Source: Telopea speciosissima | Lineage: Eukaryota; Streptophyta; Magnoliopsida; Proteales; Proteaceae | Assembly: GCF_018873765.1 (NCBI RefSeq) | Contig: NC_057925.1 | Coordinates: 57,362,970 to 57,426,969 of the forward strand | Direction of reading: 5' to 3' | Length of the DNA: 64,000 bases | In this document: positions 1 to 64,000 of the stretch, piece by piece | Layout of the letters: each line of letters opens with the position of its first letter | Position numbering within the stretch: position 1 is the stretch's first letter | The notes under the pieces: model-generated | The model's database searches: none | What the model saw: only the letters and a program-made list of their open reading frames with translations | Told to the model about the DNA's origin: nothing | Made by a program: the position numbers and the translations under genes

Positions 1-893
1 AATAACTATATGGCGCCATGGGCCATTAAGACCTTGATGGGCCATTAAGGCCTTGTGCGTCTTCTACGGGTGGAGGAAAACATTGAGAGTATAAGTACCG
101 TCCAAGGCCCTCTAAGGCTATTCACATGGAATCATAGTTAGTTGTAAATTCGCATATTAATTATCGTATTAATATGTGTATCTGACTGTATGAATCAATA
201 AGTCGATATTTTTTTTTTTGGGTAAATCAATAAGTCGATTATTACCGCATTTTATCAAGTAGTCTAATTTTATACGCAACTTTGAGGAAACACCATATTA
301 TAAATGTATGAATTTCCGTATTAATCGCGTATTAATTAATACATATATATGAGTTTAATTAAATTTAAAAAAAAAACTAAAACCTAAAAGCCCAAAAGCC
401 GGTGAGAAAACCCCCAAACTTGAAACCCAAAGAGTCTAGTTCTAACAAATGATCTACTCTGTGAGAAAACCCCCAAACTTGAAACCCGAAGAGTCTAGTT
501 CTAGCAAACGATCTACTCTCATAGTCACGGAAAGCACTATGGTTCTCTGATCAACCTCGAAGACGTTCTAGTCCATATACATCAAAACTAGGTATCTTTC
601 ATCTGTGTGTGTGTGTGCGTGTTTTGATAAGATTATATAGATATGCAATTCTTCACGAACTAGGGTTTTTTTAATTTGTGTTAGTTGTTTACGATTCGTG
701 GTTTTATCATTTTTTATTGGAGGGTTACACACAAACATGAAATTCCAGCTTCCTAATTGAATCAAACCCCTTCATTTCCTTCTCGATCTTGTATTCCCTG
801 AGAGTGTAGCATCCTAAGGAACCGTAAGAGCTTGTTCCAAATTGGTGTAGGAACCACACAATTAGACAGTGTTCTTCTCTCCTCCTCCCTTTC
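1..893. other. Intergenic AT-rich DNA with a short tandem duplication
   Basis: No convincing gene. A 59-bp unit (402-460) is repeated directly at 461-519 with a few substitutions; both copies begin GTGAGAAAACCCCC. Short TG-rich and T-rich runs occur at 605-622 and 210-222. Reading frames here are short and lack any recognisable domain. Confidence 0.6.
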
Positions 894-1053
894 GGATCAG
901 GCTCCTATCCAACGAGCCCAGTGCCCAGGGAGTGCCAACGGAGCATCCAATGGCTGGGCTGACTGGATGTGTGTTGGAATACATGCAGGCACAATCCCGG
1001 CGCGCATCCAACCAGCCCAGCCGTTGGATGCCCACTGGAGAGGAGCCTGATCC
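894..1053. mobile_element. Foldback MITE (about 160 bp)
   Basis: The two ends are reverse complements: the left end reads GGATCAGGCTCCT and the right end AGGAGCCTGATCC. The complementarity continues inward through a stretch related to ATCCAACGGCTGGGCTG. This is the structure of a small non-autonomous inverted-repeat element. No clear target-site duplication could be read, so the superfamily is open. Short open frames crossing it are by-products of the palindrome. Confidence 0.7.
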
Positions 1054-3490
1054 CTCTCTCTCCTCACTTAAAATTTTTTTTTTTGGATAAGTAAATTATA
1101 TTAAAAAAAAAAAAGAAAAAGAAAAAAATAAATATATAAGAAAACAGGACGCCACCTAGAACCTCTTTAAAATATGCTTAAAGAGGGAACTGGGAGGCCC
1201 CTAATTAAAATGGGGCAGACCCTGTATCAATCAAAGTGCTAAAAACAAACAAGTTACAACCGATAGTAGATACAGAAATCAGCATCCGCCCAAAGATCTT
1301 TAATCTTTTCATTTAACAAGTCCACAGCCAATTTGAAATTTGACCGAATAATTTTACGTAAATTATAAATTTACAACAAGGCCTCCAATTGGGCATTGAA
1401 CTGCAAAAAAATGTTTCTAAACTTGGTATATTCCATTTAAAGAACTCAAGTCCTGCTACTTAGCAAGTTTCTGAAACTTTGCCTAATATCTCTCAAAACG
1501 GGAAAACTGATGGATAGTTTCAACGTATGGCTCTCCCATATGAGTAGGATTCACAATCCTATTCAATTCAATCATGGTAAGATAGGTGGAATCTAAATCC
1601 ATCTCATGAACCCGGAACCATGCTCTTGGATCCTTGGAGTAGGGGAAAAACGAAAATTTCTTCTATTCTAGATGTAAACTCCTTACAAATGAAAATTCGA
1701 AGCCCTTATACAGGGAAGCTTGCTTATAGAAAAAGAAAACAAAATTCAAAATTCAAAATTCAAAACTTCGGTGGGCAATTTCGCCTTTGGAACACTCGAA
1801 AACAATCAAAAAATGCATACATCGGCATCATGGGTGTTGACCCTAAAAGAACTCGACGAGATCTTCAATTTGATATATAATTCACCCTATATCATTGAAT
1901 ACCTCCGATCAATCCGGATGAACTTCTACTGGTCCAATCAGTTCAAGAACTCATTCGATATCTCTTCTACATCACGATTGAAACCGACATGCCAATTAGA
2001 AGTCTTATGTTGATGCAGCAAGATAGACCACATCAGTGAACAGCTTATCCCTTGGGACATTTCCCAAACTAAATTGATTGTTTGTTTCTCACCTACTTAA
2101 ACGTGGGATACCTGTAGCGCAAATAACCCATCTATTTACATTTTTTTGTTCCCCTTTTTCCCTTGTAAATTCAGGATTTTAGTTGTCACCAAATTAAGAA
2201 AAAGATCTAGGAAAGCATCTGAGATTGAGTGTCTATATAGCACCTAGAGGAGCGAGAAGGGGGCCCAAGATGCCTCACATTGGTGGGACAGCCCATGATA
2301 CAAGGCCCATCAGACTTGTCTGTCAAAGATAAAGCCCATCCCAATCAATCTCAGATTCGACAAAGAAAACCCATTTGCCTTTTACTTCTTTCTTTTCTTT
2401 GGGTTCCATCAGACATGACTTATGGGATGGCAATCACCCTAAAGTGGCTTCCCCACACCATCACCCAAGCACATGCTATTGGCGGGAGGTGGAGTGGAGT
2501 GAGAGAGATGGGTAGGTATAATTCTTCTAAGATAAAGGAGGTTGAAAAGATGGCTTAATTTAATTTAGCTAAACATGAATTCTTTAAGTGGATTCAACAT
2601 ATTAGGACCACATATAGCTACTCTTAGCAAAGAGGACCCTCCACCATTATTACAACATGGACGGCTCGTAGGTCTCTACCTTTTTCTTTTTCTTTTATTT
2701 TATTTTATTTTTATTGAGTACTATTTCAGCTAACATTTGTTTAGGTTGTGCTCAGTTGTTGGAGGTATGCTGTCGTATATTCCGTCGTTTGTATTAATGG
2801 GTTGATTCTGAAGGGTTATTGAAGAAGCCGTAGAAAATTGAATGTCCCAAGGACTATATGGATATTTCGGCGTACCTGTATAGGATTTTGCTATATAATT
2901 GTAGTGACAATTTTTTCTCTGTAATCAATTTGAGAAAAATATAATGTTAAGTGGTTGTAACTCTATTCTCCATTAATAGTGAAATAGACCTTGTCTTACT
3001 GTAGATGTAGACAATCCTGTGGAACCACGTAAATCCTTATATGTATTGTGTGATTGGTTGGTTGCAGTTTTCATTCTTTTTTGCACCATTATAAGTTATC
3101 GTGTTTCTATATTAATATGCATTCTTGGAATTTATTCTAGGTTGAGACCTCTAAACATTTTAGCTGTGTTTGGTATGCATTATTTGAATAGTTTCTAGGT
3201 TTAGGATGTATTGTAAAACAAGAAAATAGAGAAGAACTAGATTTCAGAATGTGTTTAGTAGCTTGTTAGTATTAACGATGTTATCCATGTAGTGAACAGT
3301 AAAAGCCCGGTTTTTTAAGAGGGAATCAGCAAGAATCAAGAATCAAATCCAGCTAATTTTGATCCGATTCTGATTAATACAACCATGATTGGCCCTGGTT
3401 ACATGTCTTCCTTTTAGGTTATTGTTTGGGTAATATTAGAAATGTATAACCAAACAACACATCTTAGTTAGCGATACTAAGAGAGTTTTA
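1054..3490. other. Intergenic, possible LINE tail at 1075-1420, no gene recognised
   Basis: The segment at about 1075-1420 has an A-rich run on the plus strand and, read on the minus strand, resembles the 3' end of a plant LINE; this is weak. Small open frames at 1620-2013 and 2280-2558 show no domain, signal peptide or splice context, and I treat them as chance. The rest is plain AT-rich DNA. Confidence 0.4.
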
Positions 3491-3494
3491 AAAA

Positions 3495-3650
3495 AAAGGC
3501 CGTATCCAGTGCACAAGGCTCCTGTGTTTAGCAGGGTCTGGGGAGGGTCAAATGTACGCAGTCTTATCCTCGTTTCTAGGACTTGAACCCGTAATCAAGC
3601 ATTCAACAAGTGAGCACTTGACCAACGTGCCAAACACAACGTTCTCTAAG
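3495..3650 (-). mobile_element. Au-type SINE copy (degraded)
   Basis: The plus strand carries GGCCGTATCCAGTGCACAAG, then a GGGTCTGGGGAGGGTCAAAT-like stretch and GACTTGAACCCG. This matches my memory of the Au SINE family of flowering plants. On the minus strand GGGTTCAAGTCC is the tRNA-type B box, so the element's sense is minus. The promoter-side end is diverged. Confidence 0.65.
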
Positions 3651-3659
3651 AAGATTTAA

Positions 3660-4665
3660 AATAGAGACTAAATACAATTTACTGTCATGAGTAGTAGTAG
3701 GGTGAGGAATAAAATGTTTTGCACTAGTTCAGCAAACGTATAACTAACCAATTTCCAATTAAACAGCAAGAAGAAATTCTCATTAGGGTTTCTAGCTTAT
3801 TAGGGTACAGTTTATAACTCCATTAAATATGGTTTAGTTGGTCCAACCAGTACATAGACATATTACTAATTAATCCAGTTAACCCTGCGACGTGGTGACA
3901 ACTAAGAAAACATTAAACCCTTCAATCATGGTGAAGTGCCATTGCACACGTTAGCACTTTGTGAATTTAACCCAAATGTTAAGCCAAAGACTTGATTCCA
4001 GCACAAATCATGCCGCGTTCTAGCCGGTCTAATGCTGCTAATTAAAATTTAATAATTTTCATTGTTTTTTTTTTTTTTTATTAAGGTTATAAGTAGGAAG
4101 AAAGAAATTTAATAATTTTCATTGTTTAGGGTTTAAGGTTTTTCTTCCCCACCCCCCTACCTCTTCATCATTGAATGCTTCTTTCATAAATAATTTACAT
4201 AATTCACAAGCAAAAGCAGCTTAAGGGATCTATGATCCTGTCTAAGTTCTTTTCCACTAAGTTAATGCTAAAAAAGAATAGCTTTTGAAAAGGGTGATGT
4301 GAATACTGTGAATTTGGGATCTCCCAATGTTTGCTTTTTATCACATTGTGGAGATCAGTCTTCTTCCTTCCGACATGTCTGTCCTTACATGTCTAGCAGA
4401 TACCACAACCCTTCCCCATTGCCATGGGTCCTACTCCTTTCATAATTCATTGGACACAACATTTATTGGTTTTTTTCTACCAAAAGTTAGAAAAGCAAAA
4501 TTTTTTTTGTTGTTTTGCTAAGAAAAAGAAAAAAAGGTGTATTAGGTAAAAATGTAAAAAATGAATTCAATTTTTCAAAGAAAACAAGGGTAAATCTGTT
4601 TGATTCAGATCGGTCTGAATCCATATCGGCTGAGATCGATATTGATATCAATTATTAAAACTCTG
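3660..4665. other. Intergenic, no gene recognised
   Basis: AT-rich sequence with a T run near 4065-4079 on both sides of which a short stretch (AATTTAATAATTTTCATTG) is repeated. A frame at 4327-4521 has no recognisable feature. Confidence 0.5.
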
Positions 4666-4667
4666 GT

Positions 4668-4825
4668 ATTAATACACAAGGATCCTGTCATTGTGGGATC
4701 TTTGGAGGGTCATAATATACATAATTTTACCCCCACTTCGCAAAGAGATTATTTCCTTACTTGAATCCGTGACTAGTAGATCACCATAGAACAACCTTAC
4801 TATTGCACCGAAAGGTCCACCCTCT
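4668..4825 (-). mobile_element. Au-type SINE copy (degraded)
   Basis: The plus strand has ACACAAGGATCCTGTCATTG, GGAGGGTCATAATATACA, CTTGAATCCGTGAC and AACCTTACTATTGCACC in order. The last two are the reverse complements of the tRNA-like B box and A box of Au SINEs, so sense is minus. Substitutions throughout point to an old insertion. Confidence 0.65.
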
Positions 4826-6780
4826 AAGAAAAACCTATATGCAAATAGACATGGGTTTTTCAATAATCTAACAAATTTCTCATATTGTAACTTTAAAATA
4901 AAAAAAATTTAAATGACTTATTCTTGATCTCTCCCACCCCCACCCACCCAAAAAAAAAAAAAAAAAAAAAAAAAAATACTGGTTAGAAACTTAGAACCTA
5001 TTTAGTTATTAAAACAGTGAGATGGATTTACAAAGCCAAGAAGCTACTGTGTTGGGCATTGTGAAGCCATTCTTTTAATGCCAGCATTTCAATCTTTTAG
5101 TGCAAAAGTGAACTAAATCTTGTAGTTCAATGGTGATCAGAAAAAAATCTTCTGTTTAGGAAGTTTTATGGGATTATGACCTATTAAATTTGTATATAAT
5201 TTCCTTTTAATTCTTTTGGAGAGGGTTATGTTGCTTACTGGTGAAAGGTCCATAAAGTAACTCAGTTGATTTTAATAAATATAAAATGATATCATCTAGT
5301 CCTATGAGTCTTAAGATCAATGCATCTACTAGATAGGAGTCATCACTCATCACTGAACAACCCATTTGATTTATCTTCTTTTAGATTTTGAGTCAAGGAG
5401 GTGGGGGCTTATAATTAAGCTCCACCATCAATGAATCACAAAAAGCATGTAATGCTTGCAACCCTCTAACCCATATCCATGAACCATTCAAATGTTGGAC
5501 CGGGCCATTTCTTAATAATGATTGGACCAGAATTTTGCTTCTAATAAACCGGCCAAATAATTGAACAACCAGACTACTTTGGACCAATGGATCAATACCT
5601 GCATTTGGTTTGCACGATTTTGGTTCGCCCTCTAGAATCAGGTGCCAAATTCCCTAACAAAAATGGGACTGATTCATCAGTTTTGATTAACCTAGGTTCA
5701 ATTTGTCTGGTCTGGTCCGGTCCATTCAATTTGGCTTGGGTTGAGAATTAATATCAAAAGTTTGGGTTGGTGGGCCGGGTGGCACTCATAGTAGATTTCA
5801 CAAACCCTAAAAAAGTAAACCTTGAATACCTTCACTTGGTTCAGCTGAAATGGGCCAAAAGCACTTGAATGATATATTTAGTGCAATAGCATTGCAGAGA
5901 ATCATAACCATGAAGGAACAAGTCGTAATCTAAAAAGTAAAGAAGGACAAAGTGTTGTTTTCAAGGAGAACAAAAAATGAAAAGCAGGCAAGGTCTGCCA
6001 GAGAACAAATGTTTTGTTATCATCATAGTTTTATTAGGGTTAAATCTAAAGGAACATGACCCCTTTTTTCTCCATTCCAGAGATTGTCTTTTACATGTCC
6101 TTTGTGCCCCATTGCATATAAGAACTCAATAAAATCCTTTTGATTACCAAAAGAATTTGAATGCTTAAAGATTCCCTGAGCAGGTCTTTTTCAATATGGA
6201 CCCCAAATTTACTCACCAACTGTTCTCTATTATTATTATAATTTTTTTTTGGAGATTGAATAACTCCACCAAAGAAACTGTTTATTGATCAAGAAATGAA
6301 CATTAAAGGCCAACTGAACATTACTGTCATCTTTGTCTAACAAAGAATAATCTTTAGAAGAGAATCCTAGGATTTATAAGACAATGTTTTGAATATACTG
6401 CAGTGTCCATGGTAATATCATATTCCCTTCAATCTGATTACAAAAGCTGACTTTATACAGCTTTCATATTAGCATAATTCCTAAATCCAACGGCTTTCAT
6501 TTTATATTCTATGGCATTAAGATGTAATTCCATCCATTTATAATGCTCAAAACCTTAAGAATTGATGTGGGTTCAGAGTAGATGTACTGCTCTAAAGGCA
6601 TTTTACCTGTTTTGAGCTTTTTGACTGAATGACCTATGCAGCTCCATTGACTCAAGACTGTTCCTTTCCCGTGAGTGGTGAGCGAATTTTCAATTCAATT
6701 CCTCTTTACAGAACCAGCAAAAGCTTCAGAGCTCTCTCTTGTTTATAACGAAGTTAATAGGAAGGTTTGATAAAAACAGT
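4826..6780. other. Intergenic upstream of the receptor kinase
   Basis: No gene recognised. It contains a long A run (about 4950-4976), a C-rich run just before it, and AT-rich DNA. The frame at 5393-5587 (-) has no supporting feature. The distal promoter of the downstream receptor kinase probably lies here, but I could not define individual elements. Confidence 0.45.
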
Positions 6781-7453
6781 ACTAGTCTTTCCTCTTTCTT
6801 CTTTCTCTGCTCTTCTCGTTCATCAGCAGAAAGGTTTGGTTATGCAATTTGGATGCTCCGTGAAGCATGGAGCTTTCATGAATTACCATGTTTGTCCTAG
6901 TGCAGTTGCTTCCGGGGTTTGTGTTTGTTTGAGCCTTTGAGTTCTTAAAGCTATTTGGGAGCTTTAATCGAGGAGTTGAGAAGGAAATTCAACATTCGTA
7001 GCTGTCTTGTCATTTGGGTCCTTTCGTTAATAGTTGTTTCAGCGAAGGAATGAGATGGACAAGCTCTCATGTGCATGAATTCTAAGAAATATGAAATGGA
7101 CTTCTGAGAGGTTGGCTTCTAAGGTTTAAGAACGAATCTGGATAGTTTGAAAGTGCAGGCAAATGGGTTCTCATCATAATCGCTGATTTTTTGATTGAAA
7201 AGCGAAAGGAGGAGGTTTGGTGGATTAAGTTGAAGGCTTTCTTCACATAAAGCCTGGGCTTAACACGATTCATCAGAAGCTGTTGCTTTTTGCTAGAAGA
7301 ATAGTGGGGCACAGTCCCTGCAACATTTAAGTCCTCTTGCTCTTGTAAGGAGATAGCTCTGATGCATTCCCTGTTTTGGGTTTGAGAAGGAAAACGACCT
7401 CTGTTTTACTTGATAGAGAAGAACTGTCCCTATCAAAGGAGAGAACCCCTGTA
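6781..7453 (+). promoter_or_regulatory. Probable 5' leader of the PXC3-like gene
   Basis: A pyrimidine-rich tract (about 6786-6822, TCTTTCCTCTTTCTTC type), typical of plant 5' leaders, begins about 650 bp before the start codon. Several short upstream ATGs lie between it and 7454. An in-frame ATG at 7376 would add 26 residues ahead of the signal peptide, which fits the family poorly. I therefore treat this region as untranslated. Whether it contains a leader intron cannot be settled here. Confidence 0.4.
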
Positions 7454-10250
7454 ATGGCTTTCCTCTTCTGGTTCTCTCTTTATCTAGTAGGCTTTCTGCA
7501 CAGAACCCACTTGGCTTCTGCTCAAAAAGATGATCGATCGACAATGTTGGCTCTCAAGAAGGAGCTTGAAGTACCTAGCTGGGGTGCCAATGATTCTGAT
7601 TATTGCTCTTGGAAGGGCGTACAATGCAGCAGCTCCAACCTGTCTATGGTAGAAAAGCTTGACCTTTCTCACCATGAGCTCCGAGGTAATGTAACTTTAG
7701 CCTCTGAGCTCAAAGCATTAAAGTGGCTTGACCTTTCTTTCAATAACTTTCTTGGGCCTATCCCTCCAGCTTTTGGGAATCTATCACAGCTCGAGTTTCT
7801 TGATTTATCTTGGAATAAGTTCGAGAGCTCAATTCCCCCAGATTTGGGTCGTATTAAAAACCTTATGTCTTTAAACCTCTCTTATAACTTGCTTACAGGA
7901 AGAATACCTGATGAACTTCAGAGTCTAGAAAGTTTACAGAATTTTCAAATTTCTGGGAATAGTTTGATTGGGTCAATTCCTTATTGGGTGGGAAATTTAT
8001 CGAATTTGAGAGTGTTCTCTGCCTATGAGAATGAATTAGGTGGCACAATTCCTGAAAATTTAGGCTCTGCTTCTGACCTTCAGCTGTTGAACCTCCACTC
8101 GAACCAGCTTGAAGGACCTATACCGAAGAGCATTTTTGCTTCAGGAAAGCTGGAGGTTTTGGTCGTTACCATGAACAACTTGACTGGGAATCTTCCTGAA
8201 TCAATCGGGAACTGCACAGGCCTTTCAAATATCCGAATCGGAGACAACATGCTTATAGGAAGCATTCCTAAATCCATTGGCAATATCAGTAGCCTTGCAT
8301 ACTTCGAAGCAAATAACAACGACCTGTCTGGCGAGATTGTAACCGAGTTCTCTAAATGTTCTAACCTCACCCTTCTGAATTTGGCATCTAATGGATTTAC
8401 AGGAATAATTCCTCCAGAGCTTGGAGAGCTTATGAACCTGCAGGAATTGATTGTTTCTGGTAACAGTCTCTTTGGAGAAATTCCAAAATCCATTGGTAGG
8501 TGCAGGAACCTTAACAAACTTGATCTAAGCAACAATAGATTCAATGGCACCATACCCGAAGACCTCTGCAATGCACCTAGATTGCAATTCCTGCTCCTGA
8601 GTCAGAATTCAATAAGAGGTGAAATACCTCATGCAATTGGAAATTGCCTAAAACTGCTTGAGTTGCAAATGGGCAGTAACTATCTAACTGGCACTATCCC
8701 TCCTGAGATCGGTTGGATCAAGAATTTGCAGATAGCGCTCAATCTGAGCTTCAATCACCTTTATGGACCGTTACCCTCTGAACTAGGGAAACTTGACAAG
8801 TTGGTTTCATTAGATGTCTCTAACAATCAACTTTCCGGGAGCATCCCACCTGCACTCAAAGGTATGGTGAGCTTGATAGAGGTGAATTTCTCCAATAATC
8901 TATTCAGTGGTCAAGTACCCATCTTTGGTCCATTCCAGAAGAGCCCCAAATCAAGCTTTGCAGGTAATAAAGGACTCTGTGGAGAGCCACTGAGCTCTTC
9001 CTGTGAAAGTTCTTTTGGTTCTGACCAAGGGGGTTACCATCGCAAAGTTTCATACAAGATCATATTGGTTGTCTTTGGTTCTGGTTTGGCAGTTTTCATA
9101 TCGGTAACAATCGTTGTTCTTTTGTTTATGATGAGAGAGAAGCAAGAAAAAGCAGCCAAGGCGGCAGAAATTGCAGAAGATAGAGCAACTAATCCACCGG
9201 TGATTACAACAGGCAATGTCTTTGTAGAGAATCTCAGGCAGGAAATAGATTTTGATGCTGTTGTAAAAGCAACATTGAAAGAATCCAATAAGCTTACCAT
9301 GGGGGCTTTCAGCATGGTTTACAAGGCAGTTATGCCTTCTGGTATGATTCTATCAGTGAAGAGAGTGAACTCCATGGATGGAACTGTAGTTCATCACCAG
9401 AGCAAGATGATTAGAGAACTCGAAAGGCTGGGGAAACTCTACCATGATAATTTGGTGAGGCCCATTGGGTTTATAATCTATGAAGATGTTGTTCTCTTGC
9501 TACATGATTATTTACCAAATGGAACGTTGGCCCAGCTTCTTCATGACTCCACCATGAAGATTGAATATGAACCAGATTGGCCTAAAAGACTCTCCATTGC
9601 CATTGGAGTAGCAGAAGGGTTAGCTTTCCTTCATCATGTGGCTACTATCCATCTTGATATCTCCTCTGGTAACATACTTTTAGATGCCAATTCAAAGCCT
9701 TTGGTTGGGGAAATTGAGATATCAAAGCTCCTGGATCCATCAAGGGGCACTGCAAGTATCAGCACAGTGGCCGGTTCATTTGGCTACATTCCTCCAGGTA
9801 CCTAAATAGTGCAATACTTTCACAATTGTGTCATTTTCTGATTTATGTGATACTTTTCACAATTCCATCATTTTCTGATTTATCATTCTTGACTAATGTT
9901 GTATACTTCCTGCATATTTTTAATCAGAATATGCATATACAATGCAAGTTACAGCACCAGGAAATGTTTATAGCTATGGGGTTGTGCTACTTGAGATCCT
10001 TACAACCCGATTACCAGTTGATGAGGCCTTTGGTGAAGGTGTTGATCTGGTGAAATGGGTTCATGGAGCTCCTTCAAGAGGGGAGACCCCAGAGCAGATA
10101 CTTGATGCAAGGCTGAGCACAGTCTCCTTTGCATGGAGGAGGGAAATGCTTGCAGTTCTGAAGGTCGCCTTGATCTGCACTGACAGCACACCGGCAAAAC
10201 GGCCCAAAATGAAGAAGGTGGTGGAGATGCTACAAGAAATAAAAAGCTGA
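7454..10250 (+). CDS. PXC3: PXC3-like LRR receptor pseudokinase (two exons: 7454-9797, 9928-10250)
   Basis: Exons 7454-9797 and 9928-10250 join to 888 codons, matching the roughly 890 aa of Arabidopsis At2g41820 (PXC3). The intron (9798-9927, 130 bp, GT-AG) splits the Glu codon in GYIPPEYAYTMQ, deep in the kinase domain. Order: signal peptide about 1-23 (MAFLFWFSLYLVG); LRRNT with the YCSWKGVQC cysteines; about 18-19 plant-type LRRs (LxGxIPxxLGxL); a second cysteine pair near GLCGEPLSSSC; one membrane helix about 535-558; kinase-like domain about 607-880. It is a probable pseudokinase: the glycine loop is LTMGAFSMVYKA, the catalytic loop reads HLDISSGN (HRD to HLD, about residue 732), and the DFG position reads GEI (about 751), though the VK lysine (about 634) remains. 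The same departures are usual in this family. It should act at the plasma membrane by binding a ligand or co-receptor. PXC genes are linked to vascular development; the ligand here is unknown. I chose the start at 7454 because it directly precedes the signal peptide. Confidence 0.93.
9798..9927 (+). other. Intron of the PXC3-like gene
   Basis: GT at 9798-9799 and AG at 9926-9927. Removing these 130 bases restores the conserved kinase stretch across the junction in frame, with the Glu codon split after its first base. The intron is AT-rich and has in-frame stops, so retention would truncate the protein at about residue 782. Confidence 0.92.
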
Positions 10251-11229
10251 TGGCATTTAATTTTATTTAAGCTTTCCACCTTTGTGACTCCATTGTATTA
10301 AGACTCATAATTGTGATTTGTCTGAAGACAAAGCTTCAATTATGTGAATCAATTCACCATGGTTAGATGTCATCATCCATGAAAAGAAGAGGATCTGAAG
10401 GTGGAGGGGAGGCATTTTTTTTTTCTTGAAGATAATCAGAGAATATGTCTGCTGGCTTTGGTTAGTCATTCAGATTGCCCACCTGCTTGTACTGTGTCAA
10501 AGGAGTCCTAGCGAGATGCCAACATGTAATCTTATCAAATTGGAAATACAATTTGGTGGCGGGCTCATGTCAGGGGATCCTCAAAAGAGAGAAATACCTT
10601 AAGTTTCTGTTGATATTATTAGGACTATAATTTCATCATTGAAGCTGTGGTTTCTAAACATGTATGTTGGCAGAAATGCAAGTCAGCAATCAGTTGTTTT
10701 CTCTTTAGTGATGTTGTCATGGATTATCACGACTTCAACTGAACCAAGCAGAGGAAATCTTCAATATATATTGTAAGTTCTAATTGAACCTTGTTTTCAT
10801 ACTTATTTTATGTTTTCTAAGCATCTGGCTACTCCAACTACCTGGTGACTTAGGTGTGTGAAGTAAGAATTGCTGTACTGTGTCCTTGTCTTTGTTTCCT
10901 TAGTTGGGGGCAGAGTACCTCTCAGCCCATTTAGTTAATAGAACTAAATTGATTATAATCTAAATGGGGGAATGTAAAAGTCTTTCCCCTGAGAAAAATT
11001 TAGATCCAGCTTCGCAAATGATGGTGATCTACTGATCTTCCTTATCAAGAAACAAAAGCAATTTATTTCTATGGTAAGACACTTGTTCGATCCAACTCAC
11101 CCCCAAAGTTAGTTATCGAACCTGCTGACTGATTAGATTTTGTGGGTACATTTCAAACCTGGATACTATTTTCTTCCATCAAAACCTAATCATATGTGTC
11201 AAAGAAGATCAATAATCGCATTAGGCATA
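10251..11229. other. 3' flank of the receptor kinase gene, no other gene seen
   Basis: AT-rich non-coding sequence. The start should include the 3' UTR; a plausible AATAAA-like signal was not pinned down. No repeat family was recognised. Confidence 0.5.
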
Positions 11230-11694
11230 TTAACCAAAACCATTATCACTTTCTAGCTCTGCATTCTCCAAACCCAATTTCCGGAAATATCTAGTTTCAT
11301 GAAGAATGGAATAAACTTCAGCGAATATGTTGAAGCGGACACCATAGAAATGTAATAATGCACGCATACAGTCACCAAAGTTTTGCCAAATTCCACCTCC
11401 TGCCAGACTGCTACATGATTCTGATAAGAAAGAACTGAGAATCCCCTTCCTGTTGTGTTCAGATACCTAAATAGGACCCAAGAACACTGATGACTTGACA
11501 TATGCACAGTTTCCTGGGTTCTTCCAAGGACCATCTATTTTAAGCAATAGCTCATTGAACTTGGAAGAGGTGCCTCTTGACTGAAATATCAACAATTGTG
11601 GTGAGAATCAAGCAGTTGACATCCAGTATTTGTCATATCGCTAAAGCTCACTACTTTCAATATCTTCTGCAGTTAAAATACCTTGTAGATCCAT
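11230..11694 (-). pseudogene. Decayed coding segment of an unidentified gene
   Basis: One minus-strand frame reads like real protein for about 155 codons, from an ATG at 11694 (MDLQGILTAEDIE) to a stop at 11230-11232, interrupted by three stop codons. Protein-like stretches include KFNELLLKIDGPWKNPGN, GGGIWQNFGDCMRALLHFYG and FNIFAEVYSILHETRYFRK. The composition (W, Y, F, alternating hydrophobics) is unlike non-coding AT-rich DNA. I could not name the family. An intron with a TTTAG acceptor at 11467-11471 could remove one of the stops, so a living gene with introns is not excluded. The decayed frame at 13690-14037 on the same strand may belong to the same gene. Confidence 0.4.
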
Positions 11695-12384
11695 ACCTTA
11701 CTTTAGTAAATTATGTTTGCCAAACAACAATAAACTTATCTGCTGAAAATCCTTCTGTTTTTCCTCTCCCTCCTTTCTAAAATGCCCAAGAATGGAGTTA
11801 CATCATATGTAAATGACTAATGTGCTACTAAATGTTTTTTGTAAAGAAACAGAAAGATATTGAAATAAAATACATAACATTCTCTCTCTCTCTCTCTTCC
11901 AAAGCTATAATCTAATTATAGTGGGTGTCTTGTATAACATAGTTTAGGAGGACTTGTTTGAACAGAAGTACTGATATTCTTGGGTGCATAAGTTCTAAAA
12001 GATAACAGTTTCTGGCACTCATGTCATTGTGTCTCCTCCAAAGTGATGCTCCTATAATACCCATGTTTTTACTTATATATGTAATAGCAGTGTGAAAATG
12101 TATTTTAGGATATGATATTATTCTGATATGCATGGATAGTGTAATGAGAGAGACATAGGTACACTTTGAAACACTTCAGTACTTATGAGAATTCCATGTC
12201 AGTTTATGTATCGGTCTATCGCTTTAAGGCTACATTTAAGGCTTACATCAATGGATACATATCAATGTTTCATATCCTTATCGTAAGATCTTCATTCAAG
12301 ATGGTAATCTCCACCCTAATATGTAAGTTGTATTAAGTAAAAATAAACAAATAAAAGAAAGTTTCACTTTCAGGTTGGGGTCTG
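11695..12384. other. Intergenic, no gene recognised
   Basis: AT-rich sequence with a (TC)n tract at about 11881-11898. The frame at 11912-12133 (-) has no recognisable features. Confidence 0.45.
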
Positions 12385-12450
12385 CATAGTTGTCACGGCG
12401 TCTAGGCAACCAAGACATCTGGACGCCAAGGCGTTGCCTAGACAACTATG
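12385..12450. repeat. Short palindromic element (66 bp)
   Basis: The left arm CATAGTTGTCACGGCGTCTA and right arm TTGCCTAGACAACTATG pair as an imperfect hairpin around a GACATCTGGACGCC centre. This kind of GTTGTC/GGCGTCTAGG palindrome recurs in plant genomes as a tiny MITE. No target-site duplication was evident. Confidence 0.65.
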
Positions 12451-13689
12451 TGTCTCTGTATATTTTTTTATTTTTAACTCATTTTCTTATGTTTGCTTTT
12501 GCGACTACTGATGGCAAGGCTTCCAATATGTTCTTCTTCTCCCATCACTCCTCCTTGATGATGATCTCAGTTTATTTATCTTCATTGAGAAACTGCATTG
12601 TTTAGGATCAGAACAATTTGCCCATGTGTGACCAAAGGTCACTTATTTGGTTCAGCAAGCCCTGAATTTTTTCTTCAAATGCAGATCTGTGAGAAGGCAG
12701 ATAAGTCCTTAGGAGCTTGCTGCCGGATGATGCGATCAAATTTGATGGGTTTTTTTTTGGGGGGGCACCCAATCAAGTTTGACATGTGGCCAACTCAAAC
12801 AATCCCCACTCTAATCAAACAGTTGAAGTTGCCACATAAGCCCTCCACATGGCTCAAAATAAGTGATTGGTGTAGTGAAGCTTCTTTAACCGACCCACCT
12901 AGAGAACTTTTCTTTTGTCCACAAAATTTCTGCCTATCCAATCAGTCATGTAGCTTGTGGATGGGCTTTTCCTTAAAATCCTTTCTCCCTTAGAAAAGTT
13001 TCTTTTATTCACTCCCCTTCATTTCAGTTTACTTAATTGCAACCTACATGACTAGAGGGTAGATTCTCATTTTCTTATTGTTTCTCTTTGTGGGCTCCTT
13101 GGAGGATGAGTCTGCCACATGGAAGCATACTTGGCAATCAATTTTTTTGAACCATTACCAATGTTGCCCCTATTCATCAGCCCAGACAGAGTTTTATACA
13201 TGGTAGCATAAACCCTAGAGAAATTAATCAAATTATTGAACTTGAACACTAACTTGCTGTTCTCCATGGAACTAAAGCTTGTAGCCATTAATCAATTTCT
13301 CCAGATTTTGAATAGAGCTGCACACAGGTTGAGGTGAGCTAGACTAAAGGTCAACATTAGTGCCCTAACCTAAGACTCATCTCAAAAGGCAGTGGTAGGC
13401 TGAGTCTGAGCTAGCCCTCTCTTATACTGACCTTTATATGTATCTGAAAATTTCCTGGTTGGCCTGCCTAAAGAGGCTTATCTGATTTGTCCATAATATC
13501 TGTCATGTGGTATATGGGATGAGGGTCAAATTTTGTTGACGGATAGACCCCAAGTTTCTTACTCACATGTCAAGTTTCAGCCTACAAACAAGGCTTTGAA
13601 ATTCTAGGACATTAAATGTCTCTGATTCCATATGACTACTTTCACACACATTCTCTATAGGTTTTAGCCGTTCTTTGACTTCTGGATTA
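12451..13689. other. Intergenic, no gene supported
   Basis: Frames at 12598-12993 (+) and 13067-13288 (-) are the longest. Neither shows a domain, signal peptide or convincing splice sites. The second (NNLINFSRVYATMYKTLSG) could be an exon remnant of the decayed gene on this strand, but that is a guess. Confidence 0.35.
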
Positions 13690-14037
13690 CATTTTCTCAT
13701 CAGCATCACATAATAGAGACCACTGCAAGAATTTTGGTTCATTCTCTGTTCTAGAGTTGGAGTATAGCTCTTCTTCTGAGTTTCATGCTTAAACTGAACA
13801 AAACAACCCTCCATGGTTCTTAGCATTTTCTGAATCTGCTTCAACCCCATTAAAAGTGTCCCTGATCTGTTCTTCAATTTTGAATGCAATGTGCACCACT
13901 TACTCTCTTGGATCTATAGGTTGTCAAGTAGAAACGGGTTGTGGGAAAACCACCACCTCTTCTGACGATGGAATTGCCTCTGGAATCAACTGCCTATTTG
14001 TCTCCACCAGTGATGTTGAACCTGCAATCAGTTCATC
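13690..14037 (-). pseudogene. Possible decayed exon, unidentified gene
   Basis: After a CCTACAG acceptor-like site (14038-14044) the minus strand reads DELIAGSTSLVETNRQL, IPSSEEVVVFPQPVST, then VVHIAFKIEEQIRDTFNG and similar protein-like stretches in one frame, broken by several stops. Many of the stops could derive from CAA, CAG or CGA by C-to-T change. This looks like an old, perhaps methylated, pseudogene exon. I do not recognise the protein. It lies on the same strand as the decayed segment at 11230-11694. Confidence 0.3.
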
Positions 14038-14059
14038 CTGTAGGAAGAAAGTGAGGAAG

Positions 14060-15039
14060 AAGAGGGATTTTTAATTTCACTGTGAACGGTAAATTCATGT
14101 GGTCCTGTGCCTAGGAGCAGGAACTACACGACTGGTTAGCATTCTTTTTCCCAAAAAAGAGCAAGTGACCGCTGTCTGGTTGTGTAGTGCCTGAGAAGAG
14201 AGTGAGGAAGATGAGGGCTTCCCCGTTCAACCAGAAAAGTAGTCCTGTGTTGGGCAGAGTTGGATCAAGAGATGGTAAAGATGGTACAGTGGTTAATACA
14301 ACTTACTATGCCTCATGAGCCTCTATTTAAAAAGAAAACAGAGATGTTAATGTTCACCCAAGTAGGTGAACTTTGTAGATACTATGTTATGTCCTCATTC
14401 TACTCCCCTCTGCATACTGAACTATGCAAGTTAGTTTGAGCAATGGATATTAATGTTAATGAATTTAGAATATGAAGATTGAAGGTCCTTGTAAGCATCA
14501 AAGGGTTTATTGATTTGCCATCATTCTCATGAAGCTACATCAACAAACATGCATGGTTGGGTCCATGTGATAGAGGTCTCTACAGCTATCCCATTGATCA
14601 AAATTTAAAACGAAATTTGTCCAATTCCCTCTCTATGATGCACTGTCTTGCAGTGGACACAACCATCAAGAAATTTAACCATTTGAGAATTACAAGATAG
14701 ACACAAATTAAAGGCTAACCCACATTCCATTACTTTATTAAACATACACCATTTAGGATCCTGAGATGACTACGGATATAATCTGGAGTCATTTCTATGG
14801 TCGTATGGATTCATCTTCATGTTGTAAGTAGACCAGCCAATTCTTTTGCATGATCTTCTGTAAAGAGTTTGATCTATTCAAAGCATTACATCACTACATC
14901 TGCATATTAAAGCAATACAGCATATTATAATGACCCAAAAACATGTTAAAATTAACATTTAAATCCTATGAAGAGAGAGAGAGAGAGAGAGAGTCACCAA
15001 CTCTAGATGCAAGGCTGGCTAGATCCACGAGCTTTTCAT
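14060..15039. other. 3' flank of NLR-A, shared with other cluster members
   Basis: From about 14385 the sequence matches the 3' flanks of NLR-C (about 26080-26390), NLR-E (about 49025-49360) and NLR-F (about 57890-58090). Shared landmarks are TGGGTCCATGTGATAGAGG and CAATTTGAGAATT. It includes the second UTR exon of NLR-A and a minus-strand AATAAA (about 14735-14740) that could be its poly(A) signal. 14060-14380 holds nothing recognisable. Confidence 0.6.
14900..14997 (-). other. Predicted 3'-UTR intron of NLR-A
   Basis: On the minus strand GTTG|GTGACTCTCTC starts a 98-bp stretch that opens with a (CT)n run and ends TTTAATATGCAG. Layout and both boundaries align with the same stretch after the stop of NLR-B, -D, -E and -F. 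The donor is weaker here (GTGACT) than in NLR-E (GTAAGT). Confidence 0.5.
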
Positions 15040-17463
15040 TTAGTGGTCATCAGGGATCATCTCCCCTGTAGATGTGAACCATTTGCGTTCATATTCGGTT
15101 AACTGTTCTTCAGGTATGATTTCTTCTTCTTCCCTTGTATTGATGGAATGTACATGTTTGATCTTCTCCCAATCTTTTCCACCTTCTTTAACCCTCTCAA
15201 GGAACTCCTTTGGCATAGCCAATGTAAGTTTCTGTAGTGTTGTGATGTGTCTCAGCCCACCGGGGATCCATTTTAACCTATCAAAGCCTCTAATTTCCAG
15301 TATCATCAGATTAGGCATTGCTCCTTCCTCCACTATCCAATACCTTAGCCAATCAAACTCTTGGAGGGACAAACTCTCGAGTTTAGAAAACCCCCCTGCA
15401 TGGCATTTCATTACAACTCCATCGTATGTAAACCGATATAATGAATGGTCCTTTAATTGGGACAGCTTCTCGAGTGTAACCATCATGTCTTCTTTTAGAT
15501 GTGTGCCACCCAATCGCAACCTTGCGAGATTCGGAGGGAAGTTATGAAGTTCAGGTAGCTTTTGTATGTGTCCACAGATGGAGAGATCATAGAGATACAC
15601 ATGGCTCGAAAGTGACGGGAAAAAAATTTCACCACTTCCAAATTCTATCAAGACTATGACCTCAAGGCGCACCAAATTGACTAGGGCCCGGGACAATGCC
15701 TCTCTGAATTTTTCCATTGCAGTCCCAATTATCCACAAATCCCTGAGACCGGTCAACATTTCGAGACCATTCTCAATCCAATCACCTGTTGGAAGGACTA
15801 GTGTTTGGAGATCACTTAGATCATGAATGTGTCTATGAGGAGAAGGCCGTCGATAAATCCCAATACCACTCCTAACAATGGAGTCATTAAATGCCTTCAT
15901 CTTGTTTCTGCCATCAAATACAAGATGCCTTAATTTACGCAATTTTAATATTTCAATGGGGAGAGATTCAATCTCGGTACCGTACAGATCGAGAGTTAGG
16001 TTATACAAGTTGCCAACCCAAGGTGGAAGAGTTTCCAAGCCAGTATCACGTAAGCTCAAGTACTTGAGAAAAATGAGCTTTCCTGTTTCCTTGAGTAAGC
16101 TTTTAATACCTGGAGCACCCTCTAGATCCAACACATTAAGTAGTTTGAACTCTCCATAAAGAGACGGGGACACTTCAGTGAAGCAGAGCAATGAGCGGAG
16201 AAGGTTTATAGAAGAACTCATGGAGGTGGAGGAACGGTAAGATGCCTCCTGATCAGCCATATTTTCTTCATCACACTTATCTTGGAGGGCTTCACGACGA
16301 TAACAATTCAAGGACTTCTGAGAATTGAAAACGTTAAGAAAGTTACCTTCCTTGGCTTCGGATATTGCCAAGTTCAAGAGGAGATCATGAATTATAAATG
16401 ATCGAGGTACCCCATTTGGTTTCCACGTCGCAACTTGAATCAGGTTCCTCTGCATCAGCTCCTCAAGGCATTCTCCGCCCACATCTTCCATTCTTAAATT
16501 CCCCCTTGGTTCCAGAAATCCCTCTGCAACCCACAGCCGAATCAATCTGTCCCTATCGATCTCAGTATCTTCTGGAAAAACCCCAAAATAAAGAAATAAA
16601 GGCTTCAAGTGACTAGGTAATTCGGAGTAACTCAAAGCCAGTACCTTTTGACAGTCACTCGAGTACTCTAGATGCCAGTTCACACTGTCGAGCATTTTCT
16701 TCCATTCAGCAAGAGTAGTATTTAGCCTTTTATCCGATAGAAGACCTCCCAATACCATAATAGCTAGTGGTAATCCATCACATTTCCTGACAATATCCAT
16801 TGCCAGATGTTTCATCTCATTAATTGTTGAGACTGTTGAAACGTGCTACTGCCTCTGTGTCATCTGTGGATCGGGAGAACACCTTCGAGAAAAGCTTTAA
16901 ACTATTCTCTTCATCCAAAAGTTGAAGCTTGAATGGATTAGGAGCAATCGGATCGGCATGGCGAGCTACACCTTCATCACGAGTTGTGAGCAACACCCTG
17001 CACTGCTGATTGTTGCATGGAACCGGGAAGGAGTTTTTCAATTTATCCCAATCTTCTTTATTCCATACATCGTCCAATAGGAAGAGATAATTCTTCTTCT
17101 CTTGGAGAAAATCGGAAAGCTTTTCCTCCAAAATTCCAGCCTCCTGTAGCGCCAATGCCTTTTTCTCTGTGTCTGTGAAAATCATAACTTGTTTTATCAT
17201 GTTGTACAAAACATCTTTCATTCTATATTCTTTTGATACATGGACACAAGCTTGACAAACAAAGTGTTTTTTCACATCATCTCTGTTGTAGATTTTTTGA
17301 GCGAGAGTAGTTTTCCCTAATCCACCCATACTCAGGCAGTCATCAGCCTGAGTTCCTTGTGGAGTGACTCCACTTCTGGCTTCACTTGTGAGAGATAATT
17401 AGCTTCATCTATTAGTAGGAAGCTTAGTTTCTGTATCAGAGGAAGGATCGCCATCTCAGCCAT
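15040..17463 (-). pseudogene. NLR-A: CNL pseudogene with internal deletion
   Basis: Read from 17463: an ATG and about 42 codons of the Rx-type coiled-coil N-terminus (LLIDEANYLSQVKPEVES) are followed at about 17340 by an abrupt jump to the P-loop (MGGLGKTTLAQK, 17329). About 160 codons present in NLR-B and -E are missing, and the two parts are out of frame. The NB-ARC runs to 16820, where four extra bases in the FNSLNN/DEMKHLAM region shift the frame. The second part (16815-15040, 591 codons) carries GLPLAIMVLGG, the MHD-type IIHDLLLNLAIS and the LRR domain, ending STGEMIPDDH. Kinase-2 (LFLLDDVWNKEDW) is intact, so decay looks recent. A translated product could at most be a 169-aa NB fragment or, by internal initiation, an ARC2-LRR fragment. 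Confidence 0.88.
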
Positions 17464-18194
17464 ATTTTCTCTTTTCTACTCGTCTCGAGAAAAATCAAAG
17501 CTTACTCACTCCCTTTTAGAGTTCAGAGCTTAAAATCCCAGGCATTCATTCCTCTAATTTTGTTTAATTAATAAGTATATAACAATATCTCGTTTGTTTG
17601 ACTTGGAATATTATACTTGTGAAGAACATTTTATTCAGCATCACTAGGAAGGAAACGACTTGGCTCCTGTTCCTGCAGTGGCGGGAGCTGGATCGTCCAG
17701 CCCAGTTAAACGACAGTAAAATCAAGAATTGGGTGGTCATTTCATAGATGGGTCCCACCTGGGTCACCCCACCCCCTGTTTTTAGGTGGTTTCCATGAGC
17801 TGAACGCTCCAGTTACAACCTTTCAATTTTATTGAGTTGGTGATGAGAACGTTATGGGGATTTTTTATTTGTTAATTTGACAAGTTCGAGATGGTCATGA
17901 AAACGGTGTGGGGATTTTATTTGTTAATTTGTCTTTTTCTGAAATATTGTATTTCTTTATGCTTGAGAGCTTGACACGTGGATTGGTGTGACATTCAACG
18001 GTGTCAAAATCGAGAAGAAAGAGAAAAAAATAAATAAAAAACTTGGTCAATCAATCTAACACCGTTGGATGAAGCATTACCTATGTGTCGAGCTCTCAAG
18101 CCCGCACTGCAATGTACTACTAGATTGGTGCAATGCAGAGGATTTTAATCTAGATTCCTGTACGTTTCCTATAGATCTCAAGGACCAGGATCCT
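17464..18194. other. 5' flank of NLR-A
   Basis: Starts with the leader shared by the cluster (minus strand AGAAAAGAGAAAATATGGC before the ATG). The stretch at about 17825-17990 matches the NLR-C 5' flank near 32100-32180. No other gene. The small frame at 17564-17767 is unsupported. Confidence 0.55.
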
Positions 18195-18315
18195 CTGTAG
18201 TATCGGCGGGGCAGCGGTGCGCATCCGATGGTACAGCAGAGGCCAGGTGGCACACATGGCACATATGGTCTCTGCTGTGCCATCGGATGTGCATCGCCAC
18301 TCCGCCAATACTGCA
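18195..18315. mobile_element. Foldback MITE (about 120 bp)
   Basis: The left arm GTAGTATCGGCGGGGCAGCG continues GCGCATCCGATGGTACAGCA. It pairs with the right arm TGCTGTGCCATCGGATGTGC and CGCCACTCCGCCAATACTGC. Arms of about 50 bp enclose a short centre. Open frames crossing the element on the minus strand are artefacts. Confidence 0.75.
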
Positions 18316-20635
18316 TACGATTTTAATACAGATATCAATGGATCAACATAAAGAATCGTACACTCCACTTTTTTTTTATGATGAAAGATAATATATTAAA
18401 CTAGACATACACTCCACCTTGGTAGAAGGTAAGTCATGTGTGGAATAAGCAAAGTAATATCCTAGCTGTGATGAAGTACGGTATACGATATTTTTATTCG
18501 ACAAGTTCACAAACTATATATATCGGAGAGGGGGACAGTCCATTTGATTGCAAGGGGAATTAAAGAAAGAGACAGTTTTCTAGATCTATTAGATTAAAAT
18601 AATAATTATAAAAAGTAAGTGTGAAACAAAATAATACTCTTTGTTTTGTAATTTATTTTTTTAATTCAGTAAATTTAAGCAATTTTCTTTTAAAGAAAAA
18701 GAGTATTTTTTTTTTGTTAAAAAAAAAATTAAAACTTAAAAGTGGATTTTTTATGATCATTATTTCACAAGATTGTATAAAGTATAAACTGCTTAATATT
18801 TCAACCATATTTAGGAATAATACTTTTAGATAAAAATTTTATTTTATTTTGTAAATCAAAGGTTTTTTTTTTTTTTTTTTGGTGATATCAATCAAAGGGA
18901 TCAAAGGGATTTGAATGCAAAGTAAAGTGAAATTTAATAACCAAATATGGAATGATTTTGAGATAACCACATTACACAAGCTCAAGTTTCTCCATCAAAG
19001 ACAAAGTTGGTAGTTCTAGTGGGCTCCAACACATCTCAATGACATCTCAGACTACCAGAGTTGTCACAGAACAAGGGTTGTAAGCATTCCCATAACTGTA
19101 TTTGTTTCATCTTCATCCCTACTAGATTATATGCCAGAAATAAGTGGTAAAATCGTCGAAAGACCAATTCTAGCTTGTGCATGATTATAGGGCACTATCT
19201 ATTTGCCCAAACCTTTATTACAATATAAAGGGTATTCAATGTTTGTTGAATACTGGGAGTGGATACTCTCTGATAGTGGTTCTATCATTGTACTGGCATA
19301 TTCCCTCTTAGTTCTATGCTGAGTAAATTTGGAAGTGGATGTTTCCAGCTATAGGTGCAACAAAAGTTGAGTATTAAACAAATACAAAGCCTCAGTGGCA
19401 TTGCTCCGTGGACTTAGGCAACTAACTGAACCATGTATACCTTGTGTTGTGACCATAAATGTTTGTACCATGCCTATTTCATAATTTGGAAATGTGTGTG
19501 TGTTGTAGGATGGATGTACATACCTAATAGAGCCTTTGATAGTTAAACTGGAGGATGTACATGAATGTGTGTTCTTCAGACTAACATCAATAGTGGCGCT
19601 AGTATCAGTGTGAAAGAGTAATTAGAAGAATTTCTAGTCATTGATTCACCCCCTACTCATTGACAGTTATCTATCAACAAAAACATGATTGGGTCCATGT
19701 GATAGAGGTCCCACACCTATCCCAGTGGTCAAATTTTAAAACAAAGTTTATCCAATTCCTTCTATATGAATGTTAGGAAACTTGTTCATGCCTACACGTG
19801 TAATTCCAAAAAGAAAAAAAAAATCGTTAAAAAAATACCAATTCTTGCTGTCTGGATGATATGATTTTTTTTCACCAAAAAATATATATATATATATATA
19901 TATATAGGGATTTCTTACCATTTGATAAGACCTGGATATGTAGGCCCATGTAATAGAAGACCCAATTATACTTTACTGGTCAACATTTTAACCTTAAAGG
20001 CTTAAAAACATGCACCTGAAGTGGTTGAAAGTGGTTGAAAGTGAGTCTAAAAAGTTCATATATAGGTTTAAAATAAGGAGGAAGTTTTCCTTCAGATGAT
20101 ATGAGAGTTGTTTATAGAATTGTTTTTTTTTTTGGTTCAATATTTTCCTATAAGGTTAAATAGTTTGGTGTCACGGGGTTTCTCTGCCATAGGTTTAAGA
20201 ATCTATAAAAGCAGAACAGGTTGAGAAGGGTAATCTATATAGCTCACTGTGTGATAAATTGGAATTGTTGATGAATTGGAGTTTTTGATCCTCAAAGCAA
20301 TCTTTGTTGGAAAATAAGGTTATTGGAATTATTGGTCCTTAATGTTGCTTTACATAATAATATTTGTCAATTTCTTTGTTTCTCTGTTTAGCTAGATGTT
20401 CACTTTGACTCCATATGGAAGCAAAACACAGCAAAAATTAGACGCATAAAGGCATTGTTTGTTTTTTTCTTGTAGCTGAACTGGCGAGCCACCCTTCCTG
20501 AAAGAAAGGCAACTCTGACAAAAAAAAACAAACAACAACTTTCTGTACACCCGCACTTGGTTGCACTAGGTGCACCCGATCGATTCCAACGATGGACAAA
20601 GCCTTTCTGACTCGGCCTGGCCAGTCGCCCTACGC
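18316..20635. other. Distal 5' flank of NLR-A and 3'-side flank of NLR-B
   Basis: 18330-18860 is homologous to 32500-32985 and again to 33400-33790 (shared ATATCAATGGATCAACATAA and ACAAGTTCACAAACTAT), so it is part of the duplicated NLR flank. 19680-19770 repeats the cluster's 3'-flank motif (TGGGTCCATGTGATAGAGG). An (AT)n microsatellite sits at about 19884-19907. No gene recognised. Confidence 0.5.
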
Positions 20636-20745
20636 CCACGTGCTCTAATCATCTGAGCTACAGGCCCCCTCACCCTGTCTCCACTGGATCTGTTCTCGGG
20701 AGTAGCCTCAAAAAGAGAATCCCTATCCCTTCTTAGTCCATACCA
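20636..20745 (-). other. Plastid DNA insertion (NUPT) with the 5' half of trnR-ACG
   Basis: On the minus strand GGGCCTGTAGCTCAG followed by ATTAGAGCACGTGG is the 5' half of plastid trnR-ACG. Upstream of it, GGGATTCTCTTTTTGAGGC and CCCGAGAACAGATCCA match, from memory, the plastid spacer between rrn5 and trnR. The tRNA breaks off before the anticodon, so it cannot be functional. The outer limits are uncertain, especially on the 20745 side. Confidence 0.6.
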
Positions 20746-21336
20746 GTGAATCGTATTAGCCACCAATCTAAACTATGGATCAGAGTGATAACATTGAAGT
20801 GAAAACAGAAAGTTGCCTATTATTTAAGCAAGGATGTGCTTCCAAAACTTACAACAATATATAATCTTGTTTTAATTAGAAACTCAAACTAATTTTCTCC
20901 AAGCCCCATTTTACTTGAGGCTTATATGACCATTGAAATCAAAGTAATCTGCAAGAGTTCTAACAGAAAATTGTGGGAGGTGTTAAAAGGATCACAATTT
21001 ATTTCATGGAAGCAACAAAACATACAACGAACAATATTTTTTGGATTCAAGACTTTGCAAATAGATTCAGAACCACAACATTAAACGTCTCAATAAGAAA
21101 CAAACATTCATGAAATCGAAATCACATTACCTTTAATAAAGATACACTAATATTTGACAATACTATGAGCTAATATCTTAAAAAAGACTTGGAAATATTA
21201 TAGGATCCTGAGATGACCCAACTTAAGGAATTAACTTGTTAATTACTGGGAGATTATATATTTGGAGTCATTTCTACGGCCATATGGATTCATCTTCATG
21301 AGAGTTTGATCTCTTCAAAGCAATACATCACTTCGT
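20746..21336. other. 3' flank of NLR-B
   Basis: About 20990-21300 is homologous to the 3' flanks of NLR-D (36236-36560), NLR-E (49400-49870) and NLR-F (60960-61240); shared landmarks are ATAGATTCA, AACCACAACAT and GGAGTCATTTCTA. Contains the predicted second UTR exon of NLR-B. No separate gene. Confidence 0.55.
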
Positions 21337-21438
21337 CTGCATGTCAAAGCAATACATCACATTATACTGACTCTCAAACTTATTAAAATTGATATTTAAC
21401 TCCAAAAAGAGAGATAGAGAGAGGATATCAAATCTCAC
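21337..21438 (-). other. Predicted 3'-UTR intron of NLR-B
   Basis: Minus strand GAGTTG|GTGAGATTTG at the donor, a CT-rich run just inside, and a TTTGACATGCAG acceptor; 102 bp. The boundaries align with the same region in NLR-A, -D, -E and -F. Confidence 0.55.
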
Positions 21439-21485
21439 CAACTCTAGATGCGAGCTAGGCTGGTTAGATCCACGAGCTTTTTCAT

Positions 21486-24383
21486 TTAGTGGTCATCATC
21501 AGGGATCATCTCCCCTGTAGCTGTGAACCATTTGCGTTCATATTTAGTAAACTGTTCTTCAGTTCTGTGTCCTTCTACTTCCCGTGTATTGATGGAAGGT
21601 ACATGTTTGATCTTCTCCCAATGTTTTTCACCTTCTTCAACCCTCTCAAGGAATTCCTTTGGCATAGCCAATGTAAGTTTTTGTAGTGTTGTGATGTGCC
21701 TCAGCCCACCGGGAATCCATTTTAACCCAAAAAGATCTTTAATTTCCAATATGCTCAGATTAGGCATTGCTCCTTCCTCCACTATCCAATACCTTAGCCA
21801 ATCAAACTGTACGAAGCACAAACTCTCGAGTTTAGAAAACCCTCCTGCATAGCATTTCATCACAACTCCATCGTATGTAGACCATAATGAGAGGTCCTTT
21901 AATTGGGGCAGCTTCTCGAGCATCCTCATCATGTCTTCTTTTAGATGCGTGTTAGACAATTGCAACGTTGCGAGATTCGGAGGGAAGTTGTGAAGGTCAG
22001 GTAGCTTTTGTATGCGACCATAAATGTAGAGATAATGGAGATACACATGGTTCGAAAGTGAAGGGAAAATTGTTTTGCCATTTCTAAAGTCTGATAAGTT
22101 TAGGGCCTCAAGGCGCACCAAATTGACTAGGGCCTGGGACAATTTCTCTCTGAATTTCTCCATGTCAACTCCAAGTATCCTCAAATCCCTGAGACCGGTC
22201 AACTTTTCGAGGCCATTCTCTATCCAATCACCTGAAGGAAGGAATAGTGTCTGGAGATCACTTAGATGGTGTACGTGTCTATGATGAGGAGAATGCTGTC
22301 GTCGATAAATCCCAATTATACCATTCCCAACAATGGAATCATTAAATGCCTGCTTCATTTTTATGCCATAGAATAGAAGATTCCTTAATTTACCCAATTT
22401 TAATATTTCAATGGGGAGAGATTCAATCTCGGTACCCACCACACTGAGAGTTTGTAGGTTATACAAGTTGCCAACCCAAGGTGGAAGAGTTTCCAAGCTG
22501 GTTCTACTCAAGTTCATGTACTTGAGAAAAATGAGCTTCCTTATTTCCTTGGGTAAACTTTTAATACCTGGGGCACCCTCTAGATCCAACACATTAAGTA
22601 GTTTGAACTGCCCATAAAGGGATGGGGACATTTCAATGAAGCAGAGCAATGAGCGGAGAAGCTGGTTTGAATTAGAACTCATGGAGGAGGAGAAATTGTA
22701 AGAAGCCTCCTCGGCCATATTATTTTCACCATGCTTATCTTGAAGGGCTACACGACGATAACAATTCAAGGACTCCTGAGGAGTGGAGATGATGTTAAGA
22801 AAGTTACTTTCCTTGGCTTCTGATATTGCCAAGTTCAAGAGGGGATCACGAATTATAAATGATTCAGGTACCCCATTTGATTTCCACTTCGCAACTTGAA
22901 TCAGATTCCTCTGCATCAGCTCCTCAAGGCATTCTCCGCCCACATCTTCCATTCTTAAATTCCCTCTTGGTTCTAGAAATCCCTCTGCACCCCATAGCTG
23001 AATCAATCTGTCCCTTCGCATCTCAGTATCTTCTGGAAAAACCCCAAAATAAAGAAATAAAGGCTTCAAATGACTAGGTAATTCAGAGTAACTCAAAGCC
23101 AATACCTTTTGACAGTTACTCGAGTCTAGATGCCACTTCACACTGTCGAGCACTTTCTTCCATTCAATAGGAGTAGTTAGCCTTTTATCCGATAGAAGAC
23201 CTCCCAATACCACAATAGCTAATGGTAATCCATCACATTTCTTAACAATATCCATTGCCAGATGTTTCATCTCCTTGTCGAGACTGTTGAGACGTGCTAC
23301 TGCCTCTGTGTCATCTGTGGATCGGAAGAACACTTTTGAGAAAAGCTTTAAACTATTCTCTTCATCCAAAAGTTGAAGCTTGAATGGATTAGGAGCAATG
23401 GGGTCGGCATGTCGGGCTACACCTTCATCACGAGTTGTAAGCAGCACCCTGCACTTCTGACTGTTGCATGGAACCGGGAAGGTATTTTTCAATTTATCCC
23501 AATCTTCTTTAGCCCATACATCGTCCAATAGGAAGAGATAATTCTTCTTCTCTTTGAGAAAATCGGAAAGCTTTTCCTCCAAAATTCCAGCCTCCTTTGA
23601 CGCCAATGCATCTTTCTCTGCTTCTGTGAGCACCATAACTTGTTTTATGATGTTGCACAAAACATCTTTCATTCTATATTCTTTTGATAATCGTACCCAA
23701 GCTTGACAAACAAAGTGTTTTTTCACATCATCTCTGTTGTAGATTTTTTGAGCGAGGGTGGTTTTACCCAATCCGCCCATTCCTATAACTGAGACAACAC
23801 CAAACCGTCCAAGGGGCTTCTCTTCCATCAGCAACTTTGCTAGTTCCTCTGCTTCGCTTTGTAACCCCACAACATCGACAGGCCTAAACTTTTGGGCACT
23901 CGAAGAAGCTTCAAGTTGATGATGATGCTGTGCTTGATGATCAGTTGTAGACCATGTTTGACCCCCTTGATCAACTACAGGCTTAGGCTTAATATCATAA
24001 TTAATTCTATCATCTTTCAGTTTCTTGATCTTTCCATTGATATCTTGGATCTTCCCTCTTAGCTGGTGAGCATTAATAACAAGTTTTGGAAACTTGGTGA
24101 TCTTCCCAACGATTTTGCGCCCCCGTTTCTTTGCCTCTTCATATACAAAGATGTCGATGGCATCTTCTACTTCGAAGGCCAATTCTTTGAGTTGTCTCAC
24201 CCACTCTTTCGCTGGCTCACTTTTGTGGTATATTGCATCTGCGTCCTTAAAAAAGGCTGTCATCAGCCTGAGTTCTTTGCGGAGTGACTCCACTTCTGGC
24301 TTCACTTGTGACAGATAATTAGCTTCATCTATTAGTAGGGAGCCTAGTTTTTGTATCAGAATAAGGATCACACTCACAGCCAT
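21486..24383 (-). CDS. NLR-B: intact CC-NB-ARC-LRR immune receptor (965 aa)
   Basis: Single-exon CNL of the RPP13/RPM1-like kind. An Rx-type coiled coil occupies about 1-150 with the EDVID-class motif as EDAID (73-77). The NB-ARC is about 175-520: P-loop GMGGLGKTTLAQK (Lys207), kinase-2 LFLLDDVW (about 281-288), RNBS-B CRVLLTTRDEG, GLPLAIVVLGG (about 383). Irregular leucine-rich repeats fill about 560-930 and the tail is STGEMIPDDDH. Such proteins are cytosolic or membrane-associated sensors that swap ADP for ATP and assemble resistosomes. Oddity: the MHD-type motif, IIHDLLLN in NLR-D/E style, reads IIRDPLLN here, replacing the ADP-sensing His by Arg512 and adding a Pro. His changes at this site can cause auto-activity or loss of function. 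The start is fixed by alignment with NLR-D/E. The effector recognised is unknown. Confidence 0.93.
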   Translation of the reverse strand: MAVSVILILIQKLGSLLIDEANYLSQVKPEVESLRKELRLMTAFFKDADAIYHKSEPAKEWVRQLKELAFEVEDAIDIFVYEEAKKRGRKIVGKITKFPKLVINAHQLRGKIQDINGKIKKLKDDRINYDIKPKPVVDQGGQTWSTTDHQAQHHHQLEASSSAQKFRPVDVVGLQSEAEELAKLLMEEKPLGRFGVVSVIGMGGLGKTTLAQKIYNRDDVKKHFVCQAWVRLSKEYRMKDVLCNIIKQVMVLTEAEKDALASKEAGILEEKLSDFLKEKKNYLFLLDDVWAKEDWDKLKNTFPVPCNSQKCRVLLTTRDEGVARHADPIAPNPFKLQLLDEENSLKLFSKVFFRSTDDTEAVARLNSLDKEMKHLAMDIVKKCDGLPLAIVVLGGLLSDKRLTTPIEWKKVLDSVKWHLDSSNCQKVLALSYSELPSHLKPLFLYFGVFPEDTEMRRDRLIQLWGAEGFLEPRGNLRMEDVGGECLEELMQRNLIQVAKWKSNGVPESFIIRDPLLNLAISEAKESNFLNIISTPQESLNCYRRVALQDKHGENNMAEEASYNFSSSMSSNSNQLLRSLLCFIEMSPSLYGQFKLLNVLDLEGAPGIKSLPKEIRKLIFLKYMNLSRTSLETLPPWVGNLYNLQTLSVVGTEIESLPIEILKLGKLRNLLFYGIKMKQAFNDSIVGNGIIGIYRRQHSPHHRHVHHLSDLQTLFLPSGDWIENGLEKLTGLRDLRILGVDMEKFREKLSQALVNLVRLEALNLSDFRNGKTIFPSLSNHVYLHYLYIYGRIQKLPDLHNFPPNLATLQLSNTHLKEDMMRMLEKLPQLKDLSLWSTYDGVVMKCYAGGFSKLESLCFVQFDWLRYWIVEEGAMPNLSILEIKDLFGLKWIPGGLRHITTLQKLTLAMPKEFLERVEEGEKHWEKIKHVPSINTREVEGHRTEEQFTKYERKWFTATGEMIPDDDH

Positions 24384-25534
24384 AGTTTCTCTTTTCTACT
24401 TATCTAGAGAAAATGTCAAAACCTTTCTCGTTCTTTAGAGCTTAAAAGCCAAGGAATTTACTCTTCTTCTGATCTCTTCCTCACTTTTTATCGTTCCTGC
24501 AGAACATAATCTTGTGATGTAATATTTGACAAGATCTCATCTGTTCTACTTGTTATATTATACTCATGATAACATGTTATTCAGCATCACCCAGAAATTA
24601 AAAAGTGGCAACCATGAATTTAAAGAGTTATGAACTCCATCTTGCTACTAAGTATTTCATGTGTGGGGATTTTTATCTGTTTATTTGATAAATTCACAAA
24701 TAGTATCAAAGATGGTTATCTTTTTAAAATGGTAGAAGTAAGGGTGTAAATCGGAACAGTTTTAGGTTATAGGTCTAGTTCATAATTGATTCCAGTCCTA
24801 TGGGTCAGGTCAGAACCGTGTCCCGTTTATCTAATCAATTCCAAATTCGAGAACTGAACGAATTGCTAATAGTTGGGACGGTTATGGTTTCTAATCGATT
24901 TTAGGTATCAACTATTACAGTGTTCAAAAATTCAAAATTGTTACCCATAAACATACAAATAACCAAATACAATCAAGAAAAGCAAAAACTACCCTCTCAA
25001 CTACATCAATAAACACATCGGAAATTTCTGAAAAAAAAATTGAAGGCAGTCCTAATCAATCATCAATCATCAATCCTAGAGAGTGTAATAAAACCAGGAA
25101 ATAACACCGAAAGAAAGAAACCATGATGAGAAAGACACTTACCTTGTAGTGATTGAGAGAACCCTAAACCCAGAACTTCACAAAACGGGTTTGAGTCGCA
25201 ATCAATTGTGGCTTTTCGTGTTTGGACCATCCATTTCAAACCTTCCTTCATCTACACTGTATATCTAAAGCATAAAACCACCACCATCATCATCATCTTC
25301 ATCTTCTTCTCCTCCTCCTCAAGTGTTATTAATTTGTATAGGAAACACTCTCTGAACCTTTTGGTATTTGCAAAGATATCAAGTGGAAAGGAGGATCTTT
25401 GAAGGAAACAAGAATGCACTGGTTAGCGTTCTTTTTCCCTTTCTTTAATAATGGAGGCATCCTTCCTAGGAAGGAGACTGAAATACTGTGTAAAATTTCT
25501 TTTAATGATATAGAGTCAAACTCTGAAGCTGTTT
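24384..25534. other. 5' flank of NLR-B
   Basis: The first 600 bp (for example TGTTATTCAGCATCACCCAG and AAGGGTGTAAATCGGAAC) are homologous to the 5' flanks of NLR-D (about 40140-40420) and NLR-E (53580-53670). The promoter of NLR-B must lie here but I could not define a TATA box with confidence. A CAT/CTT-rich run lies at about 25283-25320. Confidence 0.55.
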
Positions 25535-25601
25535 CCAAATGAGAACACATGACCACTTGGTAACAATGGAGAAACATTGACCGTTGCACCAAGGCCCCCC
25601 A
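25535..25601 (-). mobile_element. Au-type SINE fragment
   Basis: The plus strand has CATGACCACTTGGTAACAAT followed by TTGACCGTTGCACCAAGGCC. These are the reverse complement of the tRNA-like head of Au SINEs (GGCCTTGGTGCAACGGT is the A-box side). Only the head region is recognisable. Confidence 0.6.
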
Positions 25602-25855
25602 ATTGTGTCCACGAAGATCGGGTTATGGTCCAAACCAATAGCAACCTTGATAAACACAGCAGCTTTCTCGTATGTAGTTCTCAATTGAGCATGGGCTAGG
25701 GCTGAGTCTAACTTGGTTCTAATGTTTGTTGATCGACTTCTCATGTTGTTCTAAGTATAAGTGGAACCATTAGAACCCAAGTCTAGAAGATTACATTGAT
25801 TATGTTCCTCAATTAAAGAATGTCGTGCATACCTTTTCGGTTTCCCCTAACCAAC

Positions 25856-26012
25856 GGACTTTTATCTGCTGCTGTAACTGGAGCGCTGCTGTGCACATCA
25901 TGCGGTGCAGCAGCGGCCATGTGTGTGTACAGTGGGGCCTGCTGTGCACACATGGCCACTGTTGCACCGCATGATGCGCACAGCAGTGCTCCAGTTACAG
26001 CAGCAGACAAAA
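25856..26012. mobile_element. Foldback MITE, family shared with 55205-55317
   Basis: Long near-perfect arms: left TCTGCTGCTGTAACTGGAGC then GCTGCTGTGCACATCATGCG; right GCATGATGCGCACAGCAGTG then CTCCAGTTACAGCAGCAGA. The centre is CATGTGTGTGTACAGTGGG. A diverged relative lies at 55205-55317. High arm identity suggests recent insertion. Frames on both strands here are palindrome artefacts. Confidence 0.8.
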
Positions 26013-26497
26013 ATTCCCAACATTTTCTCCCAATGATTGTGCTTTCTTCCCTTTTGCTTCATTATAGATAATAAGCTATACTGAACTATGCAAGTTAGTT
26101 TGAGTAATGGATATGAATGTTAATGAATTTACAACATAAAAACTAAAGGTCTTGATAAGCATCACAGAGTTTATTGATTTGCCATCATTATCATGATGCT
26201 ATATCAACAAACATGCTTAGTTGGGTCCAAGTGATAGAGGTCTCTACACTTATCCCACGGATCAAATCTTAAAACAAAGTTTGTCGAATTCCCTCTCTAT
26301 ATGATGTATGTACGGTCATGCAGTGGACACAACCATCAAGAAATTTAACAATTTGAGAATTAAAAGATAGAGACACAAATTAAAGACTAGTGTACATAAC
26401 ATTTTTTTTTTTGGAGAGAGAGAGAGAGAGGATCCAAACTAGCTACCAACTCTAGATGCATATATGCAAGGTTGGCAAGATCCACGAGCTTTCCATT
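26013..26497. other. 3' flank of NLR-C
   Basis: 26080-26390 matches the NLR-A 3' flank at 14405-14710. A (GA)n run at about 26414-26430 follows the pseudogene on its 3' side. The predicted second UTR exon found beside NLR-A, -B, -D and -E is missing, apparently lost at a T-run junction near 26401-26412. Confidence 0.55.
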
Positions 26498-29365
26498 TAG
26501 TGGTCATCAGGGATCATTTCCCCTGTAGATGCGAACCATTCATGTTCATATTTAGTGGTCATCAGGGATCCAAATGTTTTTACTTCCCTGGTATATATTG
26601 ATGGAAGGTACATGTTTGATCTTCTCCCAATCTCCTCCACCTTCTTTAACCCTCTCAAGGAACTCCTTTGGCATAGTCAATGTAAGTTTCTGTAGTGTTG
26701 TGATGTGCCTCAGTCCACTAGGAATCCATTTTAACCCCAAAAGGCGATTAATTTCCAATTTTCTCAGATTAGGCATTGCTCCTTCCTCCATTATCCAATA
26801 CCTTAACCAATCAAACAATTGGAGATTCAAAGTCTCGAGTTTAGAAAATCCCCCTGCAAAGCATTTCATCACAACTCCATCGTATGGAGACCAAGATAAT
26901 GTGAGGTCCTTTAATTGGGATAGCTTCTCCAGTGTCTCCATCATGTCTTCTTTTAGATTTACGTCAGCCAATCGCAACCTTGCGAGATTCGGAGGGAAGT
27001 TGTCAAGGCCAGGTAGATTTTGTATGGGTCCAAAAATGTCGAGATCATAAAGATATACATGGCTCGAAAGTGAAGGAAAAAAAGTTTTGCCAAATCCATA
27101 TTCTACCAAGTGTAAGACCTCAAGGCGCACCAAATTGATTAGGCCTGAGACAATGCCTCTCTGAATTTCTCAATGCCAGTTCCAGTTATGCTCAAGTCCC
27201 TGAGATCGGTCAACATTTCTAGGCCATTCTCTATCCAATCACCTATTGGAAGGAATAGTGTCTGGAGATCACTTAGATGGTGGATGTGTCTAGTATGATG
27301 AGGAGAAGGTCGTTGAATCCCAGTTCAACTCCTAATAATGGAGTCATTAAATGCCTGCTTCATGTTTTCGCCATAGAATAGAAGATGCCTTAGTTTACCC
27401 AATTTTAATATTTCAATGGGGAGTGATTCAATCTTGGTACCCACCACATCGGGAGTTTGTAGGTTATACAAGTTGCCAACCCAAGGTGGAAGAGTTTCCA
27501 AATTGGTTTCACTTAAGCTCAAGTACTTGAGAAAAATGAGTTTCCCTATTTCCTTGGGTAAACTTTTAATACCTGGGGCACCCTCTAGATCCAACACATT
27601 AAGTAGTTTGAACTGCCCATAAAGAGACGGCCGGGGGTACTTATTTTCAGTGAAGCAGAGCAATGAAGGAGGAGAGGGAACTGTAAGATGCCTCCTGATC
27701 AGCCATATTAGCTTCCGCACACTTATCTTGGAGGGCCACGACGATAACAATTCAAAGACTTCGGAGGAGTGGAGATGTTAAGAAAGTTACCTTCATTGGC
27801 TTCTGATATTGCCAAGTTCAAGAGGAGATCATGAATAATAAATGATTCAGGTACTCCATTTAATTTCCATTTCGCAACTTGGATCAGGTTCCTCTGCATC
27901 ACCTCCTCAAGGCATTCTCCGCCCACATCCTCCATTCTTAAATTCCCTCTTGGTTCTAGAAATCCCTCTGCAACCCATAGCCGAATCAATCTATCCCTCT
28001 CAATCTCAGTATCTTCTGGAAAAACCCCAAAAATATAGAAATAAAGGCTTCAAGTGATTAGGTAATTCGGAGTAACTCAAAGCCAATACCTTTTGACAGT
28101 TACTTGAGTACTCTAGATGCCAATTCACACTGTCGAGCACTTTCTTCTATTCAACAGCAGTAGTATTTAGCCTTTTATCAGATAAAAGACCTCCCAATAC
28201 CACAATAGCTAGTGGTAATCCATCACATTTCTTAACAATCTCCGTTGCCAGATGTTTCATTTCCTTGTTGAGACTGTTGAGACGTGCTACGGCTTCTGTT
28301 TCATCTGTGGATCGGAAGAACACCTTGGGAAAAGCTTTAAACTCTTTCCTTCATCCAAAAGTTGAAGTCTGTATGGATTAGGAGTAATCGGGTCGGCGTG
28401 TCGGGCTACACCTTCATCACGAGTTGTCAGCAACACCCTGCACTGCTGATTGTTGCATGGAACAGGGAAGGAGTTTTTCTGTTTATCCCAATCTTCTTTA
28501 CTCCATACATCGTCCAACAGGAAGAGATAAATCTTTTTCTCTTTGAGAAAATCAGAAAGCTTTTCCTCCAAAATTCCAGCCTCTTTTGACGCCAATGCCT
28601 CTTTCTCTTCTTCTGTGAGCAACATAACTTGTTTTATGATGTTGCACAAAACATCTTTCATTCTATATTCCTTTCAGATACGGATACAAGCTTGACAAAC
28701 AAAGTGTTTTTTCACATCATCTCTGTTGTAGATTTTCTGAGAGAGGGTGGTTTTCCCTAATCCACCCATACCTGTGATTGAGGCAACACCGAACCGTCCC
28801 AGGGCTCTTCTTTCATCAGTATCTTCGCTAGCACCTCTGCTTCGCTTTGTAACCCCACGACATAGTTGACAGGCCGAATGAAGTTTTGGGCACCCGAAGT
28901 AGCTTCAAGTTGATGATGATGTGCTTGATGATCAGTAGAAGACCGTGTTTGACCACCCTTATCTAGAGGTTTAATATCAAAATTAATTCTATCATCTTTC
29001 AACTTCTTGATCTTTCCATTGATATTTTGGATCTTCACTCTTAGCTGGTGAGAATTAATAAGAAGTCTGGGGATTTTGGTGATCTTCCCAACGACGCTGC
29101 CCTGCCGTTTCTGCGCCTCTTCGTATACAAAGACGGCGATGATGTCTTCTGCTTCGAAGGCCAAATCTCTGAGTTGTCTTACCCACTCTTTGGCTGGCTC
29201 GCTTTTGTGGTATATTGCATCTGCGTCCTTGAGATAGGCAGTCATCAGCCTAAGTTCTTTGTGGAGTGACTCCACTTCTGGCTTCACTTGTGAGACATAA
29301 TTAGCTTCATCTATTAGTAGTAAGCCTAATTTCTGTACCAGCAGAAGGATCGCCATTTCCGCCAT
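26498..29365 (-). pseudogene. NLR-C: CNL pseudogene with several frameshifts
   Basis: Full-length relic in the same arrangement as NLR-B/E. The first open part (29365-28757, 202 codons) holds the coiled coil with FEAEDIIAVFVY and the NB-ARC linker up to the P-loop. Later parts, in shifted frames, are 28661-28287 (NB-ARC with LFLLDDVWSKEDW and CRVLLTTRDEG), 27989-27723 (IIHDLLLNLAIS, the MHD region), 27750-27325 (early LRRs) and 27133-26552 (late LRRs, ending NIWIPDDH). At least four frame breaks separate them. The 3' end carries a short repeat: TTTAGTGGTCATCAGGGATC occurs at both 26495-26514 and about 26551-26570, so the original STGEMIPDDH end survives beyond the new stop. No full receptor can be made. 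Confidence 0.88.
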
Positions 29366-29715
29366 ATTTTCTCTTTTCTACTTGTCTCGATTGAAAAATC
29401 AAAGCTTTCTAGCTCTGTAGTGTCTGACAGGGCTAGAATCTCAGGTATTCCTTCTTATTTTGCGGTAGTGTATGACAATATCGAGTTCGGTTTCTCTGCA
29501 CGTATCAATACGTATCAACAGGTGAACGTATATGTGAGAGCCAACCACCTGTCCTATTTTTACCATTTACAAAGGTTGGAGGGGTTTTTACAAAAATAAA
29601 ATTAAAATGTGATTAACTCTGAGATGGACATTCAATGGCTAGTACTAGCAATGATCCATTCTCGACAATGTCTCACCTGGGAACTATCAATTTTAAGAGT
29701 GGTAGAGTCCAAATT
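29366..29715. other. 5' flank of NLR-C
   Basis: Begins with the cluster leader (minus strand AGAAAAGAGAAAATATGGC). The rest is AT-rich with no other gene. Confidence 0.5.
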
Positions 29716-30603
29716 TTTTCTTTTGGGAAAATTACATATACCTCCCCTGTACTTTGCCCTAATTACATGTTCCTCCCCTTGGTTTTTCCACCTTACATTT
29801 TGATCCCTTATGGCTGACAGTGTTAGAGTGCTGTTAATTAATGGTTTGAAAAGACAATATTACCCTTGTTCTAAAACACCACAAGTAGAATTACAATGAT
29901 ACCCTTTTCATCGTCTTCAACCTTAAAACACCCATTTCTTTCCTCCTCCACCGCAGCCACCACTACCGCCATCACTACAGCCACTGCCTCCTCCAACGCC
30001 ACCACTGCCGCTGCCTCCTCCTCCTCCTCCTCCTCCTCGTACTCTTATTCCCTAAAACTTTAAAGTCACACACTAAATGTTGACCCTTCTATTTGCAGAT
30101 TATGTTTCAATTAAATGTTAGTAAATTACAATCAGAAAAAGCTTAAGGGGTGAAATAGAAGAATCAAACTTGGATTTGATAATAGATCGAGTGGAAGATT
30201 GATTGCTCACCTTGGTATATACCAAGCAGGTGGAAGATCGAAAACCATAGAAAACCCTAAACACCAAAACCCCCAACCCCAAAACCCATCCAGAAAAAAG
30301 AAAAAGAATGAGGATAGCTCCTATCGTTTTTGCTCTGTTATTAGCTCTTCTGAACCGCCTTGCTCCTCCTTCTTCGGAGCTTCCATGGCAGGTTGTGCCT
30401 TCGCCGATGAAGTTGGAGGTTCTGATCTCCACCCCCAAAAAAGAGAAAAAGAAACAAAAGGGCATAGCTAGCTATAGCTCACCTGGAGTTCCTAGAAGAT
30501 TCCTCTTCTTCTTCACCACTGACACAAGAGCTGGATTGGGAGGAGGGTTAGGGTTTGGATTGGTTTCCTAATGAGCAAAACCTCTGAATGTAGTGAGAGA
30601 TGG

Positions 30604-30850
30604 GTTGTTCTCCCCTTCCAATGCCCTGCTCTTGAACAAAAATGGGTAGTCTAATGCCATTAAACTCTATGAGAAAACTGATCTCCGAAATTCCTCTTTC
30701 TAACTTGAATATGTGATAAAAAAATATGTTGTTCTCCCCTTCCAATGCCTTGCTCTTGAACAAAAATGAGTACTCTATTGCCATTAAACTCTATGAGAAA
30801 ACTGATCTCCGAAATTCCTCTTTCTAACTTGAATATGTGATAAAAAAAAA
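30604..30850. repeat. 124-bp tandem duplication inside the MULE
   Basis: Two direct copies begin GTTGTTCTCCCCTTCCAATG at 30604 and 30728. Both contain CATTAAACTCTATGAGAAAA and end near GAATATGTGATAAAAAAA. They differ at only a few positions, so the duplication is recent relative to the element. Confidence 0.85.
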
Positions 30851-31378
30851 TCTATTGAATTCTGTTGTTTCTGCAACTTTTATCTCTTCCATTACATCAT
30901 TGGAAGATGCCAATGGGATGAAGCTTCTTAATCTTGAGATGAAACGATTCCACACAAGACAGACGTCTCCGAAGCATTCGTTGCCTCTGTTTTGGACCCC
31001 TGAATCTCTTAAAAGTTCTAGGGCTCTCGGGTGAAGCTCAAAATTGGATTTCCCAAGATTTACTTGAAACCCAGTCTGATTTTTGTTTTTCTGATCAAAC
31101 AAAACCCAATATCTTATAGCAGTAGCAGCAACGAATAGACCATATTCGTCTTCAAATCCATTTTTGTATGAATTTTGGGTTTCTCGAGCTGCTTTTGTTG
31201 TTTCTTGTTCTTCTCAAAGAAAACCCAGCCAATTATAATCACACTGTGATGCAGGCTGTAATCTAACTTGACTCATCCAAGGGCGAGGTTGGAACTTGGA
31301 ATTGAAATTTTTGCAAATTGGCAAAATGGGTGGTTTTCTATCACCGAATTGTAATTATGTTGTTCCCTTTTTTTTCAT

Positions 31379-31681
31379 TCAACAATGAATCCCTCCAACT
31401 GAAGCTGGAACCGTCGATGTTGGTGGAGCTGCCTTGGGAGCTTGCACTGGTAGAGCTAAAACTACCGTCGGTGGTGTCGTTCTTGGTGTTGCTACTGGGG
31501 CTGGGGTTTTAGGCGTGGTCGGCGTGGTTGCTACAGCTGGTGGTGATGAAACTGACGTGATCAGAGTAGTTGGTGGTATGGTAGTCGGCGTTGCCGTCGG
31601 GGCTTGACCGTTGACCATCGCAATGTAGAGAAGGAGGAGGAAGATGAAGGAGGGTAAAAGGGTCATCTGACAAGGACCCAA
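31379..31681 (-). CDS. Arabinogalactan-protein-like frame captured in the MULE (100 aa)
   Basis: The frame has a hydrophobic signal peptide (MTLLPSFIFLLLLYIAMVNG; likely start Met6 rather than Met1). A Pro/Thr/Ala-rich body follows, full of AP, TP and PA dipeptides (QAPTATPTTIPPTT, TPKTPAPVATPRTTPP, APKAAPPTSTVP), the glycomodules of classical arabinogalactan proteins, which act at the cell surface. The hydrophobic C-terminal GPI-anchor signal of a complete classical AGP is absent: the frame ends SVGGIHC. It is therefore probably a truncated gene copy carried by the transposon. Whether it is transcribed is unknown. Confidence 0.5.
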   Translation of the reverse strand: MGPCQMTLLPSFIFLLLLYIAMVNGQAPTATPTTIPPTTLITSVSSPPAVATTPTTPKTPAPVATPRTTPPTVVLALPVQAPKAAPPTSTVPASVGGIHC

Positions 31682-31875
31682 GGTTAGTTTAGGGATTATG
31701 AAAAATCTAACTATGCCACGTCAGCACCTAACAGACGGATGCTAACGGCAGGGGAGGAATTAGTAATTTTTGAAAAACTACAGGGGAATCGTATGTAAGA
31801 TGGGAAAACCAAGGGGAGGAACGTGTAATTAGGGCAACGTATAGGGGAGGTATATGTAATTTTCCCTTTTCTTTT

Positions 31876-32583
31876 TATTATATTTTTTAGGTGTACGGTC
31901 TTGCATCAAACCATTGGATGGGTGAAGGACTGTTAGGTGTAAAATTGTATATCATGTATGAGCGTGCACAAAACCTCTATCCAATTATTAGGTGTAAAAT
32001 TGAATAAACATTTTACCTATTTTTTATGTCAGCCGTGGACTCCACTATTTCTCTTTTATATGTCAAAGCGTGGACTCCACCTTGCTCTTAGGTAACCTGT
32101 ACATTTGTTTTGGTAGGGCAGAGTTGGTGATGAAAACGGTGTGGGGATTTGCCTTTATTTATTCATTTGACAAGTTCACAGTGGAGGATGTAAAGAATAT
32201 CTTTCTGAAACATCAATTTTTATTCTCTCAAGTGCGATGTACTATTCAATGCACCTTTAAAGGTGCACTTGACAATGCACCACACTTGAGAGGATGAAAA
32301 GCCTTGAAATGGTATAAAAGAAGACAGGTCCAGCCTGTGTATTAAATTTTTATCCGTCCAATGCACTTTAAGGGTGCACTAGGTAGGGCATCACACTTGA
32401 GAGGATGAAAATTCCTGAAATGGTGTATTATCCGTGAGCACATTTCATTCATCATCACCTAGATTTCTGTAAGTTGTCCATTTGAATTGTTTTACCATAG
32501 ATATCAATGGATCAACATAAAGGATCGTGCACTCTACCTTGTGAGAAGGTTCGTCATGTGTGGAATAAACAAAGTCATGTCCT
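31876..32583. other. 5' flank of NLR-C continued, with two short hairpins
   Basis: 32226-32293 is an imperfect palindrome (CTCTCAAGTGCGATG against CACCACACTTGAGAG). A related half-copy lies at about 32345-32402. 32490-32583 matches 18325-18440 upstream of NLR-A. Confidence 0.55.
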
Positions 32584-34203
32584 AGTTGTGAAGACAATGT
32601 TAGAGTTTTTGTTTCATAAGTTCACAAACTATTGGAGATACTCCATTTGATTGCAAGGGAAATTTTTTTTTTTTTTTTGGGGTTGAACAAGGGGAGTTAA
32701 AGAAAGGAATAATTTTCGAGATCTACTTAGATTAAAACTACAAAACAAGTAGGCGTAAAACAAAATCAATCCTATTGTAATTTATTTTCTTATCTAGTAG
32801 ATTTATGAAAATTTCTTTTGAAGAAAAAGAGTTTTTTGTATTTTTTATATTTTCTAACTTAAAATGGATTTTTATGATCACTATCTCACAAGATTGTATA
32901 AACTAGTTAAATTTTAAATCATATTTAGAAATACTACTTTTAGATTTAATTTTTCTTTTATTTTTAAATCAAAGAGATTTTTATTTTTTGGTACGAAGAA
33001 GATTTACTGATGAGAACCATGTGTATAGCCGGTGGCTTCAAACAAACAAAGATTGTCAAGACAGAGTGGACAGAGGGCTCTACTCTCAAAGGTTGTTGTC
33101 TTTGTTTCAAGATTGTGCTCAGAGAGTGCTACCCCATATTGCTTCGGACCACTCTCCTATTTTGATTTTTTCAGAGTGTGTTCCTCAGTCTGCTAATTGT
33201 CTGTTTAGTTTTCACAAGTTCTGGTCAAAGCATGATGAGTTCTTGAGGGTTGTGTCTGAGTATTGGCAGGGAGCGATCGTTGGCAACCCTATTATTGACT
33301 TGTAAAAAGCTCAAAGGTCTCAAACAAGTTCTTCAATCTTGGTCCAGGCATGTTTTCCCTAATATTAATCTGGCTCTTGAAGCGGCTGAAGCTAGTTGTG
33401 AAGACAATGTGGGAGTTTTTATTTGACAAGTTCACAAACTATTGGAGATACTCTGTTTGATTGTAAGGGGAATTATTTTTTTTTTTAGGTTGAACAAGGG
33501 GAATTAAAGAAAGGAATAATTTTCTAGATCTACTTAGATTAAAACAATAATTACAAAACAAGTAGGCGTAAAACAAAATCAATCCTATTGTAATTTATTT
33601 TCTTATCTAATAGATTTATGAAATTTTTTTTGAAGAAAAAGAGTTTTTTGTTTTTTTTTTGTTTTCAAACTTAAAATGGATTTTTTTTTATCACTATCTC
33701 ACAAGATTGTATAAACTAGTTAAATTTTAAATCATATTTAGAAATACTACTTTTAGATTTAATTTTTAAATCAAAGAGATTTTTATTTTTTTGTACGAAG
33801 AAGATTTATTGATGAGAACCATGTGTACAGCCGGTGGCTTTAGACAAACAAAGATTGTCAAGCCACAGAGTGGACAGAGGGCTCTACTCTCAAAGGTTGT
33901 TGTCTTTGTTTCAAGATTGTGCTCAGAGAGTGCTACCCCATATTGCTTCAGACCACTCTCCTATTTTGATTTTTTAATAGTGTGTTCCTCAGCCTGCTAA
34001 TTGTCTGTTTCGTTTTCACTAGTTCTGGTCAGAGCATGATGAGTTCTTGAGGGTTGTGTCTGAGTATTGGTAGGGAGCGATCGTTGGCAACCCTATTATT
34101 GACTTTTGTAAAAAGCTCAAAGGTCTATAACAAGTTTTTCGGTCTTGGTCCAGGCTTGTTTTCCCTAATATTAATCTGGCTCTTGAAGCTATTGAAGCTA
34201 CTT
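32584..34203. repeat. 810-bp tandem duplication spanning NLR flank and LINE 5' end
   Basis: Unit 1 (about 32584-33393) and unit 2 (about 33394-34203) both start CTAGTTGTGAAGACAATGT and end in the LINE stretch CTGGCTCTTGAAGC. Each holds about 400 bp of NLR flank followed by about 400 bp of LINE. The junction keeps only a 3-base overlap (CTA), which points to microhomology-mediated duplication after the LINE inserted. The copies differ by scattered substitutions and a few small indels. Confidence 0.82.
32988..33393 (+). mobile_element. LINE fragment, endonuclease part (first copy)
   Basis: Encodes the C-terminal part of an L1-type apurinic endonuclease: DRGLYSQRLLSLFQDC, then VLPHIASDHSPILI with the SDHSP signature, then FSFHKFWSKHDEFLRVV. 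The frame stops after NPIIDL (33305) although homologous sequence continues to 33393. It is the 5' end of a truncated insertion; the same segment is repeated in the next element. Confidence 0.8.
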
Positions 34204-36155
34204 TGAAAGAAGTGCAGGCGAGTATTGAGAGGAATGGTTTGAGCGACAACCTTTTTAATCAAGAACGGATGCTAAGATGGCGTTGCTAAAAGCTACTGAG
34301 TTGCATGAGAAATTATAGACGAAAAAAATCGAGAATTATATGGCTTAAAGAAGGGGACATAAACTCTAAATTTTTTCACCTTTCGATCCAAATTTGTAGA
34401 GGGAAAAGTATGATTTAGTCTTTCAAAAAGGAGAATGGCGAGGTAATTTCTAACCAGGCTGATATGGCTGATTATGTGGTTAGTTTCTATGAATCTTTTC
34501 ATAAAAAAGTTCCCCTTACCACTCATTGTGACCTTCTTGATTTTATCCCGGGTGAGATTGATGATGTGGATAATGTGTTTGGAGATGATTCCCTCTTTGG
34601 AGAAAATTAAATATGATGTGTGGGATCTTGACCCAGATAACTCCCCAGGTCCGGATGGTTTTCCAGGTGCTTTTTTTAGGAAGTGTTGGGAGGTAGTGTC
34701 CCATGATTTCTGTGCGGCTGCTAAATTTTTTTTTCTCCTCTAAAAAGCTTCCCTAGGGTGTCAATAACTGTTTTATTACCCTGATTCCAAAAATTGAAGG
34801 GACTCAGTCTTTAGATAAATTCAGGTCTATTTGTATCGGCAATTTCCTCAGTAAAACTATATCTAAAATTATGGCGATGAGACTTGCGGTTACTTCCTAG
34901 GTTAGTGTCTGAAGAACAAAGACTTTTTCAAAAGGGGAAGATTACCTCTTTCCTCTTGGTGGAAGTTTTTTTAGAAGCTTAATTTACATCTTAAATTTAA
35001 AATTTTTTTCTGATGTGTATTACATGCAGGACTTACAAATAGGCAATTTCCTTAATAAAACTATATCTTAAATTATGCCGATGAGACTGGCGGTTAAGCT
35101 TCCCAGGTTGGTGTCTGAGGAACAAGGAGCTTTTCAAAAGGGGAAGATTACCTTTTTCCTCTTGGTGGAAGTTTTTTTGGAAGCTTAATTTACATCCTAA
35201 ATTTAAATTATTTTTCTTACGTGTATTACATGCAGGACTTCCGGTTAAGGATACAGTTTCGAAATGGGCTCAGATCGATTCCACTTGTGCTCTCTATGGC
35301 ACTTGTGTCGAGACCCACTGGCATATCTTCCTCTCCTATGATTGGGTCAAACATATTTGGGCAGCTGGTCCTTTGGGTCTGAGAACTGAGTTTATTTCCC
35401 ACCCCTCTCTGGAACTTTACTGCATTTCCATCTTGATGAATCACAAGCTTGACAAGCCTACTCTGATCTGGTTTTTTTCAGTTTTTATTTTAATTTGTTA
35501 TTTTATTTGGGACACCATGAACTGTATTTCTTTTAATTCGGCCAAGCCTAATCTTCTTTTGGTGCTGAGGAAGGTTGAACGATGGTTGAGGGATCTCCAT
35601 ATCTCCCCCCCCCCCCCCCAATTTCATCCCCTGAATGTAATTAATGACGAGGTTATTTCTTTTACTCAATTGCATGTTTTACCAATTCTGGATTTTCCTG
35701 TGTTGGTATGTGCAGGGCTTGAATCTAGAGACATAGGACCAGCAGGGTGGGCCTCATGCATTTTGTTAAAGGACAAATTTGTTTTGATCGCTGCAGGGAC
35801 AATTTCTCCTAAGCATGAATTGGAACCAAAACTTCTTTGGTCTTCTCACAAGATTAGAGCAAGCCGAGAAACTGGGATTGAAGATGAAAGAAGTTTGGTG
35901 CTCTCATAAGATGTAGCCCGGTCTTCTTTCATCTCCATCCCAATCTTTGTGGCCTCGGCGATTCTAACCCTCTTTTTGCAGATTGTGAATATTTCTAGAG
36001 AAGTTTCTTTTCGATGTTGTCAGAATGATAATTTGTTATCTTTCCTCCGGTTCTGGGCCTTTAAAGCCCATGTCTCTAACTCTCCTTTTGTTTATATTCT
36101 CGATGTAAATTTGCCCTTGATTTAATTTATATATTTTTTGTTTCTTATAAAAAAA
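33790..36155 (+). mobile_element. Degraded 5'-truncated LINE (L1-type)
   Basis: In order: the endonuclease end (LPHIASDHSP, about 33930-33970); the reverse transcriptase start (LDPDNSPGPDGFPGAFFRKC, about 34620-34690); TLIPKIEGTQSLDKFRSI (about 34780-34830); the zinc-binding RVT domain (HAGLPVKDTVSKWAQ, 35230-35340); an RNase-H-like stretch (AGWASCILLKDKFVLIAAG); and an A-rich tail near 36150. Much of the reverse transcriptase, including the catalytic YADD region, is missing, and stops and frameshifts are frequent. A 204-bp direct duplication lies at 34830-35237. The host site is the duplicated NLR flank. Confidence 0.82.
34830..35237. repeat. 204-bp tandem duplication inside the LINE
   Basis: GGCAATTTCCT followed by AAAACTATATCT occurs at about 34840 and again at about 35043. 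Both copies run through TTTTCAAAAGGGGAAGATTA to TACATGCAGGACTT. The offset is about 204 bp. Confidence 0.75.
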
Positions 36156-36600
36156 AGTTTGTTTATTAATTTTTTTTAATGCAATCATGCCACCTGACCT
36201 TTAGGATTTTTCTGGGCTGGGCTTAGCACAAATTGTGATACAAATAATTCAATGGAAGCAACACAAATACTACCAACAATATTGTTTGGACTCAAGGCCT
36301 TACAAATAGATTCAAAACCACCAACATAAAAACATCCCAATAAGACAGACATTCATAAAATCAAAATTCCCTTATTTTATCAAAACCATATGACACTACT
36401 ATGAGCAAATATTTTAAAAACACCAGGAAATATAAGATAGTGACATGACCCAATTTGAGAAATAACTTATTTATTTCTAGGAAATAATCTGGAATCATTC
36501 CCACGACCAAATGGGATCCATCTTCATGTTGAAGCAGATCAACCACTTCTTTTGCATCTGTAAAGAGTTAGATCTCTTCAAAGCAATGAAATCACTACTT
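36156..36600. other. 3' flank of NLR-D
   Basis: From about 36236 the sequence is homologous to the 3' flanks of NLR-B, -E and -F. It holds the predicted second UTR exon of NLR-D; the minus strand in that exon reads AAAGAAGTGGTTGATCTGC. Confidence 0.55.
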
Positions 36601-36682
36601 CTGCACATCAAAGCAATAAATCACATTAGAATGTCCATCAGACTTATTTAATCACCCAGAGAGAGAGAGAGAGAGAACTCAC
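36601..36682 (-). other. Predicted 3'-UTR intron of NLR-D
   Basis: Minus strand GAATCTC|GTGAGTTCTC at the donor, then a pure (CT)n run, and a TTTGATGTGCAG acceptor. At 82 bp it is the shortest of the set. Confidence 0.55.
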
Positions 36683-36697
36683 GAGATTCTCATTTAA

Positions 36698-39550
36698 TCA
36701 ACATGAGGGATTATCTCCCCGGTAGATGTCAACCCATTGGCGTTCATATCCAGGAAGGTGTTGGGATATCTCTATTGGGATTTCTTTTTCCCTTGTATTG
36801 ATGGAAGGTACATGTTTGATCTTCTCCCAATCGTCTCCACCTTCTTTAACCCTCTCAAGGAACTCCTTTGGCATAGCCAATGTAAGTTTCTGCAGTTTTG
36901 TGACATGCCTCAGCCCATTGGGAATCCCTTTTAACCCATAAAGCTCATTCATTTCCAATATCCTCAGATTAGGCAGTGCTCCTTCCTCCACTATCCAATT
37001 CCTTAGACAATGAAACTCATGGAGAGTCAAATCCTCTAGTTTAGGAAACCCTCTTGCAGAGCATTTCATCACTACTCCATCATATGGTTGCTTATCCAAT
37101 GTGAGTTCCTTCAATTTGGGCAGCTTCTCAAGTATCACAATCATGTCTTCTTCTAAACGAGTGTTAGCCAAACGCAACCTCGTGAGATTCGGTGGGAAGT
37201 TGTTGAACTCTGGTAGCTTCCGTATGCATCCGCCAATGTAGAGATCATAGAGATACACATGGTTTGAAAATGAAGGGAAAAATATTTCAGTGCCTCCTAA
37301 TTCTAACAAGAATAGCACCTCAAGGCGCACCAATTTGACAATGGCTTGAGATAATGCCTCTCTGAAGTTCTCTAGGTGTCCTTCATACCCACCTATTCTC
37401 AAGTCCCTGAGATCTGTCAACATTTCGAGGCCATCTTCTATCCAATCGCCTGGTCGAAGCCATAGTGTCTGAAGATGACTTAGTTCCCCAAGCTGTCTCT
37501 GTCTAGGAGGAGAAGAGCATCGACAAATCTCAATAGCTTTCTTAACAATGGAATCATCAGATCTCCACTTTGGAATTCTTCTATAGCATAGAAGATGCCT
37601 CAACTTCTCCAATTTTAAGATTTCAATTGGGAGATATTCATCAATTCTGGTACCAAAAAGATTGAGAGTTTGCAGGTTATACAAGTTGCCAACCCAAGGT
37701 GGAAGAGTTTTCAAGCCGGTTCCACGGAAGCTCAAGTATTTGAGAAAAATGAGCTTTCCTATTTCCTTGGGTAAGGTTTTAATACCTGGGGCATCCTCAA
37801 GATCCAATACATTAAGTAGTTTGAACTCTCTGTAAAGAGACGGGTTCATTTCAGTGAAGCAGAGCAAGGTGCGGAGAAGATTTGAAGAATTTATGGAGGA
37901 AGAATGGTTAGGAGACTGAGCCATATTATCTTCACTAGACTTATCACGGAGGGCTACACGACGATAGCAATTCAAGGACTTTTGAGGAGTGGAGATGTTA
38001 AGAAAGTTACTTTCCTTAGCTTCTGATATTGCTAACTTCAAGAGGAGATCATGAATAATAAATGATTGAGGTACCCCATTTGATTTCCACTTGGCAACAT
38101 GAATCAAGTTCCTCTGCATCAGCTCTTCAAGGCAATCTCCAGCTACATCTTCCATTCTTAAATTCCCTCTTGGTTCCAGAAATCCCTCTGCAACCCATAG
38201 CCGAATCAATTTGTCCCTCTCGATCTCAGCATCATTCGGGAAAAACCCAAAATAAAGAAAACAAGACTTCAAGTGAGAAGGTAATTCGGTATAACTCAGA
38301 CTTAATACCTTTAGACAGTTACTCGTGTCTAAATGCCAATCCACACTGTCGAGTACTTTCTTCCATTCAGCAATAGTAGTCAACCTTTTTTCCAATAAAA
38401 GGCCTCCCAATACCACAATGGCTAGCGGTAATCCATCACATTTTTGAACAATATCTGTTGCCAGTTTTTTCATCTCCTTGTTGAGACTATTGAGACTTGA
38501 TTCTGCGTCTGCATCATTTGGCGATCGGAAGAACACCTTTGAGAAAAGTTTTAAACTCTTCTTTTCATCTAAATGTTTAAGCTTGTATGGATCAGCATTC
38601 GGGTCGGCATGCCGGGCTATTCCTTCATCACGAGTTGTCAGCAACACTCTGCATTGTTGACCGTCACATGGAACGAGGAAGGTGTTTTTCAGTTTATCCC
38701 AATCTTCTCTGCTCCATACATCGTCCAATAAGAAGAGAGAATTCTTCTTCTCTTTGAGAAAATTAGAAAGCCTTTCCTCCAAAATTACAACCTCCTTTGA
38801 TGCCAATTCCTCTCTCTCTGCTTCTGTGAGCACCATAACTTGTTTTATGATGTTGTACAGAACATCTTTCATTCTATATTCTTTTGATATATGAACCCAG
38901 GCTTGACAATCAAAGTGCCTTTTCACATCATCTCTGTCGTAGATTTTTCGAGCAAGGGTGGTTTTTCCCAATCCTCCCATGCCGGTAATTGAGACAACAC
39001 TGAACCGTCCAAGGGACTCCTTTTTCATCAGCAACTTCGCTAGCTTCTCTGCTTCGCTTTGTAATCCCACAACATCGACCGGCCAAAATTTTTGTGCACT
39101 CGAAGAAACTTCAAGTTGATGTGTTTGAGTAAATGTTTGACCCCTCTCTAGAGGCTTGATATCATAATTCATTTGGTCATCTTTCAGCTTTGTGATCTTT
39201 CCATTGATGTCTTGGATCTTCCCTCTAAACTGGTGAGCATTAATAAGAAGTTTTGGGAACTTGATGATCTTCCGAACCACACCGCCCCGCCATCTCTGCA
39301 CCACTTCGTATACAAAGACTTCGATGGTGTCTTCTGCTTCGAAGGCCAACTCTCTGAGTTGTCTCACCCACTCTTTTGCCCGCTCGCTTTTGTGGTATAT
39401 TGCATCTGCGTCCTTCAGAGAGGCAGTCATCAGCTTGAGTTCTTTGTGGAGTAACTCTACTTCTGGCCTCACTTGTAAGAGAGAATTGGCTTCATCATTT
39501 AGTAGAGAGCCTAAATTCTGTATCAAAGGGAGGATCACCATCTCAGCCAT
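36698..39550 (-). CDS. NLR-D: intact CC-NB-ARC-LRR immune receptor (950 aa)
   Basis: Uninterrupted single-exon CNL. The coiled coil (about 1-140) has the EDVID-class motif as EDTIE in FEAEDTIEVFVYE. The NB-ARC contains GMGGLGKTTLARK (P-loop Lys196), SLFLLDDVWSREDW (kinase-2), CRVLLTTRDEG, GLPLAIVVLGGLL and a canonical MHD-class IIHDLLLKLAIS. The LRR half starts near LLRTLLCFTEMNPS and ends with HVPSINTREKEIP. The tail is IYRGDNPSC rather than the TGEMIPDDDH of NLR-B/E, and it has several lineage-specific replacements (GIARHADPNADPYK), so it is an older branch closest to NLR-F. All nucleotide-binding signatures are intact, so it is likely functional. Its ligand or guarded protein cannot be inferred. 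Confidence 0.94.
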   Translation of the reverse strand: MAEMVILPLIQNLGSLLNDEANSLLQVRPEVELLHKELKLMTASLKDADAIYHKSERAKEWVRQLRELAFEAEDTIEVFVYEVVQRWRGGVVRKIIKFPKLLINAHQFRGKIQDINGKITKLKDDQMNYDIKPLERGQTFTQTHQLEVSSSAQKFWPVDVVGLQSEAEKLAKLLMKKESLGRFSVVSITGMGGLGKTTLARKIYDRDDVKRHFDCQAWVHISKEYRMKDVLYNIIKQVMVLTEAEREELASKEVVILEERLSNFLKEKKNSLFLLDDVWSREDWDKLKNTFLVPCDGQQCRVLLTTRDEGIARHADPNADPYKLKHLDEKKSLKLFSKVFFRSPNDADAESSLNSLNKEMKKLATDIVQKCDGLPLAIVVLGGLLLEKRLTTIAEWKKVLDSVDWHLDTSNCLKVLSLSYTELPSHLKSCFLYFGFFPNDAEIERDKLIRLWVAEGFLEPRGNLRMEDVAGDCLEELMQRNLIHVAKWKSNGVPQSFIIHDLLLKLAISEAKESNFLNISTPQKSLNCYRRVALRDKSSEDNMAQSPNHSSSINSSNLLRTLLCFTEMNPSLYREFKLLNVLDLEDAPGIKTLPKEIGKLIFLKYLSFRGTGLKTLPPWVGNLYNLQTLNLFGTRIDEYLPIEILKLEKLRHLLCYRRIPKWRSDDSIVKKAIEICRCSSPPRQRQLGELSHLQTLWLRPGDWIEDGLEMLTDLRDLRIGGYEGHLENFREALSQAIVKLVRLEVLFLLELGGTEIFFPSFSNHVYLYDLYIGGCIRKLPEFNNFPPNLTRLRLANTRLEEDMIVILEKLPKLKELTLDKQPYDGVVMKCSARGFPKLEDLTLHEFHCLRNWIVEEGALPNLRILEMNELYGLKGIPNGLRHVTKLQKLTLAMPKEFLERVKEGGDDWEKIKHVPSINTREKEIPIEISQHLPGYERQWVDIYRGDNPSC

Positions 39551-40119
39551 ATTTTCTCTTGCCTACTTGGCTGGAGAAAAATCAAAACTTTCTCGCTCTA
39601 TAGAGCTTAGAAAAGCCCAGGCAGGTACTCTTCTTCTGATCTCTTCCTCACTTTATATCATTTCTGCAAAACATAATCTTATGATGTAATATTTGACAAT
39701 ATCTCATGTTTGAGCAAAACACCAACCAAAACACGAAAAAAAAAAAACAAAAACAGAGCAAGATGACACAGAGATTTAACGTGGTTCATACATCAATATG
39801 GTGTGCTACATCCACGTGCGAAGGCGAAGCTATTTCAATATGTAAATCGAAGAAAGTTATAATAGAGATCCCTCAAGAACAGTCAAAATGGCGTTGCTGC
39901 TCTCTCCAAGAAACCCTAAATCGAAAACCCCCAAAATTCTCACACTTTACAACAAAGCAGGTAAAGAACATAAATATTTCTCTTATCGGCCCAAGCCCTT
40001 CGCTACCATCACAGATCTAAGAAAAAGTTTTATTCGGATCGCCACAAAAAATGTCGGAGCGGATCATTCTTCGAAACGGGTCCAAGAATTCAAGACACAC
40101 ATAACATCTCATGTGTTAT
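39551..40119. other. 5' flank of NLR-D with a roughly 400-bp insertion (about 39711-40110)
   Basis: Compared with the NLR-B flank, which runs ATCTCATCTGTTCTACTTG, this copy is interrupted after ATCTCATG (about 39703-39710). The same 8-9 bases recur at the far side (about 40107-40115), as a target-site duplication would. The insert includes TTTAACGTGGTTCATACATC. No inverted ends or coding domain were seen, so the element class is open. Confidence 0.5.
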
Positions 40120-42672
40120 ACTTGTTGTATTATACTCATGAAAACATGTTATTCAGCATCACCCAGAAATTAAAAAGTTTCAATCATGAATTTATAAAGT
40201 TGTAGGTTGTGTTTGGTATGCATTCTTGGAATGAATTCTAGGTTGATTTTACATTCTCGAATGATAAAAATATGCATACCAAATCCAGTCGTAGACTCCA
40301 CCTTGCCACTAAGTATTTCATATGGGAATTTTTATTGTTTATTTGATAAGTTCAGAAACATTATGGAAGATGATTATCTTTCTAAATTGGCAAGAGTAAG
40401 GGTGTAAATCGGAACGGGCAATCGGTCAATTTCATAATTGATTCTGGTCCTATGGGGTCAGGAACAGAACTGCTCTGGTTTGTGTAATCAGTATCAAACT
40501 AGAGAATCGGAACCAATTGCTCATCGGTGCGACGGTTTGGTTCCTAATCAATTTTAGGCATTATAAACGAAATTGTTATCGATAAGCATCAAATAACCAA
40601 AAAAAGAAAAAATTAAGAAAAACAAAAAGAATCCTCTCAAGTACATCAATAAATTTATTACCAAAAAAAAAAAAAAAACCCCTTAATCAATAAACACATA
40701 AAAAAATTTCGTAATTAACAAATTGAAGGCGAGGCCTAATCAATCATCAATCCTAACTAGTGTAATAAAATCAAGAAAATAATACCAAAAGAAAGAAACT
40801 ATGAAGAGAAAGGCTCATACCTTGTAAGAAACCTCTAAACCCAGAGCTTCACAAAACACTGTCAACTAACGATTCAAACGTTTCCTCATGAGAAGAAAAC
40901 ATGGCAATCTAAAAACCAAAATTGTTCCGGTTTGTTCCATTTCAAACCTTCCTTCATATACACTCTCTATGGTAAAGGAAATGCTCTATGAACATGATAC
41001 CTTTCTGTACTTGTAAAGAAATGGAGTGGAAAGGAGGATTTTGGAAGGAAACAGGAAAAGAATTTTCTGATCGTGACCAACATAGAATCTTGTGTCATAT
41101 GAAATGGGTCCCAATCCTTCTTTAACGTGAAACACACTTACTTAGTTATGGCGTGTCATGCATCTTTCTTGGTCTTTCCATGGTTTTATGACCATTGGCA
41201 AAAGAAAAGGGGATAAGAAACAGAATGTAAGTAGCCCCATTTGGGGAAGATGGAAATCTTTACATTATTCCAATAGTTGGAATACAAAAATGGTTAAAGA
41301 GGATGAGATGGTAAAATTAGAAAAAGGGTTAACGAGGATGAGATGGTAAAATTATTAGTAGGTCCAGATGGGGAAGAATATAACTTTTCCAAGTATTCCT
41401 ATCCTTGGAATACACTGATTTCTTGTTGGATCAAAGGCTTTTAGAAAAGAAAAGGATAAATAGGAGATGGTAAAATTAATAGCCCCACATTACCATGGTC
41501 CTTTTATTGAAGAATGTATGTTTTGTTGGTGGTGGAATAAGCAAGTAGTGTTAATATAATTGTGGAGTTCTTAGAATTGAAAACTGATCATTATAGCATC
41601 CTCATTTTGAATCTTTTTGCAAAAGGTCGAAAATATTTTCAAAGTTTTATCTGTGGTACTTAAAAATAATACCCAAGTATATTTAGAAAAATCATCTAAT
41701 TACAAATGCATATTATAACTACGGTGATTCAATAAAAAACCCCCAAGCTACGATCAAAGGTTTTCTAAGTAAAAACCATTTGAGTATCGATCACTTATTC
41801 AACGAATAGATGTAACGAATAAAAATCTAGAAAAACATTTGTCCTTTGGTCAAAATAAGCATAAGCAAGATTTTGAAAGAAAAAAAATTCCTTCACTTCA
41901 AAACTTTTTTGAAAATTGAAAATTTTTTGGAGTCTAACTACGAAATCTAAATAATAGTCTAGGGACTAAGACCTGGAGGACTAAAAACCTCAATTCTACA
42001 AATTAAAAACTCGGGATAGGGTTGCGAAGTCATAGATTTGAGGAAAAGAAAGGATAACGAGGAGATGTTACAATTATTAGGAAGCCCAGATGGGGAAGAA
42101 GGCAACTTCTCCATTTTCCAATAATTAAAATACATTCACTTCTTGTGAGGCTTTTAGGAAAAGAAAGGATACGGGGAAGAGGTAAAATTATTAATTAGGA
42201 GGCCCAGGTGGGAAAGAAGGTAACTTTTCCATTTCCCAATAGTTGGGATACTTTGACTTCTTGTTGAATCAAAAGGGTTTTAGGAAAATAAAGGATAAGG
42301 AGGAGATTAAAAAGTATTAGTAGCCCTAGATGGGGAAGAAGGCAACTTTTCTATCTTCCAATCGTTCACTTGTTGGATCAAAGGCTCTCGAAAAAGAAAA
42401 GGACAAAGAAAGAGACGGTAAAATTATTAGTAGCCCTAGGTTTGCGCGTTACATCGTAGCCGCATCTGATCTTGTATAGCGCAGGTGTAGTGGTTGGCGT
42501 GAGACTAGCCGTCAAATCAAAATTTTGAAATCCCAGGCAATTTTGTACGTCAGATCATGCAAAATTGAACCGTCAGATCCCCATCGCATGGCAGAGTCAA
42601 CCCAATAGCTTCTGGCGCATTAAAAACGCATTTCAACCATCCATTGGTCCATCAGGTACGGAGCATTATGAT
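40120..42672. other. Distal 5' flank of NLR-D, duplicated upstream of NLR-E
   Basis: 40200-41500 matches 53480-54670 and 41740-42440 matches 54675-55450, at high similarity and in the same order. About 40203-40290 contains a small inverted-repeat element (TTTGGTATGCAT against ATGCATACCAAA). Open frames such as 41158-41349 have no supporting features. About 250 bp at 41500-41740 are absent from the NLR-E copy. Confidence 0.65.
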
Positions 42673-42869
42673 GAATAATTATCACCTTCAATTCGCTGTC
42701 CACTTCAATTCCTCCAATTCCTCTAATAAGGGGAGTGGACCCCACCTTGGGCAGCCTTGGGCAGTGTGTTCAGGCAGGGGTTAGGATGGTTATTTCCGCC
42801 CCCTATGTGAGGAATTGGAGGAATTACAGCAGGCAGCAAATTGGAGGGGATAACGATTCCCATTATGAT
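42664..42869. mobile_element. MITE (42673-42860) with 9-bp target duplication
   Basis: The direct repeat CATTATGAT at 42664-42672 and 42861-42869 brackets a 188-bp foldback element. Its ends begin GAATAATTATCACCTTCAAT and, on the other strand, GGAATCGTTATCCCCTCCAA. Inner arms AATTCCTCCAATTCCTC and GAGGAATTGGAGGAATT are perfect complements. The 9-bp duplication fits a MULE-derived MITE. It is absent from the corresponding NLR-E flank as far as I can align. Confidence 0.75.
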
Positions 42870-45418
42870 CCATTAGATCTACAGGTTTGAGCGGGAATTA
42901 ATTTAGGCCATCAGATCAGATTCTTTCCATCATCAACTCGTAGGGCTAATTAGATCCTTCCAAACAGAATGTTTTCTGGGCGTACAATATATCAATGAAA
43001 CACTCAAGAAGGAGTACATGGGTGTATAGATGAGGATAAGTCTCGAACCTTCATTCAATTTTTAAAAAACTTAGAACGATATAGATCGCATGATTAGAAT
43101 CTTTTATTTTCTTAACCAACCAGTACACCCAAAATGGAATCTAGGCCATAACTTCTTCGTTTTACCTCTGATTTGAGTACCATTTGCGGCCACGGGTCCG
43201 TGACGATGAGCACTACCAATCAAAACTAGTTACATCTGCAAAATCGTTACTGATTTTCTCAGGGAACCCAAAAGCAATTTGGATTGCCTAAAATGCCCTT
43301 CATTTTAGTTAACCAAACAGGAATCGGTGTAACTTCGCTGTTCGAACTCAGAATTGCGCGATTCTAGTTGCGTAGATTGCTCCACCCAAGTCTGCCATTA
43401 CAGCCCCTGAAAATGTCAATGAACATGATGCCAGTGCGGAAACCTATGAAATCAACATTCTTAATGCACCTAGCCTTCACCCAAGGCTGTTTAAGGCTTC
43501 CAAACACTTTATAATATTAAAATAAGTGTCATATGCTGCTACATTAGCCCAGATTCTCCTGCATCACTGCCAACATGTCACATCATAGTTAAATGACCAA
43601 AATACCCCTATGAGTTGTATCAACACTCCATAGACCTATGTGACTGAAAAATCACCAACATACTGCTGGTCACCTGTCTAGGCCATATGTACTCTGTAAA
43701 ATTACATAAATGCCCTTGAATGTCGTCCATGTCTGTATATGACATAAATGCCCCTAGATGACTCCAAATCATTGTGGGACCTCTATGAATGTTTCCAAAC
43801 CCCTATAATGATGTCACTGCCACTGTGAACACTGTATACTATCTTGTATTACACCAAGATGCACTATGTTGACAACAACAACACACATGCAGTGTGTTGA
43901 CAACAATGACAAACAACACAGAGTCACTTCCATCTGCACTGTGTGTTGAACAAAGATAAATGGCATAACACAAATCACGGGAGAGGGATAGGCACATCAC
44001 TTGTGTGTGCAGTAAACTAGTGAGTAGCATCAATGGGAGAATGGGATGGGGTATCATAGATGAGGGGTAGGGGGAGAAGCTTAGTTAGTAAGTTCAGGAA
44101 CAACAACAAAACGGGTACGGATATGTACCGCAATTTAATGGGTTACATGGCAATAATAATTTAAAAAAATCCAGTGTAATAAAAGGTGTACGGCAATGAT
44201 ACGGTACATGTTTAATACAGCCTCTTTATAAGCAAAATACAGACATATATTCACTATGTAACAAACATTCACCTGCTAATAAATAAAATAATAGCATGTA
44301 GACAATGATTTAATGAAAAAGATACCTCACTACGAATTTGAGTTGTTTTGGGGGCTTTTTAAGTAAAAACCTAGGGGTCATTTTCAGAAACTCTTCCAAA
44401 AAAAGAAAAAAGATGAGAAGGAGAGGAGAAAAGTGAGAAATAGAAGGAGAGTTCAAGCATACAGCCTCATCCACTTTCCATTCAAGAGAGTTGATGCTCC
44501 ATTGAAGATTTAGAGAATGGTGGTTATGCATTCAAGGTGACATAGCGAGGTGTATGGCATAGAAGAGAACAGAAAGCCTTAAAGGGGAAAAGAAAAAGGA
44601 AAGAAGAAAAAAAAAGAAAAGAGAAGAAGGTGACTGTGTACATGCCATTATTGAAGACTTTGATAGCTTCTTCAAGCGAGAAAGAAAGGAAGATAAGGAA
44701 GAGAAAAAGAAAATAAAGAAAGTGTGGCATGTGCACTCATGAAGGTGTTTATGAAAACATCAAGGAAGAAAAAGGAGAAGAAGGGTTTCACTACCAAGGA
44801 AACCTTCACATACAGAGATTCCATAGGCACACAGGGATCTTTTCAAGTATCAGGAATTGATTCAAGTCGGATTGTGAGTATTTTTCCTAGCTTGTTCCAA
44901 GTGTATTTCCTTGTATTCATTTATATACGCTAGCCATAGGTTTTCTATTGTCAAAATACCTAGGCTAGAAGGGGTTTATTGTAGGGCATCAACTATACCC
45001 AATCTTATTTGGTATTGCTGTTCAGTGGTTGCTTGACACAAGGATAAGTATTCCTTGGTAGCTATTGCTACCTAAATAGCTTTGTCGTGGATGCGGCCTC
45101 CTAGATATATTTTAGGTAAATGGGTGTGGACCTAGCCTTTGTATTCAAGGGTGGAAACTAGTAATGAGTAAATGTTGAGGTTTGAGTGACCATTACTCCG
45201 TGCATGTAGGCAAACTGTCGAAGCATGTATTTTTATTTGTTGTGGATGTTTGCTTGGAATGTTGAAGTACTAGTCTGCAGGATGAGCGTACACACCTAAT
45301 AGAGCATTTGACAGTCAGGCCGGGGTGTGTACATGACTATATATGATTTTATTTGCTAGCAGTGAGGGTCTCACATAGTGTTTGTGGTTGTGTGCCTGAG
45401 TGACAATGTAGTGTGTGA
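42870..45418. other. Duplicated distal flank (to about 43950) then purine-rich DNA
   Basis: 43080-43950 matches 56240-57290 (shared AGATGCACT, GTTGACAACAACAACACACA), the far end of the NLR-D/E duplication. 44395-44460 and 44570-44780 are strongly purine-rich on the plus strand. No gene recognised; the frames at 44310-44933 follow the purine bias. Confidence 0.55.
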
Positions 45419-46106
45419 GTAGCAACTAGGGGTGAAACAGGGTCGGATTGGGCTGGGTTTTTTAAAACCCTAGCCCAACCCTGAGTCCTCTTAGCTCAAC
45501 CCAAGCCCAACCCAACCCAACCCTAGGTCGGGCTGAGATATCGCAGCCTAGCTAGGCCCAACCCTACCAGGCTCAGTCCTGCCCAGCCCGGCCCTGATTG
45601 ACCCTGATCGGGCAAAGCTGGGCCAGGTTGGCCCTGATTGACCTTGATTTTTGCTAGGGCCTGGATGGCCCTGACTTGCCTTACTTTTTTTGTCATTTAC
45701 GTTGTCCTTTGTATTAAAAAATGAGACACATGTGATTGAGTATTGGTTTGTTTCATACTCAATTGACTATTAGACTTTTCTTTGGGTTAAAAAACTTAGC
45801 CCAATCTTAAAATTGTAACTATTTTCATTCAATAGATAATTAGCATTTTTTGATAAACCAATAGATAATTAGATACTAAAAATAAATTGCAAATGTAAAC
45901 AATAAGTTGTAAAACATGGGCCGGACCAGGTTGGGATTAGCCCGAGGCCTCAACCCTGACCCAGTCTGACCCCAACCCAGGGCCTGAAAATTTCAACCCT
46001 AACCCACCCTCAGGGTTGAAAATTCCACCCCAGGCCCTGTTCGGGCTCAAGGCGGGCCAGGGCAGGCTCGGGCCGACAGGGCCAAACTTACACCCCTAGT
46101 AGCAGC
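45419..46106. mobile_element. Non-autonomous hAT element (45427-46098)
   Basis: Ends are TAGGGGTGAAAC on the left and, on the other strand, TAGGGGTGTAAG on the right. They are flanked by an 8-bp duplication with one mismatch (GTAGCAAC at 45419-45426, GTAGCAGC at 46099-46106). Sub-terminal regions are rich in GGGC/GCCC words (CCAACCC, GGCCCTGA) in opposite orientation. An 8-bp duplication with TAGGG-type ends is the hAT pattern. At 672 bp with no transposase frame it is non-autonomous. Confidence 0.78.
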
Positions 46107-46602
46107 TCTTGGCAATAGTACAGTAATAGTTGTTGTGTGAGTCTGAGTCAAGGTTGTCAGACAAATGTGTAGTGGTACGACTATACATTTGAGAGGATTA
46201 CATTAATGACTATGTAGAGTGCCAGAGATATAAATAGGTGAATTGTGAAGTGAACTTGTTGAGAGAAAAGTTTAAGAGTGTACTGATTCACCTCCCCCAC
46301 CCTCGCAGTGGCCATCAGTGTTCAACATATTCTCATGCTCTTCTTCTAACATCATCATTGTTCGAAGTTAAGACAGAAATGTAATTTTAGATATTTGAAT
46401 TAAAAAAACAAAATATAGAATCTTGCATTATTTTGTAGAATAAGGGTATAATATAAATTACATCTCATGTATTCATGTGACTCACCTATTGATGATTCAA
46501 AAAAATCGTCCCCAAAGGTCTATGGAACATGATACTTTTTATCTCATGTGACTCTCACCTATTGATGATTCAAACAATTCTTCCCCAGAGCTCTAGAATC
46601 CT
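46107..46602. other. Intergenic, no gene recognised
   Basis: Plain AT-rich sequence. ATGTGACTC(TC)ACCTATTGATGATT occurs twice (about 46478 and 46546), a small local duplication into which the next foldback element is inserted. Confidence 0.5.
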
Positions 46603-46778
46603 GATCCTCTACTTCCGTCTGCTCGGTACTGCTGTGTGCCCCACACACAATCAAGGCAGAAAATACCGCCTTACCCCCACTCGGGTAAGGTGCTTGGACA
46701 GGGGTAAGGCGGTATTTTCCGCCTTGCTTGTATGTGGGATCCACACAACAGTACCGGGCAGGCGGAAGTAGAGGATTT
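46603..46778. mobile_element. Foldback MITE (about 176 bp)
   Basis: Left arm GATCCTCTACTTCCGTCTGC then GGTACTGCTGTGTG. Right arm CACACAACAGTACCGGGCAG then GCGGAAGTAGAGGAT. Inner arms AAATACCGCCTTACCCC and GGGGTAAGGCGGTATTT pair perfectly. Frames on both strands are palindrome artefacts. Confidence 0.8.
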
Positions 46779-47700
46779 CGATTCAAAGCTATATGGAACA
46801 TGATACTTTTTGGGTGTCGTGTTAATTACGCCCATATATAGAATTATGGATTTATTTCATAGATTGAGGGTATAGTAGGAATTGCATCTCATGGGGCCCA
46901 CCTATTGATGAATTAAAGTATTCCTGGTCAGAAGTTAAATGGCAAACCATAAAATTTTATGAAATCGTTGCGGGTTTGAGTGACAACCGTTTTGTTGACT
47001 TCTCGGTATCCTCCATCTTCACCGTAGCTCTATTTTAAAGCTTAAAGCCACCATCTTCTTCTTCTTCTTAAGAGTGTTAGTGGTTTTTAAAGGAACATGA
47101 TCCGTTTGAATGTTCGTAGGGCTATTGGCCAAGTGAGAAGGAGAATTTTTTGAAGGAAACAAGAAGGCTTAGTTAGTTGCAAGGGGAATTAAAGGGAAAG
47201 GAAGTGAATTTTCAAACTAAAAAAAGAAATCTTTGTAATAATTATCCCATGTGATTGTATCACTAATTCCAAATCATACCATATTTGATTATTAAATTTC
47301 ACTTTAATTTGCATCTATTTCTAAATCTTTCATTTTTCTTCCTCTCCCTTTAATTTCTCTTCAAACCAAACATAGCCAAAAGAAATTTTCTTGTTGTAAC
47401 CGATTTTCTCATGCCTTACTGCTAATGCCATCGTTGGTTGGAGTTAAGGCTAAAATGTAATTTCAAATATTTGAAATTAAAATAAAATAAAAAAATAAAA
47501 TATCTTGAACTATTTCATAGATAAAAGAGTAATTATAATATGGTTGTGACGTGATCAAGCAAGCTTTGGCTAAGGTTCTTTGTTCTCTACTTACACATTC
47601 GCTGGGAGGCTTGATATATATGGGTTTAAAACAAGGCGGAAGTTTTCCTTCATGTACGAAAGATTTACCGCATCGTCCTAGTTTTTTTTTATTTTTTGTG
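46779..47700. other. Intergenic, no gene recognised
   Basis: AT-rich. Contains a CTT-rich run near 47057-47070 and weak similarity to other cluster flanks. No supported coding frame. Confidence 0.45.
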
Positions 47701-47703
47701 TGG

Positions 47704-47900
47704 GAAAATTATATTATCATCCCCTGAGATTTACACTAAATATAGAACGACCCCTGTGTTTCTAAATTATACAGTTACATTCCTTGATTTTTTATTAGTT
47801 GTTAAGTCAGTTTCATTCCGTTATATCATTCCCGTTAGGTGATACGGTGTTCGTAATTTATGACTTAAAATTATTAATATACGCCTAGGGGTGTGAGCTT
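47704..47900 (+). mobile_element. Single MULE-type terminal repeat
   Basis: GGGAAAATTATATTATCATC followed by CCCCTGAGATTTACACTAAA, CATTCCTTGATTTTTTATTA and GTTAAGTCAGTTTCATTCCG is the layout of a common plant MULE terminal inverted repeat. It is a different family from the one at 29725. I could not find a partner repeat within the next 1.7 kb, so the element is incomplete or the other end has diverged. Confidence 0.5.
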
Positions 47901-48050
47901 AATACCCCCTTACTCGAATCAGATTAGGGTTCTGGTCCTCTGCGATGACGATCTTCTGAGGCAGTGGTCAACGCCATCCCCTGCCTGCAACATGAACCGA
48001 GAAGTGCAACGACCGGACCGACGACATCTACTGAGACCATCACGGCAGTG

Positions 48051-48859
48051 TTATCTGCTGAGACCATGATCGAGATCTGCGACGTGGGATCTGCTGAACC
48101 CTTTCTCTGCAATCGCTTTCTCCTCCGACATAGAATCGTTACTGTTACAAGTTGGAGGAGACCAATTAAAGGGGTCAGGGATCAAAGGCGTTACAGGGCT
48201 CAGAACAAGCCCAGGAAAATCGAGCAGACTTGGCCACAAGATCTCTGTTTCCTCGGCGAAAACCTACAATTCGGATGGACCAGTGCTCCAGGCATCAAAG
48301 GACTAATCTTGAGATTCTTGAGACTGTTTCTCCTCTCGTAAAGCTTGAAACCTTTTTTCTTGGGTTCAGACTTAATTGGAGGTATAGCACTCTTGTTGGA
48401 TGGATCAGCAGGGGTCTAGCTTGAAAACCTTGTTTCCTGTGCACAGTAGTTGCGCATTGATGCTCCAATTTTGAGGTATTGTTTCCATGGATGAGAAAAA
48501 TTGAAGTTACCATGAGTAGGTTCCCATCTGGCAAAATTGGCCTATAAAAAAGTAATAATAACACATAAGATTAGGAATTAATGAAATTAAATTTTAGGAA
48601 AGAAGAGAAGCAAGAGACTTGTTTAATTAATTACTTTCAAAAGAGTCTTTGATGATCCAGTGAGCATCTGAACAACTTGCTTGAAGGATGAGGTATCAGC
48701 TTGACTGAAGGTCGTTGGGAAAGCATTACCATCAGATCTAGAGATAGGTTTTGGCGTCAAGGGAAGTTGAACTCCATTGCTGTTGCTGCTGCTATTGCTC
48801 TTTGGAGATGTTAAGGCAGATGGGTTCTCTCCCTCTTGACGCCTTGGACAGCTCTCCAT
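48051..48859 (-). pseudogene. VQ-motif protein gene (VQ4-like), broken
   Basis: The minus strand from 48859 reads MESCPRRQEGEN, a Ser/Asn-rich stretch, then PTTFSQADTSSFKQVVQMLT with the VQ signature FxxxVQxLTG. Further on come IPPIKSEPKKKGFKLYERRN and LLDFPGLVLSPVTPLIPDPF, then EEKAIAEKGF, the conserved C-terminal blocks of the VQ4/VQ13-type subgroup. VQ proteins bind WRKY transcription factors in the nucleus and are often MAPK substrates. The blocks do not share one frame: after GSSKT the frame runs to a stop near 48623, about 290 bp separate it from the next block, there is an in-frame stop there, and a one-base loss follows PRKQ. An intron (GTAATT to TTTATAG) could explain part of the gap but not the later breaks. 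The normal C-terminus is missing. A MULE terminal repeat lies beyond its 3' end. Confidence 0.75.
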
Positions 48860-49922
48860 TGATGGGTAGTGGGGTTGTTTCCCTTCTGCTGCTTTCACAC
48901 GTAGAGAGAGAAAAATAGAGAAAGAAAGAAAGAAAGAGAGAAGGACAGAAAGATGTGTGAAGAACAAGGTTTGATGAGAAAAATGGTGAAGTATAATGCT
49001 TTATAAATACTAGGCTATGACCTCAGTCTACTCTCCTCTGCGTATTGAATTATACAAGCTAGTTTTAGCAATTGCCATTTTATATATGTTAGTGAATTTT
49101 TCTTTTGGGTAGAAATATATGTTAGTGAATTTACAATAAGCAAATTAATTAAGAATTCCTGATAAGCATCATATGGTATTTTGATTTGCCACCATTGTCA
49201 TGATGCTAAATCAACAAACATGGTTGGGTCCAATTTTAAAACAAAGTTTCTCCAATTCCCTCTCTACGATGCACTGTCATGCAATGGACACAATTAACCA
49301 GCAATAAATTTAACAATTTGAGAATTAAAAAATAGACACAAATTAAAGGCCAAGTGTACATAGCATTTTTTTTTTTGGGGGGGGGGGTGTTGTTGGTGTT
49401 AAAGGATCACAATTTATTTCACTAGAAGCAACAAAAAATACAACAAACAATATTTTTTTGTACTATAGACTTTGCAAATAGATTCAAAACCACAACATAA
49501 AACGTCTCTATAAGAAACAGAAATTCATGAAATCGAAACTCCATTACTTTATTAATCACACACCATTAATTTGACAATACCATGAGCTAATATTTAAAAA
49601 ATAAATAAAAAAAAAAAAACCTGGAAATATAGGATCCTGACATGAGTACATGACCCAATTTTGGAGTTCAGCTCTGCTACCCACATGGGGGACGGGTGGG
49701 GGGGGACAGATCTGACCCCTCCATGGGGCATGGGTCCCACACCGATCCGGATTCATTTGAGAAATTAACTTGTTTATTACTGGGATATTATACACCTGGA
49801 GTCATTTCTAGGATCATATGGATATTCATCTTCATGATGTTGAAGAAGTAGATCAGCCAATTCTTTTGCATGATCTTCTTCTCTAAAGAGTTTGATCTCT
49901 TCAAATCAGTACATCACATCGT
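48860..49922. other. Flank between the VQ relic and NLR-E
   Basis: 48880-48960 is a pyrimidine-rich leader-like tract on the minus strand, fitting a 5' UTR of the VQ gene. 49025-49360 and 49400-49870 match the 3' flanks of other NLRs. 49870-49922 is the predicted second UTR exon of NLR-E. Confidence 0.55.
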
Positions 49923-49997
49923 CTGCATATCAAAGCAATTTATACATCACATTATAATCACCCAAAAACTTGTTAAAATTGACATTTAACTCCTACG

Positions 49998-50036
<39 letters not shown>

Positions 50037-50046
50037 CAAAACTTAC
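49923..50046 (-). other. Predicted 3'-UTR intron of NLR-E
   Basis: Minus strand GAGAGTTGCTG|GTAAGTTTTG is a strong donor. The intron opens with a long (CT)n tract (49998-50035) and ends TTTGATATGCAG; 124 bp. It lies 45 bp after the stop codon. This is the clearest member of the conserved set. Confidence 0.65.
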
Positions 50047-50091
50047 CAGCAACTCTCGATGTGAGGGTGGCTAGATCCAAGAGCTTTTCAT

Positions 50092-53004
50092 TTAGTGGTC
50101 ATCATCAGGGATCATTTCCCCTGTAGATGCGAAGCATTCGCGTTCATATTCAGTATTGCGTCCTTGAACTTCTCTTGTATGGATGGAAGGTACATGTTTG
50201 ATGATCTCCCAATCTTTTCCAACTTCCTTAACCCTCTCAAGGAACTCCTTTGGCATAGCCAATATAAGATTCTGTAGTGTTGTGATGTGCCTCAGCCCAC
50301 TAGGAATCCATTTTAACCCAAAAAGGCGATTCACTTCCAATATCCTCAGATTAGGCATTGCTCCTTCCTCTACTATCCAATCCCTTAGCCAATCAAACCC
50401 TTTGAGAACCAAACTCTCAAGTTTAGAAAAACCCCCTGCATAGCATTTCATCACAACTCCATCGTATGTAGACCAATTTAATTTGAGATCCTTTAATTGG
50501 GTCAGCTTCTCGAGTGTCCCCATCATGTCTTCTTTTAGAAGTGTACTAGACAATTGCAACCTTACGAGATTCGGAGGGAAGCTGTGCAGGTCAGGTAGCT
50601 TTTTTATGCGTCCAAAAATGGAGAGATCATAGAGATACACATGGTTCGAAAGTGAAGGGAAAAATGTTTCACCACTTCCAAATTCTGCTAAGTGTAGGAC
50701 CTCAAGGCGCACCAATTTGACTAGGGCCTGAGACAATGCCTGTCTGAATTTCTCCATGTCATTTCCAATTATCATCAAATCCCTGAGACCTGTCAACATT
50801 TCTAGACCATTCTCTATCCAATCACCTGTTGGAAGGATTAGTGTCTGGAGATCACTTAGATGGTGGATGTGTCTATTACGATGAGGAAAAGGCCGTCGTC
50901 GACAAATTTGACTACCACTCCTAACATTAATGGAGTACTCAATAAATGCTTGCTTCATGTTTGTGTTATAGAATAGAAGATGCCTTAGTTTACCCAATTT
51001 TAATATTTCAATGGGGAGATATTCAATCTTGGTACCGTACAAATCGAGAGTCTGTAGGCTATACAAGTTGCCAACCCAAGGTGGAAGAGTTTCCAAGCTG
51101 GTTCCACTTAAGTTCAAGTACTTGAGAAAAATGAGCTTCCCTATTTCCTTGGGTAAGCTTTTAATACCTGTGGCACCCTTTAGATCCAACACATTAAGTA
51201 GTTTGAACTGTCCATAAAGAGACAGTTGGGGCATTTGAGTGAAGCAAATCAATGAGCGGAGAAGGTTAATTGAAGAAGAACTGATCATGGAGGTGGTGGA
51301 GGAATTGTAAGATGCCTCCTGATCATGATCAGCCATATTATCTTCATCACCACGCTTATCTTGGAGGGCTATACGACGATGATAACTATTCAAGGACTTG
51401 TCAGGATTGGAAATGTTAAGAAGAAAGTTACCTTCCTTGGCTTCTGATATTGCCAAGTTCAAGAGGAGATCATGAATTATAAATGATTGAGGTACCCCAT
51501 TTGGTTTCCACTTTGTAACTTGAATCAGGTTCCTCTGCATCAGCTCCTCAAGGCATTCTCCACCTACATCTTCCATTCTTAAATTCCCTCTTGGTTCCAG
51601 GAATCCCTCTGCAACCCATAGCCGAATCAATCTCTCCCTATCGATCTCAGTATATTCTGGAAAAATCCCAAAATAAAGAAATAAAGGCTTCAAATGACTA
51701 GGTAATTCGGAGTAACTCAAAGCCAATACCTTTTGACAGTTACTCGAGTACTGTAGATGCCAGTTCACACTGTCCAACACTTTCTTCCATTCAGCAGCAG
51801 TAGTTAGCCTTTTGTCCGATAGAAGACCTCCCAATACCACAATAGCTAGTGGTAATCGATCACATTTCTTAACAATATCTATTGCTACATTTCTCATCTC
51901 GTTGTCATCGAGACTGTTGAGACGTGCTACTGCCTCTGTGTCATCTGTGGATCGGAAGAACACCTTAGAGAAAAGCTTTAAACTATTCTCTTCATCCAAA
52001 TGTTGAAGCTTGTATGGATTAGGAGCAATCGGGTCGGCATGCCGGGCTACACCTTCATTACGAGTTGTAAGCGACACCCTGCACTGCTGACTCTCGCATG
52101 GATCCGGGAAGGTGCTCTTCAATGTATCCCAATCTTCTTTAGTCCATACATCGTCCAATAGGAAGAGGTAATTCTTCCTCTCTTTGAGAAAATTAGAAAG
52201 CCTTTCCTTCAAAATTCCAGCTTCCTTTGAGGCTAATGCCTCTTTCTCTTCTTCTGTGAGCACCATAACTTGTTTTATGATGTTGTACAAAACATCTTTC
52301 ATTTGATATTCTTTTGAGATTCGAACACAAGCTTGACAGACAAAGTGTTTTTTAACATCATCTCTGTTGTAGATTTTTTGAGCCAGGGTGGTTTTACCCA
52401 AACCGCCCATACCTGTAATTGAGACGACACCAAATCGTCCAAGGGGCTTCTCTTCCATCAGCAACTTCGCTACCTCCTCTGCTTCCCTTTGTAACCCCAC
52501 AACATCCACAGGCCGAAACTTTTGGGCAATCGAAGAAGCTTCAAGTTGATGATGATGTGCTTGATGATCAGTTGTAGACCATGTTTGACCCCCTTGATCA
52601 ACTAGAGGCTTAATATCATAATTAATTCTATCATCTTTCAGCTTCTTCATCTTTCCATTGATATCTTGGATCTTCCCTCTTAGCTTGTGAGCATTAATTA
52701 GAAGTTTTGGGAATTTGGTGATCTTCGCAATGATTTTGCCCCGCCGTTTCTTCGCCTCTTCATATACAAAGATGTCGATGGCATCTTCGGCTTCGAAGGC
52801 CAATTCTTTGAGTTGTCTCACCCACTCTTTAGCTGGTTCACTTTTGTGGTATATTGCATCTGCGTCCTTGAGAAAGGCAGTGATCAGCCTGAGTTCTTTG
52901 CGGAGTGACTCTACTTCTGGCTTCACTTGTGACAGATAATTAGCTTCATCTATTAGTAAGGAGCCTAGTTTTTGTATCAAAGGGGAGATCACAGTCTCAG
53001 CCAT
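50092..53004 (-). CDS. NLR-E: intact CC-NB-ARC-LRR immune receptor (970 aa)
   Basis: Uninterrupted CNL, the longest of the cluster and very close to NLR-B. The coiled coil (about 1-150) has FEAEDAIDIFVYEE. The NB-ARC has GMGGLGKTTLAQK (P-loop Lys204), YLFLLDDVWTKEDW, an RNBS-B changed to CRVSLTTRNEG (usually LLTTRDEG), LPLAIVVLGGLL preceded by DR in place of the usual DG, and a canonical IIHDLLLNLAIS (His511, Asp512). The LRR domain starts near INLLRSLICFTQ and ends SIHTREVQGR. The tail is STGEMIPDDDH. The conserved switch residues suggest a functional receptor. Its 5' flank duplicates that of NLR-D, although the protein is closer to NLR-B, so gene and flank histories may differ, for example by gene conversion. 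Confidence 0.94.
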   Translation of the reverse strand: MAETVISPLIQKLGSLLIDEANYLSQVKPEVESLRKELRLITAFLKDADAIYHKSEPAKEWVRQLKELAFEAEDAIDIFVYEEAKKRRGKIIAKITKFPKLLINAHKLRGKIQDINGKMKKLKDDRINYDIKPLVDQGGQTWSTTDHQAHHHQLEASSIAQKFRPVDVVGLQREAEEVAKLLMEEKPLGRFGVVSITGMGGLGKTTLAQKIYNRDDVKKHFVCQACVRISKEYQMKDVLYNIIKQVMVLTEEEKEALASKEAGILKERLSNFLKERKNYLFLLDDVWTKEDWDTLKSTFPDPCESQQCRVSLTTRNEGVARHADPIAPNPYKLQHLDEENSLKLFSKVFFRSTDDTEAVARLNSLDDNEMRNVAIDIVKKCDRLPLAIVVLGGLLSDKRLTTAAEWKKVLDSVNWHLQYSSNCQKVLALSYSELPSHLKPLFLYFGIFPEYTEIDRERLIRLWVAEGFLEPRGNLRMEDVGGECLEELMQRNLIQVTKWKPNGVPQSFIIHDLLLNLAISEAKEGNFLLNISNPDKSLNSYHRRIALQDKRGDEDNMADHDQEASYNSSTTSMISSSSINLLRSLICFTQMPQLSLYGQFKLLNVLDLKGATGIKSLPKEIGKLIFLKYLNLSGTSLETLPPWVGNLYSLQTLDLYGTKIEYLPIEILKLGKLRHLLFYNTNMKQAFIEYSINVRSGSQICRRRPFPHRNRHIHHLSDLQTLILPTGDWIENGLEMLTGLRDLMIIGNDMEKFRQALSQALVKLVRLEVLHLAEFGSGETFFPSLSNHVYLYDLSIFGRIKKLPDLHSFPPNLVRLQLSSTLLKEDMMGTLEKLTQLKDLKLNWSTYDGVVMKCYAGGFSKLESLVLKGFDWLRDWIVEEGAMPNLRILEVNRLFGLKWIPSGLRHITTLQNLILAMPKEFLERVKEVGKDWEIIKHVPSIHTREVQGRNTEYERECFASTGEMIPDDDH

Positions 53005-55204
53005 ATTTTCTGTTTTCTACTTGGCTAGAGAAAATATCAAAAGCTTTCTTGCTCTTTAGAGCTTAAAAGCCAAAGGCATTACTATTCTTCTGATCTCTTT
53101 CTCACTTTTTATCGTTCCTGCAGAACATAATCTTGTGATGTAATATTTGACAATATCTCATCTGACCAAAATTCCAAAATTGTTACCCATAACTCCATAT
53201 AAGCATACAAATAATCATAAACAATAATTATAATAAAAAATTAAAAAAAAAAAACTCTCAACTACATCAGTAAACACATCAGAAATTTCCAAAACAAATT
53301 AAAGGCAAGGCTTAGTACTCAATCACCAGTCCTAGCTCGTGTAAGAAAATCATAGAAAATAATACCGAAAGAAAGAAGCCATGAAGAGAAAGAACCATAC
53401 CTTGCCAGAGCTTCAGAGAAACGCTATCCACACTAAAGATTCAAACATTTCCTCTTGAGAAGAAAAATGGTAAACTACAAACGAATTCTAGGTCGATTTT
53501 GCATTCTCGAATGATAAAGATATGCATACCAAATGCAGTCATAGACTCCACCTTGCTTCTAAGTATTTCATATGGGAATTTTTATTGTTTATTTGATAAA
53601 TTCACAAACATTATGGAAGATGATTATCTTTCTAAATTGGCAAGAGTAAGGGTGTAAATCGGAACAGGTAATCAGTCCATTTCATAATTGATTCTGGTCC
53701 TATGGGGTCAGGAACGGAACTGCCCTGGTTTGTCTAATCAGTATCAAACTAGAGAACCGGAACCAATTGCTAATCGGTGCGACGGTTTGGTTCCTAATCG
53801 ATTTCAGGCACTATAAACGAAATTGTTATCGATAAAAAAGAAAAAATTAAAAAAAACAAAAAGAATTCCCTCAAGTACATCAATAAATATATTACCAAAA
53901 ATTAAAAAAACCCTTAATCAATAAACACATCAGAAATTTTCGTAACAAATTGAAGGGAAAGCCTAATCAATCATCAATCCTAACTAGTGTAATAAAATCA
54001 AGAACATAATACCGAAATAAAGAAACTATGAAGAGAAAGGCTCATACCTTGTAAGAAACCTCTAAACCCAGAGCTTCACAAAACACTGTCAACTAACGAT
54101 TCAAACGTTTCCTCATGAGAAGAAAACATGGCAAAACTAAAAACCAAAATTGTTCCGGTTTGTTCCATTTCAAACCTTCCTTTATATACACGCTCTATGA
54201 ACATGATACCTTTCGGTATTTGTAAGGATATGGAGTGGAAAGTAGGGTTTTGGAAGGAAACAAGAAAAGAATTTTCTGATCGTGACCAACATAAAATCTT
54301 GTGTTATATGAAATGGGTCCCAATCCTTCTTTAACGTGAAACACACTTGCATAATTATAGCGTGTCATGCATCTTTCTTGGTCTATCCATGGCTTTATGG
54401 AACCATTGGCAAAAGAAAAGGGGATAAGAAACAGAATGTAAGTAGTAGACCCAGTTGGGGAAGATGGAAATCTTTACATTATTCCAATAGTTGGAATACA
54501 AAAATGGTTAAAGAGGATGAGATGGTAAAATTATTAGTAGGTCCAGATGGGGAAGAATATAACTTTTCCAAGTATTCCTGTCCTTGGAATACACTGATTT
54601 CTTGTTGGATCAAAGGCTTTTAGAAAAGAAAAGGATAAACAGGACATGGTAAAATTAATAGCCCCACATTACCAAGTTACGGTCAAAGGTTTTCTGAGTA
54701 ACAACCATTTGAGTACCGATCACTTATTCAACGAATAGATGTAATGAATAAAAATCTGTAAAAACATTTGTCTTTTGGTCAAAATAAGCATAAGCAAGAT
54801 TTTGAAAGAAAAAAAAAATTCTTTCAATGCAAAACTTTTTTGAAAATTGAAAATTTTTTGGAGCCTGATTGCGAGGTCTAAATAGTAGGCTAGGGACTAA
54901 AAACCTCTATTCTAGGGATTTAAAATTCGGGGTAGGGTTGTAAGGAGGAGATGTTACAGTTATTAGGAGGCCCAAGTGGGGAAGAAGGCAACTTTTCCAT
55001 TTTCCAATAATTAAAATACATTCACTTCTTGTTGAATCAGAGGCTTTTAGGAAAAGAAAGGATAAGGAGAAGACGGTAATTAGGAGGCCCAGGTGGAAAA
55101 GAAGGCAATGTTTCGTCACTTCTTGTTAAATCAGTAGGCTTTTAGGAAAAGAAAGGATAAGGAGGAGATTAAAATTATTAGTAGCCCTAGGTGGGGAAAA
55201 AGAA
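53005..55204. other. 5' flank of NLR-E (duplicate of the NLR-D flank)
   Basis: 53480-54670 matches 40200-41500 and 54675-55200 matches 41740-42320. Shared words include AAGGGTGTAAATCGGAAC and ATTCCAATAGTTGGAATAC. No gene; frames such as 54336-54623 are shared by drift with the other copy and show no domain. Confidence 0.65.
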
Positions 55205-55317
55205 TTTTTATCCGCTGCTGTGTCATCGTACAGTGCAGCAGTGGCCATGTGCCCACTGTGCACACATGACCGCACGATAGCACAGCAGCGCTTTAGTGCA
55301 CAACAGCAGATAAAGGT
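55205..55317. mobile_element. Diverged foldback MITE, relative of 25856-26012
   Basis: CCGCTGCTGTGTCATCGTA pairs with CGCACGATAGCACAGCAGCG. The right end continues AACAGCAGATAAAGGTCC, matching the end of the family member at 25856. The left outer arm appears shortened. Confidence 0.65.
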
Positions 55318-58300
55318 CCAGGGAAGAAGGCAACTTTTCTATTTTCTAATAGTTGGAATGCATTCACTTCTTGTTGGATCAGAGGCTCTCGGATAAAAAA
55401 AAGGATATTGAAGAAATGGTAAAATTATTAGTAGCCCTAGGTGGGGAGGAAGATAGTATTCCATTATTCCCACAGATGGAATAACTATTTTCTTATTGAA
55501 TCAGAGGTTCTCGAAAAAGAAGAGGATAAAAAAACCACAAAATTCTTAGGATGCCAATGTGGGGAAGAAAAGGATAAAGAAGACATGATAAAATAATTAG
55601 TAAAGTGGGGATGAAGGCAACGTTTCCATTATTCCAATTGCTGGAATACACTCTTTAGGCACCCTTTGATAACGTTTCTGCTATTTATGTGCTGAGAAAC
55701 AGTTTTTGGGGTGTTTAATCATCGGACTAATAAGAGCCATTAGATGGGAGTGAAGTGGCGTGGCTTTTTATGTGTCGTCAGATTGGTGTCTGATGCGTCT
55801 GAGACATGTTTTCTTTCGTTCTCTCATTAGCTATATCGTACGGTAGTCTGCACGCCGTCAGATCTGTCGGTGAAGACGGTAAAACTTCTCAACCATCAAA
55901 TAGTCATCCATTCCATGAGATCTTCTCAAAGAAAATCTTTTCTGGGCGCTTCTCTACACAAGAGCTGCATCAAATCAAAGACCACGAGGGTCTACCGTGT
56001 AGGATTAACCTTGACAATTCATCCAAATTTTAAAACTCTACTTGAATACTGTCTTATAGATCGGAATCTTTTCTTCAATCTGGTGTGTTGTCGCATACAA
56101 ACTTCCATACACACAACCAATCAATAGTGTGCCCAGAAAATCTTTGGTGTCATATATCACGTGCCTATGCGCCCTTCTCTCACTACCGCCAGATCGACAT
56201 CTTACGGCATGGCTCAATCTCAGCCACACACTCTAATCAGGTACACGACAGTTTACCAAATTATTTGTCCTCTCAGCCAACCAGAACACTCGAAATAGAA
56301 TCTGTGCCATAACTTCAGTGTTTTAACTCCGATTTGAGTGCCAATTGCGGCTACATGTCCATGACAATGAGCACTACCACTCTAAATTGGCCACATCAGC
56401 AAAATCCTTGTTGTTTTTCTTAGGGAAACAAAAAACAATTTGGATTACCTAAAATGCCCTTCATTTTTCAAGTGTCAAACGGAAATCACTGTAACTTTTC
56501 CGTCCAAGCTCGAAATTGAGCGATTCTAGTTGTGTTTTGAAGAGAACTCGACGAACTACAATTCTCATGTACAATCCAAAACCCATATCAGCTCATAGGC
56601 CCTCTGAAAATACCGACGAAGTTGCAACCAGTGCGAAAACCTTATGAAATCAAAATTCTTGATGCATCTAGCTTTTACCTGAGGCTATCCAAGGCTGTCA
56701 AACATTGTATAACACTGAAATGAGGTTCTCTATGCTACCATGTAGGCCCAGATGCTCCTGAACCATCACCAACATACAAAATCACTACCAACTGATTAAA
56801 ATACCCAAGCTGTACCAACACTTCACTAGCCTCTGTGATTGACATATTCACCAAAACAACCTAGGATGCTCACCGGCCATCACCTGTCTAAGCCATCAAA
56901 ACTCTATAAAATTATAGAAATGCCCTTATAATGTTGTCCATGCCTATAAATGACATAATTGCCCATGTATGACTCCCAATTACTGTGGGACCTCTGTGTA
57001 CATTACCAAACCCTGTAATGATGTCACTGCCACTGTGAACACTATGAGAACTATTGGGGATGCTGAGATACTATTTAGTCATTGCCAGCACTGCAATAAG
57101 CCCGCCAACTCAACTAGAATGTTGCCTGAACTGTCCTAACCTCTGTAACTGCCTTGGACTGCCACTGTACACTGCCTCTATCCTGTATTGCACCAAGATG
57201 CACTGCGTTGACAACAACAACAACACACATGCACTGTGTTGACACCAATGACAACCAACACATAAACACTGTCATCTGCACTGTGTGTTCAACAGTATTT
57301 TGGTAATTTTACTAAGACTTTGAATAAGAATTGGAGCAATTACTTAACTTACTTTGGAGTTTGGACTAAAAATTTGGCCATTGAGATATATATGGGGTCC
57401 TCTATCACATGGACTAACCCATGTCCAGTCAAATGGTAAATAGTGAAATGTTATACCTTACTAGGCATGGTGACCCCTTTAAAGACCCTTTAGAGAAAGA
57501 AAGGATGAGCCTGAGATCGTAATATTATTAGTACGCTTATGTGGGGAAGAAGGCAATATTTCCATTATTCCAATAGATGAAATTGGTGTATTAGGTCTTA
57601 GGTAAGAATAAGACAACATTGGTTAAACTGCATGGCGCGGGGGTCATGTACGAGCTCAGGGGGGATTTAGTCGGCCTAAAGTCGGATACCCCTCCTGTCT
57701 ACCAAAAAACAAAACATTGGTTAAACTGGTGTTCAACGATGAGGTGTCTCAGAGGATTTTAAGGCGAAAAGGCTCATAAAAGATAATGTAAAGCGTTAAC
57801 ACAATCCACCCCCCTCCACTGTTGCGCGATCCCCTATGGACACCGATCAAAAACAGTGATCAATAAATAACCATCATTATCACGATACCACATCATCAAA
57901 CATGATTGGTCCATGTGATAGAGGTCCCTACACCCATCCTATTAATCAGACTTTAAAACAAGACGAATGTATTATATGAGTCAAAAAGTTTCTCCAATTA
58001 CCACTCTATAATGCAGTCTTGTAATGAACTTGAAACCATCAATAAATTTAACAATTTGAGAACTTTAAAAGATAAACACAAATTAATGGCAAGTGCATAT
58101 AGGTGTTTTTTTTTTTTTTTTTGGTGGTTAAAGGATCACAAGTTATTTCATTGGAAGCAACAGCAAAATGACAAATACAACTAGCCATATTGTAGGACTC
58201 AAGATTATTAAAATATATTCAAAACCATAACATAAAACATCCCAATATACTTTATTAAACATATACTATTAGGCAATACTATGAATGAATATTTTAAAAG

Positions 58301-58555
58301 ACCTGGAAATATAGTTTTCTGACTTGACCCAACTTGAGAAATTAACTTGTTTATTTATGGGATATGATCTGGAGTCATTCTCCTCTCACAATCATTTAGA
58401 TTCATCCACATGTTTGAAGTAGATCATCCACTTCTTTTGCATCTTCATGTCTGCATGCACATCAAAGCAATATTACAAAGAATTCAAAAGACACATACCC
58501 ATGAAATATTTTGGTACGAATATCCATGAAATATTCAACACGTACATGAAACTAA
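55318..58555. other. Distal NLR-E flank, then a first copy of the NLR-F 3' flank
   Basis: To about 57290 it follows the NLR-D flank (43080-43950 corresponds to 56240-57290). 57890-58470 then matches the NLR-F 3' flank at 60830-61270, including the CACATCAAAGCAATATTAC stretch beside the UTR-intron acceptor. It therefore appears to be a stray NLR 3' end without its gene. No coding gene is supported before the protease. Confidence 0.6.
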
Positions 58556-59896
58556 TTAATGCTTGGAGCAATCCGCTGGCTTGAAATAAACCTTTCTTTT
58601 TTCCAGATCATGGCCAACCAAGAAATCCATTTGAGCCATGTTTCCGAAGATACCCACATCATCAACACTTGGGTAAGGGACAATGGCAAAGCATATAGCT
58701 TCTTTAGAATTCCGAAAAAAAGTATTCAGGGGTTTCAACTTGACGTCGGCACCACCGGAAAAATGGAAAGTGACTGAAACATTGACATCAGTACCAGGTT
58801 CGTAGCACAAGCGTAAAAATGGAGGGTCTACAAAACTTTCACCATGAATCAATTTCTTCACTTCTGATTCAAGATTAAGGTAGAAATTAGATTCGATAAA
58901 TGTCAATGTTGTACCAGAATCGAGGATAATGTTTCCCTCTTCAGCAACAGCCTTGGATGAATTCTTGTATGGCAATCTCTTGTTTCCGACACTAATTGCT
59001 TCAAGGGTCACATAATAGAATGTAACCGGATCCTTTCTCACTAACGGAGTGGAGACGACATCATCACCCGAAACGACAGCTTCACTACCAAAATTCAATT
59101 TGCTTGTCACATTTTCCTTCTCAAAAGGGACCAAGCAGTAGGAGAACTTGCCACCAATAGATGATTTCAGTTGCGAAATCAGTGATAGCGAACCCCCTCC
59201 GAGGCCAACTAGACCACTTTCTCCCTCATCGTAGGTGCCTTGGTTATTGTGTCCACAACCAAAGATTTTCTCAAGTAAGGTGACTGACTTGCCACTAGTG
59301 GAACTCAATGTGAATGTCTCAGTAGCAAGAAACCCTCTAGTGGATGATCCGTCCCCATAATAATTGTTGTACTCACAATCATTAGTTTTAGGTGCACATA
59401 CTCTAAGTTTACTATCTAGCAAATCACATTCTTTTGATTTGCATGATAAGTTTCGATAAGTTGATGACTTGTTAGGATCAAATAGAGGAACTTTTTGATT
59501 GTAACATCTTTCGCAAGGTTTGCATTGAATCCAAATAACATTACTACCTGTATCAGCAATTGCGAACCTCTCCACTGGTGGAGTTCCAAATGACATTTTC
59601 ATGAGATAAGAACCACTATTATCAGACACAACCTGCGACGAAACATCAAATGGGGAGATTGCGAACTGTTTTAAACTATTGGCACGGGACATTGAACGGC
59701 GCAACGCATTCTGTAGACGCTCAAAATGAGTCACCGATGGATCATAGAATGGAGAGAGCAATGAATCCCGGTGGATAATATCGACACTGAACCCACCATT
59801 ATCCCCAGCTTCCACTAGGGAAAATGTTGAAAGGTAAATAGAGAAGACTATGACTAGAGCAGGTACGGATGAACATGAACTAAAAGAAGCAACCAT
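58556..59896 (-). CDS. CDR1-like aspartic protease (446 aa)
   Basis: Intronless A1B (nepenthesin/CDR1-type) aspartic protease. Signal peptide about 1-30; propeptide with FSVDIIHRDS and RLQNALRRSMSRA, as in CDR1. The first catalytic motif is ADTGSNVIWIQC (Asp115; DTGSN where DTGSD is usual), followed by the cysteine-rich nepenthesin insert (CKPCERCYNQ to CEY). The flap Tyr is in NYYGDGSST (about 180), then FGCGHNNQG. The second catalytic motif is ILDSGTTLTF (Asp326), and the C-terminus is GIFGNMAQMDFLVGHDLEKR. Arabidopsis CDR1 (437 aa) is a secreted protease that promotes salicylate-dependent disease resistance, so an apoplastic defence role is reasonable but inferred. The length fits the family and no break was seen. 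Its upstream side is a minisatellite that begins within about 25-45 bp of the ATG. Confidence 0.93.
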   Translation of the reverse strand: MVASFSSCSSVPALVIVFSIYLSTFSLVEAGDNGGFSVDIIHRDSLLSPFYDPSVTHFERLQNALRRSMSRANSLKQFAISPFDVSSQVVSDNSGSYLMKMSFGTPPVERFAIADTGSNVIWIQCKPCERCYNQKVPLFDPNKSSTYRNLSCKSKECDLLDSKLRVCAPKTNDCEYNNYYGDGSSTRGFLATETFTLSSTSGKSVTLLEKIFGCGHNNQGTYDEGESGLVGLGGGSLSLISQLKSSIGGKFSYCLVPFEKENVTSKLNFGSEAVVSGDDVVSTPLVRKDPVTFYYVTLEAISVGNKRLPYKNSSKAVAEEGNIILDSGTTLTFIESNFYLNLESEVKKLIHGESFVDPPFLRLCYEPGTDVNVSVTFHFSGGADVKLKPLNTFFRNSKEAICFAIVPYPSVDDVGIFGNMAQMDFLVGHDLEKRKVYFKPADCSKH

Positions 59897-59919
59897 GATT
59901 CTATAAAGTGTAGAGAGAA

Positions 59920-60562
59920 TAGAAGAGGTTACAATAAATATATGGAAGTTATAGAAGAAAGACTAGAAGACGTTACAAGATTAAATATATGGAAGTCACA
60001 GAAGAGAGACTAGAAGACGTTACAAGAAATAAATGTGAGCAGAGAAACTGGAAGACGTTACAAATTTAAATATATGGAAGTTACAGCTAGAAAAGAGACT
60101 AGAAGACGTTACAAGATTAAATATGTGGAAGTTACAGAAGAGAGATTACAAGACGTTAACGTTACAAGAAATAAATGTGAGCAGAGAGACTAGAAGACGT
60201 TACAAGTTTAAATATATGGAAGTTACAGCTAGAAAAGAGACTAGAAGACGTTACAAGATTAAATATGTGGAAGTTACAGAAGAGAGATTACAAGACGTTA
60301 ACGTTACAAGAAATAAATGTGAACAGAGAGACTAGAAGACGTTACAAGATTAAATATGTGGAAGTTACAGAAGAGAGATTACAAGACGTTAACGTTACAA
60401 GAAATAAATGTGAGCAGAGAGACTAGAAGACGTTACAAGTTTAAATATATGGAAGTTACAGCTAGAAGAGAGACTAGAAGATGTTACAAGATTAAATATA
60501 TAGAAGTTACAGAAGAGAGACTACAAAACGTTACAAGAAATACATGTGAGCAGAGAGACGTT
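59920..60562. repeat. Minisatellite upstream of the protease gene, rich in GACGTTAC
   Basis: About 640 bp of units built from AGAAGACGTTACAAG, TTTAAATATATGGAAGTTAC and AAATAAATGTGAGCAGAGAG. The basic period is about 45-50 bp, with a higher-order period of 142 bp (starts at 60057 and 60199) plus one 91-bp step. About a dozen GACGTT words (ACGT core) occur. The array covers the region from about -25 to about -665 relative to the protease start codon, so the proximal promoter must lie in or be made of it. Two 70-codon open frames on the plus strand follow the repeat period and are not genes. Confidence 0.88.
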
Positions 60563-61253
60563 ACTTAGGATCTTCAAGTGTATAAACTTTGGGACTCCAT
60601 CAGGTCTGCAATGTGGCAGGGTACCAAAATGGCCCATGCTACAAGATTTTACCATATACTCTCTCTCTCTCTCTCATATGTTGGGTCACTAGATGTTTTG
60701 TTTTTGTATTTGATATTTTGATTATTACAACAAGACGTACACAAAGGATTTTTGAAGGGAGGATGGAGAAAGAATCTAGAGTGGATGGAGAAACTGGTGT
60801 GAACATGCATATATCCCTGGTTTCAATGCAGTCTTTTGTAATGAACTCGAAGCATAAATAAATTTAACAATTTGAGAATTTTAAAAGATAAACACAAATT
60901 AATGGCAAGTGCATGTAGTGGGTTTTTTTTTTTTTTTTTTGTGTGTGGAGGGGTGGGGTGGTTAAAGGATCACAAGTTATTTCATTGGAAGCAACAACAA
61001 AATGACAAATACTACTAGCCACATTGTAGGATTCAAGATTTTTAAAATATATTCGAAACCACAACATAAACCATCCCAATATACTTTTTTAAACATATAC
61101 CATTAGGCAATACTATGAATGAATATTTTAAAAGACCTGAGAAATTAACTTGTTTATTTATGGGGTATGATCTGGAGTCATTCCCCTCTCACAACCAAAT
61201 GGATTCATCTTCATGTTTGAAGTAAATCACCCACTTCTTTTGCATCTTCATGT
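60563..61253. other. 3' flank of NLR-F
   Basis: 60830-61253 matches 58010-58470 on the other side of the protease gene and, more distantly, the 3' flanks of NLR-B, -D and -E. It includes the predicted second UTR exon of NLR-F. A (CT)n run is at 60660-60674. No gene. Confidence 0.55.
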
Positions 61254-61361
61254 CTGCACATCAAAGCAATATTACATCACATTATAATTTCCCTCAGACT
61301 TGTTAAAATTAACATATTTAACTTGAGAGAGAGAAAGAGAGAGAGGATCAACAGTACTCAC
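61254..61361 (-). other. Predicted 3'-UTR intron of NLR-F
   Basis: Minus strand AGAATCT|GTGAGTACTG at the donor, CT-rich just inside, TTTGATGTGCAG at the acceptor; 108 bp. Same position relative to the stop as in the other copies. Confidence 0.55.
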
Positions 61362-61403
61362 AGATTCTAGATGAAAGGCTGGCTGGAACCAAGAGATTTT
61401 CAT

Positions 61404-64000
61404 TTAATTGCCACGATGAGGGATTTTCTCCCATGTAGATGTGAACCATTGGCGTTCATATTCAGTAGATGTACTGGGATTTCTAACTGCTTCTCTTGTA
61501 TTGATGGAAGGTACATGTTTGATCTTCTCCCAATCTTCTCCACCTTCTTTAACCCTCTCAAGAAACTCTTTTGGCATAGCCAATGTAAGTTCCTGTAGTG
61601 TTGTGATGTGCCTCAGCCCACCAGGAATTCCTTTTAACCCAAAAATGGATATAATTTCCAGTAACTTCAGATTAGGCATTGCTCCTTCCTCCACCATCCA
61701 ATTCTTTAAAGAATCAAACCATTGGAGAGACAAACTCTGGAGTTTAAGAAACCCCCTTGCAGAGCATTTCATCACTAATCCATCATATGGCTGAACTAAT
61801 GAGAGGTCCTTCAATTGGGGCAGCTTCTCGAGTGTCACCATCATATCTTCATGTAGCTGTGAACCATACAATTGCAACCTTGTGAGATTTGGTGGAAAGT
61901 TGTTGAGGTCAGGTAGCTTCTGTATACATCCAGCAATGTTTATATGATAGAGATACAAATGGCCTGAAAATGAAGGGAGAAGTATTTCACCGCCCCCAAA
62001 TTCTCCCAAAGCTAGGACTTCAAGGCGCACCAATTTGACTAGGGCCCGGGTCAATGCCTCTCTGTATTTCTCCATGTGTTCTCCTTGAATACTCAGGTCC
62101 CTGAGATCAGTTAACATTTCGAGGCCATCCTCTATCCAATCGCCTGTTTGAAGCCATAGTGTCTGGAGATGACTGAGATCCCCGAGATGTCTACGAGGAG
62201 AAGGGCATCGACAAATCTCAATAGCTTTCTTAACAATGGAACCATCAGATCTCCACTTTGGTATTCTTCTAAAGCATAGAAGATGTCTCAACTTTTCCAA
62301 TTTTAAGATTTCAATTGGGAGATATTCATCAATTTTGGTAGCAAGCAAATTGAGAGTTTGCAAGTTATACAAGTTGCCAATCCAAGGTGGAAGAGTTTTC
62401 AAGCCAGTTCCACGTAAGCTCAAGTACTTGAGCAAAATGAGCTTTCCTATTTCCTTGGGTAAGATTTCAATACCTGGGGCATCCTCTAGATCCAACACAT
62501 TAAGTAGTTTGAATTGTCCACAATGAGAAAGGGACATTTCAGTGAAGCAGAGTAATGAGCGGAGAAGCTTTGAAGAACTCATCGAGGAGGAATAATGGTC
62601 AGAAGCCTCAGACATATTGTCTTCACTACACTTATCATGGAGGGCAACACGACGATAACAATTCAAGGACTTCTGAGGAGTGGAGATGTTAAGAAAGTTA
62701 CCTTCCTCTGCTTTTGATATTGCCAAGTTCAAGAGAAGTTCATGAATAATAAACGAATTAGGTACCCCATTTGATTTCCACTTCGCAACTTGTATCAGGT
62801 TCCTTTGCATCAGCTCCTCAAGGCACTCTCCCCCGACATCTTCCATATTTAAATTCCCTCTTGGTTCTAGAAATCTCTCCGCGATCCATAGCCGAATCAA
62901 TCTGTCCCTCTCGATCTCAGTACCTTCTCTGAAAAACCCAAAATAAAGAAAGCAAGGCTTCAAGTGAGAAGGTAATTCCGTGTAACTTAGACCCAACACC
63001 TCTTGATAGGTACTTGTGTCCAAATTCCAGTTCACACGGTCGAGCCTTTTTTTAGATAAAAGACTTGCCAATACGATAATAGCGAGCGGTAATCCATCAC
63101 ATTTCTTAACAATCGCCTTAACGTGATCGTTGAGACGTGCTCTGATGTCTCTGTCGTCTTGGGATCCAAAGAACACATGCCAGAAGAGTTTTAAACTTCT
63201 CTCTTCATTCATAGCTTTTAACTTGAACGGATCAGAATTCGGGTTGGCATGCCAGGCTACGCCTTCATCACGAGTTGTCAGCAACACTCTACACTGCTGG
63301 CCATGGGATGGAACGAGGAAGATACGTGACAGATTATCCCAATCTTCTTTCTTCCTAACATCATCTAATACAAGGAGATAGTTCTTCTTGTGTTTGAGAA
63401 AATCAGAAAGCTTTTCCTCCAAAATTCCAGCGTTCTCCAATGCAATTTTCTCTGCTCCTGTGAGCCCCGGCATAACTTGTTTTATGATTTTGTACAGAAC
63501 ACCACTTATACTATATTTTTTTGATATAGTAACATAGGCTTGACAATCAAATTGTCTTTTCACATCAACTCTGTGGAAGATTTTTTTAGCAAGGGTGGAT
63601 TTCCCTAATCCACTCATGCCGGTAATTGATACAACACCGAACTGTTTAAGGGGTTCCTTTCTTATCAGCAATTTCGCCAGCTCCTCTGCTTCGGTTTCAA
63701 AGCCGACGACATCGACAAGCTTAAAGTATTGGGCACGTGAAGAAGTTTCAGATTGAGGTGCTTGAGTAAATGTTTGAACTTCTTCTAAAGGCTTAATATC
63801 AAAACTTGTTCTGTCATCGAAAAGCTTTTTGAGCTTTCCTTTGATTTCTTCGATATTTTCTCTTAGCTGATGAGTATCAATAAGAAGTTTTGGGAATTTG
63901 ATGATCTTCCGAACAATATTGTCTCGCTGGTAATGTGCCACTTTGTATACAAACATGTCGATGAAGTCTTCTACTTCGAAGGCCAATTCTCTGAGTTGTG
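61404..64000 (-). CDS. NLR-F: CNL immune receptor, 5' end outside the window
   Basis: Open from the window edge (QLRELAFEVEDFIDMFVY) to the stop at 61404, over 860 codons without a break. The true start lies beyond 64000. The codon at 63984-63986 is TTG (Leu) in mid-domain, not a start. Closest to NLR-D (shared KAIEICRCSSP/CPSP and DEYLPIEILKLEKL). Several signature residues differ: the P-loop is GMSGLGKSTLAKK (still GxxxxGKS), kinase-2 is LLVLDDVRKKEDW (W to R), the segment between SLLSKKRL and DRVNW is about 11 residues shorter than in NLR-D, and the MHD-class motif is IIHELLLNLAIS (Asp to Glu). Either a specialised or helper-type paralogue, or one under relaxed constraint. The open frame argues against long-standing decay. 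Confidence 0.88.
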   Translation of the reverse strand, partial: QLRELAFEVEDFIDMFVYKVAHYQRDNIVRKIIKFPKLLIDTHQLRENIEEIKGKLKKLFDDRTSFDIKPLEEVQTFTQAPQSETSSRAQYFKLVDVVGFETEAEELAKLLIRKEPLKQFGVVSITGMSGLGKSTLAKKIFHRVDVKRQFDCQAYVTISKKYSISGVLYKIIKQVMPGLTGAEKIALENAGILEEKLSDFLKHKKNYLLVLDDVRKKEDWDNLSRIFLVPSHGQQCRVLLTTRDEGVAWHANPNSDPFKLKAMNEERSLKLFWHVFFGSQDDRDIRARLNDHVKAIVKKCDGLPLAIIVLASLLSKKRLDRVNWNLDTSTYQEVLGLSYTELPSHLKPCFLYFGFFREGTEIERDRLIRLWIAERFLEPRGNLNMEDVGGECLEELMQRNLIQVAKWKSNGVPNSFIIHELLLNLAISKAEEGNFLNISTPQKSLNCYRRVALHDKCSEDNMSEASDHYSSSMSSSKLLRSLLCFTEMSLSHCGQFKLLNVLDLEDAPGIEILPKEIGKLILLKYLSLRGTGLKTLPPWIGNLYNLQTLNLLATKIDEYLPIEILKLEKLRHLLCFRRIPKWRSDGSIVKKAIEICRCPSPRRHLGDLSHLQTLWLQTGDWIEDGLEMLTDLRDLSIQGEHMEKYREALTRALVKLVRLEVLALGEFGGGEILLPSFSGHLYLYHINIAGCIQKLPDLNNFPPNLTRLQLYGSQLHEDMMVTLEKLPQLKDLSLVQPYDGLVMKCSARGFLKLQSLSLQWFDSLKNWMVEEGAMPNLKLLEIISIFGLKGIPGGLRHITTLQELTLAMPKEFLERVKEGGEDWEKIKHVPSINTREAVRNPSTSTEYERQWFTSTWEKIPHRGN

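Follow-up and report, generated by a model that had tools for sequence, protein, structure and literature searches.

A small predicted 3′-UTR intron just past the stop codons of tandem CC-NLR genes in Telopea speciosissima

RESULTS

The window analyzed here, 64,000 nucleotides of Telopea speciosissima contig NC_057925.1, carries six tandem NLR copies (NLR-A to NLR-F) on its minus strand. Among the five copies with a predicted intron after the stop codon, only NLR-B (21486 to 24383, 965 aa), NLR-D (36698 to 39550, 950 aa), and NLR-E (50092 to 53004, 970 aa), all three CC-NLRs, and NLR-F (61404 to 64000, 927 aa, continuing beyond the window end) have whole frames. The fifth, NLR-A, is broken: its 601-aa open reading frame is followed by a piece in a different frame, and the N-terminal ~200 aa are without a match. 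The array extends outside the window, where a seventh tandem copy, NLR-G, has the intron too, behind a whole frame. In NLR-B, -D, -E, -F, and -G, the coding region is one uninterrupted open frame. The layout recurs in a pseudogene on another chromosome (C11), and a split relic on a third chromosome (C8) shows part of it.

An earlier note on this DNA had proposed that the stops of NLR-A, -B, -D, -E, and -F are followed by an intron with a TGCAG-type acceptor, and on the minus strand a GT start and an AG end were found at exactly the proposed positions in all five. The predicted introns are 82 to 124 nt in size, and TGCAG ends every one of them: 98 nt in NLR-A (14900 to 14997, with the weakened donor GTGACT), 102 nt in NLR-B (21337 to 21438, donor GTGAGA), 82 nt in NLR-D (36601 to 36682, GTGAGT), 124 nt in NLR-E (49923 to 50046, GTAAGT), and 108 nt in NLR-F (61254 to 61361, GTGAGT). 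A sequence check placed such GT...AG boundaries 3′ of the stop in these five intervals and likewise in NLR-G and the C11 copy. Since the copies have common ancestry, agreement in five of five intervals does not amount to five independent events. From stop to donor we measured 42 nt in NLR-A, 47 nt in NLR-B, 15 nt in NLR-D, 45 nt in NLR-E (the value given before), and 42 nt in NLR-F; with NLR-G included the range is still 15 to 47 nt, and the C11 copy has 45 nt. The short distance in NLR-D has two causes: compared with NLR-A, -F, and -G, this copy lacks ~31 nt of exon, and its shifted frame stops at a TGA slightly before the TAA used by the other copies.

Within the intervals, a CT-rich run had been placed in the first 40 intron bases. 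The longest pyrimidine run indeed falls there in NLR-A (intron positions 5 to 28), -B (25 to 35), -D (6 to 25), and -F (15 to 37), but in NLR-E, which has the longest CT run, it spans positions 12 to 50. A CT tract was also found in NLR-G, C11, and C8, yet its length changes, and we rejected it as a conserved element. The exon 2 word AAGAGATCAAACTC, described as conserved, is exact in NLR-B and -E and one base off in NLR-A and -D, but is absent from NLR-F. Words resembling GTGATGTATTGCTTTGA form a direct repeat on both sides of the acceptor in NLR-A, -B, -D, -E, -G, C11, and C8, with NLR-F lacking the second unit; an origin of the intron from this repeat was considered, and no tie to splicing was found. 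In the pseudogene NLR-C, a remnant at 26413 to 26446 (minus strand) retains a decayed donor-like GTAGCT and a CT tract. As had been claimed, exon 2 is lost, together with the acceptor and the poly(A)-like module described below, and the CT tract runs directly into sequence found beyond that module in NLR-E and -F. Donors are weakened in the broken copies A and C, but the C11 pseudogene retains a good donor, so donor loss is not tied to every broken frame.

Every whole-frame copy has a strong donor, and in NLR-B, -D, -E, and -F the second exon leads to a conserved poly(A)-like module. The predicted terminal exons (minus strand), taken up to the end of this module, span 20975 to 21336 in NLR-B (module 20975 to 21160), 36240 to 36600 in NLR-D (module 36240 to 36367), 49395 to 49922 in NLR-E (module 49395 to 49577), and 60957 to 61253 in NLR-F (module 60957 to 61081). 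The module also lies downstream of the predicted intron in the C11 copy; it is absent from NLR-A, has no match in NLR-C, and is reduced to just 45 nt in NLR-G. With the poly(A) sites themselves being predictions, the stop and the poly(A)-like signal would, after splicing, be 373 nt apart in NLR-B, 359 nt in NLR-D, 541 nt in NLR-E, and 306 nt in NLR-F (range, 306 to 541 nt). A duplicated 3′ UTR was observed beside NLR-F.

Rates of change were compared among the five whole-frame copies, which differ by a pairwise dS of up to 0.46. The splice core (nine positions: donor +1, +2, +4, and +5 and the TGCAG) is invariant, whereas 17 of the 48 other sites of the intron 3′ half vary (hypergeometric P = 0.03, for core sites picked after being seen). 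Pairwise distances in the intron 3′ half (0.12 to 0.26, versus dS of 0.17 to 0.46) hinted at strong constraint within the intron, but parsimony counts gave no support: the rate of the intron 3′ half plus exon 2 was not significantly different from that of four-fold sites. A processed intronless copy, which would be proof of splicing, was not found among the 15 matches of one DNA search of the genome, in which the best candidates were scored.

Other NLRs of the same genome were then compared at 51 nonredundant gene ends. The donor motif GTRAGT occurred in the first 50 nt past the stop in 9 of 51 ends versus 3 of 255 later 50-nt bins (Fisher P = 8e-6), and in the subset of ends fetched after the idea arose the counts were 5 of 36 versus 2 of 180 (P = 0.0016). 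The same six bins read in antisense held 0, 1, 1, 1, 0, and 1. The looser motif GTRAG gave a weaker excess: 11 of 51 ends had a match within 60 nt of the stop, shuffling gave a mean of 3.8, at least 1 of 500 shuffles reached 11, and one antisense bin held 8. A post-stop intron is kept between paralogues in one pair on C2 and one trio on C3. The stop-proximal GTRAGT excess means that the predicted intron is not peculiar to this cluster, and it is independent support for that intron beyond shared ancestry.

DISCUSSION

The predicted post-stop introns of this array are a real sequence feature, of an ordinary and already known kind, and we infer that they are spliced. The reading we prefer, to which we give a probability of about 0.85, is that each tandem CC-NLR ends with an ordinary small spliceosomal 3′-UTR intron that is spliced, is older than the array duplications, and is not a target of intron-based nonsense-mediated decay (NMD). 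The intron would have been inherited from before the duplications that built the array. In plants, 3′-UTR introns gave no NMD at 20 nt past the stop and strong NMD at 90 nt, with the effect rising past 50 nt (PMC3711448). By that threshold, intron-triggered NMD is not expected here, since all distances are below ~50 nt. The terminating ribosome would be able to reach the exon junction complex, ~20 to 25 nt upstream of the junction, and the normal message would therefore escape intron-based NMD.

Stop-proximal intron anatomy is already reported for NLRs of other plants. The closest likeness is wheat TdRGA-7Ba, a CC-NBS-LRR gene with a small stop-proximal 3′-UTR intron (103 bp, 27 bp past the stop) defined by cDNA and RACE (PMC3759862); it differs in being a monocot gene with a coding intron as well, its description mentions no CT run, and its intron is transcript-proven while those of the array are predicted. 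In Arabidopsis, RACE revealed 3′-UTR introns in 7 of 81 NBS-LRR and related genes, a match in presence, as the account states no stop distances (PMC2175511). Citrus 3′-UTR introns, from genome-wide annotation, tend to sit near the stop, and resistance genes make up 41 (8.74%) of the intron-bearing genes (PMC7247714). The barley Rdg2a paper describes a 70-bp 3′-UTR intron in a truncated paralogue (PMC2937021). Spliced 3′ UTRs also occur in the functional wheat NLRs Sr21 (PMC5882135) and YrAS2388R (PMC6731223), the latter with a duplicated 3′ UTR, as beside NLR-F; unlike the array copies, both have longer 3′ UTRs, several introns, and alternative forms. The array intron is probably one case of a wider NLR tendency, here and in other plants, to carry an intron right after the stop. 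In this view, the CT run is a tolerated microsatellite within an intron rich in T and would aid intron recognition weakly at best.

The RM190 repeat of rice Waxy is located near the donor of the leader intron. Like the CT run of the array, it is a variable CT repeat in a gene where splice-donor variation matters; this (CT)n repeat is regarded as a nonfunctional linked marker, a donor single-nucleotide polymorphism being the cause (PMC3904453).

If the messages were NMD targets after all, the cause might be a spliced 3′ UTR longer than ~300 nt and not the intron, a reading that we consider unlikely. The predicted distances in NLR-B, -D, -E, and -F all exceed that length, and 3′ UTRs of >300 nt are named as a plant NMD feature, although the same source does not find them convincingly enriched among its NMD-affected genes (PMC3284524) and the distances depend on predicted poly(A) sites. 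Between the two, the predicted spliced 3′ UTR would be the likelier NMD feature.

It is also conceivable, but doubtful, that the intron has no effect on messages translated to the normal stop and, lying >50 nt past any earlier stop, exposes truncated NLR messages to NMD. This follows from the intron positions and the published distance rule (PMC3711448), and it suits an array whose whole copies have single open coding frames and which includes the broken copies A and C. The same effect would equally be a by-product of any intron at such a place, and the argument is one of inference. Selection might hold such a device in fast-duplicating NLR arrays with intron-poor CC-NLR coding regions, truncated receptors being harmful, but here too our confidence is low. 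The idea was not found in the titles or abstract openings of the papers listed by one literature search.

We hold it improbable that the interval matters as a site of alternative polyadenylation or splicing that alters the 3′ UTR, for which the precedents are Arabidopsis RPP7, whose 3′-UTR terminal intron has poly(A) sites under FPA control (PMC8116057), and Sr21, with several 3′-UTR splice forms (PMC5882135). Still less probable is that the interval is no intron at all, being a CT microsatellite with flanks copied in the gene duplications, with chance GT and AG, and read through as 3′ UTR. Most of the interval does change at about the four-fold rate, and agreement among copies is partly inheritance, but a splice core invariant at such dS, the enrichment of strong donors just past NLR stops elsewhere in the genome, and published introns of the same kind in wheat (PMC3759862) argue against it.

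What the earlier note inferred from the layout divides in two: a shared 3′-UTR intron, damaged in NLR-C, has good support in the sequence, and the proposed dosage function is not supported. The note suggested NMD control of NLR messages with the CT tract as tuner. It is very improbable that an exon junction complex deposited past the stop by splicing sends NLR messages to decay and that the CT tract governs how efficiently the intron is spliced. NMD control of NLR messages is known (introduction of PMC8116057, citing Gloggnitzer 2014), NLR-E and NLR-B come near the limit, and the citrus authors suggest that a stop-near 3′-UTR intron might trigger NMD, an idea opposite to the distance rule applied here (PMC7247714), but NLR-D has moved away from the limit, the CT run differs in length among copies with nothing tested that tracks this length or ties it to expression, and the 3′-UTR introns acting in plant intron-based NMD (SMG7, Barentsz; PMC3711448) lie >50 nt past the stop, a distance reached by none of the copies measured (15 to 47 nt in the array).

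For this NLR array, the immediate gain is a better definition of 3′ gene ends. More widely, a post-stop intron should not be equated with an NMD switch unless its distance from the stop has been measured. Were the intron to expose prematurely stopped messages, this would explain why strong donors crowd the first 50 nt past NLR stops, and one of the most rapidly changing gene families of plants would then possess a quality-control device.

Results

The window (G000:C10:57362970-57426969, in an 823-Mb plant genome) contains a minus-strand array of CC-NLR genes. A single open coding frame of 924-970 aa is present in each of NLR-B, -D, -E and -F and in copy G, a seventh tandem copy beyond the window; Rx_N, NB-ARC, winged-helix and LRR domains are found in B, D and E, and A and C are broken. 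A receptor-like kinase frame of 818 aa, combining LRR and protein kinase domains, adjoins the array on the plus strand (7349-9805). The window also holds a 274-aa plus-strand frame with a zf-RVT domain (35085-35909), probably a retroelement-derived piece, and, downstream of NLR-C (~25880-26010), a palindrome-like stretch rich in GC that may be a MITE.

The 3'-UTR introns that the earlier note placed after five stops held up as predictions, with GT...AG boundaries and TGCAG acceptors in all five: A, 14900-14997 (98 nt); B, 21337-21438 (102 nt); D, 36601-36682 (82 nt); E, 49923-50046 (124 nt); and F, 61254-61361 (108 nt). Predicted introns are likewise present in G (92 nt, donor GTGAGT) and in a pseudogene on another chromosome, C11 (115 nt, donor GTGAGT, acceptor TCCAG), while a split relic on a third chromosome, C8, retains the intron end and exon 2 ~10.5 kb away from its own coding end. 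Since the predicted layout recurs in C11 and, in part, in C8, it is older than the array. Donors have decayed in A and C and not in C11. A ~17-nt word like GTGATGTATTGCTTTGA flanks the acceptor on both sides as a short direct repeat (14900-14960, 21310-21380, 36580-36640 and 49900-49970, minus strand), common to A, B, D, E, G, C11 and C8; F is without the second unit.

The proposal that a variable CT tract tunes dosage found no support: the longest pyrimidine run measures 24 nt in A, 11 in B, 20 in D, 39 in E, 23 in F, 14 in G, 18 in C11 and 9 in C8. The run itself is old; its length (9-39 nt) is not conserved.

Downstream of the acceptor, a block extends to a poly(A)-site-like module in B (20975-21160), D (36240-36367), E (49395-49577), F (60957-61081; all minus strand) and C11; G retains only 45 nt of it, and A and C gave no match. 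A GC-rich insertion in the predicted terminal exon of NLR-E (~49660-49765, minus strand), not in other copies, lengthens its 3' UTR.

An aspartic protease gene with TAXi domains (58556-59962) adjoins NLR-F. Beginning 78 nt past its stop is a second copy (83%) of the NLR-F intron end, exon 2 and poly(A)-like module (58010-58477, paired with 60825-61276; both minus strand). The protease gene's own 3' UTR matches distant same-chromosome protease paralogues for ~80 nt and then gives way to NLR sequence. The gene thus has the look of an insertion, with the duplicated NLR 3' end flanking it; wheat YrAS2388R, which likewise has a duplicated 3' UTR (PMC6731223), offers a comparison. Tandem repeat-like self-matches (76-88% identity) lie immediately upstream of the protease gene (59912-60559).

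The comparison was with four-fold sites in B, D, E, F and G, the five genes whose frames are whole (92 changes at 174 sites). Neither the intron 3' half, counted without its last five bases (22/48; Fisher 0.62), nor exon 2 (17/33, or 15-17 depending on the tree; Fisher 1.0) differed significantly from them in variable sites. Without D, the counts were 17/42 for UTR exon 1, 17/56 for the intron, 11/33 for exon 2 and 73/174 for four-fold sites. Intron divergence was below pairwise dS, and weak constraint on the intron may therefore exist. Nine splice-core positions were invariant across the five genes (p 0.03, for positions picked after seeing them).

The 3' ends of 68 NLR genes from other parts of the genome were read (17 in a first set, 51 in a later one); 14 were set aside as unreliable and 3 as near-duplicates, which left 51. 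Of these, 9/51 carried GTRAGT no more than 50 nt past the stop, versus 3/255 later 50-nt bins (p 8e-6); among ends collected after the idea arose, the figures were 5/36 versus 2/180 (p 0.0016). The looser GTRAG in the first 60 nt was found in 11/51; across 500 approximate shuffles the count averaged 3.8 and reached 11 at most. Donor, acceptor and next exon are all conserved in a C2 pair and a C3 trio of paralogues; a C9 pair aligns well at the donor region, with no such alignment at the acceptor region. Thus a predicted strong post-stop donor is present in about one in five of these NLR ends, a minority.

Discussion

In plants, 3'-UTR introns influence NMD when more than ~50 nt past the stop (PMC3711448). 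The earlier note, which suggested that the intron could be a dosage control acting through NMD, was right that NLR-E comes close to this limit, but every copy with a usable donor stays below it. Stop-to-donor distances are 42 nt in A, 47 in B, 15 in D (where exon sequence was deleted and the donor retained), 45 in E, 42 in F, 42 in G and 45 in C11; in C, with its decayed donor, the aligned TAA lies 50 nt from a donor-like GT. Were these messages NMD targets, 3'-UTR length would be the likelier cause, the predicted spliced stop-to-signal distance being 306-541 nt. PMC3284524 names 3' UTRs of >300 nt as an NMD feature, although it reports no convincing enrichment of it.

The predicted array introns belong to a kind already known from NLRs of other plants. 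They resemble the 103-bp 3'-UTR intron of wheat TdRGA-7Ba, 27 bp past the stop (PMC3759862); Arabidopsis has such introns in 7/81 NLR-type genes by RACE (PMC2175511), citrus has 41 resistance genes among genes that carry them, with a tendency toward positions near the stop (PMC7247714), and the Sr21 3' UTR contains 2-4 introns (PMC5882135). The sole reading that we would keep, at a probability of roughly 0.15, is that of a tripwire: the intron would be silent at the normal stop and would expose messages with earlier stops to NMD.
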